Source: Tessaracoccus rhinocerotis (GTDB lineage Bacteria; Actinomycetota; Actinomycetes; Propionibacteriales; Propionibacteriaceae). From it: a DNA stretch of 64,000 nt. Positions 1 to 64,000 of this stretch are shown here, in pieces (the first letter of the stretch is position 1; each line of letters begins with the position of its first letter). The notes beneath the pieces were generated by a model. The model made no database searches, was not told the origin of the DNA, and saw only the letters and a list, made by a program, of their open reading frames with translations. Made by a program: the position numbers and the translations under genes. The DNA is taken from assembly GCF_007197885.1 (NCBI RefSeq), contig NZ_VKKG01000004.1, positions 186,001 to 250,000 of the forward strand. Direction: 5' to 3'.

Positions 1-317
1 CACTCCGTCGTGCCCGTCGTGGTGGGTTCGACGAACCGGTTCTGGGTGAGCAACTGCATCACCAGGCCGCTCATGCTCATGGCGGCACCGGCCAGGACCA
101 GGCCGATGGTGCGCGGGATGCGGGTGATCGCGAACATCTCGCCGCCATCGTCGGCGCCGAAGACGTCGTAGACCCCGGTGAAAAGGGACGCCACCAGCAG
201 CAGAGCGACGCCGAGGATCCCCAGCAGCAGCTTCCAGTCGAAGAGCTTGCCCGTCGCCGCGGGGGCGGGAGTGGTGCGGGACGGGCGGGCCGCCGTCGGG
301 GAAGTTGTGGTGGTCAT
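1..317 (-). CDS. FecCD-family iron-siderophore ABC transporter permease (N-terminal part, runs off the window)
   Basis: The 105 visible residues are the start of a FecCD/BtuC-type inner-membrane permease, which forms the channel for ferric-siderophore import. A polar N-terminus of about 27 residues is followed by a hydrophobic helix (about 30-50) and then family hallmarks: RIPRT at residues 66-70 and the SGLVMQLLTQNRFVEP stretch near residue 83, equivalent to the SG.-.Q...RNPLA-.P motif of BtuC/FecD proteins. It lies downstream of, and on the same strand as, the siderophore-binding lipoprotein gene with a 96-base gap, so they are probably one operon under the iron box before that gene. The ATG at 317 is the only sensible start. 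The C-terminus is outside the window. Confidence 0.85.
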   Translation of the reverse strand, partial: MTTTTSPTAARPSRTTPAPAATGKLFDWKLLLGILGVALLLVASLFTGVYDVFGADDGGEMFAITRIPRTIGLVLAGAAMSMSGLVMQLLTQNRFVEPTTTGTTE

Positions 318-413
318 CGGGTCGCCGTCGGGGGAGTCGGAACGCGACGATCGGGAGTGGGGACGTATCCCCACTCCCTCTCGGTCACGCTGTTGCTGGA
401 CAGGTCTGGTTCC

Positions 414-1430
414 TCAGGCGGAGAACGCCTCGGCGAGGGCGTTGAAGAACTCGGTGTAGGTCTGGATGCCCTCGTTGGTGTAGGTGTCGGCGGGCATGTA
501 GATGATGTTGCCCTCGGCGACGGCGGTGACGCCCTGCAGCGCGGCGGACTCCTCGATCACCTGGGCGGCGGGCTTGTACTCCGGGTCGTCGGCGGACACG
601 GCGGCGTCACGGTCCATGACCAGGATCCAGTCCGGGTTGGCGTCGGCGATGGCCTCGACGGAGATGTCGTCGCCCTGGTGGTCGTCGGACGCACCGTCGA
701 CCTGCAGCGCCGGGGTGAAGCCGAAGATGTCGAACAGCGGGCCGAGGGTGCGGCCAAGGCTCGGGGCGATGTAGCCGACGTTGCCACCGGAGACGTTGAC
801 GGCCATGACCGTCTCGCCCTCGGTGTAGGCGGCCCTCACGGCCTCGATGGAGGCGTCGAACTCGCCATTCAGCGCCTCGGCCTCCGCCTCCTTGCCGAAG
901 ACCTGGCCGAGCACCGTGACCTGGCGCTTCAGCTCGGCGTCGAAGGGCTCGCCCTCGCGGGGCTCGAGGTTCAGCTGGACGGCGTCTGGTGCGAGCGTGG
1001 CGATGTCGTCGAAGAAGTCCGTGAAGCGCTGGCCGTTGACGATGAGGTCCGGCTCGGCGGCGACGATGAGCTCCAGGTTGGGCTCGCGGTGGTTGCCCAG
1101 GTCCGGAATCGAGTCGTCGTCCTTGAGCGGGTTGGTGGAGGGCATCAGCGTGCGGGCGGCCGCGGACAGTTCGACGCCCCAGGCGGCCAGCGTTTCGAAG
1201 GTGCGGTTGTCCAGTGCGACGACGGAGGTCGGCGGGACGTTCACGGTCAGGGTGCCGTTGTTGTCCTCGATCTCGACGGTGCCGGCTTCGGTGGTCTCGT
1301 CGGCGGCGGTGGTCTCCTCCGCCGGGGCCTGGGAGTCTGCGGGATCGGCGTCGGCGGGGGTGCTGCACGCACCCAGGGCCAGAGCGGCGATGGTGGCGAG
1401 GGCGGCGATGCCGGTGCGGAGGTTTGCCAT
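414..1430 (-). CDS. Iron-siderophore ABC transporter substrate-binding lipoprotein
   Basis: This 338-residue extracytoplasmic binding protein should capture a ferric siderophore and hand it to the permease encoded next to it. Residues 1-22 are a lipoprotein signal peptide ending in the lipobox LGAC (Cys22 lipidated). A low-complexity acidic/Thr linker follows, then a type III periplasmic-binding fold: TSVVALDNRTFETLAAWGVE, EPNLELIVAAEPDLIV and a C-terminal helix (YTEFFNALAEAFSA). The layout resembles the FatB/CeuE/YclQ petrobactin/enterobactin-binding group, but the ligand cannot be read from sequence. A purine-rich RBS (AAGGAC) precedes the ATG. A DtxR/IdeR-like operator sits 44 bases upstream, so iron repression is likely. 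It is divergent from trpB. Confidence 0.9.
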   Translation of the reverse strand: MANLRTGIAALATIAALALGACSTPADADPADSQAPAEETTAADETTEAGTVEIEDNNGTLTVNVPPTSVVALDNRTFETLAAWGVELSAAARTLMPSTNPLKDDDSIPDLGNHREPNLELIVAAEPDLIVNGQRFTDFFDDIATLAPDAVQLNLEPREGEPFDAELKRQVTVLGQVFGKEAEAEALNGEFDASIEAVRAAYTEGETVMAVNVSGGNVGYIAPSLGRTLGPLFDIFGFTPALQVDGASDDHQGDDISVEAIADANPDWILVMDRDAAVSADDPEYKPAAQVIEESAALQGVTAVAEGNIIYMPADTYTNEGIQTYTEFFNALAEAFSA

Positions 1431-1473
1431 TGCGTCCTTCGTGTCGTCGGCCCCGGGGAAGCGACCGTGTCGG

Positions 1474-1492
1474 TTAGGGAAGCCTTACCAAG
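1474..1492 (-). promoter_or_regulatory. DtxR/IdeR iron box before siderophore uptake operon
   Basis: TTAGGGAAGCCTTACCAAG matches 16 of 19 positions of the DtxR/IdeR consensus TWAGGTWAGSCTWACCTWA and keeps the dyad core. It lies 44 bases upstream of the siderophore-binding lipoprotein start, between it and divergent trpB, so Fe2+-loaded DtxR/IdeR probably represses the uptake genes. Whether it also touches trpB is unknown. Confidence 0.75.
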
Positions 1493-1631
1493 CTTCGCCC
1501 TCAGGCTAGGGCACCGATTCCTCAATCCGCAACACGGGTGTCATTTAATACCTGCGGTGAGACGACACTGCCCGGCAGGGTGCCCCTGCAGCGATTTCGT
1601 GGAAGCATCCCGAGGACCCGCGTCGGACCAA

Positions 1632-1637
1632 TAACAT
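1632..1637 (+). promoter_or_regulatory. -10 element of a leaderless trpB promoter
   Basis: TAACAT lies 6 bases before the trpB ATG, and no Shine-Dalgarno sequence is visible. In actinobacteria a TANNNT hexamer at this distance places the transcription start on the start codon. The same layout recurs before several other genes in this window. Confidence 0.5.
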
Positions 1638-1643
1638 CCGGGC

Positions 1644-2849
1644 ATGACATCGATCACCCACGCCGACGCCACCGGCTTCTTCGGCGCCCACGGCGGACGC
1701 TTCCTGCCCCCGCACCTCGAGGCGCCCATCGCCGAGGTGGCCGCCGCCTACCGGGAGGCCAAGGACGATCCCTCCTTCCAGGCGGAGTACGAAGCCCTGC
1801 TGGCTGACTACGTGGGGCGTCCCTCGCCGCTGTTCCTCGCGCGAAACCTGACCGCGCATCTCGGCGGCGCGAAGGTCTACCTCAAGCGAGAGGACCTCAA
1901 CCACACCGGGGCCCACAAGATCAACCACACCCTGGGCGAGGCTCTCCTCGCCAAGCGGATGGGCAAGAAGAAGCTGCTCGCCGAGACCGGGGCGGGCCAG
2001 CACGGCGTCGCCCTCGCGACGGCGGCCGCACTGCTGGGCCTCGAGTGCGAGATCCACATGGGCGCCATCGACATCGCCAAGCAGCGCCCCAACGTCGTGC
2101 GGATGGAGCTCCTCGGTGCCAAGGTGGTCTCCGTCGAGAGTGGCGGACGCTGCCTCAAGGACGCCGTCGACTCCGCCTTCGGTGTCTGGGCCAACGACTT
2201 CTCCGAGACCCTGTTCGCGATCGGTTCGGTCGTCGGGCCGGACCCGTTCCCGAGCATGGTGCGGGACTTCCAGGCCATCGTCGGCCGCGAGGCCAGGGCG
2301 CAGCTGCAGCAGAAGGAGGGACGTCTGCCCACGGCGCTCGTCGCGGCTGTGGGCGGCGGCTCGAACGCCATGGGACTGTTCCAGGCGTTCCTCGAGGACG
2401 AGGAGGTGCAGATCTACGGCGTGGAGCCCTCCGGTCGAGGCCTCGACAACCCCGGCGACCACGCGGCGACCATGACCCTCGGCACGCCGGGCGTCCTGCA
2501 CGGCATGAGGACCATCGTGCTGCAGGACGAGTCGGGCGAGCCGTGGCCGGTGCACTCCATCGCCTCCGGCATGGACTACCCCGGCGTCGGCCCGCAGCAC
2601 GCCCACCTCAGGGACGTCGGTCGCGTCAACTACGTGGCCGCCTCCGACGACGAGTCCATTGAGGCGTTCCAGCTGCTGTGCCGGCTCGAGGGCATCATCC
2701 CCGCCATCGAGAGCTGCCACGCCGTCGCCCACGCCGCGAAGCTGGCGCCGACGCTTTCCGCCGACGACATCGTGGTGGTGAACCTCTCCGGCCGCGGCGA
2801 CAAGGACATCGACTTCGTCGCCGAACGGCTGGGCATGAACCCGCGCTGA
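1644..2849 (+). CDS. trpB: Tryptophan synthase beta chain, stand-alone
   Basis: This 401-residue PLP enzyme should join indole and L-serine to give tryptophan. Family features are in order: [15 protein letters not shown] with the PLP lysine at K92, ETGAGQHG carrying the catalytic Glu, GGGSNAMG binding the PLP phosphate, GVEPSGRG, and the C-terminal NLSGRGDKD. Length fits TrpB (about 400). No trpA, trpC or other trp gene adjoins: upstream is a divergent iron-uptake operon and downstream a convergent glycosidase. Some normally conserved segments are altered (GPDPFP where E. coli TrpB has GPHPYP, and a changed segment after [11 protein letters not shown]), so it may be a second, specialised TrpB rather than the trp-operon copy. 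Confidence 0.9.
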
Positions 2850-2903
2850 CCGTGCGCTGAACTCCTGGTCCCGGGAAGAAGGCCGACTCAGCGAACCAGC
2901 TGG

Positions 2904-2976
2904 ACCCGACACGCCGCGCGAAATCGCAGCAGAGGGGCCCGCAACCCTTGCGACGCATCCCTGCGGCGTGTCGGGT
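2904..2976. repeat. Long-spaced 14-bp inverted repeat between convergent trpB and GH3 gene
   Basis: ACCCGACACGCCGC at 2904-2917 is followed by its exact reverse complement at 2963-2976, 45 bases apart. It fills the gap between two convergent genes and may act as a two-way terminator, although the loop is long and no T-tract follows. The same 14-mer occurs again after eccC (17962-17975), so it may be a small dispersed intergenic element. Confidence 0.6.
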
Positions 2977-2989
2977 CGTGACCGAGGGC

Positions 2990-5542
2990 TCAGCCGACCG
3001 CCAGGCCCGTCCGCACCGGCAACTCGTCGGCGGAGGGACCGGCCGCGACGGTGTACGCGCCGGGCTGCACCCGCAGCGCCCCGGCGTGCACCCAGTCCTC
3101 CGGTGCGCCCGGGACGCGGAGCGCCTCGTCCCACACGGACAGCCTGGCGAGCGGGAACCGCAGGGTGACTAGGCGCTCCTCGCCCGGCTCCAACCGCACC
3201 CGCTCGTAGGCGACGAGGAGCCGCAGCGGCGCGGGGATGGGCAGGCCTTCGGGCGCGAGCACGTAGACCTGCACAAGTTCCTCGGCCGGTCGCTGCCCGG
3301 TGTTGACCACCCTCACCGCCGCCTCCACGACGGCCTCGCCGTCACGAGCCACCAGCGCAGCGTGCCGGTGGCTGGGCTCGGGGGCCGTCGGCTCGGAGTC
3401 GCGGAGCGTCACACCGCGGTACTCGACGCTCGAGTAGGTGCAGCCGTGGCCGAGCGCGAACGCGTACCTGCCCGGCTGGTGCCGGTAGGTGGCCTGCTGG
3501 CGCGCGGTGTCGTAGTCGAACAGGTCACCGGCCTGCGCCGGGTCCACCGGCCAGGACTGCGCCAGCCGGCCGCTCGGCTCCCGGTCCCCCGAGAGCACGT
3601 CGACCAGGCCGTGGCCCAGCTCCTGTCCGCCGTGGCTGGACCAGAGGACCGTCGGGGCATCCGCCACGCCGGGGCCGAGCACGTAGGGGTAGCTGGAGAC
3701 GATGGCGAGCACCGCGTCGCCGTTGGCCTCGCTGGCGGTCCGCCAGAGCTCGGCGGCCGCGTCGGGCAGCATCAGGTGGGGCCGGTCCTCGGTCTCGCGG
3801 CCGAGCAGGTGCGGGTCGTTGCCGACGGCGACCACCACCACCTCAGCCCCGGCGGCGGCCCGCGCCACCTCCGCCTGCCCGGACGCGACGGTGCGCACCA
3901 CGAACCGCTCCGCCCGAGCCAGCTCGACTCCGTCGACGGCGAGCACGCCCGAGTCCCGCAGAACCCGCAGCCAGCGGCCGGTTCCCAGGTGCAGGAACGA
4001 CACGGTGCCGTCCGCGTGGGTGTGGCGTCGGAAGGTCTCCTGGACCACCCAGCCGCCGACGCGTTCGGCGTCGGCCCGCACCGGCCATGCGCCGCCCGTG
4101 AGCAGGCCGCCGCTGGCGCGGGAGCGGAGGGTGAGGACGCCATCGCCCCAGTCCGTGAGCTCGAACCGGGCGGACGGGTCGGCGGTGGGGGAGTTGGCGT
4201 CCACGCCCGCGCCCGAGGTGTGGGAGCGCACGTAGTTGCCGGTGGTGGTTGAGCGGAGCGCGACGACGTCGGCTCCGGTCACCACCTCGACGTCGGCGGC
4301 CGGGTACCGCTCGGCCAGTGCCGCCCCGACCCCGACGGCGTAGGGCGGGGTGCCCGAGTACCAGTCGGTCAGCACGACGTCGGCCAGTGGCCCCACCACC
4401 GCAATGCTTGCCGGTTCGCGCAGCGGCAGCAGGCCGGCGTCGTTGCGCAGCACCACCACGGAGCGGCCCGCCACCTCACGGGCGAGCCTGCGGGACGAGG
4501 GCAGGTCCAGGTCGGCCGGGCCGATGCTCGCGTACGGGTCGGCGGGGCCGTCGAACTCCCCGGTCCGGATGCGCAGCTCCAGCAGGCGGGTGACCGCGCG
4601 GTCGACGTCGGCCATCGTGAGCAGCCCCCGCTCGAGGGCCGCCTCGACCGCCGCGATCGTCGGCCCGGAGTCGGCGTCGTCGTCGGTGAACGAGTCCATG
4701 CCGCCGCCGAGCAGCGCCGCGGCCGCGGTCGGCTTGTCCGGGTAGGTGCGCTGGAGGCCCACCGTGAAGCCGGGGGCGCCGGCGTCGGAGACGATCGCGA
4801 TCGACTCCCCGGACCAGGAGCGGGCCTCGGCCACCAGCTCCGGCTGGACGTGCGCGGGGGCGCCGTTGACGAGGTTGTATGCGAGCATCATCGCGCCGGC
4901 CGCGCCCGACTCGAGGGGCTCGCGGAAGGCAGGAAGCTCCTCCTCGTGCAGGGTGCGCGGCGGGACGACGCTGTTGGTGACCGAGCGGTCGGTCTCGTTG
5001 TTGTAGGCGAGGAAGTGCTTGAGGGTCGGCACGGTGCGCCACACCCGCTCGTGTTCCCCGCGCAGGCCCCGGCTGTAGGCGGTGCCGAAGTGCGCCGTCA
5101 GGTGCGGGTCCTCGGAGTAGCCCTCCTCGTTGCGACCCCAACCCGGGTGGCGCAGTGTGTTGACCACCGGTGCCCAGACGTTCAGCGACACCTTCGGGTC
5201 CGCGGCGCGCTTGGCACGGACCTCGACGGCTGCCACCTCCCCGACGGCGCGGATCAGCTCGGGGTCCCAGGTGGCGGCGAGCCCCACGGCCTGCGGGAAC
5301 ACCGTCGCCTCCCCGAGCCATGCGACGCCGTGCAGCGCCTCGCAGCCAGTGTGGAACCGGGCCAGGCCGAGGCGCTCGACGGCGGGGGCCACCTGGTGCA
5401 GCATCGCCACCTTCTCCTCGCGCGTGAGCCGGGCGAGCAGGTCTGCTGAGCGGGCGGCCAGTGGCTGGTCGACGCGGCGGAAGCCGGGGGTGTCCCCGTT
5501 CACGGCCGGCGCCTCCGCCACGTGTTGCTGGGTGCTTGTCAT
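2990..5542 (-). CDS. GH3 beta-glycosidase (beta-glucosidase/beta-xylosidase type) with inserted fascin-like domain
   Basis: This 850-residue, apparently cytoplasmic exo-glycosidase should release beta-linked glucose or xylose from oligosaccharides. It has the GH3 barrel (LTREEKVAMLHQ, GWGRNEEGYSEDP, LKHFLAYNNE), the nucleophile Asp253 in VSDAGAPG, the second alpha/beta domain (RSVVVLRNDAGLLPL, VVVAVGND, LWSSHGGQELG) and a C-terminal fibronectin-like domain. Residues about 425-551 are an insert reading like a beta-trefoil/fascin module (VALRSTTTGNYVRS, GDGVLTLRSRASGGLLTGG, RWLRVLRDSGVL). No signal peptide is visible. The ATG at 5542 overlaps the stop of the GH31 gene (ATGA), indicating translational coupling; the long in-frame extension upstream is out-of-frame shadow of GH31. 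Substrate is inferred only. Confidence 0.9.
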   Translation of the reverse strand: MTSTQQHVAEAPAVNGDTPGFRRVDQPLAARSADLLARLTREEKVAMLHQVAPAVERLGLARFHTGCEALHGVAWLGEATVFPQAVGLAATWDPELIRAVGEVAAVEVRAKRAADPKVSLNVWAPVVNTLRHPGWGRNEEGYSEDPHLTAHFGTAYSRGLRGEHERVWRTVPTLKHFLAYNNETDRSVTNSVVPPRTLHEEELPAFREPLESGAAGAMMLAYNLVNGAPAHVQPELVAEARSWSGESIAIVSDAGAPGFTVGLQRTYPDKPTAAAALLGGGMDSFTDDDADSGPTIAAVEAALERGLLTMADVDRAVTRLLELRIRTGEFDGPADPYASIGPADLDLPSSRRLAREVAGRSVVVLRNDAGLLPLREPASIAVVGPLADVVLTDWYSGTPPYAVGVGAALAERYPAADVEVVTGADVVALRSTTTGNYVRSHTSGAGVDANSPTADPSARFELTDWGDGVLTLRSRASGGLLTGGAWPVRADAERVGGWVVQETFRRHTHADGTVSFLHLGTGRWLRVLRDSGVLAVDGVELARAERFVVRTVASGQAEVARAAAGAEVVVVAVGNDPHLLGRETEDRPHLMLPDAAAELWRTASEANGDAVLAIVSSYPYVLGPGVADAPTVLWSSHGGQELGHGLVDVLSGDREPSGRLAQSWPVDPAQAGDLFDYDTARQQATYRHQPGRYAFALGHGCTYSSVEYRGVTLRDSEPTAPEPSHRHAALVARDGEAVVEAAVRVVNTGQRPAEELVQVYVLAPEGLPIPAPLRLLVAYERVRLEPGEERLVTLRFPLARLSVWDEALRVPGAPEDWVHAGALRVQPGAYTVAAGPSADELPVRTGLAVG

Positions 5543-7818
5543 GACTTCCTCCCGAGTTCGATGCTGACCTCGCCGGCGCCGTCGGCCGTCGCCTCCTGCG
5601 GTCCTACCCGCAGCGTCCACGGCGCGCGGGCGTCGGCGCTCGACGACGTGACCACCTGAGCCCTGCGGCTGACGTGGAAGGTGGTCGACGGTGCTCCTTC
5701 CAGCCCGGGGACGACGACGTCGCCGTCGAACCCATCGGGCAGTTCGTGGCAGTGCAGGGTGACGCCGTCGGCCCAGTCGTAGTCCGGGCGGTCGTCGACC
5801 GCGCCCAGCGGCAGCACGGTGCCCGGGCGCACCAGCACGGGCAGCGAGTCGATCGCGTGGGTCTCGCGCTGCCAGCGCAGCCCCTGGCGCGTCGACCCGT
5901 CGAGCAGCGAGGTCCACGTCCCCTCCGGGACGTAGTACTCCACCTCGCCGGCGGCGGTCAGGACCGGGGCCACCAGCAGTGAGTCGCCGAGCAGGTACTG
6001 GCAGTCGGCGTCGAAGCCTCCCCTGTCTTCGGGGAACTCCAGCGGCATCGGGCGCATCATCGGCACGCCCTCGCGGTGCGCCTCCTCCGCGATCCGTGCG
6101 AGGTAGGGCATCAGCCGCATCTTCAAGTTGGTGAACTTGCGGGTGACGTCCACGGCCTCGTCGTCGAAGGCCCACGGCACGCGGACCGAGTCCGAACCGT
6201 GCAGGCGGGAGTGCGAGCTGAGCATCCCGAATGCCACCCAGCGCTTGAAGACCGTCGGGTCCGGGGTGCCCTCGAACCCGCCGATGTCGTGGCTCCAGTA
6301 CCCGAAGCCGGACATCGCCAGTGACAGCCCACCGCGCAGGGACTCCGCCATCGAGGCGAACGTCGAGTCGCAGTCACCGCCCCAGTGGACCGGGAACTGC
6401 TGGCAGCCGGCCGTGGCGCTGCGGGCGTACAGGATGGCGTTGCCCGCACCCTTGCGACGCTCCAGCAGCCGGAAGACCGCGCCGTTGTAGAGGTTCGCGT
6501 AGTAGTTGTGCATGCGTTCGGGATCCGAGCCGTCGTGCCAGACCACGTCGTCGACGGGGATCCGCTCCCCGAAGTCGGTCTTGAAGGAGTCCACGCCCTG
6601 GTCCAGCAGGCGCTCGAGGTGTCCGAGGTACCACTGCCTGGCGTCGGGGTTGGTGAAGTCGACGATGCCCATCCCGGCCTGCCACAGGTCCCACTGCCAC
6701 ACGCTGCCGTCGCGCCGCTTCAGCAGGTAGCCGTTCTCGGCGGCCTCGCTGAACAGCTTCGAACGCTGCCCGATGTAGGGGTTGATCCACACCGAGACCT
6801 TCAGCCCGCGCTCGTGCAGGCGTGCGATCTGGCCCACCGGGTCGGGGAACGTGCGGCTGTCCCACTCGAAGTCGCACCACTGGAACTCGCGCATCCAGAA
6901 GCAGTCGTAGTGGAACACGCTCAGGGGGAGGTTCCGCTCCGCCATGCCGTCGACGAAGCCGGCGACGGTCTGCTCGTCGTAGCGGGCGGTGAACGACGTC
7001 GTGAGCCACAGTCCGAAGGACCAGGCGGGCACCCGGGCCGGCCGCCCCGTCAGACGGGTGTAGCGACGCAGCACGTCCTTGGGTGTGGGGCCGGCGATCA
7101 CGTAGTAGTCGAGGGTCTCACCCTCCACCGAGAACTGCACCCGCGAGTTGATCTCCGAGCCCACCTCGAACGAGACCCGGCCCGGGTGGTCGACGAAGAC
7201 GCCGTAGCCGCGACTGGTGACGTAGAAGGGGACCGCCTTGTAGGACTGCTCGCTGGAGGTGCCGCCGTCGGCGTTCCAGCTCTCCACCACCTGGCCGTTC
7301 TTGGTGAACGGCCCGAACCGCTCGCCGAGGCCGTAGACCCGCTCGCCCGGCTCGAGAGTGAGTTGCTGGTGCACCCACGTGGAGTCGTCGGTCATGTGGC
7401 CCACGGAGCGGGGCGGCGACGTGGTGAGCACCCGGCCCTCGTGCTCGAACTCGACGAGCCACGGGGCGCTGCGGCTGACGCGGGCGCGCAGGCCGCCGGA
7501 GTCGAGGAAGCCCGAGGCCTCGTCCACGCCGACGTCGGGACGGAAGCCGTCGTCGGAGTGGACGACGAAGTCGGGGCCGGGGTGCACCCCGCCGGCGTGG
7601 CGCTGGACGCGCACCTTGATCACCCCGGGCATGGGCGCCGAGAACGTGCACGTGAGCATGGGGCGGTTGAGCGTGTCGCCGCGGTCGCGGATCACCGCGG
7701 TGGGAGCGAAGACGGTGAGCTCACCGGCCCCCTCGTCGGTGCGGATGTCGTCGACCTGGGCCGCGTACAGGGGCTTCACGCCCGGGCGGGTGAGCCAGTA
7801 CCCGTCGGTGAACTTCAC
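5539..7818 (-). CDS. yicI: GH31 alpha-xylosidase (YicI-like)
   Basis: This 759-residue glycosidase should remove alpha-1,6-linked xylose from the non-reducing end of xyloglucan oligosaccharides (isoprimeverose-like ends). The YicI signature nucleophile segment FKTDFGERIP places Asp415, and the acid/base segment HWGGDCDST places Asp482; E. coli YicI uses Asp416 and Asp482. I chose the GTG at 7818 because the protein then begins VKFTDGYWLTRPG, like YicI (MKISDGNW...), and because AAGGAG lies 10 bases upstream; the longer in-frame start near 7938 would run through the operator. It overlaps the GH3 gene by four bases. Both should be repressed by the divergent LacI protein through the operator at 7923-7941. 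Confidence 0.92.
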   Translation of the reverse strand: MKFTDGYWLTRPGVKPLYAAQVDDIRTDEGAGELTVFAPTAVIRDRGDTLNRPMLTCTFSAPMPGVIKVRVQRHAGGVHPGPDFVVHSDDGFRPDVGVDEASGFLDSGGLRARVSRSAPWLVEFEHEGRVLTTSPPRSVGHMTDDSTWVHQQLTLEPGERVYGLGERFGPFTKNGQVVESWNADGGTSSEQSYKAVPFYVTSRGYGVFVDHPGRVSFEVGSEINSRVQFSVEGETLDYYVIAGPTPKDVLRRYTRLTGRPARVPAWSFGLWLTTSFTARYDEQTVAGFVDGMAERNLPLSVFHYDCFWMREFQWCDFEWDSRTFPDPVGQIARLHERGLKVSVWINPYIGQRSKLFSEAAENGYLLKRRDGSVWQWDLWQAGMGIVDFTNPDARQWYLGHLERLLDQGVDSFKTDFGERIPVDDVVWHDGSDPERMHNYYANLYNGAVFRLLERRKGAGNAILYARSATAGCQQFPVHWGGDCDSTFASMAESLRGGLSLAMSGFGYWSHDIGGFEGTPDPTVFKRWVAFGMLSSHSRLHGSDSVRVPWAFDDEAVDVTRKFTNLKMRLMPYLARIAEEAHREGVPMMRPMPLEFPEDRGGFDADCQYLLGDSLLVAPVLTAAGEVEYYVPEGTWTSLLDGSTRQGLRWQRETHAIDSLPVLVRPGTVLPLGAVDDRPDYDWADGVTLHCHELPDGFDGDVVVPGLEGAPSTTFHVSRRAQVVTSSSADARAPWTLRVGPQEATADGAGEVSIELGRKS

Positions 7819-7922
7819 GTCGTCGTGTCTCCTTCTCGGCCTCGTCCGCGGGCGCCCCACCACCGTGACCAGGACCGTGGACGGGTGGTCGACAGGCGTG
7901 CGGACGGACTCTCGAACGTCAT

Positions 7923-7941
7923 TGTCGAAGCGCTTCAACAG
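7923..7941. promoter_or_regulatory. LacI-family operator between GH31 gene and lacI
   Basis: TGTCGAAGCGCTTCAACAG contains the near-perfect palindrome TGTYGAAGCGCTTCRACA with a CG centre, typical of LacI-family operators. It abuts a good -10 (TATACT, 7949-7954) reading towards lacI. A 17-base core (TCGAAGCGCTTCAACAG) recurs with two changes at 13616-13632 before the sugar importer, which points to a shared regulon. Confidence 0.75.
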
Positions 7942-8042
7942 ATGACTCTATACTAGGTTTCGTACCGGTGTCCACGGTGTCCCCGCGGGCTCCCGGCGCA
8001 GCTTTCCCGGCCACTCGAGGACGAGTGCCGAACTACCCGAGG

Positions 8043-9047
8043 ATGGACAAGATGGTCACTATCGCCGATGTCGCGGAGGCCGCGAACGTCTCGATCTCGA
8101 CGGTGTCCTACGCCATGAGCGGCAAGCGCAAGATCTCCCGCGAGACGCAGGAGCGCATCGCCCGCGCCATCGCCGAGCTGGGGTACCGGCCCCACGCCAG
8201 CGCCCGTGCCCTGGCGTCCAGGTCCACCAGCATCATCGGCCTGCAGGCGCCCCTACGTCCGGGCGTCGACGTGCACGTCGTCATGGAGGTCGTCACCGGC
8301 GTGGCCACCGGCGCTCGCGGGCACGGCTACGACATCCTCCTGCTCACCAGCGATGACAGCACCGGCCTGGAGCGCGCCGCCAGCGGCTCCATGGTGGACG
8401 CGCTCGTGGTGATGGACGTCGAGTCCGACGACCAGCGCCTCGGCTTCCTCGGCTCCCTCGACCGGCCCTGCGTCCTGGTCGGACTGCCCGCGGACCCCGG
8501 AGGCCTGGCCTGCGTGGACTTCGACTTCGAGGCCGCCGGCCGGCTCGCCGTCGAGCACTTCGCGGAGCAGGGCCACCGGCGCGTCGCGCTGCTGGGGTCC
8601 CCGCAGGAGGTGCTGGCCCGCCACACCTCGTACGCCGACCGGCTGACGCGCGGATTCACCGAGGCCGCGGCCGAGGCAGGGGTGGAGGTGTCGGTCCACC
8701 CGTGCCCAAGCACCCCGGATGCCAGCGAGGTCGTCGACGACGTCTTCGCCGCCCACCCGGACGTCACCGCCATGCTGATCCACAACGAGGAGGCCCTCCC
8801 GCACCTGCTGGCACGGCTCTCCGAGCGCGGTCAGCGGGTGCCCGACGAGGTGGCCGTGCTGGCGCTGTGCCCACCGAACGTCGCGCGCACGCTGCGCATC
8901 CCCGTCGACACCATCGACATCCCAGCCGAGGAGATCGGGATCGCGGCCGCGGACGTCGTGTGGGAAATGATCTCCGAGGGCGCCCCGCCGAGCATCCGGT
9001 TGATCCCACCGACCCTGACCGCGCGCTCCGCCGCGCCCGGCGCCTGA
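8043..9047 (+). CDS. LacI-family transcriptional repressor
   Basis: This 334-residue regulator begins with a LacI helix-turn-helix and hinge (VTIADVAEAANVSISTVSYAMSG..., then YRPHASARALASR) followed by a periplasmic-binding-like effector domain (IIGLQAPLRPGVDVHVV, DALVVMDVE, GHRRVALLG, PDEVAVLAL). It should bind an inducer sugar, perhaps xylose or a xyloglucan oligosaccharide, and control the divergent GH31-GH3 pair and the importer at 9.7-13.5 kb. The start could be ATG 8043 or ATG 8052; both keep the HTH intact, while the upstream GTG at 7968 adds a 25-residue tail not seen in the family. The gene for a YesL-like protein follows after 8 bases. Confidence 0.9.
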   Translation: MDKMVTIADVAEAANVSISTVSYAMSGKRKISRETQERIARAIAELGYRPHASARALASRSTSIIGLQAPLRPGVDVHVVMEVVTGVATGARGHGYDILLLTSDDSTGLERAASGSMVDALVVMDVESDDQRLGFLGSLDRPCVLVGLPADPGGLACVDFDFEAAGRLAVEHFAEQGHRRVALLGSPQEVLARHTSYADRLTRGFTEAAAEAGVEVSVHPCPSTPDASEVVDDVFAAHPDVTAMLIHNEEALPHLLARLSERGQRVPDEVAVLALCPPNVARTLRIPVDTIDIPAEEIGIAAADVVWEMISEGAPPSIRLIPPTLTARSAAPGA

Positions 9048-9055
9048 GGACGCGC

Positions 9056-9667
9056 GTGCGGATCGATCCGGGCGGCAGGACCCTGCAGGGCATCTCCGCA
9101 CTGCTGGCCTTCGTGGCGCTCAACATCGTCTACCTGCTCTGCTGCGTGCCGCTGGTCACCATCGGCGCCGCCACCAGCGCGCTGTACGAGGTGACGCTGC
9201 GCTACGCCGACGAGGAGCGCGGCTACCTGCTGAAGGACTACTTCGTCGCCCTCAAGCGCAACTTCCTCCCCGCCACTGGCGTCTTCCTCGTGTTGCTGGC
9301 GCCTGCCCTCGTGCTCGGGTGGGTGGGGGTGTTCTGGCTCGCGGTGGACAGCCCCGTCTCGCTGGCCGCGGCGATCCTGGCCTTTCTGGGCGCCGGCTAC
9401 CTCCTGGCCGCGCTCGTGTTCGGGATCGCGCTGGTGGCGGCGTTCCGCAACACCTTCCGTCGGACCGTGGCCAACGCCCTGCTGCTGCCGATGGCCGAGC
9501 CCTTGGCAGCCCTGGTGCTGCTCGTGGTTCCGATCACGGCCGTCGCGCTGCTCGTGGTGCTCCCCGACTTCCTCGTGGTGGTGGTCACCATCGGTTTCTC
9601 CGTCGGCTCCTACCTCACGGCGTTCGTGTTCCACCGCGTCTTCCGGCGCCACCAGCAGGAGGCCTGA
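9056..9667 (+). CDS. YesL-like (DUF624) integral membrane protein
   Basis: This 203-residue protein has about five or six membrane helices (starting ISALLAFVALNIVYLLCCVPLVTIG). The N-terminal NIVYLLCCVPLVTIGAATSALY segment is typical of the YesL/DUF624 family, which travels with LacI regulators and multi-component sugar ABC importers but has no established biochemical role. GTG 9056 is preceded by GAGGA 8-10 bases upstream and lies 8 bases after the lacI stop, so the two genes are likely co-transcribed. Upstream in-frame codons belong to the lacI shadow. A hairpin at 9685-9716 separates it from the convergent importer genes. Confidence 0.8.
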   Translation: MRIDPGGRTLQGISALLAFVALNIVYLLCCVPLVTIGAATSALYEVTLRYADEERGYLLKDYFVALKRNFLPATGVFLVLLAPALVLGWVGVFWLAVDSPVSLAAAILAFLGAGYLLAALVFGIALVAAFRNTFRRTVANALLLPMAEPLAALVLLVVPITAVALLVVLPDFLVVVVTIGFSVGSYLTAFVFHRVFRRHQQEA

Positions 9668-9684
9668 CCCGGGCCGGGACGGGA

Positions 9685-9716
9685 CGAGGGGCCCGGGCAC
9701 GTGCCCGGACCCCTCG
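9685..9716. terminator. Bidirectional intrinsic terminator
   Basis: Two 16-base arms (9685-9700 and 9701-9716) are complementary with one internal mismatch and essentially no loop, centred on GGCACGTGCC. It lies between the convergent yesL-like gene and the importer binding-protein gene, so it can serve both. Confidence 0.65.
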
Positions 9717-9738
9717 CTCACCTGTCGTGGGTGGTGTG

Positions 9739-11505
9739 TCAGTTGAACTCCTCGGCGACCTTGACGCGGGCCTCGTCCTGCGCCTTGGCGTTGGCCATGT
9801 CGAACTCGAGCACCTGCTCGTAGCCCAGGCCGTTGGCGGTCTCCTGCATCTGCGTCAGCAGCGACTCGAACTCGGCCTCGTTCGCCGCGAACGCCATCCG
9901 CCACGAGTACTCCACGATCGTCGCCTTCGCCTGGTTCCGCAGGGTCTCGATCTCGGAGGGGTCGGCAGGGGCGGCGTAGCTGGCGCCGGGAGCGACCAGC
10001 AGCTGGTCGTTGGCGCGCAGGTACTCCATCGAGTTGGCAGCCCCGTCCATGCGGGCCGACCAGTCCTCGATCACCGGGTTGGAGATGGACTCCTGGTAGG
10101 TCTCCCAGAACGTGTAGTTGTAGGGGACGCCGGTGGCGGGGTCGATGTTGTTCGGGTTGACGGCGTTGACGTTGAGGGTCGAGGCGCCGTCGATGTAGGA
10201 GCCGCCGCCCCACTCGGCCGGCACGTCGGCGCCGCCCTGCAGCAGGGCCTTGCGCCCGAACTCGTTCAGCTCCGGCAGGCCTTCGGCGTTGAGATCCCAG
10301 GTCAGTCCCTGCGGGCCTGCGGCGCCGGTGGTCTGGCTGCTGTTTGCGTAGATCCCCTCGGCGGAGTAGAGCCAGTCGATGAAGGCGGCGATCCGCTCCG
10401 GGTCGTCGGCCTTCGATCCGATGGCGAAGACCTGCTTGGCGCCGTAGGCCTCCGAACCGTAGGAGAAGATCTCCTGGTCGGCGATCGGCACCATCATGAA
10501 GCCCTTGCCCGCCTCGAGGTTCTGCTCGGTGTTGAAGGCCGACTGGCCCAGCCACGGCCACCAGGAGAACAGGATCTGGCCGTTCTGCATCTTGGAGAAC
10601 AAGGTGTCGTAGTTCTGGGTGGTGGACTCTGGGTCCACGAGTCCGAGCTGGTTGGCCTCGAAGTAGAACCGCAGGCTTCGGACGTAGGCGGAGTCGGAGT
10701 CGATGATCGACTGGAAGTCCGAGCCGTCGGCCTTCGCCAGCACGAAGCCGAGCTCATCGTAGCCGTAGAAGGTGGCGGGCTGCTTCGCCGTCACCATCAT
10801 GTTGCCGTCCCAGTCGCTGAACAGTCCCAGCCCGTAGACCTTGCCTCCGTTCTCGGCCGTGGGGTTGGCCTCCTGCATCTGCTTGAGCACCGGCAGGAGG
10901 TCCTCGAGCGTCCCCACCTCGGGGTAGCCGGCATCCGCGTAGAGGTCCCAGCGCAGGTAGGCGCCGAACGTCGGCTCCAGGCCCTCGGAGGCCTCGGTCG
11001 GCGGGAGCTTGGTCAGCTGGGTGCCGATGCCGTAGATGCCGTCCTTGCCCTCGTTGAGGTGCTGGACGGAGGCGTCGTACTCGCCGACGTTGGCCATCGC
11101 GGGGTAGTACTGGGAGATGTCGCTCACCAGCCCGCCCTCGACGAGTTCGTCGAGTTGCTCGCCCTTGTCGATGATGATCAGGTCGCCGAGGTCGCCGGCC
11201 GAGACCCGGGTGTTGTAGAGGGTGTCGCCACCACCCGCGACGTTGGGGGCGATGATGTTGAGCTTCATGTTGAACTTGTCCTTGACGAGCTTGCCGAACC
11301 AGCCCTCTTGGATGCCCATGAAGTTGGCCAGGCCGTCGTAGACGTCGATCGTGATCTCCTCTGACCACGACTCGGGGAACTCTCCCGGTGCGCTGTTCGG
11401 TGAGTTCGGTTCCTGCTCCTGGGGCGCTTCCGGGGAGCAGGCCCCCAGCAGCGCGATGCCCAGCAGCGGTACGAGCGCTTTGGTGAGGGCCTTCTTGGGA
11501 TTCAT
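9739..11505 (-). CDS. Sugar ABC importer substrate-binding lipoprotein (LplA-like)
   Basis: This 588-residue family 1-type solute-binding protein has a lipoprotein signal ending in LLGAC (Cys23). The mature part has SEEITIDVYDGLANFMGIQEG, GDLGDLIIIDKG, YAKQVFAIGSKADDPERIA and IDWLYSAEG, typical of the large LplA/YtcQ oligosaccharide-binding proteins. It should bind an oligosaccharide outside the membrane for the two permeases encoded immediately upstream. AAGGA precedes the ATG by 5 bases. It is the last gene of the permease-permease-binding protein operon; no ATPase gene is present, so a shared MsiK-like ATPase elsewhere probably powers import. Confidence 0.88.
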   Translation of the reverse strand: MNPKKALTKALVPLLGIALLGACSPEAPQEQEPNSPNSAPGEFPESWSEEITIDVYDGLANFMGIQEGWFGKLVKDKFNMKLNIIAPNVAGGGDTLYNTRVSAGDLGDLIIIDKGEQLDELVEGGLVSDISQYYPAMANVGEYDASVQHLNEGKDGIYGIGTQLTKLPPTEASEGLEPTFGAYLRWDLYADAGYPEVGTLEDLLPVLKQMQEANPTAENGGKVYGLGLFSDWDGNMMVTAKQPATFYGYDELGFVLAKADGSDFQSIIDSDSAYVRSLRFYFEANQLGLVDPESTTQNYDTLFSKMQNGQILFSWWPWLGQSAFNTEQNLEAGKGFMMVPIADQEIFSYGSEAYGAKQVFAIGSKADDPERIAAFIDWLYSAEGIYANSSQTTGAAGPQGLTWDLNAEGLPELNEFGRKALLQGGADVPAEWGGGSYIDGASTLNVNAVNPNNIDPATGVPYNYTFWETYQESISNPVIEDWSARMDGAANSMEYLRANDQLLVAPGASYAAPADPSEIETLRNQAKATIVEYSWRMAFAANEAEFESLLTQMQETANGLGYEQVLEFDMANAKAQDEARVKVAEEFN

Positions 11506-11541
11506 TGCATTCCTTTCGGGTGGTGGTTGTGACTGCGAGCG

Positions 11542-12471
11542 TCAGCCCTTGACGGCGCCGAGCATGATGCCCTTCACGAAGAACCTCTGGAAGAGCGGGT
11601 AGATGAAGATGATCGGGAGGACGACGATGACCGAGACGGTCATCCGGATCGACGTCGGTGTCTGGGTGGTCGCCGCCGAGGCCACCATGCCCAGGTTGCC
11701 CTCGGCGTTCTGGGCGGCCTGCGCCAGGCTGCTGGCCTGGTTGATGAACATGTAGAGCTGGTACTGCAGCGTGTACAGGCTCTGGTCGGTGATGTAGAGC
11801 AGCGTGTCCTGGAACGAGTTCCACTGCGCCACGGCGGAGAAGATCGCCACGGTGGCGAGGATCGGCGTCGTGTTGGGCAGGATCACCCGGAAGAAGATCT
11901 GCAGGATGTTGGCGCCGTCGACCTCGGCCGCCTCCTGCAGCGACCGGGGCATCGACTCGATGTAGGTCTTGACCAGGATGATGTTGAACGGCTGGACGAT
12001 GAACGGCAGCACGTAGACCCAGAAGTTGTTGGTCAGGCCGAGGTTCTTCATGATGATGAAGACCGGGATCAGGCCGGCGTTGAAGTACATGGTGATGATC
12101 ACCGCCCGATACCAGAACTGGCGCTTCCACATCCTGTCCTGGGTGAACATGAATCCCAGGAACCCGGAGGCCAGCACCGTCGCGACGGTGCCGATGACGG
12201 TGCGCGCCACGCTCACCGCGGCGGCCGAGGGCAGGCCGCCCAGGTCCAGGACCTGGGTGTAGTTCTCCAGGTGGAAACCGGTCGGGAACAACCGGACGCG
12301 GCCGAGTGCGGCGACGTCGTTGGCGCTGACGGAGTTGATGATCAGGTAGTAGAACGGGTAGGCGCAGACCACTGCGAACAGCGCGAACACCAGGTAGTTG
12401 AACAGCTTGAAGGGGATGTCGCCGCCCGAGCGGTCGATGCCCCGGGCGCGGGGGAGGCTGAGGGTGGTCAT
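11542..12471 (-). CDS. Sugar ABC importer permease (LplC/YtcP-like)
   Basis: This 309-residue inner-membrane permease has six predicted helices and the MalG-type EAA loop (MPRSLQEAAEVDGANILQIF), which docks the ATPase. Opening residues GGDIPFKLFNYLVFALFAVV and the ending LFQRFFVKGIMLGAVKG fit the LplC/YtcP group that pairs with LplB and a large binding protein. AAGGA precedes the ATG by 7 bases. It lies 15 bases after the LplB-like gene and 36 bases before the binding-protein gene on the same strand, so all three share one transcript. Confidence 0.9.
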   Translation of the reverse strand: MTTLSLPRARGIDRSGGDIPFKLFNYLVFALFAVVCAYPFYYLIINSVSANDVAALGRVRLFPTGFHLENYTQVLDLGGLPSAAAVSVARTVIGTVATVLASGFLGFMFTQDRMWKRQFWYRAVIITMYFNAGLIPVFIIMKNLGLTNNFWVYVLPFIVQPFNIILVKTYIESMPRSLQEAAEVDGANILQIFFRVILPNTTPILATVAIFSAVAQWNSFQDTLLYITDQSLYTLQYQLYMFINQASSLAQAAQNAEGNLGMVASAATTQTPTSIRMTVSVIVVLPIIFIYPLFQRFFVKGIMLGAVKG

Positions 12472-12486
12472 CGGTGTTCCTTCCGG

Positions 12487-13512
12487 CTAGACCAGCGACT
12501 GGCCGCGAACCCGCTTCGCGACGACGTTGACGACGACGAGCAGGATGACCGAGATCAGGCTCTTCAACATGCTGATGGCGGTGGCCAGCGAGAGGCTGTT
12601 GCCGGTGATGCCGATGTTGTAGACGTAGAGGTCGAGGACCTGGATGGTCTCCTTGTTGAACGCGTTCTGGAACACGTAGTACTGCTCCATGCCGTTGTTG
12701 AGCAGGTTTGCGATGGAGAGCATCAGCAACACCAGGAACGTCGGCATCAGCTGCGGGACGGTGATGTACCACATGGTCTGGAAGCGGCCGGCGCCGTCGA
12801 TGCGGGCCGACTCGTACATCTCCTGGTCGATGCCGGAGATGGAGGCGAGGTAGATGATGGCGCCCCACCCGAGGGTCTTCCACACGCCCCAGGCCGTCAT
12901 GGTGAGCCAGATGTTCTGGTCCGTGTCCAGGAACTTCAGTGGGGCGGTGATCAGGCCCGAGTCCAGCAGGACGGTGTTGACGAGGCCGCCGGTGGTGAAC
13001 AGCGAGAACGCGATCATGTAGACCAGCACCCACGAGATGAAGTTCGGCAGCGTGGTCAGCGTCTGCACCAGGTTGCGGAACCACTTGGCGCGGACTTCAT
13101 TGAGGAAGACGGCGAAGGCCAACGGCAGGATCGACGTCGCGATGCCGAGGAAGCTCATGGCGAGGGTGTTGGCCATCACCTGCCCGATCTGGGCGACCTG
13201 GGTGGGGGATCCGACGAGCATCTGGAACCACTGCAGGCCCACGAAGTCGCTGCCCCCGAGGCCGAGGGCGGGGCGGTAGTCGTAGAGCGAGTAGACCCAG
13301 CCGTAGAGCGGGAAGTACGAGAACAGGAACACCAGCACCAGGAACGGCGCCACGCACAGGAACATCCCGAACGACTTCTTGCGGCGTCGCGCCGGGGTCC
13401 GCCCGGACGGGGGGGCCTCGCCCCCGTCGGGCTCCTTGGTCCCGGCCCGGACCACCGCGGCAGTCGGATCCACGGGCCCGGCCGACCCCAGCGGCTGCGT
13501 CGTCATCGTCAT
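12487..13512 (-). CDS. Sugar ABC importer permease (LplB-like)
   Basis: This 341-residue permease is the first gene of the importer operon. A polar N-terminus of about 45 residues is followed by six helices (starting FLCVAPFLVLVFLFSYFPLY) and the MalF-type EAA loop (DQEMYESARIDGAGRFQTMW). SYFPLYGWVYSLYDYRPALG is typical of the LplB group in complex polysaccharide importers. It should form the channel with the LplC-like partner. Upstream bases 13513-13832 carry a LacI-type operator matching the one before the GH31 gene, so the importer is probably induced with the glycosidases. Confidence 0.9.
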   Translation of the reverse strand: MTMTTQPLGSAGPVDPTAAVVRAGTKEPDGGEAPPSGRTPARRRKKSFGMFLCVAPFLVLVFLFSYFPLYGWVYSLYDYRPALGLGGSDFVGLQWFQMLVGSPTQVAQIGQVMANTLAMSFLGIATSILPLAFAVFLNEVRAKWFRNLVQTLTTLPNFISWVLVYMIAFSLFTTGGLVNTVLLDSGLITAPLKFLDTDQNIWLTMTAWGVWKTLGWGAIIYLASISGIDQEMYESARIDGAGRFQTMWYITVPQLMPTFLVLLMLSIANLLNNGMEQYYVFQNAFNKETIQVLDLYVYNIGITGNSLSLATAISMLKSLISVILLVVVNVVAKRVRGQSLV

Positions 13513-13615
13513 CCGACGGCTTTCCCGGACGCGGGCCGCGCCATCGGCCTCACGGGCTCGTCATGCTGATCCATCGATGCCACTCCTTCGTGTGCTCGCC
13601 GCGACAATGCGGTAA

Positions 13616-13632
13616 TCGAATCGCTTCGACAG
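13616..13632. promoter_or_regulatory. LacI-family operator before the sugar importer
   Basis: TCGAATCGCTTCGACAG differs at only two of 17 positions from TCGAAGCGCTTCAACAG at 7925-7941 and has its own dyad (TCGAANCGCTTCGA-like). It sits about 104 bases upstream of the first permease gene, consistent with control by the LacI protein encoded at 8043-9047. Confidence 0.7.
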
Positions 13633-13681
13633 TGATCGTAAGCAATGGTTCGGCGCCCTGTCAATAGCGGGGGCCGGGTTT

Positions 13682-13695
13682 GAGAGCGCGCTCTC
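13682..13695. promoter_or_regulatory. Perfect 14-bp palindrome, possible second regulator site
   Basis: GAGAGCGCGCTCTC is a perfect palindrome 50 bases from the LacI-type operator. The form recalls LacI/CebR-family operators but the core differs from the other site, so a second regulator may act here, or it may be chance. Confidence 0.35.
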
Positions 13696-13832
13696 TTGAG
13701 TCTGGCAGCGATCGTCGGCCGCGCCGGGGAGGTCCCCGGCACGTGGAGTCCGGCCGCACGGAACCGCCCTTGGGTTAGTCTCGCTGTCGAGACTTTCTAC
13801 TTGCAGGACTGCTGGACAGGGGCCACGACTCG

Positions 13833-16800
13833 ATGGGTGTCATCACTTTCAACAGGCCGAAGCGCGTCACTCCGCCGGCGATGCCTCGCGGCGACCTCCT
13901 GCTCGAGTCCCCGCCCGAGATCCCGCCGCCGACGGCGTCGAAGCCGTTCGGCACCGTGCTTCGGATGCTGCCGATGGTGGCCGGCGGACTCGCGATGGGC
14001 CTGATGTTCATGGGCGGTGGCATGACGGGTCGCGGCCCGCTGGGCGGCATCATCTCGGGCCTCTACGCCGTGTCGATGATGGGCATGATGATGTCGCAGA
14101 TGGGGCGCGGCAACGACGAACAGGCCAGCCAGCTCGACGCCAACCGGCGCGACTACTTCCGCTACCTCTCCCAGACCAGGCGCAACTTCGCCAAGACGGC
14201 CGCCGAGCAGCGCTCCAGCGTCGCCTACCGCCACCCGGACCCCGACAGCCTCTGGACCGTGGTCGGCGGCACCCGGATGTGGGAGCGCCGCACCGACGCC
14301 GAGGACTTCGGCTCCGTGCGCCTGTCCGTGGGCACCCAGCAGTCGGCCAAGCGGATCACCCCGCCCGAGTCCCAGCCCATCGAGGACCTCGAGCCGCTGA
14401 CCACCGGCGCGCTGCGCCGGTTCATCCGCACCCACCGCGTCATCCAGTCCGTCCCGCTGGCGGTCGACCTGCGTGGCTTCCGCGGCATCCGCCTGGTCGG
14501 CGACGAGGAGGCGTGCCGACGGCTCGCGTTCAGCATGGTGGCCCAGCTCGTCACCTGGCACGCGCCCACCGACGTCTCGCTGATGGTGGCCTCCGCCAAG
14601 GCACACCAGGACGCTTGGAGCTGGGTGAAGTGGCTACCCCACCTGCAGCACCCCACCGAGACCGACGGCGTCGGCTCGTTGCGGATGTTCGCCACCGGAG
14701 CCGCCGACCTCTCGCCGATGGCCGTCTCCGCGCAGGCCTCCGACGTCGTCCCCGCGCTGATGGTCGTGGTCTCCGACGGCGTCGAGGGTGTCAACGCGCA
14801 CCAGTTCGCGACACCGTCGACCAAGGCCATCACCGTCGAGGTCACCGGCGAGACCGAGCTCCCCAAGCGTCTCGAGCAGGGCGTCGCCGTGTTCGAGGTG
14901 CGCGAGGACAGGATCACCCTGCACCGCCGCACCAGCAAGACCCCGCACGCGGTCACGCCGTTCGGCCATCCGGACCAGGTCACGCCCGTCTACGTCGAGA
15001 TGCTGGCCCGCGCCATGGCCCCCTACCGGATGCCCGTGGCCACCGGCGGCGGTGAGGAAGAGGGGGAGACCCAGGCGGTCGTGTTCGAACCGCCCAAGGA
15101 CTACCCGGCGATGCTCGGGGTGGGTGACCCGCTCACCCTCGACGTCCGCCAGGCCTGGCGCCCACGCCCGCTGCGCCAGCACCTGCGGATCCCGTTCGGG
15201 ACCGCCGACGACGGCCGCCCCGTCGAGCTGGACATCAAGGAGTCCGCGCAGGGCGGCATGGGCCCGCACGGCATCTGCATCGGCGCCACCGGCTCGGGCA
15301 AGTCCGAGTTCCTCCGCACGCTCGTGCTGGGACTGGCGATGACGCACTCCACCGAGCAGCTCAACTTCATCCTCGTCGACTTCAAGGGCGGCGCGACGTT
15401 CCTGGGCCTCGACAGCCTGCCGCACGTCTCCGCGGTCATCACCAACCTCGAGGGCGAGCTCAGCCTGGTGGACCGCATGGCCGACGCCATCGGAGGCGAA
15501 CTGGACCGCCGCATGGAGGTGCTGCGCTCCGCCGGCAACTTCAAGAACCGCGAGGACTACGAGAACGCCCGCCAGGCCGGCGCCGACATTCCGCCGATGC
15601 CCAGCCTGTTCATCGTCGTCGACGAGTTCTCCGAGCTGCTCGCGGCGCGTCCCGAGTTCATCGACCTGTTCGTGCAGATCGGCCGCGTCGGTCGATCCAT
15701 CGCGGTGCACCAGCTGCTCGCCTCCCAGCGCCTCGAGGAGAACAAGCTGCGCGGCCTGGACACGTTCCTGTCCTACCGGATCGCGCTGCGCACGTTCTCG
15801 CCGGCCGAGTCCCGCACCGTCATCGGCGTGCCCGACGCCTACGAGCTGCCGACGCCGCCCGGCAACGGCTACCTGAAGTACGACACCACCGGCATGACCC
15901 GCTTCAAGGCGGCCTACGTCTCCGGACCCTGGCACGGCAGCCCCAGCGGGCCGGTGGCTGAGTCGGGCGACCCCGGCCTGGACGGCCTCGGCCTGCCCGT
16001 GGAATCGAAGGGCTGGGTGCCGCCGGTGCTCGAGTTCACCACCGACTACGTCGTGCCCGTGAAGGCGCCCGAACCGGAGGAGAGTCCTCTCGACCCGGTG
16101 GGCCTACCCGAGCAGGTGGAGCCGACCCAGGTTCAGACTGAGGACGAGGAGGAAGAGGAGGAGACGCTCCTGTCCATCGCCGTCGGTCGACTCAAGGGTC
16201 ACGGCTGGCCCTCCCACAAGGTCTGGTTGCCACCGCTGGACGACCCGCCGACGATGGACCAGCTCCTGGGCGGCCTCGTGGAGGTCGAGGGCCGTGGACT
16301 CACCGTCGAGAACCGCGCGATCCACGGTGCGCTGAGGGCGCCCGTCGGCCTGATCGACAAGCCGCGCCAGCAGCGTCGGGACCCGTGGTGGATCGACTTC
16401 TCCGGCTCCGGCGGCAACCTGGCAGTCTCGGGCGGTCCGCAGTCGGGCAAGTCGATGGCGCTGCGCGCCGGCGTCGCGGGGCTTGCGCTCACCCACACCC
16501 CGCAGGAGGTGGGCTTCTACGTCCTGGACTTCGGCGGCGGTGGCCTCACGTCCATGCGCAACCTCGCCCACATCGGCTCGGTGACCGGCCGCCTCGACGT
16601 CGACCGCGTGCGCCGCACCGTCGCGGAGATCACGTCGCTGCGGTCCGCGCGCGAGCTGCAGTTCGCAGAGCTCGGGATCGACTCGATGACCACCTACCGC
16701 CGCGGTCGGCGCGACGGCTCGATCCCGGCCGACCGGTTCCCATCCGACGTGTTCCTCGTGATCGACGGCTGGGCCACCCTGAAGACCGAGTTCGAGAGCA

Positions 16801-17954
16801 TCGAGCCGCAGGTGCAGGCGCTCGCCAACGGCGGCCTCGGCTTCGGCATCCACGTCTGGGTGGCGGCGGCCAAGCTGTCCGAGATCCGTGCCGCCACGAA
16901 GGACGCGCTGCAGAGCAAGATCGAGCTCAAGCTCGGCGACCCCTTCGACTCCGAGATCGACCGCAAGATCCAGGCCATCATCCCGACGGGCCGCCCCGGC
17001 CGCGGCATCACCCACGGCGGCCTGCACACGCTGGTCGGCCTGCCCCGCATCGACGGCGTCGAGGACGCCACCGACGTCTCCACCGGGCAGCGCGGCTTCA
17101 TCAACGCCGTCAACGCCGCCTGGAAGGGCCCGCGTGCGGCCGAGGTCCGGATGCTGCCCGAGCAGCTCAGCCTCACCGAGGCGCTGCCCGAGATCACCCA
17201 CGACGGCGTGCACCGCACCATCCCCTACGGCATCGACGAACTGGAGCTCGCCCCCGTCGTGCTGGATCCCAACTCGGAGCCGCACCTGGCGATCTTCGGT
17301 GCGCCGGAGTGTGGCAAGTCCAACCTGCTGCGCACGATCGTCCACGGCATCACCAAGCGGTACACGCCCAAGGAAGCCAAGATCATCATCGTCGACTACC
17401 GGCGGTCGCTGCTCGGGGAGATCGAGACCGAGCACCTCATCGGCTACTACCCGTCCGCCTCCGCGGCGGCGCCGATGCTGCAGCAGGCGGCCGAGGCCGT
17501 CCGCGCCCGGCTGCCCGGGCCCGACGTCACGCAGCAGCAACTGCGCGACCGTTCGTGGTGGACCGGGTCCGACATGTTCGTGATCGTCGACGACTACGAG
17601 CTGGTCGCGACCCAGTCCGGCAACCCGATGGCACCCTTCGGCGACCTGATCAACCAGGCCGGCGACATCGGCCTGCACATCATCCTCGCCCGCGGCATGG
17701 GTGGGGCCGGTCGCGCCGCGTTCGGTGACCCGCTGATCACCAAGATGAAGGAGTCCGTGAACCCGGGCCTGATCATGAGCGGCACCAAGGACGAGGGCCA
17801 GCTTTGGTCCGACGTCAAGCCCTCGCCGATGCCTCCCGGCCGCGGCACGCTGATCACCCGCACGTTCAAGGGCCTGATCCAGACGGCCATCTACGACGGT
17901 GAGTCCCCGAACCACCCGGACCCGGAGCCCGCCCGCGTCGCTGCCATCCAGTAG
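13833..17954 (+). CDS. eccC: Type VII secretion ATPase EccC (fused three-domain form)
   Basis: This 1373-residue FtsK/SpoIIIE-type ATPase is the motor of an ESX/type VII secretion system. Two membrane helices lie near residues 45-90 (LPMVAGGLAMGLMFMGGG, IISGLYAVSMMGMMMSQ). Three ATPase domains follow: domain 1 has Walker A GATGSGKSEFLRTL (about 485) and Walker B LFIVVDEFSELL (about 592); domain 2 has GGPQSGKSMAL (about 866) with LVIDGW in place of a normal Walker B; domain 3 has GAPECGKSNLL (about 1156) with VIVDDYE. Only domain 1 looks fully catalytic, as known for EccC, where later domains bind substrate signals. An acidic linker (about 765-780) separates domains 1 and 2. EccB, EccD, EccE and EsxAB are not next to it; mycP is convergent downstream. 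Confidence 0.95.
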   Translation: MGVITFNRPKRVTPPAMPRGDLLLESPPEIPPPTASKPFGTVLRMLPMVAGGLAMGLMFMGGGMTGRGPLGGIISGLYAVSMMGMMMSQMGRGNDEQASQLDANRRDYFRYLSQTRRNFAKTAAEQRSSVAYRHPDPDSLWTVVGGTRMWERRTDAEDFGSVRLSVGTQQSAKRITPPESQPIEDLEPLTTGALRRFIRTHRVIQSVPLAVDLRGFRGIRLVGDEEACRRLAFSMVAQLVTWHAPTDVSLMVASAKAHQDAWSWVKWLPHLQHPTETDGVGSLRMFATGAADLSPMAVSAQASDVVPALMVVVSDGVEGVNAHQFATPSTKAITVEVTGETELPKRLEQGVAVFEVREDRITLHRRTSKTPHAVTPFGHPDQVTPVYVEMLARAMAPYRMPVATGGGEEEGETQAVVFEPPKDYPAMLGVGDPLTLDVRQAWRPRPLRQHLRIPFGTADDGRPVELDIKESAQGGMGPHGICIGATGSGKSEFLRTLVLGLAMTHSTEQLNFILVDFKGGATFLGLDSLPHVSAVITNLEGELSLVDRMADAIGGELDRRMEVLRSAGNFKNREDYENARQAGADIPPMPSLFIVVDEFSELLAARPEFIDLFVQIGRVGRSIAVHQLLASQRLEENKLRGLDTFLSYRIALRTFSPAESRTVIGVPDAYELPTPPGNGYLKYDTTGMTRFKAAYVSGPWHGSPSGPVAESGDPGLDGLGLPVESKGWVPPVLEFTTDYVVPVKAPEPEESPLDPVGLPEQVEPTQVQTEDEEEEEETLLSIAVGRLKGHGWPSHKVWLPPLDDPPTMDQLLGGLVEVEGRGLTVENRAIHGALRAPVGLIDKPRQQRRDPWWIDFSGSGGNLAVSGGPQSGKSMALRAGVAGLALTHTPQEVGFYVLDFGGGGLTSMRNLAHIGSVTGRLDVDRVRRTVAEITSLRSARELQFAELGIDSMTTYRRGRRDGSIPADRFPSDVFLVIDGWATLKTEFESIEPQVQALANGGLGFGIHVWVAAAKLSEIRAATKDALQSKIELKLGDPFDSEIDRKIQAIIPTGRPGRGITHGGLHTLVGLPRIDGVEDATDVSTGQRGFINAVNAAWKGPRAAEVRMLPEQLSLTEALPEITHDGVHRTIPYGIDELELAPVVLDPNSEPHLAIFGAPECGKSNLLRTIVHGITKRYTPKEAKIIIVDYRRSLLGEIETEHLIGYYPSASAAAPMLQQAAEAVRARLPGPDVTQQQLRDRSWWTGSDMFVIVDDYELVATQSGNPMAPFGDLINQAGDIGLHIILARGMGGAGRAAFGDPLITKMKESVNPGLIMSGTKDEGQLWSDVKPSPMPPGRGTLITRTFKGLIQTAIYDGESPNHPDPEPARVAAIQ

Positions 17955-17961
17955 GACCCCG

Positions 17962-17975
17962 ACCCGACACGCCGC
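17962..17975 (+). repeat. Third copy of the 14-mer ACCCGACACGCCGC
   Basis: This is identical to the arms of the inverted repeat at 2904-2976, lying 8 bases after the eccC stop in another convergent intergenic gap. No inverted partner is found here. Confidence 0.5.
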
Positions 17976-18032
17976 AACTCGTTCTGCCAGGGCTGACGCT
18001 CGCCCGTGCGCCCAGCTCGCCCCCGTTCGAGT

Positions 18033-18062
18033 GGTTTGCCTCCGTTGCAGCGGAGGCGAACC
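18033..18062. terminator. Bidirectional terminator hairpin between eccC and mycP
   Basis: GGTTTGCCTCCG (18033-18044) pairs with CGGAGGCGAACC (18051-18062) over 12 bases with one T-G pair and a 6-base loop. It lies between two convergent genes. Confidence 0.65.
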
Positions 18063-18080
18063 GAGGTAGCGGTGGCGAGA

Positions 18081-19364
18081 TCAGCGAGAGGCCCGGTTCC
18101 GCCTGACAGCCGCCGGCACGGTGAAGGCGACCACCATCCCCAGCCCGGTGACCAGCAGTGCCCCGACGCCGACGCCGACTCCGATGTAGGCCGGCACCAT
18201 GTTCGGCCTCGGCGGGTCGGGCAGGGTCACGTTGGTGTTGGTGGTGCCGTCGGAGCCGGGGTTGGGGACCTGTGGCCGTGCGACCCCGGTCAGTGCGCGC
18301 ATGGGGTTGACGATGCCGTAGCCGATCCTGCTGTCGGGGATGGTGTTGGGCGGCGGGTCGGCGGTCACCTGGAGCCGCTGCTTCACGTCCTCGGGACTCA
18401 GCCCGGGGTAGACCTCGAGCAGGAGTGCGACGACGCCACTCACGATCGGAGCGGCGAACGACGTGCCGAGGATCCCGCTCTCATAGGCCTGGTTGGAGTA
18501 CGGCGCGTTCTGCCTCGGCATCGACGGCAGCAGCGCCATCAGGTCCGCGCCCGGCGCACCGATCGACACGGACTGCCAGGGGTAGCTCATCGCGTGCGGC
18601 GCGTCGGTGCGGTCCACCATCCCGACGGAGATCACGCCGTCGAAGGAGGCCGGGTACGGGGCGCCGCTGATGCCCTGGTCGGCGTTGCCGGCCGCGGCGA
18701 CGACGATGATGCCTGCCTCGATCGCGGCCTCGACGGCTGCCCGGTACTGCGGGATCAGGGGGTCGGCCCCGCCCGCGGACTGCGACAGGTTGATGATGTC
18801 GACGTCCTCCTCGATGGCGTTGCGGACCGCCGCGATGGTGGCGTCGAGGGTGTCGTTCTCCCCGCCGGAGTCACCGCCGCCCGAGGTGGACAGCACCCGG
18901 TAGGAGATGATCTCGGCGTCGGGGGCGATGCCGGAGAAGTCGGTGCGCACGTCGTAGGGCTGCCCTCCGGAGCGCCCGGCGGCGATCAGGGAGGCCACCT
19001 TCGTGCCGTGGTCGCAGTCGACGCCGCCGGCCTCGCCGTCCTTCTCCGACATCCCGCCCAGGTAGTCGTAGGTGCGCACTCGCGAGGCGTCGAGGAAAGG
19101 GGTGCCCAGAGGGGACATCCCGGTGTCGATGACCGCCACGGTGACGCCCTTGCCGGTGGCGATCTGCCAGGCCTCGGGCATGTTCAGCCGCTCCAGGTGC
19201 CAGGCCTGCGTCACCTGGCCGTCGGCGGTGGGCTGGTAGGAGCGGCAGTCCTCCGCCCGGAAGAGCGACAGCTCCGGTTCGGCGGCCGCGTTGCCCGCGA
19301 GCTGGGAGGCCAGCACCGCGCCGACCATTGCGGCGGCGACGATTCTTCCCACGACTCGCTTCAC
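18081..19364 (-). CDS. mycP: Mycosin, membrane-anchored subtilisin-like protease of type VII secretion
   Basis: This 427-residue S8 protease should act outside the membrane, anchored by its C-terminus, as the MycP partner of the ESX apparatus. It has a signal peptide (residues 1-28, ending GNAAA), the catalytic triad Asp80 (VAVIDTGMS), His119 (DCDHGTKVAS) and Ser302 (GILGTSFAAP), the oxyanion Asn in VVAAAGNAD, and a single C-terminal membrane helix followed by RRNRASR. The QAWHLERLNMPEAWQIATG lead-in is typical of mycosins. GTG 19364 is chosen because it gives a clean signal peptide and has TATTCT 7 bases upstream (leaderless promoter); the longer start adds residues before the signal. It is convergent with eccC. 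Confidence 0.93.
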   Translation of the reverse strand: MKRVVGRIVAAAMVGAVLASQLAGNAAAEPELSLFRAEDCRSYQPTADGQVTQAWHLERLNMPEAWQIATGKGVTVAVIDTGMSPLGTPFLDASRVRTYDYLGGMSEKDGEAGGVDCDHGTKVASLIAAGRSGGQPYDVRTDFSGIAPDAEIISYRVLSTSGGGDSGGENDTLDATIAAVRNAIEEDVDIINLSQSAGGADPLIPQYRAAVEAAIEAGIIVVAAAGNADQGISGAPYPASFDGVISVGMVDRTDAPHAMSYPWQSVSIGAPGADLMALLPSMPRQNAPYSNQAYESGILGTSFAAPIVSGVVALLLEVYPGLSPEDVKQRLQVTADPPPNTIPDSRIGYGIVNPMRALTGVARPQVPNPGSDGTTNTNVTLPDPPRPNMVPAYIGVGVGVGALLVTGLGMVVAFTVPAAVRRNRASR

Positions 19365-19371
19365 GCACGCC

Positions 19372-19377
19372 AGAATA
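19372..19377 (-). promoter_or_regulatory. -10 element of a leaderless mycP promoter
   Basis: On the minus strand TATTCT ends 7 bases before the GTG start of mycP, placing the transcript start at the start codon. This favours the GTG at 19364 over the upstream in-frame ATG. Confidence 0.5.
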
Positions 19378-19414
19378 TCCGGCCACGGTCCAGACCCGTC
19401 CTCGACGGGTGCCA

Positions 19415-19420
19415 TATCGT
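19415..19420 (+). promoter_or_regulatory. -10 element of a leaderless pheA promoter
   Basis: TATCGT ends 6 bases before the GTG of pheA. No Shine-Dalgarno sequence is visible, so translation is probably leaderless. Confidence 0.45.
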
Positions 19421-19426
19421 GGGGGC

Positions 19427-20341
19427 GTGCTCGGATACTTCGGCCCCGCGGGGACCTTCACCCACCAGGCGTTGCTCACCATCACCGACGAGGAGGCCAT
19501 GCCCTTCGCCAGTGTCCCGGAGGCGCTCGACGCCGTCCGCGAGGGCCAGGTGGACGGCGTCGTCGTCCCCATCGAGAACTCCGTGGAGGGCGGCGTCACT
19601 GCGACCCTCGACAAGCTCGGCAACGGCGCCCCGCTGCGGATCGTCGGCGAGGTGGTCATCCCCGTCGAGTTCGGCCTCTACGTCAGGGAGGGGACCCAAC
19701 TCGACGACGTCCGCAACGTCCTCACCCACGGCCACGCCGCCGCCCAGTGCCGCGACTGGCTCGCCGTCATGCTCCCGGAGGCCACGGTCGTCGAGGCCGG
19801 ATCGACGGCGGGGGCCGCCATGGAGGTGTCGAACCCGGACTCGCGCCACGACGCCGCGGTCTGCGCCCGGGTCGCCGGCGAGATGTACGGGCTGGTCGAA
19901 CTGGTCCACGGCATCGAGGACAACCCGGGTGCGGTCACCCGGTTCGTGCATGTGGCGAGGCCCGGGCCGCTCCCGCCGCGCACCGGGGCGGACAAGACGA
20001 CGCTGGTGGCCTACATGCGCGAGGACCACTCCGGCGCGCTCCTGGAGATCCTCGAGCAGTTCGCCGGCCGCGGCGTGAACCTGACGCGGATCGAGTCCCG
20101 TCCCACCAAGACCTTCCTCGGCAGCTACTGCTTCAACATCGACGCCGAGGGCCACCTCCACGACAAGCGCATGGCCGAGACCCTGATGGGGCTGCACCGC
20201 ATCTGCCGCGAGGTCATCTTCCTCGGCAGCTACCCGCGGGCGGACAAGCAGGAACCCACCCTCCCGCGCGGATTCGACGACAACGCCTTCAGCCAGGCGG
20301 CCGATTGGCTCGCCACCCTCGAGTCCGAGCAGCCCGGCTGA
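19427..20341 (+). CDS. pheA: Prephenate dehydratase
   Basis: This 304-residue cytoplasmic enzyme converts prephenate to phenylpyruvate in phenylalanine synthesis. The catalytic domain starts LGYFGPAGTFTHQAL and includes VVPIENSVEGGVTATLD and the conserved Thr-Arg pair in GAVTRFVHV. A C-terminal ACT regulatory domain follows (TTLVAYMREDHSGALLEIL, NLTRIESRPTK), with the ESRP motif that binds phenylalanine for feedback inhibition. No chorismate mutase domain is fused. The GTG at 19427 is chosen over the longer open frame because the protein then begins exactly at the family N-terminus and a TATCGT element lies 6 bases upstream. It is divergent from mycP. Confidence 0.93.
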   Translation: MLGYFGPAGTFTHQALLTITDEEAMPFASVPEALDAVREGQVDGVVVPIENSVEGGVTATLDKLGNGAPLRIVGEVVIPVEFGLYVREGTQLDDVRNVLTHGHAAAQCRDWLAVMLPEATVVEAGSTAGAAMEVSNPDSRHDAAVCARVAGEMYGLVELVHGIEDNPGAVTRFVHVARPGPLPPRTGADKTTLVAYMREDHSGALLEILEQFAGRGVNLTRIESRPTKTFLGSYCFNIDAEGHLHDKRMAETLMGLHRICREVIFLGSYPRADKQEPTLPRGFDDNAFSQAADWLATLESEQPG

Positions 20342-20350
20342 GGCCCTGAC

Positions 20351-20356
20351 TAGCAT
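20351..20356 (+). promoter_or_regulatory. -10 element of a leaderless MOSC-gene promoter
   Basis: TAGCAT ends 7 bases before ATG 20364. Because this hexamer covers the alternative ATG at 20355, the downstream ATG is the better start. Confidence 0.5.
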
Positions 20357-20363
20357 GGCGGGC

Positions 20364-20924
20364 ATGCCCAGCCTTCTTGCCGTCTGCGTCGTCCACCAGC
20401 TCCTGCCGGATGCGGCCGGGGTCGGCGTGACGGCGATCGACAAGCGCCCGGTCGCCGGCCCCGTGAAGGTGGGGCCGTACGGTCTGCACGCCGACGTGCA
20501 GGCGGACCGCAAGCACCACGGCGGGCTGGACAAGGCCCTCTACGCCTACGCGCAGGAGGACGCCGAGTACTGGGAACGGGAGTTGGGGCGCGAGTTGGCC
20601 CCGGGTTTCTTCGGTGAGAACCTGCGCACCGAGGGCATCGACGTCAACGCCGCCCGGATCGGCGAGGTCTGGCGCATCGGGGAGCAGGTGCGCGTCGAGG
20701 TCACCATGCCACGGACCCCCTGCCAGACCTTCGCGCGCTGGGTGGGCGGCGAGCAGGCGCGCGGGTGGGTGAGGCGGTTCTCCGATGCCCGCCGACTCGG
20801 TCCGTACCTGCGGGTCCTCGACAAGGGGCGCGTCCGGGCGGGCGACCCCGTCGTCGTGGAGCACCGCCCCGACGGCGCGCCGACCATCATCGACGTCTAT
20901 CGTGCCCCGGCGTCGGCCCGCTGA
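20364..20924 (+). CDS. MOSC-domain protein (YiiM-like)
   Basis: This 186-residue protein carries a MOSC (molybdenum cofactor sulfurase C-terminal) domain, expected to bind a molybdenum-cofactor-like ligand and sulfur via a conserved Cys. Visible features are the opening VCVVHQLLP, GLHADVQADRKHHGGLDKALYAYA, GFFGENLRTEG, IGEVWRIG and MPRTPCQTFARW, whose Cys is the conserved MOSC residue. E. coli YiiM acts on N-hydroxylated base analogues; whether this protein does so is unknown. The ATG at 20364 is preferred to the one at 20355, which lies in the TAGCAT promoter element. It follows pheA closely but probably has its own promoter. Confidence 0.85.
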   Translation: MPSLLAVCVVHQLLPDAAGVGVTAIDKRPVAGPVKVGPYGLHADVQADRKHHGGLDKALYAYAQEDAEYWERELGRELAPGFFGENLRTEGIDVNAARIGEVWRIGEQVRVEVTMPRTPCQTFARWVGGEQARGWVRRFSDARRLGPYLRVLDKGRVRAGDPVVVEHRPDGAPTIIDVYRAPASAR

Positions 20925-21175
20925 GCGCCGCCCCGCGCGGCGGTTTCGACAGGTTCCCGAACGCAAATTTGCAGCAATCAATTTCGCTGAGGGTGCAGGT
21001 CGGTGTAGGCTCCCGAGGATGCTTGGGACCCCAAACGTTGGTGCCGAAAGCCCACGGGAGGACAGCCCTCGCGGCACACTGGGTCCTGGTGTTGTGACCC
21101 GCAACGCCAACACCGACCCGTTGTCGCGTCGACTAGCCTCGAGCCGCCTGAAGTAGAAGAGAAAGAACCGAACCC

Positions 21176-22159
21176 TTGGTCAAGTATCTGATCCGCCGAT
21201 TCCTCGGCTGGTTGCTGATGATCGTCGTCGCAACCAACCTGACCTACTTCCTCGCATGGGGCTACCTCGACCCGCGCAGCAACTACGTGGGCCGCCGTCC
21301 GCCGCTGTCCGAGCAGCAGATCGTCCAGCAGCTCCTGCCGCGCAACCTGAGCGACACCGTTCCGCTCGTGGAACGCTGGTGGAACTGGTTCACCGCCATC
21401 GTCACCCGCTGGGACTGGGGGGTGAGCCCCGTCGGCCAGGTGGTCAACGAGCAGGTCGCCTTCCGCATGTGGGTGAGTGCTGAGCTGGTGCTCGGGGCCA
21501 CGATCCTGACGACTGTCCTCGGCATCGCGCTCGGCGTCTACACCGCTTCGCGCCAGTACCGACTGGCTGACCGCGTTGGCCAGGCCACGTCGATCGTCAC
21601 CATGAACATCAACATCGTCGTCGCGGCCCTGGGCATCGTGCTGCTCGCGATCGCGCTGAACAACGCCGTCGGCAAGCGCATCTTCTACGTGACGGGCTCG
21701 GGCAGCAGGGGAGTCGAAGGGTTCTTCCCGAAGCTGATCGACATCCTGCAACACCTGACGTTGCCGACGATCGCCCTGGTGCTGATCGGTTACTCCGGCA
21801 TCCACTTCCTGCAGCGCTCCCTGCTGCTGGACAACATCAAGGCCGACTACGTGCGCACCGCGCGCGCCAAGGGCCTCACCAAGCAGCAGGCCATCCGCAA
21901 GCACGCGCTGCGCACGTCGCTGATCCCCGTGGCCACGCAGGTGGCCTTCACCATCCCGACGGTGTTCACCGGGGCGGTGCTGACGGAGACGATCTTCGCG
22001 TGGAACGGCATGGGCCGCTACTTCATCGAGACGATCTCGAACAACGACATCCACGGCACCGTCGCCATCGCGGCGTTCGGCGCCTTCCTGACCGCGATCG
22101 GGGCGCTGCTGTCCGACATCGCCGTCGTCGTCCTGGACCCCCGAGTGAGGGTGAGCTGA
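21176..22159 (+). CDS. Peptide/nickel-type ABC importer permease (DppB-like)
   Basis: This 327-residue inner-membrane permease is the first gene of a complete family-5-type importer (permease, permease, fused ATPase, binding protein). It opens VKYLIRRFLGWLLMIVVATN, has an extracellular loop of about 75 residues with conserved aromatic positions, and carries the EAA loop DYVRTARAKGLTKQQAIRKHALRTSLIP and the EWNGMGR-like segment FAWNGMGRYFIETI near the end. The start is a TTG with only a weak purine-rich RBS (AGAAAGAA). The 250 bases upstream hold its promoter region and no gene. The substrate is probably peptides or other small solutes and cannot be assigned. Confidence 0.9.
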   Translation: MVKYLIRRFLGWLLMIVVATNLTYFLAWGYLDPRSNYVGRRPPLSEQQIVQQLLPRNLSDTVPLVERWWNWFTAIVTRWDWGVSPVGQVVNEQVAFRMWVSAELVLGATILTTVLGIALGVYTASRQYRLADRVGQATSIVTMNINIVVAALGIVLLAIALNNAVGKRIFYVTGSGSRGVEGFFPKLIDILQHLTLPTIALVLIGYSGIHFLQRSLLLDNIKADYVRTARAKGLTKQQAIRKHALRTSLIPVATQVAFTIPTVFTGAVLTETIFAWNGMGRYFIETISNNDIHGTVAIAAFGAFLTAIGALLSDIAVVVLDPRVRVS

Positions 22160-22162
22160 CCC

Positions 22163-23098
22163 ATGTCCGACATGATCGACCCCCAGGTCCACGAGAAGGA
22201 ACTCGAGTTCGAGCCGGGCAACGAGCCGGCCGCGCGCAAGCGCATGTCCAAGTGGACGCTCTACTCGCGTCGCTTCCTGCGCAACAAGCCGGCCGTCGTC
22301 GGCATCTTCATCTTCCTGCTGCTGGTGGCATTCGCGATCGTCGGCCCGATGATGACCGAGTACGACCACATCGACATGGACTTCCTGAACCTGTCCACCG
22401 GTCCGTCCGCCGAGCACTGGTTCGGCACCAACGCCTCCGGCAACGACAACTTCGCCCAGGTTTCCATCGGCCTGCAGCGATCGCTGATGATCGCCGTGAC
22501 GGTCTCCGTCGGCGTCACGGCGCTGTCGGCCGTCATCGGCACCGCCGCCGCCTACTTCGGCGGCTGGACCGAGCGCACCATCCTGCTGATCATCCACTTC
22601 CTGATGGTGGTCCCCAGCTTCCTGATCCTGGCCATGATCTCGAACGACTCCGGTGGTGACTGGAGGGTGATCGCCTTCCTGATGATCTTCGTCGTGGGCT
22701 GGTTCTTCCCGGCCCGCGTGATCTGGACGATGGCGCTGTCCCTGCGTGAGCGCGAGTACGTCCACGCCGCCCGCTACATGGGCGTGCGCGGGTTCCGGAT
22801 CGTCCTGCGCCACCTGCTGCCGAACATCGGCTCGCTGCTGGTGATCAACTTCACGCTCGGTATCGTCTCGGCGGTCATGACCGAGACCGGTCTGTCGTTC
22901 CTCGGCTTCGGCGTGAAGATCCCCGACGTCTCGCTGGGTGCGCTGATCGGGTCGGGCGCCAACACCATCACCAGTGCCCCGTGGCTGTTCTACTTCCCGG
23001 CCGCTGCGCTCACCCTGCTGACCGTCTCGATGGCGCTGGTCGCCGACGGCCTGCGTGACGCCCTCGATCCCACCTCTGCCGCAGGAGGCCGCGCATGA
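22163..23098 (+). CDS. Peptide/nickel-type ABC importer permease (DppC-like)
   Basis: This 311-residue second permease has an N-terminal polar segment of about 40 residues, then RRFLRNKPAVVGIFIFLLLV, a characteristic HWFGTNASGNDNFAQVSIG loop (the DppC DxxGRD segment is modified), the EAA loop REREYVHAARYMGVRGFRIVLRH, and ETGLSFLGFGVKIPDVSLGA. It starts 3 bases after the first permease and its stop overlaps the ATPase gene (ATGA), indicating tight translational coupling. Confidence 0.92.
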   Translation: MSDMIDPQVHEKELEFEPGNEPAARKRMSKWTLYSRRFLRNKPAVVGIFIFLLLVAFAIVGPMMTEYDHIDMDFLNLSTGPSAEHWFGTNASGNDNFAQVSIGLQRSLMIAVTVSVGVTALSAVIGTAAAYFGGWTERTILLIIHFLMVVPSFLILAMISNDSGGDWRVIAFLMIFVVGWFFPARVIWTMALSLREREYVHAARYMGVRGFRIVLRHLLPNIGSLLVINFTLGIVSAVMTETGLSFLGFGVKIPDVSLGALIGSGANTITSAPWLFYFPAAALTLLTVSMALVADGLRDALDPTSAAGGRA

Positions 23099-25002
23099 GC
23101 CCCGTCCTGTCCGTCAAGGACCTCAAGGTCAGCTTCCCGAGCGAGGCCGGCCGGGGCGACGCCGTGCGTGGCGTCACTTTCGACCTGGAGGCCGGCAAGA
23201 CCCTCGGCATCGTCGGCGAGTCCGGTTCCGGCAAGTCCGTCACGTCGCTGGCCATCATGGGCCTGCTCGACGAGAACGCCAGGATCACCGGATCGATCAT
23301 CTACGACGGCATGGAGTTGCTCGGCAAGTCCGACAAGCAGCTCTCCGCCATCCGCGGCAACGGCATGTCCATGATCTTCCAGGACCCGCTGACCTCACTC
23401 ACGCCGGTGTTCACCATCGGAGACCAGCTGGTCGAGGCGCTCACCGTGCACCGCAAGATGGACAAGCAGGAGTCCTGGAACCGCTCCATCGAGCTGCTCG
23501 AGGCCGTCGGCATCCCGAACCCCGAGCGCCGGATGAAGGCGTTCCCGCACGAGTTCTCCGGCGGCATGCGGCAGCGCGTGGTCATCGCGATCGCCATGGC
23601 CAACAACCCCAAGCTGATCATCGCCGACGAGCCGACCACGGCACTCGACGTCACCATCCAGGCGCAAGTCCTCGACGTCGCCCAGAAGGCGCAGGACGAG
23701 ACCGGCGCCGCCATGATCATGATCACCCACGACATGGGTGTGGTGGCCCGCACCGCCGACGACGTGCTGGTGATGTACGCCGGCAAGCCCGTGGAGATGG
23801 CGCCCGCCCACGAGCTGTTCCACAAGACCCGGATGCCGTACTCCATCGGCCTGCTCGGCGCCATCCCGCGCGTGGACAAGAAGGAGAAGCAGCCGCTCAT
23901 CCCGATCCAGGGCAACCCGCCGCTCCTGATCGGCCTGCCCGACGAGTGCCCCTTCGCCGATCGCTGCCCGATCGCGATCCCGGAGTGCCGCGCTTCCGAA
24001 CCTGCCCTGCTCCCCGTCGACACCGGCACCGGCGGAAACCACCTCGCCGCGTGCATCCGCAAGCACGAGATCTCCGACGGCGGCCGCATCGGCAACGGGA
24101 CCGTCTACCCGATCCCGGAGCAGTTGGAGAGCGAGCTCACGCTCACGCCCCGCGAGGAACGCCCCGTGGTGCTGGAGGTCAGGAACCTCACCAAGACCTT
24201 CCCGCTGCTCAAGGGCGCGTTCCTGAAGCGCAAGGTGGGCGAGGTGCGCGCGGTCAAGGGCGTCAGCTTCGACGTCCGCGAGGGCGAGACCATGGCCATC
24301 GTGGGCGAGTCCGGGAGCGGCAAGACCACCACGCTGCTGCAGATCATGGACTTCGAGAAGCAGGCCGACGGCGACATCATCATCGCCGGCACCAGTGTGA
24401 ACGACATCAAGTCCGGCAAGCAGGAGCGTCTGCTGCGCCGCGACATCCAGATCGTGTTCCAGGACCCGATGGGTGCCCTCGACCCCCGCATGACGGTGGC
24501 CGACATCATCGCGGAGCCGCTGCAGGCCATCGGTACCAACCGCGGCGACGCCAACCGTCGCGTCGACGAGCTCATGGACCTCGTCGGACTCGACCCGGCC
24601 CACAGCGACCGTTTCCCGCAGGCGTTCTCCGGCGGCCAGCGGCAGCGCATCGGCATCGCGCGCGCCCTGTCCACCAGCCCCAAGCTGATCGCCCTCGACG
24701 AGCCGGTCTCCGCGCTCGACGTCTCCATCCAGGCGGGCGTCATCAACCTGTTGGACGAGTTGAAGGCGAAGCTCGGCGTGTCCTACCTGTTCGTCGCGCA
24801 CGATCTGTCCGTGGTGCGGCACATCGCCGACCGCGTGGCCGTGATGTACAAGGGTGACTTCGTGGAGCATGGCGACGTGGACGACGTGTTCGACAACCCG
24901 CAGCACCCCTACACGAAGTCGCTGTTGTCGGCCATCCCGGTCCCGGATCCCGACATCGAACGCGGTCGTGAGCGGATCATCTTCGACCCCGACAACATCT
25001 GA
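23095..25002 (+). CDS. Fused double ABC ATPase (DppD-DppF type) of the peptide importer
   Basis: This 635-residue protein joins the two ATPase subunits that are separate in DppD/DppF systems. Domain 1 has Walker A GESGSGKSVTSL, signature FSGGMRQRVVIAIA and Walker B LIIADEPTTALD, followed by the oligopeptide-transporter C-terminal motif with Cys residues (CPFADRCPIAIPECR), a probable iron-sulfur or metal site. After a linker (about 335-360), domain 2 has GESGSGKTTTLLQ, FSGGQRQRIGIARAL and LIALDEPVSALD. Both sites look competent. It overlaps the upstream permease by four bases; a hairpin follows at 25021-25047. Confidence 0.93.
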   Translation: MSPVLSVKDLKVSFPSEAGRGDAVRGVTFDLEAGKTLGIVGESGSGKSVTSLAIMGLLDENARITGSIIYDGMELLGKSDKQLSAIRGNGMSMIFQDPLTSLTPVFTIGDQLVEALTVHRKMDKQESWNRSIELLEAVGIPNPERRMKAFPHEFSGGMRQRVVIAIAMANNPKLIIADEPTTALDVTIQAQVLDVAQKAQDETGAAMIMITHDMGVVARTADDVLVMYAGKPVEMAPAHELFHKTRMPYSIGLLGAIPRVDKKEKQPLIPIQGNPPLLIGLPDECPFADRCPIAIPECRASEPALLPVDTGTGGNHLAACIRKHEISDGGRIGNGTVYPIPEQLESELTLTPREERPVVLEVRNLTKTFPLLKGAFLKRKVGEVRAVKGVSFDVREGETMAIVGESGSGKTTTLLQIMDFEKQADGDIIIAGTSVNDIKSGKQERLLRRDIQIVFQDPMGALDPRMTVADIIAEPLQAIGTNRGDANRRVDELMDLVGLDPAHSDRFPQAFSGGQRQRIGIARALSTSPKLIALDEPVSALDVSIQAGVINLLDELKAKLGVSYLFVAHDLSVVRHIADRVAVMYKGDFVEHGDVDDVFDNPQHPYTKSLLSAIPVPDPDIERGRERIIFDPDNI

Positions 25003-25020
25003 AATCCGCACCCGGCACGG

Positions 25021-25047
25021 CGCCCGCCCCCATTCACGGGGCGGGCG
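25021..25047 (+). terminator. Hairpin after the fused ATPase gene
   Basis: CGCCCGCCCC and GGGGCGGGCG form a perfect 10-base stem with a 7-base loop. No T-run follows, so it may be an attenuating or processing hairpin between the ATPase gene and the more highly expressed binding-protein gene. Confidence 0.55.
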
Positions 25048-25131
25048 TCGTGGCATTTCGGCGCCCACAACGGGGGACGACTGCGTCCCCGACGATTACT
25101 GTCCGGTAACAGTTTGGCCGCTGGGGCCTGA

Positions 25132-25163
25132 ATAGTTCGAGAACTGGGCACATTCCGAACTAT
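25132..25163. promoter_or_regulatory. Inverted repeat before the peptide-binding lipoprotein gene
   Basis: ATAGTTCG (25132-25139) and CGAACTAT (25156-25163) form an 8-base dyad 16 bases apart, in the promoter region 42 bases before the gene; ACTGT-N6-ACAGT lies just upstream at about 25098-25113. The right arm overlaps a TATGCT -10-like hexamer. These could be regulator sites giving the binding protein its own promoter. Confidence 0.4.
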
Positions 25164-25204
25164 GCTCCCGGTCATGACATGCGCCGAAAGGCGAAAGGAG
25201 CAAT

Positions 25205-26983
25205 ATGAAGCAGCCAAAGCTGTTGAGGGCCGTTGCCCTCAGCGCCGCCGCCCTGCTGGCACTGAGTGCCTGCGCGAGCGACGAGCCCACTGACGACACC
25301 ACGGGCGAACCCCAGGAGACCACCGGGACCTCCGCCGAGGAGACCCCCACCGACGGCGCCACCACAGAGGGTGGCACCAACGAGGGCGAGGGCGTCGCCG
25401 CCGCCGACTACAACGCACAGCCCCGCGAGAACCTCGAGCAGGGCGGCGTGGTCAACTTCCCGATCAACGAGATCCCGGCGCAGCTGAACGCGTTCAACAG
25501 CGACGGCTCTGCTGACACCGCACGCATCGCAGCGTGGTACATGCCGCAGATCCTGCTGCAGGAGCCCGACGGCACCCCGTACAAGCACGACGCCTACCTC
25601 GACGAGTGGAGCAACGAGATCGTCGACGGCAACACCGTCCTGACCTTCACGTTCACCGAAGAGGCGACGTGGAACGACGGCACCGCCATGGACTGGACCG
25701 CCATCGACGCCACGTGGAAGGCCAACCGCTCCAACGACGAGGGCTTCAACCCGAACGCCACCGACGGCTACAAGGCCATCGCCTCCGTCGAGCAGGGTGA
25801 CACCCCCAAGACCGCCATCGTCACCTTCGACGGCGAGTTCGCATGGCCCCAGATGCCGTTCCTGACCGGGATCCTGCACCCCGCCGTGAACACCCCCGAG
25901 ATCTTCAACGAGGGCTTCATCGACGAGCTGCACCCCGAGTGGGGCGCCGGCCCGTACAAGGTCAAGGAGTTCGACCCGAACACCGACTTCGTCTCCTTCG
26001 AGCCGAACGAGCTGTGGTGGGGCGACGAGCCGATGCTGGACGAGGTCACCTTCACCGGCATGGAGGCATCCGCCTCGATCAACGCGTTCCTGAACGGTGA
26101 GATCGACATGGTCGGCACCGGCACCAAGGACCGTCTGGCCCAGGTTGCGGACATGGAGGGCGTCGTCACCTACCGCGCCCAGCAGACCGCGAACACCCTG
26201 ATCCAGGTCGACGCCGACAAGCCGATGTTCTCCGACATCAACGTCCGCAAGGCCTTCTTCATGGCCATCAACATCGAGCAGCAGAAGCAGATCGCCTGGA
26301 ACGGCCTCGACTACAACGAGGACCCGGCCGGTTCGTTCACCCTGTTCTCGTTCCAGCCCGGGTACAGCAACTCCCTCGAGAACGCTGGCCTGAGCTTCGA
26401 CGTCGAGGGCGCCAACGCACTCCTCGACGAGGCCGGCTGGACCATGGGCGATGACGGCATCCGTGAGAAGGACGGCGAGAAGCTGTCCGTCGTCTTCCCG
26501 CTGTTCTCGGACGACCCGACGCAGGAGGCACTGTACAAGTCGATCCAGGCGCAGCAGAAGGCCGTCGGCATCGACGTCGTCATCGACACCCGTTCGTCCG
26601 CGGACTTCTCCAACGACTACACCACGAAGAACTGGGACATCGTGTCCCTGCGCTTCACCTCGTCCGATCCGTTCGGTGCTGCCTGGTTCTGCCAGCTGTA
26701 CTGCTCCGACTCCGGCCTGAACCTCTCGGGTACCGGTAGCCCGGAGATCGACGAGCGCATCCACAACGAGCTGGAGACCCTTCCCACCGCCGAGGAGCAG
26801 ACTGCCAAGGCGATGGAGATGGAGGCGGAGATCTTCGCCGAGACCTGGGGCATCATCCCGCTGTACAACGGCCCGTCGATCTCGACGGCCAAGGAGGGTC
26901 TGGCCAACCTGACCCCCGAGCCCTACGTGGGCCTGGACCTCTTCGGCGTTCAGCCGGTTGAGAATGTTGGTTGGGAGGCCTGA
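25205..26983 (+). CDS. Family 5 (peptide-type) ABC importer substrate-binding lipoprotein
   Basis: This 592-residue solute-binding protein has a lipoprotein signal (lipobox LSAC, Cys23) and a long Thr/Glu-rich linker (to about residue 65). The mature domain follows the DppA/OppA pattern: GGVVNFPINEIPAQLNAFN, YDEWSNEIVDGNTVLTFTF-like residues, TWNDGTAMDWTAIDATW, VRKAFFMAINIEQQKQIAW and the closing DLFGVQPVENVGWEA. AAAGGAG lies 5 bases before the ATG. It is the last gene of the importer locus, after a hairpin and possible own promoter, and is closed by a strong terminator at 27010-27043. Confidence 0.92.
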   Translation: MKQPKLLRAVALSAAALLALSACASDEPTDDTTGEPQETTGTSAEETPTDGATTEGGTNEGEGVAAADYNAQPRENLEQGGVVNFPINEIPAQLNAFNSDGSADTARIAAWYMPQILLQEPDGTPYKHDAYLDEWSNEIVDGNTVLTFTFTEEATWNDGTAMDWTAIDATWKANRSNDEGFNPNATDGYKAIASVEQGDTPKTAIVTFDGEFAWPQMPFLTGILHPAVNTPEIFNEGFIDELHPEWGAGPYKVKEFDPNTDFVSFEPNELWWGDEPMLDEVTFTGMEASASINAFLNGEIDMVGTGTKDRLAQVADMEGVVTYRAQQTANTLIQVDADKPMFSDINVRKAFFMAINIEQQKQIAWNGLDYNEDPAGSFTLFSFQPGYSNSLENAGLSFDVEGANALLDEAGWTMGDDGIREKDGEKLSVVFPLFSDDPTQEALYKSIQAQQKAVGIDVVIDTRSSADFSNDYTTKNWDIVSLRFTSSDPFGAAWFCQLYCSDSGLNLSGTGSPEIDERIHNELETLPTAEEQTAKAMEMEAEIFAETWGIIPLYNGPSISTAKEGLANLTPEPYVGLDLFGVQPVENVGWEA

Positions 26984-27009
26984 GGCCAGTCCCTCAGCCT
27001 GATCCCGGG

Positions 27010-27043
27010 AACGGGGCCGGTGGTTTCGACCACCGGCCCCGTT
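27010..27043. terminator. Strong intrinsic terminator, 15-bp perfect stem with TTCG tetraloop
   Basis: The 15-base arms at 27010-27024 and 27029-27043 are exactly complementary around a TTCG loop, followed by TCCTGT on the plus strand and preceded by CCCGGG. The UUCG tetraloop is unusually stable. It lies between the binding-protein gene and the convergent lipid kinase gene. Confidence 0.9.
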
Positions 27044-27080
27044 TCCTGTCCCCGGCGGAGACGCGCTGCCCGCGGACGGG

Positions 27081-28619
27081 TCAGAGCGGCAGCCGCAGGC
27101 TGAGGGCGCCGGGCAGGACCTCGAAGTCGAGCCTGGCAGCCTTGCCGATCACGTCGCCGTCGAGTTCGTAGAGCTGCTCGGACTCGAGCTCGATCAGCAC
27201 CTTCCGGGCGGTGGCGCGGATGAGGGTCTCGGGCTCGCGGCCACCTGTGATGACGGCCGACGCCAGCTGCGTCAGCTCCATCCGATTCTTCGGGGTGGCC
27301 ACCAGCACGTCGAGGATCCCGTCGTTGGCGCTGGCCTCCGGCACCAGGGTCAACCCCGCCTGCAGGTCCGAGACGTTGCAGACCATGGTCAGCGATGCCT
27401 CCGCGAGGATCGGCTCACCGTCGTCGATGGTGACCTTGGTGGAGACCGGATTCACCTTGATGTGGTTGAGGGCCGCGGCGACGTAGGCCGCCACGCCGAT
27501 CTGGCGCTTCAGGTCCTCATCGGTGTCGTTGAGCACTGCCGCGTCGGCGCCGACGCCGCACATCACGACGGCGTGGTCGTCGTCGCGGCCGGGAGTGCGC
27601 ACGCACATGACGTCGATCTCGCCCGTGCGGCCGTCCAGGGCGATGCCGAGGGCGCGATCGAGGTCGGTGGGGATACCCATGTTGCCCGCCAGCAGGTTCC
27701 CGGTTCCCGAGGGCAGGATGGCGAGGGTGCCGTCGGTCCCGGCGAGCGCACCGCAGACCACGCGCACGGTGCCGTCGCCGCCGGCCACCATGATCAGGTC
27801 GGGCTCGCCGCGCAGCGCCTCCTCGGCCATCGCCCGGCCGGCGTCGTCGACGGTGGTGGACAGCCACACGGGCGGCTCCCAACCGCGCTCGGCGAGGCGA
27901 CGCTCCACCAGGTCCTTGAAGATGGTCTGGTCGATGACCTTCGTGGGGTTGTAGACGATGGCGGCGCGACGACCCTCACCGTCGGCGGCGGTGCCACGCG
28001 GCACGTGCACGTCGGACACGAGGCAGGCGAGGGAGGCGGTGAGTCCGCCCAGCAGGATGCCGCCCGCCACGTCGCTGACATGATGGGCGCCCATCAGGAG
28101 CCGATCAGCGGCCACGACGGCGACGAGGACCGCGCCCCCGATGCGCGCCGCCAGCACCGTCACCGGGCTCCTGCGGGCGACGGTGACCACCACGACCACC
28201 ATGATCGCCCCCGCCATCACGGCTGCGAGGTGGGAGGACGGGTAGGACCAGCCCTGCTGCGTGATGAGGAAGTCCCACGGCGAGCCGGGGCGCTCGCGGG
28301 CGATCAGTTCCCTGGCCAGTGCGGCTGCACCGAAGGTCAGCGCCACGCACAGCACGAGCGCTGCTGCCAAGCCGGTCAGCTGGCGCCTGGCGGCCCAGAA
28401 GGCGATCACCAGGAGGGCGACGTGGACCACGCTCTGGGTGGTGACGATCGCAATGGCGGAGCCGATCTGGCCCAGCCAGTGCTCCTGCTGCGGCGGCTCC
28501 CACGGCCACAACGCGTCCAGGCCGTCGAGCGTGGGCAGCAACAGTGTCCACACCACGAAACCCACTGCGAAGGCCGCCGTGGAGCCGATCGTGAAACGCG
28601 CCGGGTGCCACTTGGTCAT
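27081..28619 (-). CDS. Fused PAP2 phosphatase-diacylglycerol/sphingosine kinase-like protein
   Basis: This 512-residue protein joins two lipid enzymes. The N-terminal half (to about 225) is a multi-helix PAP2 phosphatase with the three motifs [17 protein letters not shown] and [17 protein letters not shown]. The C-terminal half is a DAGK-catalytic/LCB5-type lipid kinase ([29 protein letters not shown], ending SLRLPL). It could turn over phosphatidic acid and diacylglycerol at the membrane, or act on polyprenyl or glyco-lipids. I chose ATG 28619 because it directly precedes the first helix; the longer frame overlaps serS. It is divergent from serS with only 32 bases between starts, so their promoters overlap. 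Confidence 0.9.
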
Positions 28620-28638
28620 GCCCGATTCTCGCACTGAG

Positions 28639-28644
28639 TAGGCT
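28639..28644 (+). promoter_or_regulatory. -10 element of a leaderless serS promoter
   Basis: TAGGCT ends 7 bases before the serS ATG with no Shine-Dalgarno sequence between, so the transcript should begin at the start codon. Confidence 0.55.
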
Positions 28645-28651
28645 ATGGCGC

Positions 28652-29926
28652 ATGATCGATCCGAAGTGGCTGCGCAACAATCCCGACCTCGTCCGGCGCT
28701 CGCAGGAGGCACGCGGCGAGTCCGTCGAGATCGTTGACGAACTGCTCGCCGCGGACGAGGCCCGTCGCTCCGGCATCGCGGCCTACGAGTCGCTGCGGGC
28801 CGAGCAGAAGGAGCTCGGAAAGTCAGTGGCCCGGGCGCAGGGTGACCAGAAGGCGGAGCTTCTGGTGCGCACCAAGCAGCTGGCCGCCGACGTGAAGGTC
28901 GCGCAGGCCGCCTCCGACGCTGCCGGCGCGCGTTTCGACGAGCTGATGGCGCAGGTGGGCAACATCGTCCTCGACGGCGTCCCCCGCGGTGGCGAGGACG
29001 AGGGCACCGTCATCGAGACCGTAGGCACCCCGCGCGACTTCGCGGCCGAAGGCTTCGAGCCGCGCGACCACCTCGAGATCGGGGAGCTGCTCGGCGCCAT
29101 CGACATGGAGCGCGGCACCAAGATCTCCGGCTCGCGCTTCTACGTGCTCACCGGCGTCGGTGCCCAGCTGGAGTTCGCACTGCTGAACCTGGCCATGGCC
29201 AAGGCTGACGAGTGGGGCTTCACGCAGATGATCCCGCCCGCGCTGGTGAAGCCGTCGGCCATGGCCGGCACCGGCTTCCTCGGTCAGGCGGCCCAAGACG
29301 TCTACCACTTGCCCGACGACGACCTCTACCTGGTCGGCACCTCGGAGGTGGCGCTGGCGGCCTACCACTCGGACGAGATCCTCGAGGCCGACACCCTGCC
29401 GCGCCAGTACGCGGCGTTCAGCCCGTGCTTCCGCCGCGAGGCCGGCTCGCACGGCCGCGACACCCGTGGCATCTTCCGCGTCCACTGGTTCGACAAGGTG
29501 GAGATGTTCGTCCACTGCCGCCCGGAGGACGCGGAGGAGTGGCACCAGAAGCTGCTCGCCTTCGAGAAGGAGTTCATCACGGCCCTCGAGATCCCGTTCC
29601 AGGTGCTGGACGTGGCCTCGGGCGACCTCGGTCTGTCGGCTGCCCGCAAGTACGACTGCTACGCCTGGCTGCCCACCCAGCAGCGCTACCGCGAGATCAC
29701 GTCCACCTCGAACTGCACCCAGTTCCAGGCCCGGCGGCTCGGCATCCGGTATCGGACGGACAACGGCACCGAGCCGGTGGCGACGCTGAACGGCACCCTG
29801 TCCGCGATGACCCGGATGATCATCATGCTCCTGGAGAACCACCAGCAGGCCGACGGCTCGGTGCGCGTTCCCGAGGCCCTGCGTCCCTACCTCGGAGGGC
29901 GCGAGATCCTCACCGTCGCCGCATGA
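28652..29926 (+). CDS. serS: Seryl-tRNA synthetase
   Basis: This 424-residue class II synthetase charges tRNA-Ser with serine. The N-terminal coiled-coil arm (about residues 28-105, rich in Arg/Glu/Lys) contacts the long variable arm of tRNA-Ser. The catalytic core shows [13 protein letters not shown], motif 2 [20 protein letters not shown] and [20 protein letters not shown], and motif 3 as [20 protein letters not shown]. Length fits bacterial SerRS. Its stop overlaps the ATG of the HAD phosphatase gene (ATGA). Confidence 0.97.
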
Positions 29927-30702
29927 GCTTCCGCCCCGCGCTGGTGGCGCTCGACATCGACGGCACCCTCGTCGACGCCACGGGCCGCATGCCCGAAGAC
30001 CTCCGAGACGCCGTGCGCGCCATCGCCGAGGGCGGCACCCCCGTCGTCCTGTCCACCGGGCGTTCCTGGATCGCCACCGAGCCGATCGCCGAGCACCTCG
30101 GGCTGCCGCCCGGTTTCTCGGTGGTCTCCAACGGCGCCATGGTGGTGCGGAACCCGCCGCTGGAGATCGTGTTCGAGGAGCGCTTCGACCCCGCGCCGAC
30201 GCTCGCCAAGGCGGCGGAGCGGGTGCCGCAGGCGCGCATCGCGGTCCAGGACGGACTGCACTGGCGGGTGAGCCAGGAGTTCCCCGAGGGCGAGCTGCAG
30301 GGCGATGTGGTCGTCGAGAGCCTTGAGGAACTCGCCGCGCGACCGGTCTCGCGGATCGTGATCCGGGACCCCGACAGCACCGACGAGGACTTCCTCGAGC
30401 AGGTCGGCGACCTCGGGCTGCACGAGGTGTCCTATTTCATCGGCTGGTCCGCCTGGCTGGACATCGCTCCCGAGGGGATCGACAAGGCTCACGGCCTCCA
30501 GCGGGTGGTGGACGAACTCGGGATCGCACCCGGTGACGTGCTCGCCATCGGCGACGGCCGCAACGACCACGAGATGCTCACCTGGGCCGGCCGCGGCGTC
30601 GCAATGGCCGACGCGGCCGAGGAGACTCGCGCGGTGGCCGACCACGTCACCGGCCGCTTCGACGACGGCGGCACCCTGGCTGAGCTGCGCCGCTGGTTCT
30701 GA
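29923..30702 (+). CDS. HAD-superfamily phosphatase (Cof-like)
   Basis: This 259-residue cytoplasmic phosphatase of the Cof/YidA subgroup should dephosphorylate small phosphorylated metabolites; the substrate is unknown. HAD motif I is [10 protein letters not shown] near residue 10 (nucleophile Asp), motif II VLSTGRS, and motifs III/IV are K ([17 protein letters not shown]) and [12 protein letters not shown] type C2 cap lies between motifs II and III. Its ATG overlaps the serS stop by four bases, so it is translated from the serS message. Confidence 0.9.
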
Positions 30703-30783
30703 TCCGTCAGTTGGTCGAGTCGTGCCGCGCGAGGAACGAGCCGGCGCGTGTCGAGACCACACCCACCCCCGCTGGACGAAACG

Positions 30784-30812
30784 GACCCCCGAGCCAATCC
30801 GGCTCGGGGGTC
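30784..30812. terminator. Bidirectional intrinsic terminator
   Basis: GACCCCCGAGCC (30784-30795) and GGCTCGGGGGTC (30801-30812) form a perfect 12-base stem with a 5-base loop. It lies between the convergent HAD phosphatase gene and the WhiB-like gene and is followed by T-rich bases in both directions. Confidence 0.8.
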
Positions 30813-30835
30813 AGTCGTTCAGCGGGGGGTCTGGG

Positions 30836-31390
30836 TCAGGCGGCCGCACTCCTACGGGTGCCGTTCACGACGTCGGCGGCCACAGCCATGACCTCCTCGG
30901 GGGTCACGGTGCGGGACTCGTTGGTCCGGGTGGGCAGTCCCTCGCGCTCGATGCGGCGCAGGTGGCGCTTCACCGTCGAGACGGAGCAGCCGACGCGGGC
31001 AGCGATTGCGCTGAGCGGCTCGGTGGGGTTGGCCATGCGGAGGCGGTGGATCTCGGCGCGGTCGAACTGACGGCCCGAGGTGACGCCTGCGTAGGAATCG
31101 AAGTCGTCGTCGGCGAGGTTGACGCCCAGCCGGGCGCGGATCTCCTGGCGCTGGCGCTTGGTGGTGCCGGCGACGAAGCCGCTCACGTCGAACTTGGTGA
31201 CTGCGTCGGTCAGGCACTGGGCCTGCAGGGGGCACTGTGCGCACATTTTCTCGGCCTGGGTGCGAAGCATCGCCTGCTCGCGTCGGTTGGCCTGGTTGCT
31301 GACGCCCTGGCTCTCGTCGAGAAGCGGGTGCAGGAAAATGTTGCTGAACTCAACGCACGCAGTGATCTGCTGGTTCGTGTCGACTGTCAC
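30836..31390 (-). CDS. WhiB-family iron-sulfur regulator with C-terminal helix-turn-helix
   Basis: This 184-residue protein has the four WhiB cysteines (C12, C50, C53, C59), with CAQCPLQAQC forming the usual CxxCx5C, expected to hold a [4Fe-4S] cluster. The following turn SGFVAGTTKRQRQEIR corresponds to the G[VI]WGGT segment of WhiB proteins, with FVAG in place of WGG. Beyond about residue 110 it has a helix-turn-helix (PTEPLSAIAARVGCSVSTVKRHLRRIE) absent from classic WhiB proteins of 80-120 residues, so it may bind DNA directly. GTG 31390 is chosen because GGGAG precedes it by 8 bases and it gives the family N-terminus. The long upstream region carries repeats that may be its own operators. 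Confidence 0.85.
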   Translation of the reverse strand: MTVDTNQQITACVEFSNIFLHPLLDESQGVSNQANRREQAMLRTQAEKMCAQCPLQAQCLTDAVTKFDVSGFVAGTTKRQRQEIRARLGVNLADDDFDSYAGVTSGRQFDRAEIHRLRMANPTEPLSAIAARVGCSVSTVKRHLRRIEREGLPTRTNESRTVTPEEVMAVAADVVNGTRRSAAA

Positions 31391-31784
31391 TTGAGGCTCC
31401 CTTCCATCCCCCGAGCTTTCCCACGGGGGCCTGATTGGACTGTCTATATCCAGAGTGGCGGAGTTCCGTTCGGTTGGGCAGATGAAATCGTGGGGGCAAC
31501 TACCCGACTTGATTGGGTACTGATTACCCATGGAATTAGGTACGGGTACTCATTGGAGGGCCTCGACCCAGATGCATCGGACAAGGGCTGATGTTCACCT
31601 TGCGTTCATCGTCGCCGTCACAGTACCCAATCACTGGGTCAACGCCACGCCCGGGCGCGGGAGCGCGAGCCGGGCCGCCGCCCGGGTGGTTACGGGCGTC
31701 CCACCGGGCGCCCACCCGCGCCGGGACGGGCGTGGCCTAGTAGATTCGGCCACGAGACGAATAGCCATCGAACAGGAGACAGAC
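31391..31784. other. 394-base divergent control region (whiB-like / aldo-keto reductase) with GGGTA/TACCC cluster
   Basis: No gene is supported. It is richer in AT than its surroundings between about 31435 and 31635. It holds a hairpin near the whiB-like gene (CCCCCG 31408-31413 with CGGGGG 31424-31429), a cluster of GGGTA or TACCC pentamers (31501-31505, 31515-31519, 31525-31529, 31544-31548, 31624-31628), a tight dyad GGGTA-N5-TACCC at 31515-31529, and a 12-base inverted repeat. TATAGA at 31443-31448 (minus) is a plausible -10 for the whiB-like gene. Confidence 0.6.
31511..31632. repeat. 12-bp inverted repeat in the whiB/aldo-keto reductase control region
   Basis: GATTGGGTACTG (31511-31522) recurs as its exact reverse complement CAGTACCCAATC at 31621-31632, 98 bases apart. 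Each arm contains a GGGTA site. The spacing suits looping between two bound proteins or two promoter operators. Confidence 0.65.
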
Positions 31785-32789
31785 ATGGAGTACCGCAAGC
31801 TCGGCAACTCGGGGTTCAAGATCAGCGCCGTCACCTACGGCAACTGGCTCACGCATGCCTCGCAGGTCGAGAACGAGCGGGCCCACGCCTGCGTGCGCGC
31901 CGCCCTGGACGCAGGCATCACCACCTTCGACACCGCCGACACCTACGCGAACACCGCAGCCGAGGTGGTCTTGGGCGAGGCGCTCAAGGGCCAGCGGCGT
32001 GAGTCGTTGGAGATCATGACGAAGGTCTACTTCCCGACCGGCCCCAAGGGCCCCAACGACACCGGCTTGTCCCGCAAGCACATCCGCGACAGCATCAACG
32101 GGTCGCTCACGCGCCTGCAGACCGACTACGTCGACGTGTACCAGGCCCATCGCTTCGACGTCGAGACCCCGCTCGAGGAGACGATGCAGGCGTTCGCCGA
32201 TGTCGTGCGCCAGGGCAAGGCCCTCTACATCGGCGTCAGTGAGTGGACCGCCGAGCAGCTCCGCGCCGGCCACGCGCTGGCGACGGACCTCGGCATCCAG
32301 TTGATCAGCAACCAGCCCCAGTACTCGATGCTGTGGCGAGTCATCGAGGACAAGGTGGTGCCGGCCTCGGAGGAGCTGGGGATCTCGCAGGTGGTCTGGT
32401 CCCCGGTGGCCCAGGGCGTCCTGACCGGCAAGTACCTGCCCGGCCAGCCGGTTCCCGAGGGCAGCCGCGCCACCGACACCAAGGGCGGGCAGAGCATGAT
32501 CTCCCGCTGGATGCGCGACGACGTCCTGACCGCCGTGCAGGATCTCAAGCCCATTGCGGACGACCTCGGCATCACCATGGCGCAGCTCGCCGTCGCGTGG
32601 GTGCTGTCCAACCCGAACGTCGCCACCGCCATCATCGGCGCGTCGCGGCCGGAGCAGATCGCTCCCAGCGCGGAGGTCAGCGGACTCAGCCTGGACGCTG
32701 ACGTGCTGGCCCGGATCGACGCGGCGCTGGGTGACCTCGTCGAGCGGGACCCGGCGCTGACCACTGCCCCGGAGGCACGCCTGAGCTGA
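31785..32789 (+). CDS. Aldo/keto reductase (Kv-beta/YghZ-like)
   Basis: This 334-residue NADPH-dependent oxidoreductase has a TIM barrel and reduces aldehydes or ketones; the natural substrate is unknown. The catalytic tetrad is visible: Asp49 and Tyr54 in FDTADTY, Lys80 in IMTKVY and His122 in YQAHRFD. The opening MEYRKLGNSGFKISAVTYG and the cofactor-binding end (AIIGASRPEQIAPSAE) fit AKR families related to Kv-channel beta subunits. AGGAG lies 6 bases before the ATG at 31785; the longer open frame passes through the control region and has no RBS. A terminator follows at 32800-32821. Confidence 0.92.
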   Translation: MEYRKLGNSGFKISAVTYGNWLTHASQVENERAHACVRAALDAGITTFDTADTYANTAAEVVLGEALKGQRRESLEIMTKVYFPTGPKGPNDTGLSRKHIRDSINGSLTRLQTDYVDVYQAHRFDVETPLEETMQAFADVVRQGKALYIGVSEWTAEQLRAGHALATDLGIQLISNQPQYSMLWRVIEDKVVPASEELGISQVVWSPVAQGVLTGKYLPGQPVPEGSRATDTKGGQSMISRWMRDDVLTAVQDLKPIADDLGITMAQLAVAWVLSNPNVATAIIGASRPEQIAPSAEVSGLSLDADVLARIDAALGDLVERDPALTTAPEARLS

Positions 32790-32799
32790 TCGAAGGGCT

Positions 32800-32821
32800 C
32801 CCCGGGGCGAGGGCCCTGGGG
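32800..32821 (+). terminator. Terminator hairpin after the aldo/keto reductase gene
   Basis: CCCCGGGGC (32800-32808) pairs with GCCCTGGGG (32813-32821), nine pairs including one G-T, with a GAGG loop. It lies between convergent genes; in the minus direction the G-T pair becomes a mismatch. Confidence 0.55.
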
Positions 32822-32845
32822 CACCCCGTCGATGCACCCGGCAGG

Positions 32846-33295
32846 TCAGGGTGCCCAGACCGCAGTCGCGCCCGAGTGCCCGGTGAGCCCGATCAGCACG
32901 AGGGCCGCCGCCGCGGAAAGCACGGTGACGGCCACCAGCACGAGCCGCAGGGGGCGGGAACTCCCGCGGCGACGGTCGAGCCACACCAGCGCCGGGACGG
33001 ACACGGCCAGCGCGATCGCCGGGAACGGCGCCACCAGTCCCCAGGCGGTGTGGGCCTGCGCCGCCGGGGTGCCGCCGCCCATGGACTCGATGAAGTCCTG
33101 CCCGGACAGCCTCGCCGCGAGGGCCGATCCCGCCGCGACCACCACGAGCCCGACGACCAGCCAGCCGTGGCGCGTGCGCACCGTCGGCCAGAATGCCACA
33201 AGCAGCGCCGCGACGGCCGCCAGGGGCACGAACACCACGGCAGCGTGAACCACGAGGGGGTGCAGCGGGAGACCGAGTACGTCCACCGACCTCAC
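32846..33295 (-). CDS. DUF2231 family integral membrane protein
   Basis: This 149-residue protein has four predicted membrane helices. The N-terminal LGLPLHPLVVHAAVVFVPLA is the DUF2231 hallmark, with two histidines that could bind haem or metal; another His lies in AAQAHTAWG. The family is found near cytochromes and secreted-repeat lipoproteins, but its function is unproven. The GTG start overlaps the stop of the lipoprotein gene upstream (GTGA), so the two are co-translated. Confidence 0.8.
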   Translation of the reverse strand: MRSVDVLGLPLHPLVVHAAVVFVPLAAVAALLVAFWPTVRTRHGWLVVGLVVVAAGSALAARLSGQDFIESMGGGTPAAQAHTAWGLVAPFPAIALAVSVPALVWLDRRRGSSRPLRLVLVAVTVLSAAAALVLIGLTGHSGATAVWAP

Positions 33296-33882
33296 CCGCC
33301 CACGGCTTCGCCGTCACGGTCCAGCACGAACCAAACCCCCTGCACGCCCTGCCCGGTGGTCTGGCCGGGCTCGGTGTCCTGGATCCAGTAGTACAGCGGC
33401 CAGCCGTTGTAGGTGGCCTGGACGGTGCCGTCGGGCTTGGTGAACGAGCCGAGCAGCGAGTCGTCGACGCCTTCACCCGCCATCGGCTCTCCGACGAGGG
33501 GTGGCCAGTTCACGAGGCACTGTCCCTCGCACGTGCTGGCGTCCGCGCCCTGGGTGTCGTTGGTGAACAGGTACAGCGTCACGCCGTTGCCGTCGACGAG
33601 GATCTCGCCCAGATTCGAGTCGGACATCGCGAGTGTGAGGGCGTTCCCGGCCGCATCGGTCTCAGCCGACGTCGTCTCCATCGACGCAGTCGTCGTCTCC
33701 GTGGTCGCGGCGGTCGTCTCCGGGGTCATCGTCGTCTCCGTGGTGCCGGCCTCGGTTGCAGCCGGTGTCACCGGGGCGGTGACCGGCGGGGCTTCGGGCT
33801 CGGTGGCGCCGGAGCATCCGACGAGCACCAGAGCTGTCAGTATCGCGCCCGTGGCGCGGAGCGGTCCTGCAAGTGAAACCAT
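33292..33882 (-). CDS. Secreted-repeat lipoprotein (PF03640-type, SCO0930-like)
   Basis: This 196-residue lipoprotein has a signal with lipobox LVGC (Cys23), a long Thr/Glu/Pro linker (about 25-80), and two copies of the secreted repeat: the first with LGEILVDGNGVTLYLFTND and CEGQCLVNWPPL (a Cys pair), the second with LLGSFTKPDGTVQATYNGWPLYYW. Such proteins sit outside the membrane and are suspected to act in redox or respiratory processes, unproven. GGAGGA lies 4 bases before ATG 33882; the open frame further upstream belongs to the antisense of the sigma-factor gene. It is divergent from the ECF sigma gene, a frequent arrangement for a sigma-factor target. Confidence 0.87.
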   Translation of the reverse strand: MVSLAGPLRATGAILTALVLVGCSGATEPEAPPVTAPVTPAATEAGTTETTMTPETTAATTETTTASMETTSAETDAAGNALTLAMSDSNLGEILVDGNGVTLYLFTNDTQGADASTCEGQCLVNWPPLVGEPMAGEGVDDSLLGSFTKPDGTVQATYNGWPLYYWIQDTEPGQTTGQGVQGVWFVLDRDGEAVGG

Positions 33883-33937
33883 GGTCTCCTCCTGACATCG
33901 AAAGGTGGTCGAAGGGTGGTACGGACGGGACGCGGAG

Positions 33938-33963
33938 AAGGATGGCGAGTTTCCGCAATCCTT
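33938..33963. promoter_or_regulatory. Inverted repeat in the lipoprotein/sigma-factor divergent promoter
   Basis: AAGGATGGCG (33938-33947) and CGCAATCCTT (33954-33963) form a 10-base dyad with one mismatch and a 6-base centre. It lies midway between the two divergent genes. Read on the minus strand it contains CCATCC, resembling the -35 of SigK-type ECF promoters, but I see no convincing -10. Confidence 0.35.
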
Positions 33964-33990
33964 TCGGGCCGCTCGTCCGTATCCCGCGAC

Positions 33991-34563
33991 GTGAACCTGT
34001 TTCCGCTGACCGACCGGACGGGCGACGCGGCGCTGGTCGCCGGGATGGCGGTCGACGACGAGTCGGCCGCCGTGGCGTTCGTGCGCAGGTTCCAGGCGAG
34101 GGTGTTCGGGCTGGCCGTGTCCATCACGCACGACCGCGCGCTGGCCGAGGACGTCGCACAGGAGGCCTTCCTGCGCGCCTGGCGGGCAGCGTCCACCTTC
34201 GACCCGAGGCGTGGATCGGTGCTCGCCTGGTTGCTGACCATCACCCGCAACCTCGGCATCGACGCACTGCGCGCCCGCCGGAGCGTCCCCGTGGACGCCG
34301 CGGACCTCGACCTGCTCGTCTCCCGCACCCTCGACGGGCAGCCGCCCGACGGCGCGGCCGGTCGAGTCGAGACGCTGGCGGCGCGCGACCGGCTGCGCTC
34401 CCTGCCCGACGAACAGGCGAGGGCGGTGGTGCTGGCCGTGGTGGGAGGCCTGACGGCCAAGGAGGTGGCCGCCCGCGAGGGGATCCCGCTGGGCACGGCC
34501 AAGACCAGGATCCGAACCGGGCTGCTCCGGATGCGGCAGGCGATGGAGGCCGAACATGACTGA
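33991..34563 (+). CDS. ECF RNA polymerase sigma factor
   Basis: This 190-residue extracytoplasmic-function sigma factor has region 2 (VRRFQARVFGLAVSITHDRA, EDVAQEAFLRAWRAASTFDP, GSVLAWLLTITRNLGID) and region 4 with its helix-turn-helix (GLTAKEVAAREGIPLGTAKTRIR). The GSVLAWLLTI-R-IDALR pattern resembles the SigK/ECF19 group, which pairs with RskA-type anti-sigma factors. GTG 33991 is my preferred start because upstream in-frame residues do not look like a sigma factor; a later ATG at 34045 is possible. It overlaps its anti-sigma gene by 8 bases. The divergent lipoprotein gene is a likely target. Confidence 0.88.
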   Translation: MNLFPLTDRTGDAALVAGMAVDDESAAVAFVRRFQARVFGLAVSITHDRALAEDVAQEAFLRAWRAASTFDPRRGSVLAWLLTITRNLGIDALRARRSVPVDAADLDLLVSRTLDGQPPDGAAGRVETLAARDRLRSLPDEQARAVVLAVVGGLTAKEVAAREGIPLGTAKTRIRTGLLRMRQAMEAEHD

Positions 34564-35197
34564 CGAGCGACACCTCGACGACGCGGAGCTCCTCGACATC
34601 GCCCTCGGTGCCGGCGACGGGTCCGAGGCCACGCACCTGGCCGACTGCCCCGACTGCCACGAGCGCTACAGCCGGCTCGACGAGGGGATGCGCGGGCTGC
34701 TGGTGACCGCTCCGTCCGTGGACCCGCCGGCCGGGTTCTCCGGGAAGGTGCTGGCGGCGCGGGCGCCGCGCGCGCCCCTCCGGAGGGCTCCGGTGCTCGC
34801 CGTCGCTGCGGCCGTGGTGCTCGGCCTGGCCGCTGGCGTCGGCGGCACGCTCCTGCTGACTCGGGAGGGGCCGCCGGCAGCCGCACCGCGCGCCGACGCC
34901 GTCGCCACCCTCGTCACGGGCGAGGGCGACGTCGTCGGAACGGCTGCGCTCGCCGATCTCAGCGGGCGTCCCTACGTCGTGCTCAGCATCAGCGCGGGGC
35001 GGCCGGGGGCCAGCTATGACTGCGTCCTGGTCGATGCCGCCGGTGGCCGGACCGACGGCGGGTCGTGGACGCTCGGCGACGGATATGGGACGGGGGGCGG
35101 CGCCGGCGTGTGGATGGTCCCGGTTGAGGGGGATCCACCCGTGGGCGTCGAGTTGGAGGTCGGTCCGGGCCGGGTCTGGGCCCGGGCCGACTTCTGA
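34556..35197 (+). CDS. Anti-sigma factor with zinc-binding motif and one membrane helix
   Basis: This 213-residue protein should hold the adjacent ECF sigma factor at the membrane. The cytoplasmic N-terminus has a ZAS-like H-x3-C-x2-C motif (His27, Cys31, Cys34 in HLADCPDC). One membrane helix spans about residues 78-101 (VLAVAAAVVLGLAAGVGGTLL), and an extracytoplasmic C-terminal domain of about 110 residues with a Cys in ASYDCVLVDAAG and Gly-rich loops resembles RskA-type sensing domains. It overlaps the sigma gene by 8 bases, as is usual for such pairs. Confidence 0.85.
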   Translation: MTDERHLDDAELLDIALGAGDGSEATHLADCPDCHERYSRLDEGMRGLLVTAPSVDPPAGFSGKVLAARAPRAPLRRAPVLAVAAAVVLGLAAGVGGTLLLTREGPPAAAPRADAVATLVTGEGDVVGTAALADLSGRPYVVLSISAGRPGASYDCVLVDAAGGRTDGGSWTLGDGYGTGGGAGVWMVPVEGDPPVGVELEVGPGRVWARADF

Positions 35198-35240
35198 TTC
35201 GCGAACCTCGACCACCCATCGGCTGGACGGGGTGCGCCGA

Positions 35241-35246
35241 TAGGAT
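35241..35246 (+). promoter_or_regulatory. -10 element of a leaderless promoter
   Basis: TAGGAT ends 7 bases before the ATG at 35254 with no Shine-Dalgarno sequence, so the following gene has its own promoter and is probably translated without a leader. Confidence 0.5.
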
Positions 35247-35253
35247 CGCGCCC

Positions 35254-35952
35254 ATGCCCGAACCCACGATGGTTGCCACGGCCGACGACCTACACGTCGG
35301 GCGGATCGCGATGCCCGCCTGGCAGGCCGCCGTCGAGCGGCTGGCCACCGGGTCCGCCGACGGCGCCGGCGAGGAGCAGCTGCTGCAGTGGCGGGCCGCC
35401 GGGATCCTCGACGAGCAGTCCGCACTGGCCCCGGACTGGGAGCGTGCGATCGACGCGCAGGCGCGGGCCAAGGTGGCGCTCACGCTGGTGGCGCGCCAGT
35501 ACGACGTGGCGTTCCTGACCAACCTCTACGCCTGTCCGGAGCAGGAGTGCGCGGTCGCGGTCACGGTGCGCGCCACCGTCGGCGAGGGGCGCAGGATCGA
35601 CGTCGTGAACCCGCAGGCGGAGGTCGCCTGGGCGCCGCTGCCCTCGATCTGGCCACTGCTGCGGCGCGTGCTGCCGCCCGTCGACGCGATGCGCGCCGAC
35701 GTGGCGGCGGTGGGGGAGTCGTATCCGGTCGAGCCCACCGAGGCGGCGCTGGCCGCGGCCGACGCGGCCCCGACCAGCGTTTTCGTGTTCGCCGTGGACG
35801 CCGCCAGCGGCGCGAGCGAGGAGGTGGCCTGGTACGTCGCAGACGGGGTGCTCCACCGGCTGCACGCCCGCAGCCGCGACCTCCAGCAGGTGGCACCCGG
35901 CGACGTGGCCGCAGGGCTCACGGCCGCAGTCGAGCGACTGCTCGGGCGATAG
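35254..35952 (+). CDS. Uncharacterised protein, possibly EspG-like type VII chaperone
   Basis: I do not firmly recognise this 232-residue, soluble, acidic protein. No signal peptide, membrane helix or metal motif is seen. Its layout loosely follows EspG chaperones: an N-terminal strand/helix (VGRIAMPAWQAAVERLA), LLQWRAAGILDEQSALAPDWERAI leading into an alternating strand region (ALTLVARQYDVAFLTNLY, CAVAVTVRATVGEG), a long central helix, and a closing strand-helix (LQQVAPGDVAAGLTAAVERLL) reminiscent of the EspG C-terminus. The presence of type VII genes elsewhere in the window makes this worth testing, but the match is by eye only. It is flanked by the sigma/anti-sigma pair and the iron-uptake operon and has its own leaderless promoter. 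Confidence 0.45.
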   Translation: MPEPTMVATADDLHVGRIAMPAWQAAVERLATGSADGAGEEQLLQWRAAGILDEQSALAPDWERAIDAQARAKVALTLVARQYDVAFLTNLYACPEQECAVAVTVRATVGEGRRIDVVNPQAEVAWAPLPSIWPLLRRVLPPVDAMRADVAAVGESYPVEPTEAALAAADAAPTSVFVFAVDAASGASEEVAWYVADGVLHRLHARSRDLQQVAPGDVAAGLTAAVERLLGR

Positions 35953-35988
35953 CCGCGACCGGATCCCGGACGGCCTTGCGCACGCTTC

Positions 35989-36012
35989 CTCAGTAAGGTT
36001 AGCCTTACTGAG
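35989..36012. promoter_or_regulatory. Palindromic DtxR/IdeR iron box before second siderophore operon
   Basis: TAAGGTTAGCCTTACTGAG (35994-36012) matches 16 of 19 positions of the DtxR/IdeR consensus. It sits inside a longer perfect dyad with 10-base arms (35989-35998 and 36003-36012) around TTAG. It lies 62 bases before the binding-protein gene, so iron-dependent repression of the whole operon is expected. Confidence 0.85.
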
Positions 36013-36074
36013 AATTAAGCAACTCATCTGCTGCCTAATGCCCCCGCTGTGCACACGACTATCGAGGACAGCTC

Positions 36075-37136
36075 TTGAACCAGATCTCCCGCCGAATCCT
36101 GCTCGGCACCTCCGCGGCGACGCTCGCGGCAGTGCTGGCCGCCTGCACAACCGGTCCGACGGACCCCGTGGCCCCGGAGCCGGATGCCACCACCTCCGTC
36201 ACGCCCGGGGCAGCAGGGGAGTTCCCGCGCACCATCACCCACCAGTACGGCGAGACGGTCATCGAGGCACAGCCCGAGCGGGTCGCGTCGGTGAGCTGGG
36301 TCAACCAGGACGTCGCGCTGGCCCTCGGGGTCGTTCCCGTGGCGATGGCCGCCGTTGAGTACGGTGCCAACGAGAACGGGTCCACAGACTGGATGGACGC
36401 GAAGCTGGCCGAGCTGGGGGCGGACCTGCCCACCACCTACTCGGAGGCCGACGGCATCAACTTCACCGGGGTAGCCGCGGCCACCCCGGACCTGATCATC
36501 GCCGCCTTCTCCGGGATCACCCAGGAGGACTACGACAAGCTCAGCAAGATCGCCCCCGTGGTCGCCCCGCCGGAGGGCGCGCTGGCCTTCGGGACGTCCT
36601 GGCAGGACTCCACCCGGCTCATCGGCGAGGCCCTCGGGCTCGAGGACCGCGCAGCAGAAGTGGTGGCGGACGTCGAGGCCGCCGTCGCCGAGGCCGCCGA
36701 GCAGTACCCCGAGATCCAGGGCAAGACCTACCTGTACGGGTCGGTCGACCCCGCGGCCGCCGAGCAGATCTACCTCTACACCGACGTCGACAACCGGCCC
36801 CGGTTCCTGAACTCCCTCGGCATGGTGCAGGCGCCCGTCGTGGTGGAGAACGCCACCGCAGAGGACGGCTTCTACATCACCTGGTCCCCGGAGCGCGCCG
36901 ACGAGCTGGTCTCCGACGTGCTGGTCACCTGGGCCATGGACGAGTCCGTGGGGGAGGCCATCAAGGCCGACCCGCTGCTGTCCTCCATCCCCGCCGTCGC
37001 CAACGACGCCCTCGTGCTCCAGACGGACAACCACCTGGTCCTGTCGGTCTCGGCGGCCTCGCCGCTGTCCATCCCTTGGGCGCTCGAGAACGTGCTGCCC
37101 GCGATCGCCGAGGCCGCGGAGGGCGCCGGGCGGTGA
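36075..37136 (+). CDS. Iron-siderophore ABC transporter substrate-binding lipoprotein
   Basis: This 353-residue binding protein is the first gene of a complete siderophore uptake operon (binding protein, two permeases, ATPase). The N-terminus has a twin-arginine (SRRILLG) and a lipobox LAAC (Cys24), so it may be a Tat-exported lipoprotein. The mature part is FepB/FhuD-like: HQYGETVIEAQPERVASVSW, LAELGADLPTTYSE, AATPDLIIAAFSGI and VAPPEGALAFGTSWQDS. The start is a TTG preceded by AGGA. The palindromic iron box upstream indicates control by a DtxR/IdeR-type repressor. It is not closely similar by eye to the binding protein at 414-1430, so it probably serves a different siderophore. Confidence 0.92.
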   Translation: MNQISRRILLGTSAATLAAVLAACTTGPTDPVAPEPDATTSVTPGAAGEFPRTITHQYGETVIEAQPERVASVSWVNQDVALALGVVPVAMAAVEYGANENGSTDWMDAKLAELGADLPTTYSEADGINFTGVAAATPDLIIAAFSGITQEDYDKLSKIAPVVAPPEGALAFGTSWQDSTRLIGEALGLEDRAAEVVADVEAAVAEAAEQYPEIQGKTYLYGSVDPAAAEQIYLYTDVDNRPRFLNSLGMVQAPVVVENATAEDGFYITWSPERADELVSDVLVTWAMDESVGEAIKADPLLSSIPAVANDALVLQTDNHLVLSVSAASPLSIPWALENVLPAIAEAAEGAGR

Positions 37137-37158
37137 GCCCGACCCCACGGGGAAGCAC

Positions 37159-38262
37159 GTGACCTCCACCACCACCCACCCGGCTCCGGGACCCTCGCGG
37201 GCCCCGGGGCCGCGGCGCGCCTCAGGGTGGGCGCTGTCGTTCGGGGTGCCGCTCGCCGTGCTGGTGCTCGCTTGCCTGCTCGCGGTCGCCCTGGGTGCGC
37301 GCAGCGTCGGCCTGGGAACCACGGTCGACGCGCTGTGGGCGCTGGTCACCGGCAACGCCGACGCCGCCCAGGGCAACATCGACGCGGCTGCCGTGCTGTC
37401 CCGGGTGCCGCGCACGATCACCGCCGTCGTCGTCGGCGCCAGTCTCGCGGTCTCCGGCGTCGCGATCCAGGGCGCCACCCGCAACCCGCTCGGCGACCCG
37501 GCGCTGCTCGGACTGACCGCGGGCGCGTCGCTCGCGGTGGCCATCGGGCTGGCACTCGGGCTGGCCGGTGGCCTCGCCTCGGTGCTGGCCTCGTCGGTGG
37601 TCGGCACGCTCGGCGCGGCCGTCATCGTCTACGTCGTGGCGTCGGCGTCCCAGAGCCTCGGGGGGTTCTCGCTGCGCCGGCTCACGCTGAGCAGCCCGGA
37701 CCCGCTCGCGCTGATCCTCGCCGGCGCGGCCGTGACCGCCGGGGCCATGGCCGGGACCACTGCACTCCTGATCAGCTCCCCGGCCGTTCTCGAGCGGTTC
37801 CGGTTCTGGAACGTCGGTTCCGTCGCCCGTGCCGAGCTCTCCGACGCGCTCTGGCTCGCCCCGGTGGCGCTGGCCGTCATCCTGGCGGTCGTGGCACTCG
37901 CTCCCGGCCTCGACGCGCTCGCCCTCGGCGACGACCTGGCCCACGGGCTGGGTGCCAACCCGCAGCGCGTCAGGGTGTCTCTGTTCGCGGCCGTCATCGT
38001 GCTGTCCGCGACCGCGACCGCGTTGGCCGGCCCCGTCGCGTTCGTCGGCCTGATGGTCCCGCACGCGCTGCGCCGGTTCGCGCCCGCGAACCACCGGGAA
38101 CTCACGGTCGCGGCGGCCCTCTGGGGTGCCGTGCTGGTGGTCTCGGCCGACCTGCTGGGCCGTCTCGTGATCGCGCCGCAGGAGATCCACGTCGGCGTCA
38201 GCACCGTCGTCCTCGGCGCGCCGCTGCTGCTGGTCCTGCTCCGACGGAGGCGGTTCGTGTGA
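37159..38262 (+). CDS. FecCD-family siderophore ABC permease, first subunit
   Basis: This 367-residue inner-membrane permease has about nine or ten helices and the FecCD signatures VPRTITAVVVGASLAVSGVA, IQGATRNPLGDPALLGLTAG and GLMVPHALRRFAPANHRE, the last being the loop that meets the ATPase. It should pair with the next gene's product as a heterodimeric channel. The GTG start at 37159 lies 22 bases after the binding-protein gene. Its stop overlaps the GTG of the next permease (GTGTGA). Confidence 0.92.
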   Translation: MTSTTTHPAPGPSRAPGPRRASGWALSFGVPLAVLVLACLLAVALGARSVGLGTTVDALWALVTGNADAAQGNIDAAAVLSRVPRTITAVVVGASLAVSGVAIQGATRNPLGDPALLGLTAGASLAVAIGLALGLAGGLASVLASSVVGTLGAAVIVYVVASASQSLGGFSLRRLTLSSPDPLALILAGAAVTAGAMAGTTALLISSPAVLERFRFWNVGSVARAELSDALWLAPVALAVILAVVALAPGLDALALGDDLAHGLGANPQRVRVSLFAAVIVLSATATALAGPVAFVGLMVPHALRRFAPANHRELTVAAALWGAVLVVSADLLGRLVIAPQEIHVGVSTVVLGAPLLLVLLRRRRFV

Positions 38263-39368
38263 GCGTCGTCAGCCTCCACGCGCCAGCACCCGACGGCGAC
38301 TTCCACCCGCCCGAGCCCGTCGGGGCCGAGGCCCGCGCCGTCGTGACCCGGCTGCGTCGCCGCGCCGGGCGCCGCGTCGTCGTCGTCGTGCTCGGCCTGG
38401 CGTTGCTCCTGCTCGCGCTGATGGCCGTGCGGATCCTGCTCGGGCGCTACACGGTCACCGTCGGCGACTTCGTGGCGATCCTCGGCGGCACCCAGATCCC
38501 CGGTGCCAGCTTCATCGTGCTGGAGGAGAAGCTGCCGCGGGCCGTCATCGGCGCACTGGCCGGTCTGGGGCTCGGGGCGGCCGGGGGAATGTTCCGGCGC
38601 AGCCTTCGCAACCCGTTGGCCAGCCCCGACGTCCTCGGAATGACCCACGGCGCCGCCGCGTTCGCCGTCGGTGCGCTCGCCTTCGGGCAGTTGCGCGGGA
38701 TCCAGATGGCCGCCGCCGCGCTCCTCGGCGGGCTGGCGGCGACGGCGGTGGTGCTGTGGTTCTCTGCCGGCACCCGGCGCGACACCCGGGCCCGGGGCAT
38801 CGGTGGCGACCGTTTCATCGTCGCAGGCATCGCCGTCGCCGCGCTGGCCCAGGCAGTCGTCGCCGGGGCGATGCTGAGCCTGTCGCTGCATGACCTGCAG
38901 ACCGCGGCCATCTGGACCGCAGGCTCGCTCAACGCGGCCAGCTGGGAGCGGATCACCATGCTGGGGGTCGCGTTGCTGGTGCTGCTGCCCGTGGCCGGCT
39001 GGATCCACTGGGCGATGGCTCCGGTGGACCTCGGCGCCGACCTCGCGCATGGGCTGGGGACGCGGCCCGCGCCCCTGGTCCTCGGCGCGCTGGTCACGGG
39101 TGCCGCCCTCGCCGCCGTCGCCACCGCCGCGACCGGCCCGCTGGCCTTCGTGGCTCTGATGTCCAGCCCGATCGCGCTGGGGCTGACCCGCGGCCGGTTC
39201 TCCCTGCCCACCACCGCCCTGTGTGGAGCGTGCCTGGTGGTGCTGGCCGACTTCGTCGGCGCCGAACTGCTCGGCGTCACCCTTCCCACCGGGGTCCTCA
39301 CCGGCGCGGCCGGCGCACCCCTGATGCTCTGGCTCCTGCTCACCAACTCCAGGAGGGGGAACACATGA
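38259..39368 (+). CDS. FecCD-family siderophore ABC permease, second subunit
   Basis: This 369-residue FepG-like permease has an N-terminal polar region of about 40 residues, then LGLALLLLALMAVRILLG, the signature LPRAVIGALAGLGLGAAGG, RRSLRNPLASPDVLGMTHGA and the late GPLAFVALMSSPIALGL loop. The last differs from the usual VPH/RR ATPase-contact motif of the first subunit. GTG 38259 overlaps the preceding stop by four bases; its own stop overlaps the ATPase ATG (ATGA). The long upstream in-frame stretch is antiphase shadow of the first permease. Confidence 0.92.
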   Translation: MSVVSLHAPAPDGDFHPPEPVGAEARAVVTRLRRRAGRRVVVVVLGLALLLLALMAVRILLGRYTVTVGDFVAILGGTQIPGASFIVLEEKLPRAVIGALAGLGLGAAGGMFRRSLRNPLASPDVLGMTHGAAAFAVGALAFGQLRGIQMAAAALLGGLAATAVVLWFSAGTRRDTRARGIGGDRFIVAGIAVAALAQAVVAGAMLSLSLHDLQTAAIWTAGSLNAASWERITMLGVALLVLLPVAGWIHWAMAPVDLGADLAHGLGTRPAPLVLGALVTGAALAAVATAATGPLAFVALMSSPIALGLTRGRFSLPTTALCGACLVVLADFVGAELLGVTLPTGVLTGAAGAPLMLWLLLTNSRRGNT

Positions 39369-40231
39369 TCCCGTCCGACCCATCCGCACCGGCCATCCGA
39401 CTCAGGGGGGTCTCCCTGGGCTACGACGACGCGCTGGTGGTCGACGAGCTGGACCTGGACGTCCCCCTGGGAGGGACCACGGTCCTGATCGGCGCCAACG
39501 GCAGCGGCAAGACCACGCTCCTGCGTGGCCTCACCCGCCAGCTCCCGCTGCGCAGCGGCTCCATGTCCGTGCTGGGCCGCGACACCGCCGGCTGGTCACC
39601 GCGGGAGTTCGCACGCACCGTCGCGCTGCTGCCGCAGGCGCCGGTCGCGCCCGAGGGCATGACGGTGGAGCAGCTCGTGGACCGTGGCCGGCACCCCCAT
39701 CGCAGGCTGCTCGGCGGCCGCCGGGCCGACGACACCGAGGCCGTGGCCGGGGCGCTGGAGCGGACCGGGATGGTGGAGTTCGCCGAGCGACGGCTGAGCG
39801 AGCTCTCCGGCGGCCAGCGGCAGCGCGCCTGGCTCGCGCTCGTCCTGGCGCAGAGCGCTCCCGTGATGCTGCTCGACGAGCCGACCTCCTACCTGGACCT
39901 GGCCCATCAGTTGGACCTGATGGACCTGGTGCGGGACCTCCCTGACCCGCGCGATCCGTCGCGCCGGGCGACCGTCGTCATGGTGCTGCACGAGCTGAAC
40001 CTGGCGGCGCGGGTGGCCGACCACGTCGTCGCCGTCCACGGTGGCCGGGTCGCGGCGCAGGGCACGCCGAGCCAGGTGCTGGTGCCCGAGGTGCTCGCCG
40101 ACGTGTTCGGACTAGACGCCGACGTCACGCCTGATCCGTTGCTCGGCCACCCCGTCGTGATGCCCCGCAGCGTCGCCGACCGGCGGACGGGGCGGATCAC
40201 ACCCCTCGAACGCGCAGCATCAGCCGGCTGA
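39365..40231 (+). CDS. Siderophore ABC transporter ATPase (FepC-like)
   Basis: This 288-residue ATPase powers the two permeases. It shows Walker A GANGSGKTTLLRGL, Q-loop LLPQAPVAPEGMTVEQLV, signature LSGGQRQRAWLALVLAQ, Walker B VMLLDEPTSYLDLAHQ (the SYLDLAHQ form is typical of FepC/FhuC) and the switch His in VMVLHELNLAA. The C-terminal end is extended and ends in an Ala/Arg-rich tail. It starts within the stop of the second permease. Its last 35 bases overlap the end of the convergent small gene at 40197-40535. Confidence 0.93.
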   Translation: MIPSDPSAPAIRLRGVSLGYDDALVVDELDLDVPLGGTTVLIGANGSGKTTLLRGLTRQLPLRSGSMSVLGRDTAGWSPREFARTVALLPQAPVAPEGMTVEQLVDRGRHPHRRLLGGRRADDTEAVAGALERTGMVEFAERRLSELSGGQRQRAWLALVLAQSAPVMLLDEPTSYLDLAHQLDLMDLVRDLPDPRDPSRRATVVMVLHELNLAARVADHVVAVHGGRVAAQGTPSQVLVPEVLADVFGLDADVTPDPLLGHPVVMPRSVADRRTGRITPLERAASAG

Positions 40232-40535
40232 AGCTGATCGCCACGGACAGGTCCTCGGCCACCTCGCTCATGGTGTGGCGCATGCCCTCGGCGTCGTAGC
40301 AGTAGAGGAACAGGTTGCCCTTGTCGGTCGGGGCATCGCTGAGCACCTCGGCGCAGCGGGCCATCGCCTGCTCCAGGATCGCGGTGATGCTCGTCTGCTC
40401 GGTCGCCGGGGTGTGGATGTTCACCACCGACTGCGCTCCGACCGGACCGCCGATGCGGAACGTCGCCTCCACGCGCTCGGTGCCCTCTATCGCCGCCACT
40501 GCCGAGCGCAGGCGCTCGGCGAACTCGTCGCTCAC
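40197..40535 (-). CDS. Small uncharacterised protein coupled to the WXG-like hydrolase (possible immunity or accessory protein)
   Basis: I do not recognise this 112-residue soluble protein. It appears to be an alpha/beta fold (FAERLRSAVAAIEGTERVEA, QSVVNIHTPATEQTSI, GNLFLYCYDAEGMRHTMSEV, ending LSVAISFSRLMLRVRGV) with no signal peptide or membrane helix. GTG 40535 overlaps the stop of the hydrolase gene upstream (GTGA), so the two are translated together; the longer open frame is antiphase to the hydrolase. Small genes overlapping the 3-prime end of a type VII effector gene are often immunity proteins or chaperones, which is the basis for the suggestion only. It overlaps the convergent ATPase gene by 35 bases. 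Confidence 0.6.
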   Translation of the reverse strand: MSDEFAERLRSAVAAIEGTERVEATFRIGGPVGAQSVVNIHTPATEQTSITAILEQAMARCAEVLSDAPTDKGNLFLYCYDAEGMRHTMSEVAEDLSVAISFSRLMLRVRGV

Positions 40536-42181
40536 TGCCGCCCGACCTCCACCTGGTAGGTGTGGATCGTGCCGGAGCCCTCGGGGTAGAAGCGGCTGAT
40601 CCGCTCGTCGAAGTCGTGCACCGGCGACTCGTCCTCGAGCCACTGTGACGTGCCCGGCTGCATGATGTCGCGGATCTTGGTGTCGTAGGTCTCCTGGCCG
40701 TGCCAGTCGAACAGCCCGGACTCGCCCTCGGCATTGCTGATGTCCACGTCCACCACGTTCGGCTGGGCCGCGCCGCCGGCGCCACCGAAGTCCAGCTTCG
40801 GCACCGGGTCGTACTGGTTGTCGAAGTTGATCACCGGGACGTCGTGGGGGATCGGTGCGGACTGGATGGGCGAGCCGGCCGTCATGATGCCGCCGATGTC
40901 GTAGCGGTCCGCGAACGATGGGTCCGAGGCGAGGTTCGCGGCGATGATCCCGCCCTGCGAGTGGCCCGTGAGGACGATCTCCGGCCGTGTGCCGCCCGGG
41001 TGGTTCGCCGTGACCTCGTCGATGGCGGCCATCACGGCCTGCGTCGACGAGGTGGTTCCGTACCCGACCCCCTTGAGGTTGGCCGCCCAGTCCGTGCCGC
41101 CCTGATGGCCGGTCCAGCCGTCCCAGGTGTCGATCGACTCTGTGGTGCCGGGGATTGCGACGATGTAGCGGGGTGGCTGCCCCGGGTTCTCGATCACGGT
41201 GATCTGGACGCTGGGCCTCTCCGCGCCCGGCTCGTCGCGCGTGCTGTAGACGTCCCACATGTCGCGCATCAGGTCCGACGGGTCGGCGAGGCGGCGACCG
41301 TCGAGCGCGTTGACGTGGCGCGGGTCCCCCACGAACGGGGTGCGGTCGTCGAAGAAGCGCTGGTCCTCGCCGGTGACCAGGTTGGCGACGGCGCCGCCGC
41401 CGAGGCCCGTGAGGTAGGCGCCGGTGGCCAGCACCTCGGAGACCGAGGGGAGCTGGCCGTCGTCCAGCAGTTCCTCGAGCCAGCGGGGGCGCTCACCGGC
41501 AGCGTCGAGGAACCTGTCGACCCCTGCGCCGAAGGCGGCGAGGTGCTCACCGGCCGTGTCTCGCACGTCGTCGGCGAGTTCGCCGAGGTCCTCCCAGCGG
41601 TCGCGGGACCAGTCGAGGCCATCGTCGATCTTGTCGCCGGCGAACTGCGCCCCGGACAGCAGCGCGTCCCCGATGCCGGTGCCCCAGGCGCTCAGTTGAC
41701 CCTTGGCGGCCAGTACGGCGAGCCGGGCCGCGAAGCGCACGTCGACCGCATTGATCCGGAACACCAGGGTCTGCACCGACGTCCAGATCTGGACGCGCCA
41801 GTAGGCCCGTCGGGGATCGAGCTGTGACCAGCCGGTGGCGTGGCTGACGACGGCACCGCCGTCGGTGATCTGGAAGTCGCGGGAGCGGGCGTAGGAGACG
41901 GCGGCGCCCATGCCGGAGCGCAGCGACGCCACCTGGCCGGCAGCCTCGCCGTGGGCAGCTGCCGCCCGGTCGAGCTGCTCGCCGAGTCCGGTCCCACGTT
42001 CCACCAGTACTCCCCGACGCGCCCGGGCCGCGGCTGCCGCGGCCCCGGTCCACGAGTCCGGGTTCGCGGAAGCGACCTGCTGCATTGAGTTCGCCAGCGC
42101 TCTCGCCTGCGTGCTCTGGGCAGTCGCGGCGGCGGCCAGCGCACGCGCATCCCATCGCAGACCGTCTCCCCAGCCGGCCAT
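40532..42181 (-). CDS. WXG-like N-terminal domain fused to alpha/beta-hydrolase, probable type VII secretion substrate
   Basis: This 549-residue protein has an N-terminal helical domain of about 100 residues (ARALAAAATAQSTQARALA, then NPDSWTG with a W-x-G turn, then a second Ala-rich helix) like WXG100/PPE-type export domains. A helical middle follows, and the C-terminal region from about residue 310 is a lipase-like alpha/beta hydrolase: VIENPGQPPRYIVAIPGTTE, the nucleophile elbow IVLTGHSQGGIIAANLA (Ser), VINFDNQYDPVPKLDFGG (likely Asp) and a late His in FDWHG or VHDFDERI. No Sec signal is present, consistent with type VII export. The genes on both sides overlap it by 1-4 bases. Confidence 0.75.
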   Translation of the reverse strand: MAGWGDGLRWDARALAAAATAQSTQARALANSMQQVASANPDSWTGAAAAAARARRGVLVERGTGLGEQLDRAAAAHGEAAGQVASLRSGMGAAVSYARSRDFQITDGGAVVSHATGWSQLDPRRAYWRVQIWTSVQTLVFRINAVDVRFAARLAVLAAKGQLSAWGTGIGDALLSGAQFAGDKIDDGLDWSRDRWEDLGELADDVRDTAGEHLAAFGAGVDRFLDAAGERPRWLEELLDDGQLPSVSEVLATGAYLTGLGGGAVANLVTGEDQRFFDDRTPFVGDPRHVNALDGRRLADPSDLMRDMWDVYSTRDEPGAERPSVQITVIENPGQPPRYIVAIPGTTESIDTWDGWTGHQGGTDWAANLKGVGYGTTSSTQAVMAAIDEVTANHPGGTRPEIVLTGHSQGGIIAANLASDPSFADRYDIGGIMTAGSPIQSAPIPHDVPVINFDNQYDPVPKLDFGGAGGAAQPNVVDVDISNAEGESGLFDWHGQETYDTKIRDIMQPGTSQWLEDESPVHDFDERISRFYPEGSGTIHTYQVEVGRQ

Positions 42182-42480
42182 CAGGCCTGCCCGAAGAAGT
42201 TGGAGATGGCCTCGGCGGAGCGTTCCTCTTGTTTGCGATAGTCCGCGGCCGCCTGGTCCGCTGCGGCGGCGTACCGGGACAGTGCCTCGGACAGTTCCCT
42301 GCCGGCCGCCGAGAACCGGGCCTGCAGCGCCTCCGACGCCGGTGCGCTGAGCGAGCCGGGCATGGCAGCCGCAGCTGCGTCGAGCCGCACTGTCCCGAGC
42401 GTGACGGCGGCTGTCGTGCCCGCTTGCCCGACGTCCCGGCCGTGGGCAGCGAGGTCGTCGATCACAACACTGAAGTCCAT
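42181..42480 (-). CDS. Small helical ESX-like secretion partner (EspC/WXG100-sized) with Y-x3-E signal
   Basis: This 99-residue, Ala-rich, all-helical protein has the size of EspC/WXG100 proteins. Two helices are separated by PGSLSAPASEALQARF, where a small-residue turn replaces a canonical W-x-G. Near the C-terminus YRKQE fits the general type VII signal Y-x3-[DE]. It probably forms a helical dimer with the WXG-like domain of the next gene's product, which starts within its stop (one-base overlap), and the pair may be recognised by EccC encoded at 13.8 kb. A TAGGGT element 8 bases upstream suggests a nearly leaderless promoter. Confidence 0.65.
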   Translation of the reverse strand: MDFSVVIDDLAAHGRDVGQAGTTAAVTLGTVRLDAAAAAMPGSLSAPASEALQARFSAAGRELSEALSRYAAAADQAAADYRKQEERSAEAISNFFGQA

Positions 42481-42563
42481 GGCTCGAAACCCTAGTTCGA
42501 GGACGGGTCAGGTGCGGTTTGCACGACCCCAGACGAATTCGCCTCCGGGAAGTTGGCCATGGC

Positions 42564-42569
42564 TATGCT
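42564..42569 (+). promoter_or_regulatory. -10 element of a leaderless promoter for the glycosyltransferase at 42576
   Basis: TATGCT ends 6 bases before ATG 42576, with no Shine-Dalgarno sequence, which supports this ATG over upstream in-frame codons. Confidence 0.5.
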
Positions 42570-42575
42570 GGCCGC

Positions 42576-43433
42576 ATGATGTTCGTGGGGGCCACTCGGT
42601 TCAGCCTGTACCAACCGAACTCGGATCTGTGGTTGGCCTCCAACGGAGCGGTGATCAGTCCGGACGAGTACCTGGCCTTCCTCTACGATGACGCGCGGAT
42701 GGCCCCTCGCTGTGACATCTTCCTGACCTGCACCCTACCGATGCTGGCACTCGCAGCCGAGGGTCATGACGTCCGGCATGTGGTCTCCTTCTCCGACAAC
42801 CTGCCCGAGGTGTACCGCTCCCAGCTGCTGGCGGCCGCCGAGCGGTTCGACTTCGTCGTGCTGGACGAGGTCCCCGTGGGGACACAGTCTCTCGACCTCG
42901 CGCAGTTCGGGAGAGATTTCTCGCGCGAGCTCGGGGTGGAGGGGCAGCCCTACGGCCAGTACCGCCTGGACGACGACGACGTCCTGGCGTGCGACTTCTT
43001 CGACCAGATGGTTCCCCACATCATCCCCGAGCACGTCGGGTGGGTGGTGACGCTGGCCAAGGGCGTCACCGCCATCTACCGGGACGGCAAGTTCTACTTC
43101 GCCAAGGAGGCCATCCTCCCGCTCCACTCGAAAGGTCACCTCGCGGTGGTCCAGTGGTTCGGCGGGGACTTCATCACGCCACCGACGGTTCCGCACAACG
43201 CCTCGGACCGCTACACGCCCGTGGTCCTCGACTCCCGCCGGTTCAGCCACCTCTGGGTCAGGTCGACCATCCAGGACGGTGCCCTCCACCAGCTGGGCGT
43301 GGACGAGCACGAGCAGGCGGTGATGATCCAGAACAAGCTCGGCAGGATGCCGGGGGTCAGCCAGAGCGTCATTGACGAGATCTTCCCGCTGCTGGCCGGC
43401 CGGTTGCTGGTCGAGCGGGTGCCCGGGCTCTGA
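42576..43433 (+). CDS. Putative rhamnosyltransferase-like glycosyltransferase (PF11316-like)
   Basis: This 285-residue cytosolic protein fits the putative rhamnosyl transferase family: an N-terminal VGATRFSLYQPNSDLWLASN, then ILPMLALAAEGHDV-like residues, HVVSFSDNLPEVYRSQLLAAA and the metal-binding YRLDDDDVLACDFFDQM (DDDD cluster, GT-A-like). It may transfer a deoxyhexose, but donor and acceptor are unknown. It opens the surface-polysaccharide region, convergent with the three-gene glycosyltransferase block that follows. The leaderless promoter at 42564 sets the start. Confidence 0.75.
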   Translation: MMFVGATRFSLYQPNSDLWLASNGAVISPDEYLAFLYDDARMAPRCDIFLTCTLPMLALAAEGHDVRHVVSFSDNLPEVYRSQLLAAAERFDFVVLDEVPVGTQSLDLAQFGRDFSRELGVEGQPYGQYRLDDDDVLACDFFDQMVPHIIPEHVGWVVTLAKGVTAIYRDGKFYFAKEAILPLHSKGHLAVVQWFGGDFITPPTVPHNASDRYTPVVLDSRRFSHLWVRSTIQDGALHQLGVDEHEQAVMIQNKLGRMPGVSQSVIDEIFPLLAGRLLVERVPGL

Positions 43434-43458
43434 GACGAACCGCCCTCGGCGGAGGCCG

Positions 43459-45174
43459 TCAGCCCCCGAGGAGGTCCGGGGCGTCGAACTCGTGGTCGCC
43501 CAGCTCGAGGATGAGATCGATGAGTTTCATGGTCGATGCGCGTCGGCTGAAGCGCTCCGCACGGGCCGGGTCCGTGTGGGTCATCGGCTCGTACGTCGCC
43601 AACCAGGCGCTGATGTCCTCGACGGTGTCCTTCACGAAGTGTGCCCCCGCCACGCCGTCCAGCATCGCGGCCAGTGCCGTCCCCTCGATGTTTCCGCGGT
43701 GCAGCAGCAGGAGGTCCAACCCCGCAGCCAGGTAGTCGAAGACCTTGGTCGGGGTCTCGATCCCGCTCTCCGCCATGTAGGCGACTCCGCAGTCCATGCC
43801 GCCGAGGGTCTCCAGCACCTCGCTACGAGGGAGGCGTCCGTAGTTGGTGACGTTCGCCGGGATCTCGGTCCTCAGCGGTGTGCCCATGTGGTGGAACTCG
43901 GCGGCGGTGTGGCTGATGGCCTCTAACAACGGGTCCGGTGGTGTGATCGGGAACAGTTGCCCGGCGTGCCCGAAGCGGACGGGCCCGGCTGCGCGCTGTT
44001 GGGGTCTTGCAGGAGCGGTCACGCGCTCGTCGAACCCGTTCGGGATCACCACGACGTTGGGGTCCTGCTCGCCCGGGACCGCCAGCGCGACGCAGGCATC
44101 GTTCACGACGGTGACCACGTCGGCGGACATGTTCCAGCCCGCCTCGATGTAGGTGGCGCCGGCTCGGGACTCAGGTGTGAAGGCCACCCGCGGGGACATC
44201 GCGAACGGGTCGCGGTAGTCGAGAATCGTGCGCGCGTACCAGTGCCGCGTGGCGAAGTGCGCGAACTCGAACGGCGGGAACGGGTTGCCCGTGATGATCA
44301 CGACGTCGTACTCGTCCTCGCGATTCCGGAAGTAGTCGATGAGGCGCCAGTGCCAGGTGCCGGCCACCTGCCGGCTTGCCGGGTAGCTCTGGGAGGCGGC
44401 CTCGTCCATTACCCCGCGTGCGAAGTAGGCCAGACCACCTGTGCTGCCCACGAGGTTGGCGGGTCCCAGGTCACGGACTTGGTGCACCCGCGCAGGCGCT
44501 TCCGGCCACGGGGTGGCCAGTGCCACGTCCGCGGTGACGCGGCCGTTCGAGAGTGTCTCGAGTTGTTCGAACCAGTAGTTGATGCGCTGCGAACCAACCG
44601 TGGGGGACGGTCCGCCGTAGTATCCGACGAGCAGCACACGGGTGGTGCCCGGGGTGCGACGGGTGGCGGGGACGGGCGGGATCGGTTCGTTCGGAACCAG
44701 TGGCTGGTCCGGGAGCAACCGCACGAGCGCTGGCCAGGCAGCCGTGAACTTGGCTGACAGGTTCTCGTCCGGGATGAAGAAGCCGTCGGCTGCGGTGAAC
44801 AGGGCGACTGCCTGCTGGGTGTTGGCTGGGATGCGTCCGGCGACGAGGGCGCCCATCGGCCAGTCCCGGGTCCTCGAGGCCCACAGTGCCAGTTCGGTAG
44901 CGTAGCTGTTGGCCTCTACCACCGGCATCGGCTTGTGTACGAACCGGGCGAGCCAGTTCAGGACGTAGGTCCACACTGGCAGCGACGCCTCCCCCAGGGA
45001 GTCGTCCGTGATGGACATGGCGGCCTGCGGCATGGAGCAGAGGGTGTCCACGCCGGGCAGCCGCAGGACCTGTGGGTTATCCGGGTGGCGCTCCACGTAG
45101 CGCCAGTGCCGCGAGCGGGCCATGGCCTGGATCTCGGGGTCGTCGGTGAACACGACGGGCGTGTGCAGGCTCAT
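43459..45174 (-). CDS. Family 4-like glycosyltransferase with long N-terminal extension
   Basis: This 571-residue GT-B enzyme lacks a signal peptide or membrane helix. The first 170 residues are an uncharacterised extension (VVFTDDPEIQAMARSRHWRY...). The GT-B part begins TRVLLVGYYGGPSPTVGSQR and includes DVVIITGNPFPPFEFAHF, VVTVVNDACV, VVIPNGFDERV and the donor-site ESGIETPTKVFDYLAAGLDLL (the E-x7-E-like motif with TKVFDYLA). It should add a sugar to a surface glycan; specificity is unknown. Its ATG overlaps the stop of the upstream glycosyltransferase gene (ATGA). Confidence 0.82.
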   Translation of the reverse strand: MSLHTPVVFTDDPEIQAMARSRHWRYVERHPDNPQVLRLPGVDTLCSMPQAAMSITDDSLGEASLPVWTYVLNWLARFVHKPMPVVEANSYATELALWASRTRDWPMGALVAGRIPANTQQAVALFTAADGFFIPDENLSAKFTAAWPALVRLLPDQPLVPNEPIPPVPATRRTPGTTRVLLVGYYGGPSPTVGSQRINYWFEQLETLSNGRVTADVALATPWPEAPARVHQVRDLGPANLVGSTGGLAYFARGVMDEAASQSYPASRQVAGTWHWRLIDYFRNREDEYDVVIITGNPFPPFEFAHFATRHWYARTILDYRDPFAMSPRVAFTPESRAGATYIEAGWNMSADVVTVVNDACVALAVPGEQDPNVVVIPNGFDERVTAPARPQQRAAGPVRFGHAGQLFPITPPDPLLEAISHTAAEFHHMGTPLRTEIPANVTNYGRLPRSEVLETLGGMDCGVAYMAESGIETPTKVFDYLAAGLDLLLLHRGNIEGTALAAMLDGVAGAHFVKDTVEDISAWLATYEPMTHTDPARAERFSRRASTMKLIDLILELGDHEFDAPDLLGG

Positions 45175-46349
45175 GCGGCAAGACTCCTGATGATGGTGAT
45201 CTCGCGATCCACTGTGGCAGCCCGTCCGCACTGCTCCTCGACGCGGGCGGCGGCATTGCGGGACATCACGGGCATCAGTTCGGGGTGGGTGAAGATGTGC
45301 CAGATGGCCTCGGCGAACGCCAGCGGGTCGTCGCCGCGGGGCAAGAGGCTGCAGGTTTCGTCAGTGAACTCCGGGATGGCGGCGACGGGGTTGGTGATGC
45401 CCACCATGCCGGAGGCCATGGCCTCGCCCAGCATCACGCCCTGCGTGTCGAACCGGGTGGGGCACAGGAACACGCCGTGGTCGTAGTGCAGCATCGCCAT
45501 CTCGACGGGGCTGGAGTAGCCCTCCTGGACGCGGACATTGCGCAGCGCCCGCACGCCGGTCACCTCGCGCTGGAAGTGCAGCCCGAAGCCGCGGACCGTG
45601 ATCTCCAACTGGTCGAACCCGCGCCGGGGGGCGAGGATCTCGAGTGCGCGCAGGGCGATGTCGTTGGCGTAGTTGCGGGTGGCGAAGCTGCGCAGCAGCA
45701 GGATCCTGCGGGCCTCCTCGGGCGCCCGCTCGCGGGCCCGGTAGAGGTCGGTGTCGATGTGGTTCGGGATGACGTGGACATTCTCAGCAGTGGCGCCGAC
45801 GTCGAACTCCGAGTAGCCGCGCTGGAACTGGGAGACGAACACCTTCGTGATCGCGGGGTCCTCGAAGATCGGGCGGGCCGCAGCGAAGCGGTCCCTGTTC
45901 ATCTGGTCCAGGCCCGGGCGGCTGCCGGCGATCTTGGTGGGGGAGAAGTTGCACATCAGGCGCCGGTAGTCTCGCACCTCGTAGCCGTGGTACCAGACGG
46001 CCACTCGGGAGCCGCACAGCTCGGTGCGGAGCAGTTCGGCCATGCGCGGCGTCGGGGAGTGCGCCAGCACCGGCACACCCAGTTCCCTCAAGGTGGGTGC
46101 GAGGGCCTCGATGCCGTCGGCTGAGGTGACGGTGATCGGCGTGCTGCCGTCGTGAAGAGTGAACGGGGCGGCGTCGGAGGGGGCGCGGTACTCGTAGACG
46201 TGACCGCTCAGCCCCGCGGCGACGTAGGCCTGCACCCGGGTCCGGATGAACTCCCCACCCGTGCTGGTGCCCCGCGGGTAGCCGGGGGCGAGCACGATGA
46301 AGTCCGGGGACTCGGCCCGCAGTTCCGCCGCCAGATTCCCAGAGGTCAC
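45171..46349 (-). CDS. Family 4 glycosyltransferase
   Basis: This 392-residue GT-B enzyme starts with a Rossmann-like acceptor domain (DFIVLAPGYPRGTSTGGEFIR) and ends with the donor domain: VHVIPNHIDTDLY, ILLLRSFATRNYANDIALRA and the nucleotide-sugar motif FDTQGVMLGEAMASGMVGIT, with the paired Glu region. VAVWYHGYEVRDYRR suggests an acceptor-binding loop. It is coupled to both neighbours: GTG 46349 meets the stop of the coiled-coil gene upstream, and its stop overlaps the next glycosyltransferase. The sugar added is not readable from sequence. Confidence 0.85.
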   Translation of the reverse strand: MTSGNLAAELRAESPDFIVLAPGYPRGTSTGGEFIRTRVQAYVAAGLSGHVYEYRAPSDAAPFTLHDGSTPITVTSADGIEALAPTLRELGVPVLAHSPTPRMAELLRTELCGSRVAVWYHGYEVRDYRRLMCNFSPTKIAGSRPGLDQMNRDRFAAARPIFEDPAITKVFVSQFQRGYSEFDVGATAENVHVIPNHIDTDLYRARERAPEEARRILLLRSFATRNYANDIALRALEILAPRRGFDQLEITVRGFGLHFQREVTGVRALRNVRVQEGYSSPVEMAMLHYDHGVFLCPTRFDTQGVMLGEAMASGMVGITNPVAAIPEFTDETCSLLPRGDDPLAFAEAIWHIFTHPELMPVMSRNAAARVEEQCGRAATVDREITIIRSLAA

Positions 46350-46711
46350 TACTTGCTTTCCCTGCCCAGGGCCTTGCGCGCGGCCCGCCTCAGCGGCTTG
46401 GGGACCACACGCGTCCAGCGCCGGACGGCCTTCAGTTGCTCGAGCTCGGCACGGGCTGCGCCCAGTTCGCGGCGCGCTGCGGAGGCTTCCGCCTTGGTCT
46501 CGGCAAGGTCGGCGTCCCTCCCGGCGATTTCAACGCCCAGGGCGATGTTGCGCTCCTCCTGCTCGGAGAGGCGCTGCGCCAGTGAGTTGAGGTCCAGATG
46601 CAGTTCGACGCGCTCGGCCTGCGCCCGGCCCAGCTCCTCGCGCATCGACGCCAGCTCGGCTGCCGCGAGCCGCCGCAACCGTTCGTTGTCCTCTGCCCGT
46701 TGCTGATCCAC
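46349..46711 (-). CDS. Small coiled-coil protein in glycosyltransferase operon
   Basis: This 120-residue, highly charged protein is almost wholly coiled coil (about residues 1-95, with heptad-spaced Leu/Ala such as LRRLAAAELASMREEL and LEQLKAVRRW), ending in a basic tail (KPLRRAARKAL). There is no enzyme motif. It begins the three-gene glycosyltransferase operon and stops within the start of the next gene. Similar coiled coils are often fused to or encoded beside glycosyltransferases, where they may scaffold or set chain length; here that is inference. The start is a GTG. Confidence 0.7.
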   Translation of the reverse strand: MDQQRAEDNERLRRLAAAELASMREELGRAQAERVELHLDLNSLAQRLSEQEERNIALGVEIAGRDADLAETKAEASAARRELGAARAELEQLKAVRRWTRVVPKPLRRAARKALGRESK

Positions 46712-46784
46712 TGCTAGCCCCTCCGCTGCGAGTCGTTGGAGGACAGCTTAGCCACAAGCCCGGGCGCAATCGCGCAGGCAGGGG

Positions 46785-50857
<4,073 letters not shown>

Positions 50858-50874
50858 GGGGAACGGACGCTTCG

Positions 50875-52050
50875 ATGGCGCTGGACGTCCTGATGCTCGT
50901 GGCCACCTCGGTGGCCACGGACAGCCGTGTGCTGCGGGAGGCCGCGACCCTGGTCGGCGCCGGCCACCGTGTCCACATAATCGGCCGTTCCGTCCCCGAC
51001 GACTTCGAACCCGCAGTGGGCGTCACCGTCTCCAGCGTCGGTACCTCCTCGGTGTTCCGCGCCGAGGGTCGGCCCACGCTGCAGGGACGCAGGCTCCAGG
51101 CGCCCGTGCGGTTCGCACGCTGGTTCCTGCTGCCGCAGCACCGGCGCTCGTCGTTCGGACGGTGGGCCGACGGTGCACTCGCCGACGCCCGGAACCGCCA
51201 GTTCGACGTGGTTCACGCGCACGACTTCACCGCGCTGGCCGCCGGTGACGAGCTGGCGCGCGAGCGAGGGGTCCCGCTGGTCTACGACTCCCACGAGCTC
51301 TGGTCGGGGATGCCCCGCCAGCACCGCCCCACACCCCTGGCGGACCTGCGGGACCGGCGCGCAGAGGCCGAACTCGGAGGGCGGGCGACGGCGGTCATCA
51401 CCGTTGGTCGGGGGGTTGCGGAGGCGTTGGAGCGCCGGTACCGCTGGGACAACGTATCCGTCGTACGCAACACCTTCCCGCTCCGTGACGAGTTGCCGGA
51501 GCCGCTGGCGGCGCCGACGGGCCTCGTCTACGCCGGCCGGGTGAGCGCCTACCGGGAACTCGAGACGATCGCTGCTGCCAGTCCCGCCCTCGGACTGCCT
51601 GTTACGGCATGCGGACCCGCAGACGAGACCTGGCTCACCGCCTTCGAACCGGGAACCGTGGAGGTCCTGCCGGCCCTGTCGCTGGAAGGCGCCTCGAATC
51701 TGATACGGGAGGCAGGCGCCGCGCTGGTGACCCATTCGAACCGCTGGGAGAACCACCGGCTTGCGCTGCCCAACAAGCTCTTCCACGCCGTGAGCCTGGG
51801 AGTCCCGGTGGTGGCCACCGACGTCGGTGAGCTGGCCCGAACCGTGCGGGAACACAACCTCGGCACGCTCTACACCCCGTCGGACCCCGCCTCGTTGCAG
51901 GATGCCGTCGAACGGCTGTGCAGGGAGTACCCTCAGTTGGTCGCATCCGTGCGAGCGGCTCGGCAGGAGCTCTCCTGGGATGTCGACGCACAACGGCTCG
52001 TCGGACTTTATGCGAAGCTGGGCCGTGAGGAGAGAGAAGGACAAGAGTGA
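50875..52050 (+). CDS. Family 4 glycosyltransferase
   Basis: This 391-residue GT-B enzyme opens DVLMLVATSVATDSRVLREA and has FDVVHAHDFTALAAGDELA and LVYDSHELWSGM in the acceptor domain, then LVYAGRVSAYRELETIA and WENHRLALPNKLFHAVSLGVPVVA in the donor domain. It lies 17 bases after the large glycosyltransferase gene, and its stop overlaps the GTG of the ABC-exporter permease gene, so it belongs to the export operon. The sugar is not identifiable. Confidence 0.87.
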   Translation: MALDVLMLVATSVATDSRVLREAATLVGAGHRVHIIGRSVPDDFEPAVGVTVSSVGTSSVFRAEGRPTLQGRRLQAPVRFARWFLLPQHRRSSFGRWADGALADARNRQFDVVHAHDFTALAAGDELARERGVPLVYDSHELWSGMPRQHRPTPLADLRDRRAEAELGGRATAVITVGRGVAEALERRYRWDNVSVVRNTFPLRDELPEPLAAPTGLVYAGRVSAYRELETIAAASPALGLPVTACGPADETWLTAFEPGTVEVLPALSLEGASNLIREAGAALVTHSNRWENHRLALPNKLFHAVSLGVPVVATDVGELARTVREHNLGTLYTPSDPASLQDAVERLCREYPQLVASVRAARQELSWDVDAQRLVGLYAKLGREEREGQE

Positions 52051-52946
52051 CAACCTCATCGCATGGCCGGGGCGGGGAGCTCGTGGGTGAAACTGATCCC
52101 GTCCCCAAGCAGGAACGCCGGGTCTACAAGCCGCACAAGGCGGGACTGCCGAACCTCCCCAGCTACTTCGCCGAACTCTGGCAGCGCCGGGACTTCGCCA
52201 TGGAGCTCGCCCGCACCAACCTGCGCGCTTCCAACACCAACACCGCGCTGGGCCAGCTCTGGCTGGTGGTGAACCCGCTGCTCCTGGCGGGGGTGTACTT
52301 CCTGCTGGTCTCGGTGCTGCGCGGCGGCACCGGCGGCGACGATGTCTTCCCCAAGATCGCGGCGGGGCTCTTCCTGTTCTTCTACGCCTCGGGAACCATC
52401 CAGTCCTGCGCCACCTCTGTGACCAACGCGGGCAGCCTGATCCTGAACATGAACTTCCCGAAGATGCTGCTCATCTTCTCCAACGTCTACCTGAACTTCC
52501 GACGCTTCATCCCGACGCTGGGCGTCTACCTCGTGATACACATCATCTGGCAGCTGCCGTGGACCTGGCACATGCTGCTGCTCCCCGTCGCGATCCTCCT
52601 GGCGACGCTCGTGTCCATCGGCCTGGGGGCGATAATGGCCACCTCCCAAGTGTACTTCCGTGACACCGCGCAGTTCCTGCCCTACTTCATCCGCATCTGG
52701 CTGTACCTGTCCCCAGTGCTCTACACGGCGGAGGAGTTCCTTGCCGGCCCGATCGGTGCCCGCGTCGGGGAGCTGATCCAGGTAAACCCGATGTTCGCGG
52801 TCCTCGGAATCTGGGCCGACGCACTGCACGGCATCCTCAGCCCTTGGCACTACTTCGCGATCGCCGTGGTCTGGGGCTTGGGCCTGGCCATCGGTGGTGT
52901 CCTGTTCTTCATCTCAAGGGAGCGTGAGTTCGCTGTCCGCCTCTGA
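52047..52946 (+). CDS. ABC-2 polysaccharide exporter permease (Wzm-like)
   Basis: This 299-residue inner-membrane protein of the ABC-2 family has six helices (starting WLVVNPLLLAGVYFLLVSVL) and the family segment AMELARTNLRASNTNTALGQLW just before the first helix. It should export a lipid-linked glycan with the ATPase encoded next. IWLYLSPVLYTAEEF and VNPMFAVLGIWADALHG are typical of Wzm/TagG/RfbD proteins, including the mycobacterial galactan exporter. It overlaps the preceding glycosyltransferase by four bases and the ATPase gene by about 23. Confidence 0.9.
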   Translation: MTTSSHGRGGELVGETDPVPKQERRVYKPHKAGLPNLPSYFAELWQRRDFAMELARTNLRASNTNTALGQLWLVVNPLLLAGVYFLLVSVLRGGTGGDDVFPKIAAGLFLFFYASGTIQSCATSVTNAGSLILNMNFPKMLLIFSNVYLNFRRFIPTLGVYLVIHIIWQLPWTWHMLLLPVAILLATLVSIGLGAIMATSQVYFRDTAQFLPYFIRIWLYLSPVLYTAEEFLAGPIGARVGELIQVNPMFAVLGIWADALHGILSPWHYFAIAVVWGLGLAIGGVLFFISREREFAVRL

Positions 52947-53793
52947 ACAACCCCTGGAACGTGACCCGGGAGCCCCCGAACCCGTCGCCGACGCGACGGT
53001 CTCCGGAGACCTGACCCGCGGCGAGGACTCGGCGGTCATCGTCGACGACCTCCACATCACCTACAAGGTGAGCCTGGAGCGCAAGACCTCCCTGAAGAAC
53101 GCACTCGTGCGTCGCACCCGCAAGCAGGAGGTGCGCTACCGCGAGGTGAACGCGCTCAAGGGCGTCTCCTTCGAGGTGCCGCAGGGCAGGTGCACCGGCT
53201 TCATCGGGGCCAACGGTGCAGGCAAGTCCACCCTGATGCGTGCGGTGGCCGGCATCCTCCCGCCCACCGGCGGCCAGATCGAGGTCAACGGCAAGGTCAG
53301 CACCCTGCTGGCGCTCGGCGTCGGCTTCAACTCCGCCCTCACCGGCAGGGAGAACGTTATCCTCGGCGGTATGGCCGCCGGCCTGAGCCGTGGGGAGGTG
53401 CACGACAAGTTCCAGGAGATCGCGGACTTCGCGGACCTCGGCGACTTCATCGACATGCCGATGCGGACCTACTCGTCGGGCATGTTCTCCCGCCTCGCGT
53501 TCTCCGTGGCCGTCAACATGCACCCTGACATCCTGATCATCGACGAGGCGCTGAGTGCCGGTGACGCCAAGTTCAAGGAGAAAGCCAACCAGAAAATGTC
53601 CGAGCTGATGGGCACGGCCGGCACCATGCTGCTCGTCTCGCACGCGCTGGCCACCATCCAGGAGCTCTCGGATGAGGTCATCTGGCTCCACAAGGGCAGG
53701 CTGATCCACCGGGGGGACCCGAAGGAGACCTGCGAGCGCTACCTCGACTTCCTCAAAGTTGGTGACGAGGCGATCGTCATGGAGGACTTCTGA
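52924..53793 (+). CDS. ABC polysaccharide exporter ATPase (Wzt/RfbE-like, short form)
   Basis: This 289-residue ATPase has Walker A GANGAGKSTLMRAVAG, the characteristic LALGVGFNSALTGRENVILGG, signature YSSGMFSRLAFSVAV and Walker B ILIIDEALSAGDAKF. An N-terminal region with VSLERKTSLKNALVRR precedes the nucleotide domain, as in TagH/RfbE. It lacks the extra C-terminal carbohydrate-binding domain of long Wzt proteins, so chain-end recognition is not expected here. GTG 52924 within the permease gene is the likely start, although its RBS (AGGGAG) is very close. It forms the exporter with the Wzm-like permease. Confidence 0.9.
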   Translation: MSSLSASEQPLERDPGAPEPVADATVSGDLTRGEDSAVIVDDLHITYKVSLERKTSLKNALVRRTRKQEVRYREVNALKGVSFEVPQGRCTGFIGANGAGKSTLMRAVAGILPPTGGQIEVNGKVSTLLALGVGFNSALTGRENVILGGMAAGLSRGEVHDKFQEIADFADLGDFIDMPMRTYSSGMFSRLAFSVAVNMHPDILIIDEALSAGDAKFKEKANQKMSELMGTAGTMLLVSHALATIQELSDEVIWLHKGRLIHRGDPKETCERYLDFLKVGDEAIVMEDF

Positions 53794-53828
53794 GCGCCAA
53801 GGTCTCGATCGTCACCACCGGCCACGAC

Positions 53829-54878
53829 GTGGCGGACGCGCGCCTGCACCGGAGCGCCGCCGCGCTGCGCCGCGCCGGTGCCGTCGTCGAGGTGCACGGC
53901 TTGGGGGATGGCACCCAGGGACCCCCCGGCTGCCGGGTCACCACCGCCCCGCACACCGGGAAGGTCGGACGACTGCTGCGGGCGCTCACGTGGCCGTTCC
54001 GGGCCGAGGGCGACGTCCTGGTCACCATTGATCCCGACACCTCTCCGGCGGCGCTGCTGGCCGCTCGACTGCGTCGTCGCCGCTGGGTGGCCGACGTGCA
54101 CGAGGACTACGCAGCCCTCCTCGAGGACCGGGCCTGGGTGCCACGGCCCCTGCTGAAGGTCCTGCAGGTGGCAGTGGGTGCGATGAACGCGCTGATCGGG
54201 TGCGCCGACCTGGTGCTGGTGGCCGACGAGCACGTCCCGCCGCGCCAGGCGCGCAACCGACAGGTGATGCGCAACGAGCCGGACTTCTCACTTCTGCCGT
54301 CGCTGGTGCAGGCGGTGGACGGCTCGCCGTGGCGGGCCGTCTACATCGGGGACAACCGCACCTCGCGCGGGTTGCGCACCATGCTGGAGGCCGTCGCGGC
54401 CACGGCGGGGGACCCCGAGCCGTGGCAGCTGGACCTGGTCGGGCCGGTTTCGGAGTCGGACCGGGAGTGGTTCGAACGGAGATTGGCCGAGCCGGACTGC
54501 GCACTCGTCACCGCACATGGGCGCCGGGACCCGCAGACATCGTGGGAGATCGCAGCGGGCGCGGACGTGGGGTTGTGCCTGTTGGAGAACACGCCGGCCT
54601 TCGCCGAGGCGATGCCGTCAAAGGTTTACGAGTACCTTGCCTGCGGGATGCCGACGGTGGCCACCCCGCTGCCCCGGGTCGTGGAGTTGTTGCACCGCAC
54701 CGGTGCCGGGGTCGTCGTCGATTCGGCCGCCGAGACTACCGCGACGCTGCGCAGGTTCACCACGGATGCGCCGTGGCGCGCGGACCTGCGCGAGGCCGCC
54801 CGGGAGGCGGGTGAAGTGGCCCGGACCCGCCGCAACACCTACGACGAGGCTGCGAAGCGCATCCTCGCGCTCCGGTAG
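53829..54878 (+). CDS. Glycosyltransferase (GT-B), start uncertain
   Basis: At least 349 residues of a GT-B enzyme are open from GTG 53829: GDVLVTIDPDTSPAALLAAR, WVADVHEDYAALLEDR, a central helix, AVYIGDNRTSRGLRTMLEAV and the donor motif MPSKVYEYLACGMPTVATP. The in-frame residues before 53829 (AKVSIVTTGHDVADARLHRS) look like the missing first strand of a GT-B fold, reaching back to a CTG at 53790 just after GGAGGA at the end of the ATPase gene. The true start is therefore probably upstream and non-ATG; 53829 is the conservative choice. It ends the exporter operon. Confidence 0.8.
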   Translation: MADARLHRSAAALRRAGAVVEVHGLGDGTQGPPGCRVTTAPHTGKVGRLLRALTWPFRAEGDVLVTIDPDTSPAALLAARLRRRRWVADVHEDYAALLEDRAWVPRPLLKVLQVAVGAMNALIGCADLVLVADEHVPPRQARNRQVMRNEPDFSLLPSLVQAVDGSPWRAVYIGDNRTSRGLRTMLEAVAATAGDPEPWQLDLVGPVSESDREWFERRLAEPDCALVTAHGRRDPQTSWEIAAGADVGLCLLENTPAFAEAMPSKVYEYLACGMPTVATPLPRVVELLHRTGAGVVVDSAAETTATLRRFTTDAPWRADLREAAREAGEVARTRRNTYDEAAKRILALR

Positions 54879-54912
54879 GAGCGGCGTTCGCCCGCAACGG
54901 TGTGGATCTCCG

Positions 54913-56022
54913 TCATCGGACAGGAGGCCCGGGCGGCCGGGACGACCCCGTCGACGTCGTCCGCCAGTCCTCCCGAATCAGGTCCTCAACCTCGGCGGCT
55001 GTGCTCTCACGGGGAGCACCCGGCGTCCGGTACAGCCACGGCAGCCGATGGCGGGTGCGGTCGTAGAGCCAGATGGAAAGGGCCACCAGCGCGATCACGA
55101 GCAGCGGCACGAGGAACAGTGTGTGACGGGTGCGCAGGGCGGGGAGCGCCGGGAGCGCCAGGGTGACCAGTGTCAGCGCGAAGGGGTGCACCAGGTAGAT
55201 GGGCAGCGTACGTTCGGCGAGGTGGCGCCCAAGCCGGCGGACCCGGTCCCACCGGGAGACGAACTGGCTCAGGCCGAGGACTGCTGTGCAGCCCATGACG
55301 GTCAGCAGCGGGGTCAGGTCCACGCCGTCGGGTGAGTAGGTGAAGCGTGCGATCGGGACGTAGGCGACCACGAGGACGGCCACCACGGCGAGGTGGGTCC
55401 GGGCTGCCAGCACCACCAGGGGACGGACGAAGGCCCCGAGCGCGAAGAACACCAGGAACTGGCAGTACCGGATCAGGGTGAGCAGGGCGTCGTCGGACAG
55501 CGCGCCGGCGTCGAGGGAGCGCGGCAGATCGGACGCGATGACGTAGAGCACCACGCCGATCCCCACCACCAGCCAAGGCGCGCGACGCAGCAGCTTGGCG
55601 GTGACGAAGAAGGCCATCAGCAGGGGCAGGTACCAGTAGAACCCGCCGAAGGTGAGGGTCCAGCTCAGCGCGCGCATCATGAACTCGCCGAAGACCTGCG
55701 GAGCGTAGGCCAGTGCGTAGAACACTGCTATCGCGGTGGTCCACAGGCCGAAGGTCCACAAGTTGTCCAGCAACCGCGGCCGCAGCACCCGCGGCCAGGG
55801 ACGACGCAGCGCCCGCACCGCGAGCACCCCCGAGACCAGGAAGAACAGCGGCATCCGCACCGGCAGGAGCCACGTGCTCAGCACGCCCCAGAACTGCTCG
55901 CTGTACGGGGCGCCGGGGGCGAAGTTCTTCAGCGCGGTGAGCGCCACGTGGTAGACCACCACGAGGACGACGGCCACAGCCTTGGCCGTGTCCGCCCAGT
56001 GCAACCGCTCCCCGTTCGACAC
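54913..56022 (-). CDS. Integral-membrane acyltransferase (acyltransferase 3 family)
   Basis: This 369-residue protein has about ten membrane helices and the acyltransferase-3/OatA-like pattern: the N-terminal LHWADTAKAVAVVLVVVYHVALT with the catalytic His, a MPLFFLVSGVLAVRAL segment and a later LPIYLVHPFAL. It should transfer acetyl or another acyl group to a sugar on the outer face of the membrane, here probably the exported glycan. GTG 56022 is supported by TAGCCT 6 bases upstream (leaderless). The C-terminal tail of about 40 residues is polar. Confidence 0.87.
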   Translation of the reverse strand: MSNGERLHWADTAKAVAVVLVVVYHVALTALKNFAPGAPYSEQFWGVLSTWLLPVRMPLFFLVSGVLAVRALRRPWPRVLRPRLLDNLWTFGLWTTAIAVFYALAYAPQVFGEFMMRALSWTLTFGGFYWYLPLLMAFFVTAKLLRRAPWLVVGIGVVLYVIASDLPRSLDAGALSDDALLTLIRYCQFLVFFALGAFVRPLVVLAARTHLAVVAVLVVAYVPIARFTYSPDGVDLTPLLTVMGCTAVLGLSQFVSRWDRVRRLGRHLAERTLPIYLVHPFALTLVTLALPALPALRTRHTLFLVPLLVIALVALSIWLYDRTRHRLPWLYRTPGAPRESTAAEVEDLIREDWRTTSTGSSRPPGPPVR

Positions 56023-56028
56023 CGCGTC

Positions 56029-56034
56029 AGGCTA
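56029..56034 (-). promoter_or_regulatory. -10 element of a leaderless acyltransferase promoter
   Basis: On the minus strand TAGCCT ends 6 bases before the GTG start of the acyltransferase gene, with no Shine-Dalgarno sequence. Confidence 0.45.
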
Positions 56035-56077
56035 TCAGCCCGACCGTCGGGAACCGCCACGGGGGAGCGGTCAGGGG

Positions 56078-58363
56078 TTACTCCTCGTAGAACTTCTGGA
56101 ACGGGTCGAACAGCGGCAGTTCGTAGCTGTCCAGTTCCGAGGTCTGTGCGGTTCGCATGCGAGCGTTGTCGGCGGACTGGTCGCGCGGGATCTTGCCGTG
56201 TTGCGACGGCGCCATTGCCTCCCAACGAACCGCGTAGTCCCTGAGGAACTTCGCCTGATCCGCGGTGAACCCGGCGGCGATCGCGCGGGTGTAGAGGCTG
56301 CTCAGTTCGGCCACGTGCGTCTCGTGGTACCCGTAGTGGATGTTCCTGTCGGTGTAGATGGGCGGGACCTCCACCGCTGTGGAGGTGCTGCCGAGGCTCA
56401 CCGACTGGATGTTGTGCCACATCCCGTCCATGTAGGCCTGGACGCGGATGCTGCCGCTGCCAGAGACTGTGATGGCGTTGTCGGGGGTGTCGTGGACGTA
56501 GAGGCCGTAGCTGGGGTCGTGGTGTGACCCGAGCTCCTGCGCCTCACCCAGAGAGATGTTGCGGTACTCCACCGTCGTGCCTTCGAGGCCGTAGCTGCCG
56601 GTGAGCAGCTGGACGAGCAGGCCGCAGCCGGGATCGACGTCGGCGGTGAAGCTCGTGGTGTAGGTGGCCCACGTCTGACCCCGGTTCTTCTGGGTCTCGT
56701 GGACCAGACGAGTGGCCTTGCCTTGGCAGTGCTCGTAGACGGCAATCCGGCCGGAGAGCCCGGCGACGCCGTCGGTCAGGGTGAGGCGGGAGTCCATCTG
56801 TAGCGTGAGGTCCGTCCCGGGAGTCACCCTCGAGGCGGGGACCAACTGCTGGATCCCCTGCCAGTTCTCCTTGTCACTGCGGATCTTGACCGTCAACCCG
56901 GAGGAGGAGACCGTGGACTTCGACTGGGGTGCGATCGAGGCCCACTTGTTGACGTGCTGTCCCGACTCGTACACGGCCATGAAAGGCTCGAGCATGCGGC
57001 CGGTCCAGCTGGTCCGGTCCACAAATGGGATGTCAACCTTCTCGCCGTTCAGCCGGTAGCCGGTGATGTTGGCGCTGCTGCCCGGCTCCCTGGTGAATCG
57101 CAGCGGTGCGGGATGGTCCATCCGCACCAGGTCGTAGCTGGTGAGGATGCCGCCCTGGACCGGTACCTCCATCTCCGGGAGCACGTCCTCAAGGCCGGTC
57201 AGGGCCTCGTTGAACAGTTCGCGGGTGAACTCGTCACCGGTGTGCCGCGCCCAGATGTCCAGGCCGATGATGGCCTCCAGGTGGCCGTTGAGCACGGTGG
57301 TGGGTGGGTTCGAGGGGTACTCCTCGAACCAGAGGAAACCGTGGTCCCGGTGGGTGAAGCCACCCTCGGAGAAGGGCACGCGGAAGCTGGCGAGGATCTC
57401 CTCCCCGCGGACCTGCCACTGCTCGTCGCCCGTGACGGTGTGGAGTTCGGCCATGAGCCCGAGGGCCGCGCCCTGGGCCAGCCCTGAGATCCAGCCCGGT
57501 TCCAGGGGCTGGATGACTTCCGCCCCCTCGCTGGGGTCGAAGGGGAACATGTAGGGGAACCAGCGTACCGTCTCGCCCTCATGGGCCTGCGTGGTGGAGC
57601 CGTCCAGCAGGGTGTCGGTCCCGATCTTCAGCAGGCACTCCCACTGTGTGCGGTTGCTCTCCCGGAGGCTGGAGTTGCGCAGTATGTGGCGCGTGAAGTT
57701 CGAGATCGACGTGGGGTTGTACAGGGTGTTCGGCTCGTACGGGGTCTTGACCGCGTGCGGGACGAGCTTGCCGTCCACCTTCGTGATGGCGAAACCGCTG
57801 GGGATCCAGGCGTCGTTGCACGGACCGGGGGGCGGCGTCGTCGGGGTGGGGGCCGGAGCCGGCTTGAACCGGACCATGCTGTTGAAGATCCAGTCGCTGA
57901 CCCAACCGTAGGTGGTGGGGTCCTGTGAGACGACGCCGATGGCCTGCCCGTAGATGTAGCTGCGGCAGCCGCCGCGGCCGGTGGCCGCGGTGTCGCACTC
58001 CGTGTACCACTGGCGACCGTCGGCGGCCGTCCAGGAGCCGTTGGCCCCGAGCGGGTTGCCGACCCATTGGGCACGCGTCAGGCCGGACAAGTAGGTCAGG
58101 TTGTTGAACACCCATCCCTCGGACTGCACGTAGGCGCCGTTCTCGTAGCGGACCTGGGTGGCGAGGATGTTGGTGTGGCACCGCTCGGTCTGCGAGTACG
58201 GCTCGCACCACGTGTGCCACTGGCGGCCGTTGATGGTGTGGTAGCCGGGCGTCGAGTAGACGTCGAACTCGGCCGCCGCATCAGTGCGGGGAAGCGCGAC
58301 CACTGCTGCGACGGCGAGCAGCGCTACCGCCAGCAGAATCCTGAAGTGCCTTGTGATGGACAT
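56078..58363 (-). CDS. Secreted D-glucuronyl C5-epimerase-like protein with duplicated N-terminal Cys module
   Basis: This 761-residue exported protein has a Sec signal peptide (about residues 1-30, ending RTDAAA). Two related modules of about 65 residues follow, each with a GRQW-Y/H-T-x-C ... C pattern (GRQWHTWCEPYSQTERC and GRQWYTECDTAATGRGGC), then a Pro linker (APAPTPTTPPPG). From about residue 220 it resembles the glucuronyl C5-epimerase C-terminal domain: GLAQGAALGLMAELHTVTGD, FLWFEEYPSN and TTVLNGHLEAIIGLDIW. Such enzymes convert D-glucuronic to L-iduronic residues in finished polymers. A beta-rich segment (about 465-640) may bind carbohydrate. AGGAG precedes ATG 58363 by 7 bases. It is divergent from the uronic-acid biosynthesis genes, which suits action on the exported glycan. 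Confidence 0.8.
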   Translation of the reverse strand: MSITRHFRILLAVALLAVAAVVALPRTDAAAEFDVYSTPGYHTINGRQWHTWCEPYSQTERCHTNILATQVRYENGAYVQSEGWVFNNLTYLSGLTRAQWVGNPLGANGSWTAADGRQWYTECDTAATGRGGCRSYIYGQAIGVVSQDPTTYGWVSDWIFNSMVRFKPAPAPTPTTPPPGPCNDAWIPSGFAITKVDGKLVPHAVKTPYEPNTLYNPTSISNFTRHILRNSSLRESNRTQWECLLKIGTDTLLDGSTTQAHEGETVRWFPYMFPFDPSEGAEVIQPLEPGWISGLAQGAALGLMAELHTVTGDEQWQVRGEEILASFRVPFSEGGFTHRDHGFLWFEEYPSNPPTTVLNGHLEAIIGLDIWARHTGDEFTRELFNEALTGLEDVLPEMEVPVQGGILTSYDLVRMDHPAPLRFTREPGSSANITGYRLNGEKVDIPFVDRTSWTGRMLEPFMAVYESGQHVNKWASIAPQSKSTVSSSGLTVKIRSDKENWQGIQQLVPASRVTPGTDLTLQMDSRLTLTDGVAGLSGRIAVYEHCQGKATRLVHETQKNRGQTWATYTTSFTADVDPGCGLLVQLLTGSYGLEGTTVEYRNISLGEAQELGSHHDPSYGLYVHDTPDNAITVSGSGSIRVQAYMDGMWHNIQSVSLGSTSTAVEVPPIYTDRNIHYGYHETHVAELSSLYTRAIAAGFTADQAKFLRDYAVRWEAMAPSQHGKIPRDQSADNARMRTAQTSELDSYELPLFDPFQKFYEE

Positions 58364-58582
58364 GTGGAGCTCCTGGTGATACCGGAGGAAGAGGCATACC
58401 CGGGAAACGGTACCCCCACGGGGCCGCATCTCGTGCATTGGCCCCTTGTGGGGCGGCATTGTCGCTTGGCACAGTGGCGAGGGGCACCACTCGGGGGGAG
58501 CCATCGCGTCCCGCGGGGGTGGTGGGGACCGGGACGTCCGTACGTTGTATGCTCACCCGTAGCAACTTGAAGGGACCAACAC

Positions 58583-59179
58583 ATGGTGCGAATCCAGGAC
58601 AGCGCCGACGTCTCACCCGAGGCAGTCATCGGCGAGGGCTCCTCCGTCTGGCACCTCGCCCAGGTGCGCGAGGGCGCAGTGCTCGGAGAGAACTGCATCG
58701 TCGGGCGCGGCGCCTACGTCGGCACCGGAGTCCGGATGGGCAAGAACTGCAAGCTGCAGAACTACGCCCTCGTCTACGAGCCGGCGGTGCTCGAGGACGG
58801 CGTCTTCGTCGGTCCCGCCGTCGTGTTCACCAACGACTACTTCCCGCGCTCTGTGGACCCCGAAGGCAACCTGAAGCGCGGCGACGACTGGGAGCCGGTA
58901 GGCGTCACTTGCCGCGAGGGTTCCTCCATCGGCGCGCGGGCGGTCTGCATCGCCCCCGTGACCATTGGCCGGTGGGCCATGGTCGCTGCCGGTGCCGTCG
59001 TCACGAAGGACGTTCAAGATTTCGCGCTTGTGGCTGGTGTTCCGGCCAGGCGCATCCGCTGGGTGGGGCGCGCCGGTGTCCCACTCGAGGCCGGTGAGAA
59101 CCCGGGAGAATGGGTCTGCCCCCAGACCGGCGCCAAGTACACCGAGGCAAACGACACACTTTCGGAGGTCCAGCAGTGA
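58583..59179 (+). CDS. wlbB: UDP-2-acetamido-3-amino-glucuronate N-acetyltransferase (WlbB/WbpD-like)
   Basis: This 198-residue left-handed beta-helix acetyltransferase is built of hexapeptide repeats (GAVLGENCIVGRGAYVGTGV, VRMGKNCKLQNYALVYE). VFVGPAVVFTNDYFPR and GASIGAR-type turns with the FTND segment match WlbB/WbpD, which acetylates the 3-amino group of UDP-GlcNAc3NA. The C-terminal tail (WVCPQTGAKYTE) is typical. AAGGGA precedes the ATG. It is first in a tight set with wlbC and wlbA-like genes, supporting the pathway assignment. Alternative: a related PglD-type sugar acetyltransferase. Confidence 0.82.
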   Translation: MVRIQDSADVSPEAVIGEGSSVWHLAQVREGAVLGENCIVGRGAYVGTGVRMGKNCKLQNYALVYEPAVLEDGVFVGPAVVFTNDYFPRSVDPEGNLKRGDDWEPVGVTCREGSSIGARAVCIAPVTIGRWAMVAAGAVVTKDVQDFALVAGVPARRIRWVGRAGVPLEAGENPGEWVCPQTGAKYTEANDTLSEVQQ

Positions 59180-60264
59180 CTGATTTCATCCCCCCGGCCA
59201 AGCCGATCATCGGTGACGAGGAGCGGGAGGCCGTTGATCGCGTCATGCGCTCAGGCATGCTCGCCCAAGGCCCCGAGGTCAAGGCGTTCGAGGAGGAGTT
59301 CTCCGCCCACTTCGGCCTCGGCCGTGCGTGCGTGGCCGTGAACTCCGGCACCTCGGGTCTGCACCTGGGGCTGCTGGCCAACGGGATCGGCGCCGGTGAC
59401 GAGGTCATCGTGCCGTCGTTCACGTTCGCTGCGACGGCCAACTCGGTGGCGCTGACCGGCGCCACGCCGGTGTTCGCCGACATCGCCGCCGATGACTTCA
59501 CCCTGGACCCGGCCTCGGTGGAGGCCTCCATCACCGAGCGCACCAAGGCGATCATGCCGGTGCACCTCTACGGGCACCCGGCCAAGATGGCCCAGCTGCG
59601 CGCCATCGCCGACAAGCACGGGTTGAAGTTGTTCGAGGACGCCGCCCAGGCGCACGGAGCTTCGCTGGACGGCACCCCCGTGGGCGCCTTCGGTGAGTTC
59701 GCGATGTTCTCTCTGTACCCGACCAAGAACATGACCTCGGGTGAGGGCGGCATGGTCTCGGCCGCCGATGACGTGATCGAACGGAACCTGCGGCTGTACC
59801 GCAACCAGGGGATGCTGCAGCAGTACCACAACGAGGTCGTCGGCCTGAACAACCGCATGACCGACATCCACGCCGCGATCGGCCGCGTCCAGCTGACGAA
59901 GGTGGACGCCTGGACCAAGCAGCGCCAGGACAACGCCGCGTTCCTGTCCGCCAACCTCGTCGGTGTCGCGTCGCCGCCGGTGGCCGAGGGTGCGGTGCAC
60001 GTCTACCACCAGTACACCGTGCGGGTTCCGGAGGACCGCGACGGTCTGGCCGCGGCCCTGAAGGAGCAGTACAACGTCGGCTCCGGCATGTTCTACCCGG
60101 TGCCCAACCACCGCCTGAAGCCGTTCCAGGCCGAGGTCGACCTGCCCGAGACCGAGCGCGCCGCGAAGGAGTGCCTGTCGCTGCCGGTGCACCCGTCGGT
60201 GTCCCGGACTGATCTGGAACGCATCGTCGAGGCCGTGAACACGCTGGCGAAGGCAGGTGCGTGA
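59176..60264 (+). CDS. wlbC: UDP-sugar aminotransferase (WlbC/WbpE-like, DegT family)
   Basis: This 362-residue PLP aminotransferase of the DegT/DnrJ/EryC1 family should convert the 3-keto UDP-sugar acid into the 3-amino form. It shows IPPAKPIIGDEEREAVDRVM, VAVNSGTSGLHLGLLA, the PLP lysine K184 in SLYPTKNMTSGEGG and EDAAQAHGAS. The opening and length match WbpE/WlbC. GTG 59176 overlaps the wlbB stop by four bases; the next gene begins 1 base after its stop. Other DegT sugars are possible, but the neighbours point to the diacetamido-glucuronate route. Confidence 0.85.
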   Translation: MTDFIPPAKPIIGDEEREAVDRVMRSGMLAQGPEVKAFEEEFSAHFGLGRACVAVNSGTSGLHLGLLANGIGAGDEVIVPSFTFAATANSVALTGATPVFADIAADDFTLDPASVEASITERTKAIMPVHLYGHPAKMAQLRAIADKHGLKLFEDAAQAHGASLDGTPVGAFGEFAMFSLYPTKNMTSGEGGMVSAADDVIERNLRLYRNQGMLQQYHNEVVGLNNRMTDIHAAIGRVQLTKVDAWTKQRQDNAAFLSANLVGVASPPVAEGAVHVYHQYTVRVPEDRDGLAAALKEQYNVGSGMFYPVPNHRLKPFQAEVDLPETERAAKECLSLPVHPSVSRTDLERIVEAVNTLAKAGA

Positions 60265-60265
60265 G

Positions 60266-61258
60266 ATGGCGAACCTTCGTGCCGGTCTGATCGGTCTGGG
60301 AATGATGGGGCGTCACCACGCCCGCAACCTGCGTGCCATCGATGGTGTCGACTTGGTGGCCGTGGCCGACCCCGGTGGGGACCCGCATGGTGTGGCCGGG
60401 AGCCTGGAGGTGAAGTCCTCGGTGGAGGAGCTGATTGCCGAGGGCGTGGAATACGTGGTGGTCGCCACCCCTACCGCGACCCACGAGGAGGTCGGCACCA
60501 AGCTCGCCGAGGCCGGTGTGCATGCTCTTATCGAGAAGCCCCTGGCGAAGGAGACCAGCTCCGCGAAGCATCTTGCGGAGCTCTTCGCCGCGAAGGGGCT
60601 GGTTGGTGCGGTCGGTCACATCGAGCGCTACAACCCGGCGCTGCAGGAACTGCGCAAACGCCTCGAGCACGGTGACCTGGGTGACCTGTACCAGGTCCAG
60701 ACCCGCCGGCAGGGCCCGTTCCCGGCCCGGATCGCGGACGTTGGTGTGGTCAAGGACCTCGCCTCCCACGACATCGACCTGACGGCGTGGGTGACGCAGC
60801 GCAAGTTCGAGCTGGTCGCTGCCCGCACGATGAGCAAGGCCGGTCGCGAGTACGAGGACATGGTCTCTGCCACCTGCCAGCTCTCCGGTGGGCTGATGAG
60901 TAGTCACCTGGTGAACTGGCTGACCCCCACCAAGGAACGGATCACCATCGTCACCGGTGAGAAGGGCATGTTCGTTGCCGACACGTTGACAGCGGACCTG
61001 ACGTTCTACGCCAACGGCAACGTACAGACCACTTGGGCAGACATCGCCCAGTTCCGGGGCGTGTCCGAGGGCGACGTGACCCGCTTCGCGATCGCCAAGC
61101 CAGAGCCGCTGCGTACCGAGCACGAGCAGTTCCGCGACGCAGTCCTGGGCCGGGACGCAGACATCGTCACGATGGAGCAGGGCGCTCGTGTCGTCGAGGT
61201 CTGCGAAGCCATGATCGAATCCAGCCGCACCGGGCAGTTCGTCGAGCTCTCGAATTGA
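60266..61258 (+). CDS. wlbA: UDP-N-acetylglucosamine 3-dehydrogenase (WlbA/WbpB-like, Gfo/Idh/MocA family)
   Basis: This 330-residue NAD-dependent oxidoreductase should oxidise C3 of UDP-GlcNAcA. The Rossmann motif is GLIGLGMMGRHHARNL, followed by VVVATPTATHEEV, the conserved EKPLAKE and the catalytic-region DLASHDIDL. It fits WlbA/WbpB by its place beside wlbC and wlbB and a UDP-sugar dehydrogenase. ATG 60266 lies just after the wlbC stop; the GTG at 60257 is an alternative. In Pseudomonas and Bordetella the WlbA/WbpB and WlbC/WbpE enzymes work as a coupled pair that recycles NAD with 2-oxoglutarate. Confidence 0.82.
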   Translation: MANLRAGLIGLGMMGRHHARNLRAIDGVDLVAVADPGGDPHGVAGSLEVKSSVEELIAEGVEYVVVATPTATHEEVGTKLAEAGVHALIEKPLAKETSSAKHLAELFAAKGLVGAVGHIERYNPALQELRKRLEHGDLGDLYQVQTRRQGPFPARIADVGVVKDLASHDIDLTAWVTQRKFELVAARTMSKAGREYEDMVSATCQLSGGLMSSHLVNWLTPTKERITIVTGEKGMFVADTLTADLTFYANGNVQTTWADIAQFRGVSEGDVTRFAIAKPEPLRTEHEQFRDAVLGRDADIVTMEQGARVVEVCEAMIESSRTGQFVELSN

Positions 61259-61287
61259 CCTGCTAGGACCCCAAGGTTGGAGGAGCC

Positions 61288-62022
61288 GTGGCGGGAATCT
61301 TCGTCTCGGGCGGGTGCGTCACGCGAGACACCTACGAGCAGATCAAGTCTGAGCACGTCCTGACGGGATACAGCGCCCGACAGTCGCTGATCAGCGCCAA
61401 CTCGAGGCCCACCACCCTGGAGGTCGACCCCCGGGGAACTGGCTTCGAGGTGCGAGCAGTGATGGACGACCTCAACTCTACGCTGTTCGGGAAGATCACG
61501 GAGCAGGCCGGCAGCACCGACCTGTTCGTCATCGACCTCCTGGTGGAGCGGCTCGGGGTGCTGGCCCTGCCCGACGGCAGTTACGTCACCCGGACCCCCA
61601 GCCTCCACAAGAGCGGCGCGATCGGGGACTTGTTCCTGGGGGCACCCTGGATCAAGTTCAACACCCCGGAGCACCGCCGACTCTGGACCGTGGCCGCGAA
61701 CAACCTCGTTGACCGCCTCCGTGAGCTCGGCATGGTGTCCCGGACGCTCTTGGTGGAGACACCCTGGGCCTCCACGTCCCTGACCGGCACGCCGGTCAAG
61801 CCATTCCTCGGGTGGCCGACGGAGGAGGTGGACAGGTGGTACGAGCCGTACTACGAGGTCCTGAGGGGTCTGGGAATCCGGTCCATCCGGATTCCCGAGG
61901 AGCTCGTCCTCTCCGACGACGAGCACAAGTGGGGCGCGTCCCCGTTCCACTACGCGCCCGCCGCCCACGAGTGGCTCGTGGGCCAGTTCAGGTCTGCGCT
62001 GGCTGCGTCCGGGAGCAGGTAG
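61288..62022 (+). CDS. DUF6270-like protein of polysaccharide loci
   Basis: This 244-residue soluble protein starts GIFVSGGCVTRDTYEQIKSE and continues LTGYSARQSLIS, which is the DUF6270 pattern found in capsule and glycan gene clusters. SGGCVTRD resembles the first block (GDS-like) of an SGNH hydrolase with Cys after Gly-Gly, and later FHYAPAAHEWLV could hold the His, so an esterase or acyltransferase-like role on the glycan is possible but unproven. A GTG start follows AGGAG by 4 bases. It sits between wlbA and the UDP-sugar dehydrogenase gene on the same strand. Confidence 0.7.
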   Translation: MAGIFVSGGCVTRDTYEQIKSEHVLTGYSARQSLISANSRPTTLEVDPRGTGFEVRAVMDDLNSTLFGKITEQAGSTDLFVIDLLVERLGVLALPDGSYVTRTPSLHKSGAIGDLFLGAPWIKFNTPEHRRLWTVAANNLVDRLRELGMVSRTLLVETPWASTSLTGTPVKPFLGWPTEEVDRWYEPYYEVLRGLGIRSIRIPEELVLSDDEHKWGASPFHYAPAAHEWLVGQFRSALAASGSR

Positions 62023-62083
62023 GCACTAGTCTTTGTTCGGCGTCGCGCCCAAAGCGCGAGCCTCGTACCGGTAGGAGTTGCTT

Positions 62084-63388
62084 GTGAAGATCACCGTTGT
62101 TGCGTTGGGGAAGATCGGTCTGCCGCTGGCGGTGCAGTTCGCTGCTTCCGGGCACGAGGTCATCGGTGCAGACGTGAACCCGCAGACCGTGGAGCTCGTC
62201 AACGCCGGGACCGAACCGTTCCCCGGCGAGGCGCATCTGGCGGACAAGCTCAAGGCAGCCGTCGACGCGGGACGGCTGCGCGCCACCACCGACACCACCG
62301 CGGCCGTGGCCGAGTCCGAGGCGGTGGTCGTAGTGGTCCCGCTGTTCGTGGATGCCGACAGCCTGCCGGACTTCGGGTGGATGGACGACGCCACCCGCGC
62401 GATCGCGGTCGGACTCAAGCCGGGCACGCTGGTCAGCTACGAGACGACGCTGCCGGTGGGCACCACCCGCAACCGTTGGAAGCCGATGCTGGAGGAGGGC
62501 TCCGGCCTAAGCGAGGGCACCGACTTCCACCTGGTGTTCTCCCCGGAGCGGGTCCTGACCGGCCGGGTGTTCGCAGACCTGCGCAAGTACCCCAAGCTGA
62601 TCGGAGCCCTCTCGCCGGCCGGTGCCGAACGGGCACGCGAGTTCTACGAGGCGGTGCTGCAGTTCGACGAGCGCCCGGACCTGGAGCGCGGCAACGGGGT
62701 GTGGGACCTCGGCTCGGCGGAGGCCTCCGAGATGGCCAAACTGGCAGAGACCACCTACCGCGACGTGAACATCGGGCTGGCCAACCAGTTCGCCCGCTAC
62801 GCCGACACCGCAGGCATCGACGTCTACCAGGTGATCGAGGCCTCGAACTCCCAGCCCTACAGCCACATCCACCGCCCCGGGATCGCCGTGGGCGGGCACT
62901 GCATCCCCGTCTACCCGCGCCTGTACCTGTGGACCGACCCCGACGCGTCGGTCGTGGATACCGCCCGCAAGGCCAACGCCGCCATGCCCGCCTACGCAGT
63001 CCAGCTCGCCGCCGACGCGGCCGGCTCCCTGGAGGGCAAGCGCGTCGCCGTGCTGGGTGCCTCCTACCGGGGCGGGGTGAAGGAGACCGCGTTCTCCGGC
63101 GTGTTCCCCGTGGTGACTGCCCTGACGGAGCAGGGCGCCCACGTCGCGGTCCACGACGAGATGTTCGACGACGAGGAGCTGACCAAGCTCGGCTTCACCC
63201 CCTACCACCTGGGCCAGGACGCCGACGTCGCCATCGTTCAGACCGACCACGCCTCCTACCGTGACCTCACCGCCGCCGACCTCCCCGGCGTAGGCACGAT
63301 CGTCGACGGCCGCCGCATCCTCGACCCGGCCGCGTTCCCCGACACCAGGATCCTCGTCATCGGCCAGGGGGAGCCACAGCGTGACTGA
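62084..63388 (+). CDS. wbpA: UDP-sugar 6-dehydrogenase (UDP-GlcNAc/UDP-glucose dehydrogenase family, WbpA-like)
   Basis: This 434-residue NAD-dependent enzyme oxidises C6 of a UDP-sugar to the uronic acid. It has the Rossmann start VVALGKIGLPLAVQFAASGH, the central VFSPERVLTGRVFADL, the hinge Lys/Asn region (AKLAETTYRDVNIGLANQF) and the active-site Cys273 in VGGHCIPVYP, then the UDP-binding domain (VAVLGASYRGGVKETAFS). With WlbA, WlbC and WlbB it is expected to use UDP-GlcNAc. GTG 62084 is preferred over TTG 62078 because AGGAG then lies 6 bases upstream. Its end overlaps the next glycosyltransferase gene by 8 bases. Confidence 0.88.
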   Translation: MKITVVALGKIGLPLAVQFAASGHEVIGADVNPQTVELVNAGTEPFPGEAHLADKLKAAVDAGRLRATTDTTAAVAESEAVVVVVPLFVDADSLPDFGWMDDATRAIAVGLKPGTLVSYETTLPVGTTRNRWKPMLEEGSGLSEGTDFHLVFSPERVLTGRVFADLRKYPKLIGALSPAGAERAREFYEAVLQFDERPDLERGNGVWDLGSAEASEMAKLAETTYRDVNIGLANQFARYADTAGIDVYQVIEASNSQPYSHIHRPGIAVGGHCIPVYPRLYLWTDPDASVVDTARKANAAMPAYAVQLAADAAGSLEGKRVAVLGASYRGGVKETAFSGVFPVVTALTEQGAHVAVHDEMFDDEELTKLGFTPYHLGQDADVAIVQTDHASYRDLTAADLPGVGTIVDGRRILDPAAFPDTRILVIGQGEPQRD

Positions 63389-64000
63389 TACTCCACGCGT
63401 CGTCCTGTTCCGGCACGCCCCGGTGGATATCGACTCCAGGGTCAAGAAGTTCGCCATCACGCTGCAACGCGCCGGCTACGAGCCCGTCGTGATCTCGGTG
63501 GAACCCCTCGGCGGGACCGCCGGGGAGTTCGTGCTCGGCGACGGGATCCGCGTGATCCGCGTCCCGCTGCAGAACGCCCCCCAGAAGACGGTTCGACTGA
63601 GGCGGGACAACCTGGAGGCCAGACGGGCGCTCCACCGTCGGCGCGCGGCGTACCGGGAGCGCGTCAGGGGCGCGGACGCCGCATCGGCGAAGGCCGGTGC
63701 CAAATGGGCCCTGACCACGGCGAAGGTGGCTGCGCTCAAGGCTGCCAGCGTTGCCTCCGAGGCGTCGTTCCGGATCCAGCGTGCCGTGGCGCACCGTGCC
63801 AGCCTGCGGGACCCGTTCGTCGCGGCTGCAGTGGAACGCAACCTGCCCGTGGTCTCCGACGTGACCCACACCCTGACCGACCTGCTGGTGGAACTGAAGC
63901 CTGACGTGCTCCATGCCCACCACCCACAGGTGCTGCTGGCCACGCGCGAGGCGCTGAAGCAGTTGCGTGCCCAAGGTGTCGACGTGAAGTTCTACTACGA
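63381..64000 (+). CDS. Glycosyltransferase (GT-B family, N-terminal part, runs off the window)
   Basis: The 206 visible residues begin the acceptor domain of a GT4-like enzyme: PRVVLFRHAPVDIDSRVKKF, AGYEPVVISVEPLGGT, a long basic/Ala-rich helical insertion (about 70-145, RRALHRRRAAYRERVRG) and LVELKPDVLHAHHPQVLLA, the usual D-V-x-H-x-H segment. GTG 63381 overlaps the dehydrogenase gene by 8 bases, so it is translated with the uronic-acid pathway genes and likely uses their product. The donor domain is outside the window. Confidence 0.82.
   Translation, partial: MTDTPRVVLFRHAPVDIDSRVKKFAITLQRAGYEPVVISVEPLGGTAGEFVLGDGIRVIRVPLQNAPQKTVRLRRDNLEARRALHRRRAAYRERVRGADAASAKAGAKWALTTAKVAALKAASVASEASFRIQRAVAHRASLRDPFVAAAVERNLPVVSDVTHTLTDLLVELKPDVLHAHHPQVLLATREALKQLRAQGVDVKFYY

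Follow-up and report, generated by a model that had tools for sequence, protein, structure and literature searches.

A putatively secreted C5-epimerase-like protein encoded in a probable diacetamido-uronate polymer locus of Tessaracoccus

The mannuronan C5-epimerases AlgE and AlgG convert manno to gulo residues in alginate at the level of the polymer. Passages of PMC13308652 describe hexuronate epimerisation within polymers as rare, naming heparan and dermatan sulfate and alginate and adding an archaeal N-glycan precursor to these, and give the Bermanella RED65 enzyme as the one tested bacterial member of the family to which the animal D-glucuronyl C5-epimerase GLCE (PDB 6hzz, 4pw2) belongs. 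The teichuronic-acid (utr) loci of Streptomyces, as treated in parts of PMC13274773, encode a dehydrogenase, an oxidase, an aminotransferase and an acetyltransferase; in S. griseus the polymer consists of ManNAc3NAcA and the 2-epimerase gene utrH is present, and S. antibioticus, which is without utrH, utrE and utrF, has a GlcNAc3NAcA chain. The terms 'Wzm' and 'ABC transporter' are absent from the main text of that source, and the epimerases named in the parts considered are 2- and 4-epimerases. In SLH/CsaB and Clostridioides difficile CWB2/PSII display, one type of module on many secreted proteins is combined with a wall polymer gene set (sections of PMC6030368 and PMC5817068).

The Tessaracoccus locus analysed here resembles each of these systems in part. 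Its epimerase-like protein has the domain family, five catalytic residues and the predicted helical fold of GLCE, but it differs from GLCE and the Bermanella enzyme in a β-sandwich of about 250 residues that interrupts the catalytic domain, in an N-terminal surface module and in a substrate that is probably a di-N-acetylated uronate. Enzyme classes are held in common with the utr loci, where the presence or absence of the 2-epimerase gene, as far as that source covers it, parallels that of WbpI; the Tessaracoccus locus differs in encoding export by Wzm/Wzt as well as a PF06662 protein. Unlike SLH and CWB2, the module found here has no sequence match or clear fold match and occurs once per protein in 63 of 64 open reading frames (ORFs) rather than in threes, and the modification that we hypothesize is epimerisation instead of pyruvylation. 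The change made may be the same manno-to-gulo conversion as that of AlgE and AlgG, by a protein of another family. Cutibacterium (Propionibacterium) acnes is a relative of Tessaracoccus. Its wall polysaccharide contains a sugar of the same class, 2,3-diamino-2,3-dideoxyglucuronic acid (reference cited in PMC3848858), and the relevant portions of PMC3848858 mention no epimerase.

Our strongest claim, which we regard as somewhat better founded than its opposite, is that a surface-acting GLCE-family enzyme is linked to a diacetamido-uronate polymer.

Gene content of the locus and its probable sugar

The window, a stretch of 64,000 nucleotides (G000:C34:186001-250000) from the 3.55-Mb, 49-contig genome of T. 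rhinocerotis, was surveyed by open frames and profile matches, and the following genes were identified.

42519..43433, + strand: putative rhamnosyltransferase (PF11316)
43459..45231, − strand: protein adjoining a glycosyltransferase (32-42% identity to counterparts in some relatives)
45171..46349, − strand: glycosyltransferase (Pfam)
46785..48440, − strand: argininosuccinate synthase argG, housekeeping (NF003779, 833 bits against a cut-off of 657)
48317..50857, + strand: large glycosyltransferase, 846-aa frame (Pfam)
50875..52050, + strand: glycosyltransferase, family 4 type (Pfam)
52047..52946, + strand: Wzm-like ABC permease (profile match)
52894..53793, + strand: Wzt-like ABC ATPase, short form, 299 aa (ABC/AAA matches only)
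53829..54878, + strand: glycosyltransferase (Pfam)
54913..56022, − strand: membrane acyltransferase (acyltransferase-3, PF01757)
56078..58363 (frame 56078-58504), − strand: C5-epimerase-like protein, 761 aa (PF06662)
58583..59179, + strand: WlbB/WbpD-like N-acetyltransferase (PDB 3mqg, 8e-41)
59110..60264, + strand: WlbC/WbpE-like aminotransferase (DegT, E 4e-120; PDB WbpE 3nyu, 6e-61)
60257..61258, + strand: WlbA/WbpB-like 3-dehydrogenase (NF040723, 200 bits, under its cut-off of 450)
61288..62022, + strand: DUF6270 protein (profile match)
62078..63388, + strand: WbpA-like UDP-sugar 6-dehydrogenase (TIGR03026, 298 bits against a cut-off of 190)
63381..64000, + strand: glycosyltransferase running beyond the window end (match strong only if read past the end)
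64881..65942 in window numbering (G000:C34:250881-251942), strand opposite to the 63381 glycosyltransferase, outside the window: WbpI-like 2-epimerase

The original prediction took these genes together as a single surface-glycan system that includes a secreted-looking epimerase. This reading is supported, and the catalytic residues of the epimerase are intact. All of the parts that it named were recovered, including the short-form Wzm/Wzt pair, the membrane acyltransferase and the WbpA-WlbA-WlbC-WlbB set (58583-63388, by profile and PDB-sequence matches). The glycosyltransferases, put at seven or more, come to six that are certain by Pfam (starting at 42519, 45171, 48317, 50875, 53829 and 63381), with possible extras beyond these because the 43459-45231 product has no Pfam match and the 48317 frame contains a second, weak glycosyltransferase match. 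The exporter genes missed the cut-offs of the actinobacterial galactan exporter equivalogs NF050109 and NF050108 (59 bits against 380 and 192 bits against 400), and a scan of the window for Rfam families and tRNAs found none. The argG gene, not mentioned in the prediction, lies within the interval that it covered and borders the glycan genes in relatives too. The DUF6270 gene sits between WlbA and WbpA, and DUF6270 was the best match of none of the genes in the relatives' stretches. A PGAP1-like hydrolase is encoded at 40532-42181 (− strand); relatives with 39-44% identity lie within the glycan stretches of G108 (L272) and G008 (L056).

With WbpI past the window edge, all five enzyme classes of the WbpABEDI/WlbA-D diacetamido-uronate pathway are co-located, and therefore the classes leading to UDP-ManNAc3NAcA are present, several of the enzymes scoring under their NCBIfam equivalog cut-offs. 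The best solved relative of the WbpI-like enzyme is a UDP-GlcNAc3NAcA 2-epimerase (E 2e-98), followed by the UDP-GlcNAc 2-epimerase 4neq (2e-66). The predicted synthesis of a UDP-diacetamido-uronic acid thus agrees with the enzyme classes found, but its assignment as a glucuronate does not hold up as well: because WbpI lies just beyond the window, the sugar is probably ManNAc3NAcA. An iduronate-type product, as originally foreseen, becomes one option only, and a guluronate-type product from ManNAc3NAcA would be likelier. No one sugar fits all of the 13 genus genomes that carry the epimerase, since WbpI is missing from five of them; a GlcNAc3NAcA residue in those five would yield the iduronate-type product. 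WbpI with at least 79% identity occurs in eight genus genomes, all with the epimerase, and with 58-67% identity in four further ones, all without it. Other Wbp-type genes are retained where WbpI is missing (A, B, E and D in G026, G025 and G008; A, B and E in G011; B and E within the stretch read in G003).

The epimerase-like protein and its repeated module

The signal-peptide-bearing C5-epimerase-like protein of the prediction was confirmed as a PF06662 (C5-epim_C) protein (E 6.7e-26, 91.4 bits against a cut-off of 23.3) whose ATG at 58363 gives a signal-peptide-like start consistent with its relatives. PF06662 is the only Pfam family matched at E ≤ 0.001, and the alginate AlgE/AlgG family profile is unmatched. 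Three parts of the protein are distinguished below.

57860..58264, − strand: surface module, residues 34-168 (66 places in the genome)
56372..57115, − strand: β-sandwich insert, about residues 417-664, with a CBM16-like core at 451-608, between Tyr410 and Tyr679
56207..56338, − strand: C-terminal piece of the catalytic domain (about residues 676-719), which the insert displaces and which contains Tyr679 within YHETH

All five catalytic residues of GLCE are kept: E499, Y500, N510, Y560 and Y578 of GLCE correspond to E348, Y349, N359, Y410 and Y679, although the second aligned piece of this placement scores weakly when taken alone (i-Evalue 8 and 0.68). The five are invariant in the 12 rows of alignment A1, which covers 12 of the 15 genus places and omits G013 (unknown bases), G108 and G008 (broken frames). 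When the predicted structure of the catalytic domain was compared with known folds by VIA-align structure alignment, the best folds were those of GLCE, with the alignment beginning at model residue 186 and chain residue 181; the model thus points to the GLCE-type fold that the prediction had proposed as a check. Both residues and fold were compared with GLCE only, not with the Bermanella RED65 enzyme.

The catalytic domain is not uninterrupted as in GLCE; a CBM-like insert of about 250 residues separates Tyr410 from Tyr679. Because residues and fold are kept, we treat the protein as a split variant of the GLCE type. The catalytic motif pair is spaced by 330-414 residues in 12 of the 15 genus loci and by 72-81 residues in six of 28 outside loci, the motif pattern matching neither the remaining three genus loci nor the remaining 22 outside loci; the spacing of 333 in L010 is slightly short and ends on an earlier chance match. 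Among the measured loci the insert is confined to the genus. Neither the split domain nor the genome-wide recurrence of the module had been noticed in the original prediction.

The 135-residue module recurs at 66 places in the genome. In 64 distinct ORFs it stands within 12 residues of the stop in 45, near the N-terminus in 18 and elsewhere in one; a single ORF, L204:3893-5464 (− strand), contains two modules in tandem. Many of the module ORFs (L005:3631-5805, L165-L204) have a signal-peptide-like start and several are glycoside hydrolases, and the commonest Pfam family among 56 module proteins occurs in just eight. Searches of Pfam, NCBIfam and PDB found no match to the module; Pfam matches over it are absent both in the epimerase and in L029:11347-12117, and no profile of known Pfam cell-wall-binding modules (SLH, CWB2 and others) matched it. 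It was not found in plasmids, phages or PDB sequences. Module proteins lie near WbpI or adjoin the epimerase in several genomes. An M15-peptidase protein with the module, L005:3631-5805 (− strand), is a short gap from WbpI, and module proteins similar to it are found where the locus ends in G026 (L053) and, in G022 (L052), near WbpI. Inside the glycan locus of G022, the neighbour of the epimerase is a protein, L039:11130-12446 (− strand), that combines leucine-rich repeats with an epimerase-like (module) part.

Distribution among related genomes

The possibility that PF06662 is unusual for Actinomycetota was rejected, as 31 of 396 genomes and 27 of 237 genera carry the family. As to the statement that such epimerisation is not described for this kind of organism, a literature search found no tested case of the activity, but the family is widespread in the phylum. 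No published account of the module or of an epimerised diacetamido polymer was recognised among the top matches in the open-licence literature on bacterial epimerase, diacetamido-uronates, Tessaracoccus walls and surface proteins, and SLH/CsaB. A single-sequence scan of genome contigs with the epimerase found no relative, and an alignment-based scan did recover relatives; whole-epimerase relatives in named records come from Tessaracoccus, uncultured Arachnia and one Propionibacteriaceae assembly. That the module is restricted to the genus is judged from 293 genomes of the order, together with the 80 best of the 177 stretches confirmed in the epimerase-alignment scan, all 80 in records named Tessaracoccus, Arachnia, Propionibacteriaceae or Propionibacterium.

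Among 39 genus genomes, the PF06662 epimerase is present in 13, and the module is present in many copies in 14, in one copy in G019 and was not found in 24. All 13 epimerase genomes are among the 14 with many modules, and the epimerase is absent from the remaining 25. Because 14 candidates per genome were scored in the main survey, the module copy numbers from it are minimum values and its zeros are less certain; full scoring was applied to eight additional genus genomes and again to G019. The main survey contributed 12 of the many-copy genomes, and full scoring G008 and G015. A Wzm of this type (at least 60% identity) occurs in 12 of the 13 epimerase genomes and in none of the 26 others, so that the epimerase (13), this Wzm (12) and the module in many copies (14) have almost the same distribution. 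The exceptions are G015 (17 module matches, neither epimerase nor such a Wzm; 400 contigs), G013 (epimerase, no such Wzm found; 210 contigs) and G019 (a single module, neither epimerase nor Wzm).

Epimerase genomes do not form one clade on an rpoB tree of 31 genomes, which includes 10 of the 13; the epimerase needs six changes, at least five of them forced by well-supported branches. Equally clustered distributions arose in 16 of 500 label shuffles, and kinship therefore accounts for part of the pattern. On the ArgG tree the epimerase likewise needs six changes, at least three of them forced, but argG is a neighbour of the locus and could move along with it. In four hand-picked close contrasts on the rpoB tree (G022/G023, G000 group/G007, G020+G011/G028 and G108/G015; G003 has no clear partner), Wzm agrees in all four and the module in three. 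Linkage alone is not enough to explain the pattern, because the epimerase is remote from the glycan genes in five genomes (distant in G003, G020 and G031, and on a separate contig in G029 and G108).

Comparison of the locus across relatives, proposed with the original prediction, showed that the glycan run near argG (the glycosyltransferases counterpart to 48317, 50875 and 53829, Wzm, Wzt, the Wbp genes and glycosyltransferase GT_382) is wholly or almost wholly present in 12 of the 13 epimerase genomes, G013 being the exception. In G003 argG is about 7 kb off and the stretch examined ends after WbpB, and in G029 the run is divided between two contigs. The 48317 glycosyltransferase is found at 55% identity or more in the 1.5-kb argG flanks of 11 of 12 epimerase genomes (not in G003); the same flanks in 18 genomes without the epimerase gave a single match of any kind, at 34%. 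Many frames of G008 (L041, L056) are broken, making its genes difficult to judge.

Proposed function and alternatives

We think it reasonably probable that the locus directs the synthesis and export of a teichuronic-acid-like polymer, which a secreted C5-epimerase edits at the surface. As judged from enzyme families, WbpA, B, E and D would convert UDP-GlcNAc to UDP-GlcNAc3NAcA, and WbpI would convert this to UDP-ManNAc3NAcA. Cytosolic glycosyltransferases would assemble the chain and Wzm/Wzt would export it. The 761-residue protein would be exported by means of its signal peptide and anchored at the wall through the N-terminal module. At its active site, of the GLCE type, it would abstract the C5 proton from a uronate within the polymer and return it, with the CBM-like insert perhaps keeping the chain close by. 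The likeliest product residue would be 2,3-diacetamido-L-guluronate; relatives that lack WbpI would instead form the L-ido residue.

Other substrates and reactions have to be weighed against this proposal. Tested members of the family act on GlcA (passages of PMC13308652), and a UDP-glucose dehydrogenase (Ugd) homologue is encoded on contig C47 (637 bits, below the model's cut-off of 757), so that plain glucuronate, converted to iduronate in another surface glycan, could be the substrate; this is unlikely, as Ugd was not found in the locus and the locus and its relatives carry genes for N-acetylated uronates. For the genomes without WbpI, we lean only modestly against ManNAcA, made by WecB and WecC encoded near the epimerase, as the substrate. 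WecC is above cut-off in G026, G011 and G025 and WecB in G011, WecC immediately follows the epimerase in L030 and L035, and the epimerases of G026, G011 and G025 form one clade (100/100). However, these genomes also have WbpA/B/E/D-type genes, which weakens WecB/WecC as a simple replacement for WbpI, and WecB-type genes are found in the WbpI-bearing G108, G022 and G032 as well. Proton abstraction is common to lyases and epimerases and may lead to chain cleavage, and several module partners are glycoside hydrolases. Polysaccharide lyase activity or other polymer turnover in place of epimerisation is nevertheless very improbable given the five retained GLCE residues and the GLCE folds.

The epimerised polymer may, more tentatively, be the ligand of the module, in which case the epimerase would write a wall-attachment mark much as CsaB pyruvylation does for SLH domains (PMC6030368). 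Consistent with this are that precedent, the many, mostly terminal copies of the module, the placement of module proteins near WbpI or beside the epimerase, and the shared distribution of module, epimerase and Wzm over genomes that are not one clade. Against it stand the exceptions G015, G013 and G019 and the contribution of kinship; moreover, co-occurrence is not equal to binding, and peptidoglycan, a teichoic acid or the unedited polymer are other possible targets, so that we hold module binding of the edited polymer to be possible but doubtful. The fuller proposal is a shade more doubtful still: a new surface-display system in which a module-bearing, insert-split C5-epimerase edits an exported N-acetylated polyuronate, at the polymer level, into the receptor of a well-conserved 135-residue module, mostly terminal, on some 60 predicted surface proteins of one 3.5-Mb genome. 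Such a system would use C5-epimerisation where SLH/CsaB uses pyruvylation. Should the edited polymer be bound by the module, this would explain the display of dozens of secreted proteins in part of the genus and make surface attachment in these bacteria testable by one deletion. If true, extracellular action of a GLCE-family enzyme on N-acetylated uronates in an actinobacterium would broaden the chemistry of the family.

A WlbA-like oxidoreductase (27-29%) and a gene for 336-337 aa are found close to PF06662 genes in another family of the order (L044, L046-L050).
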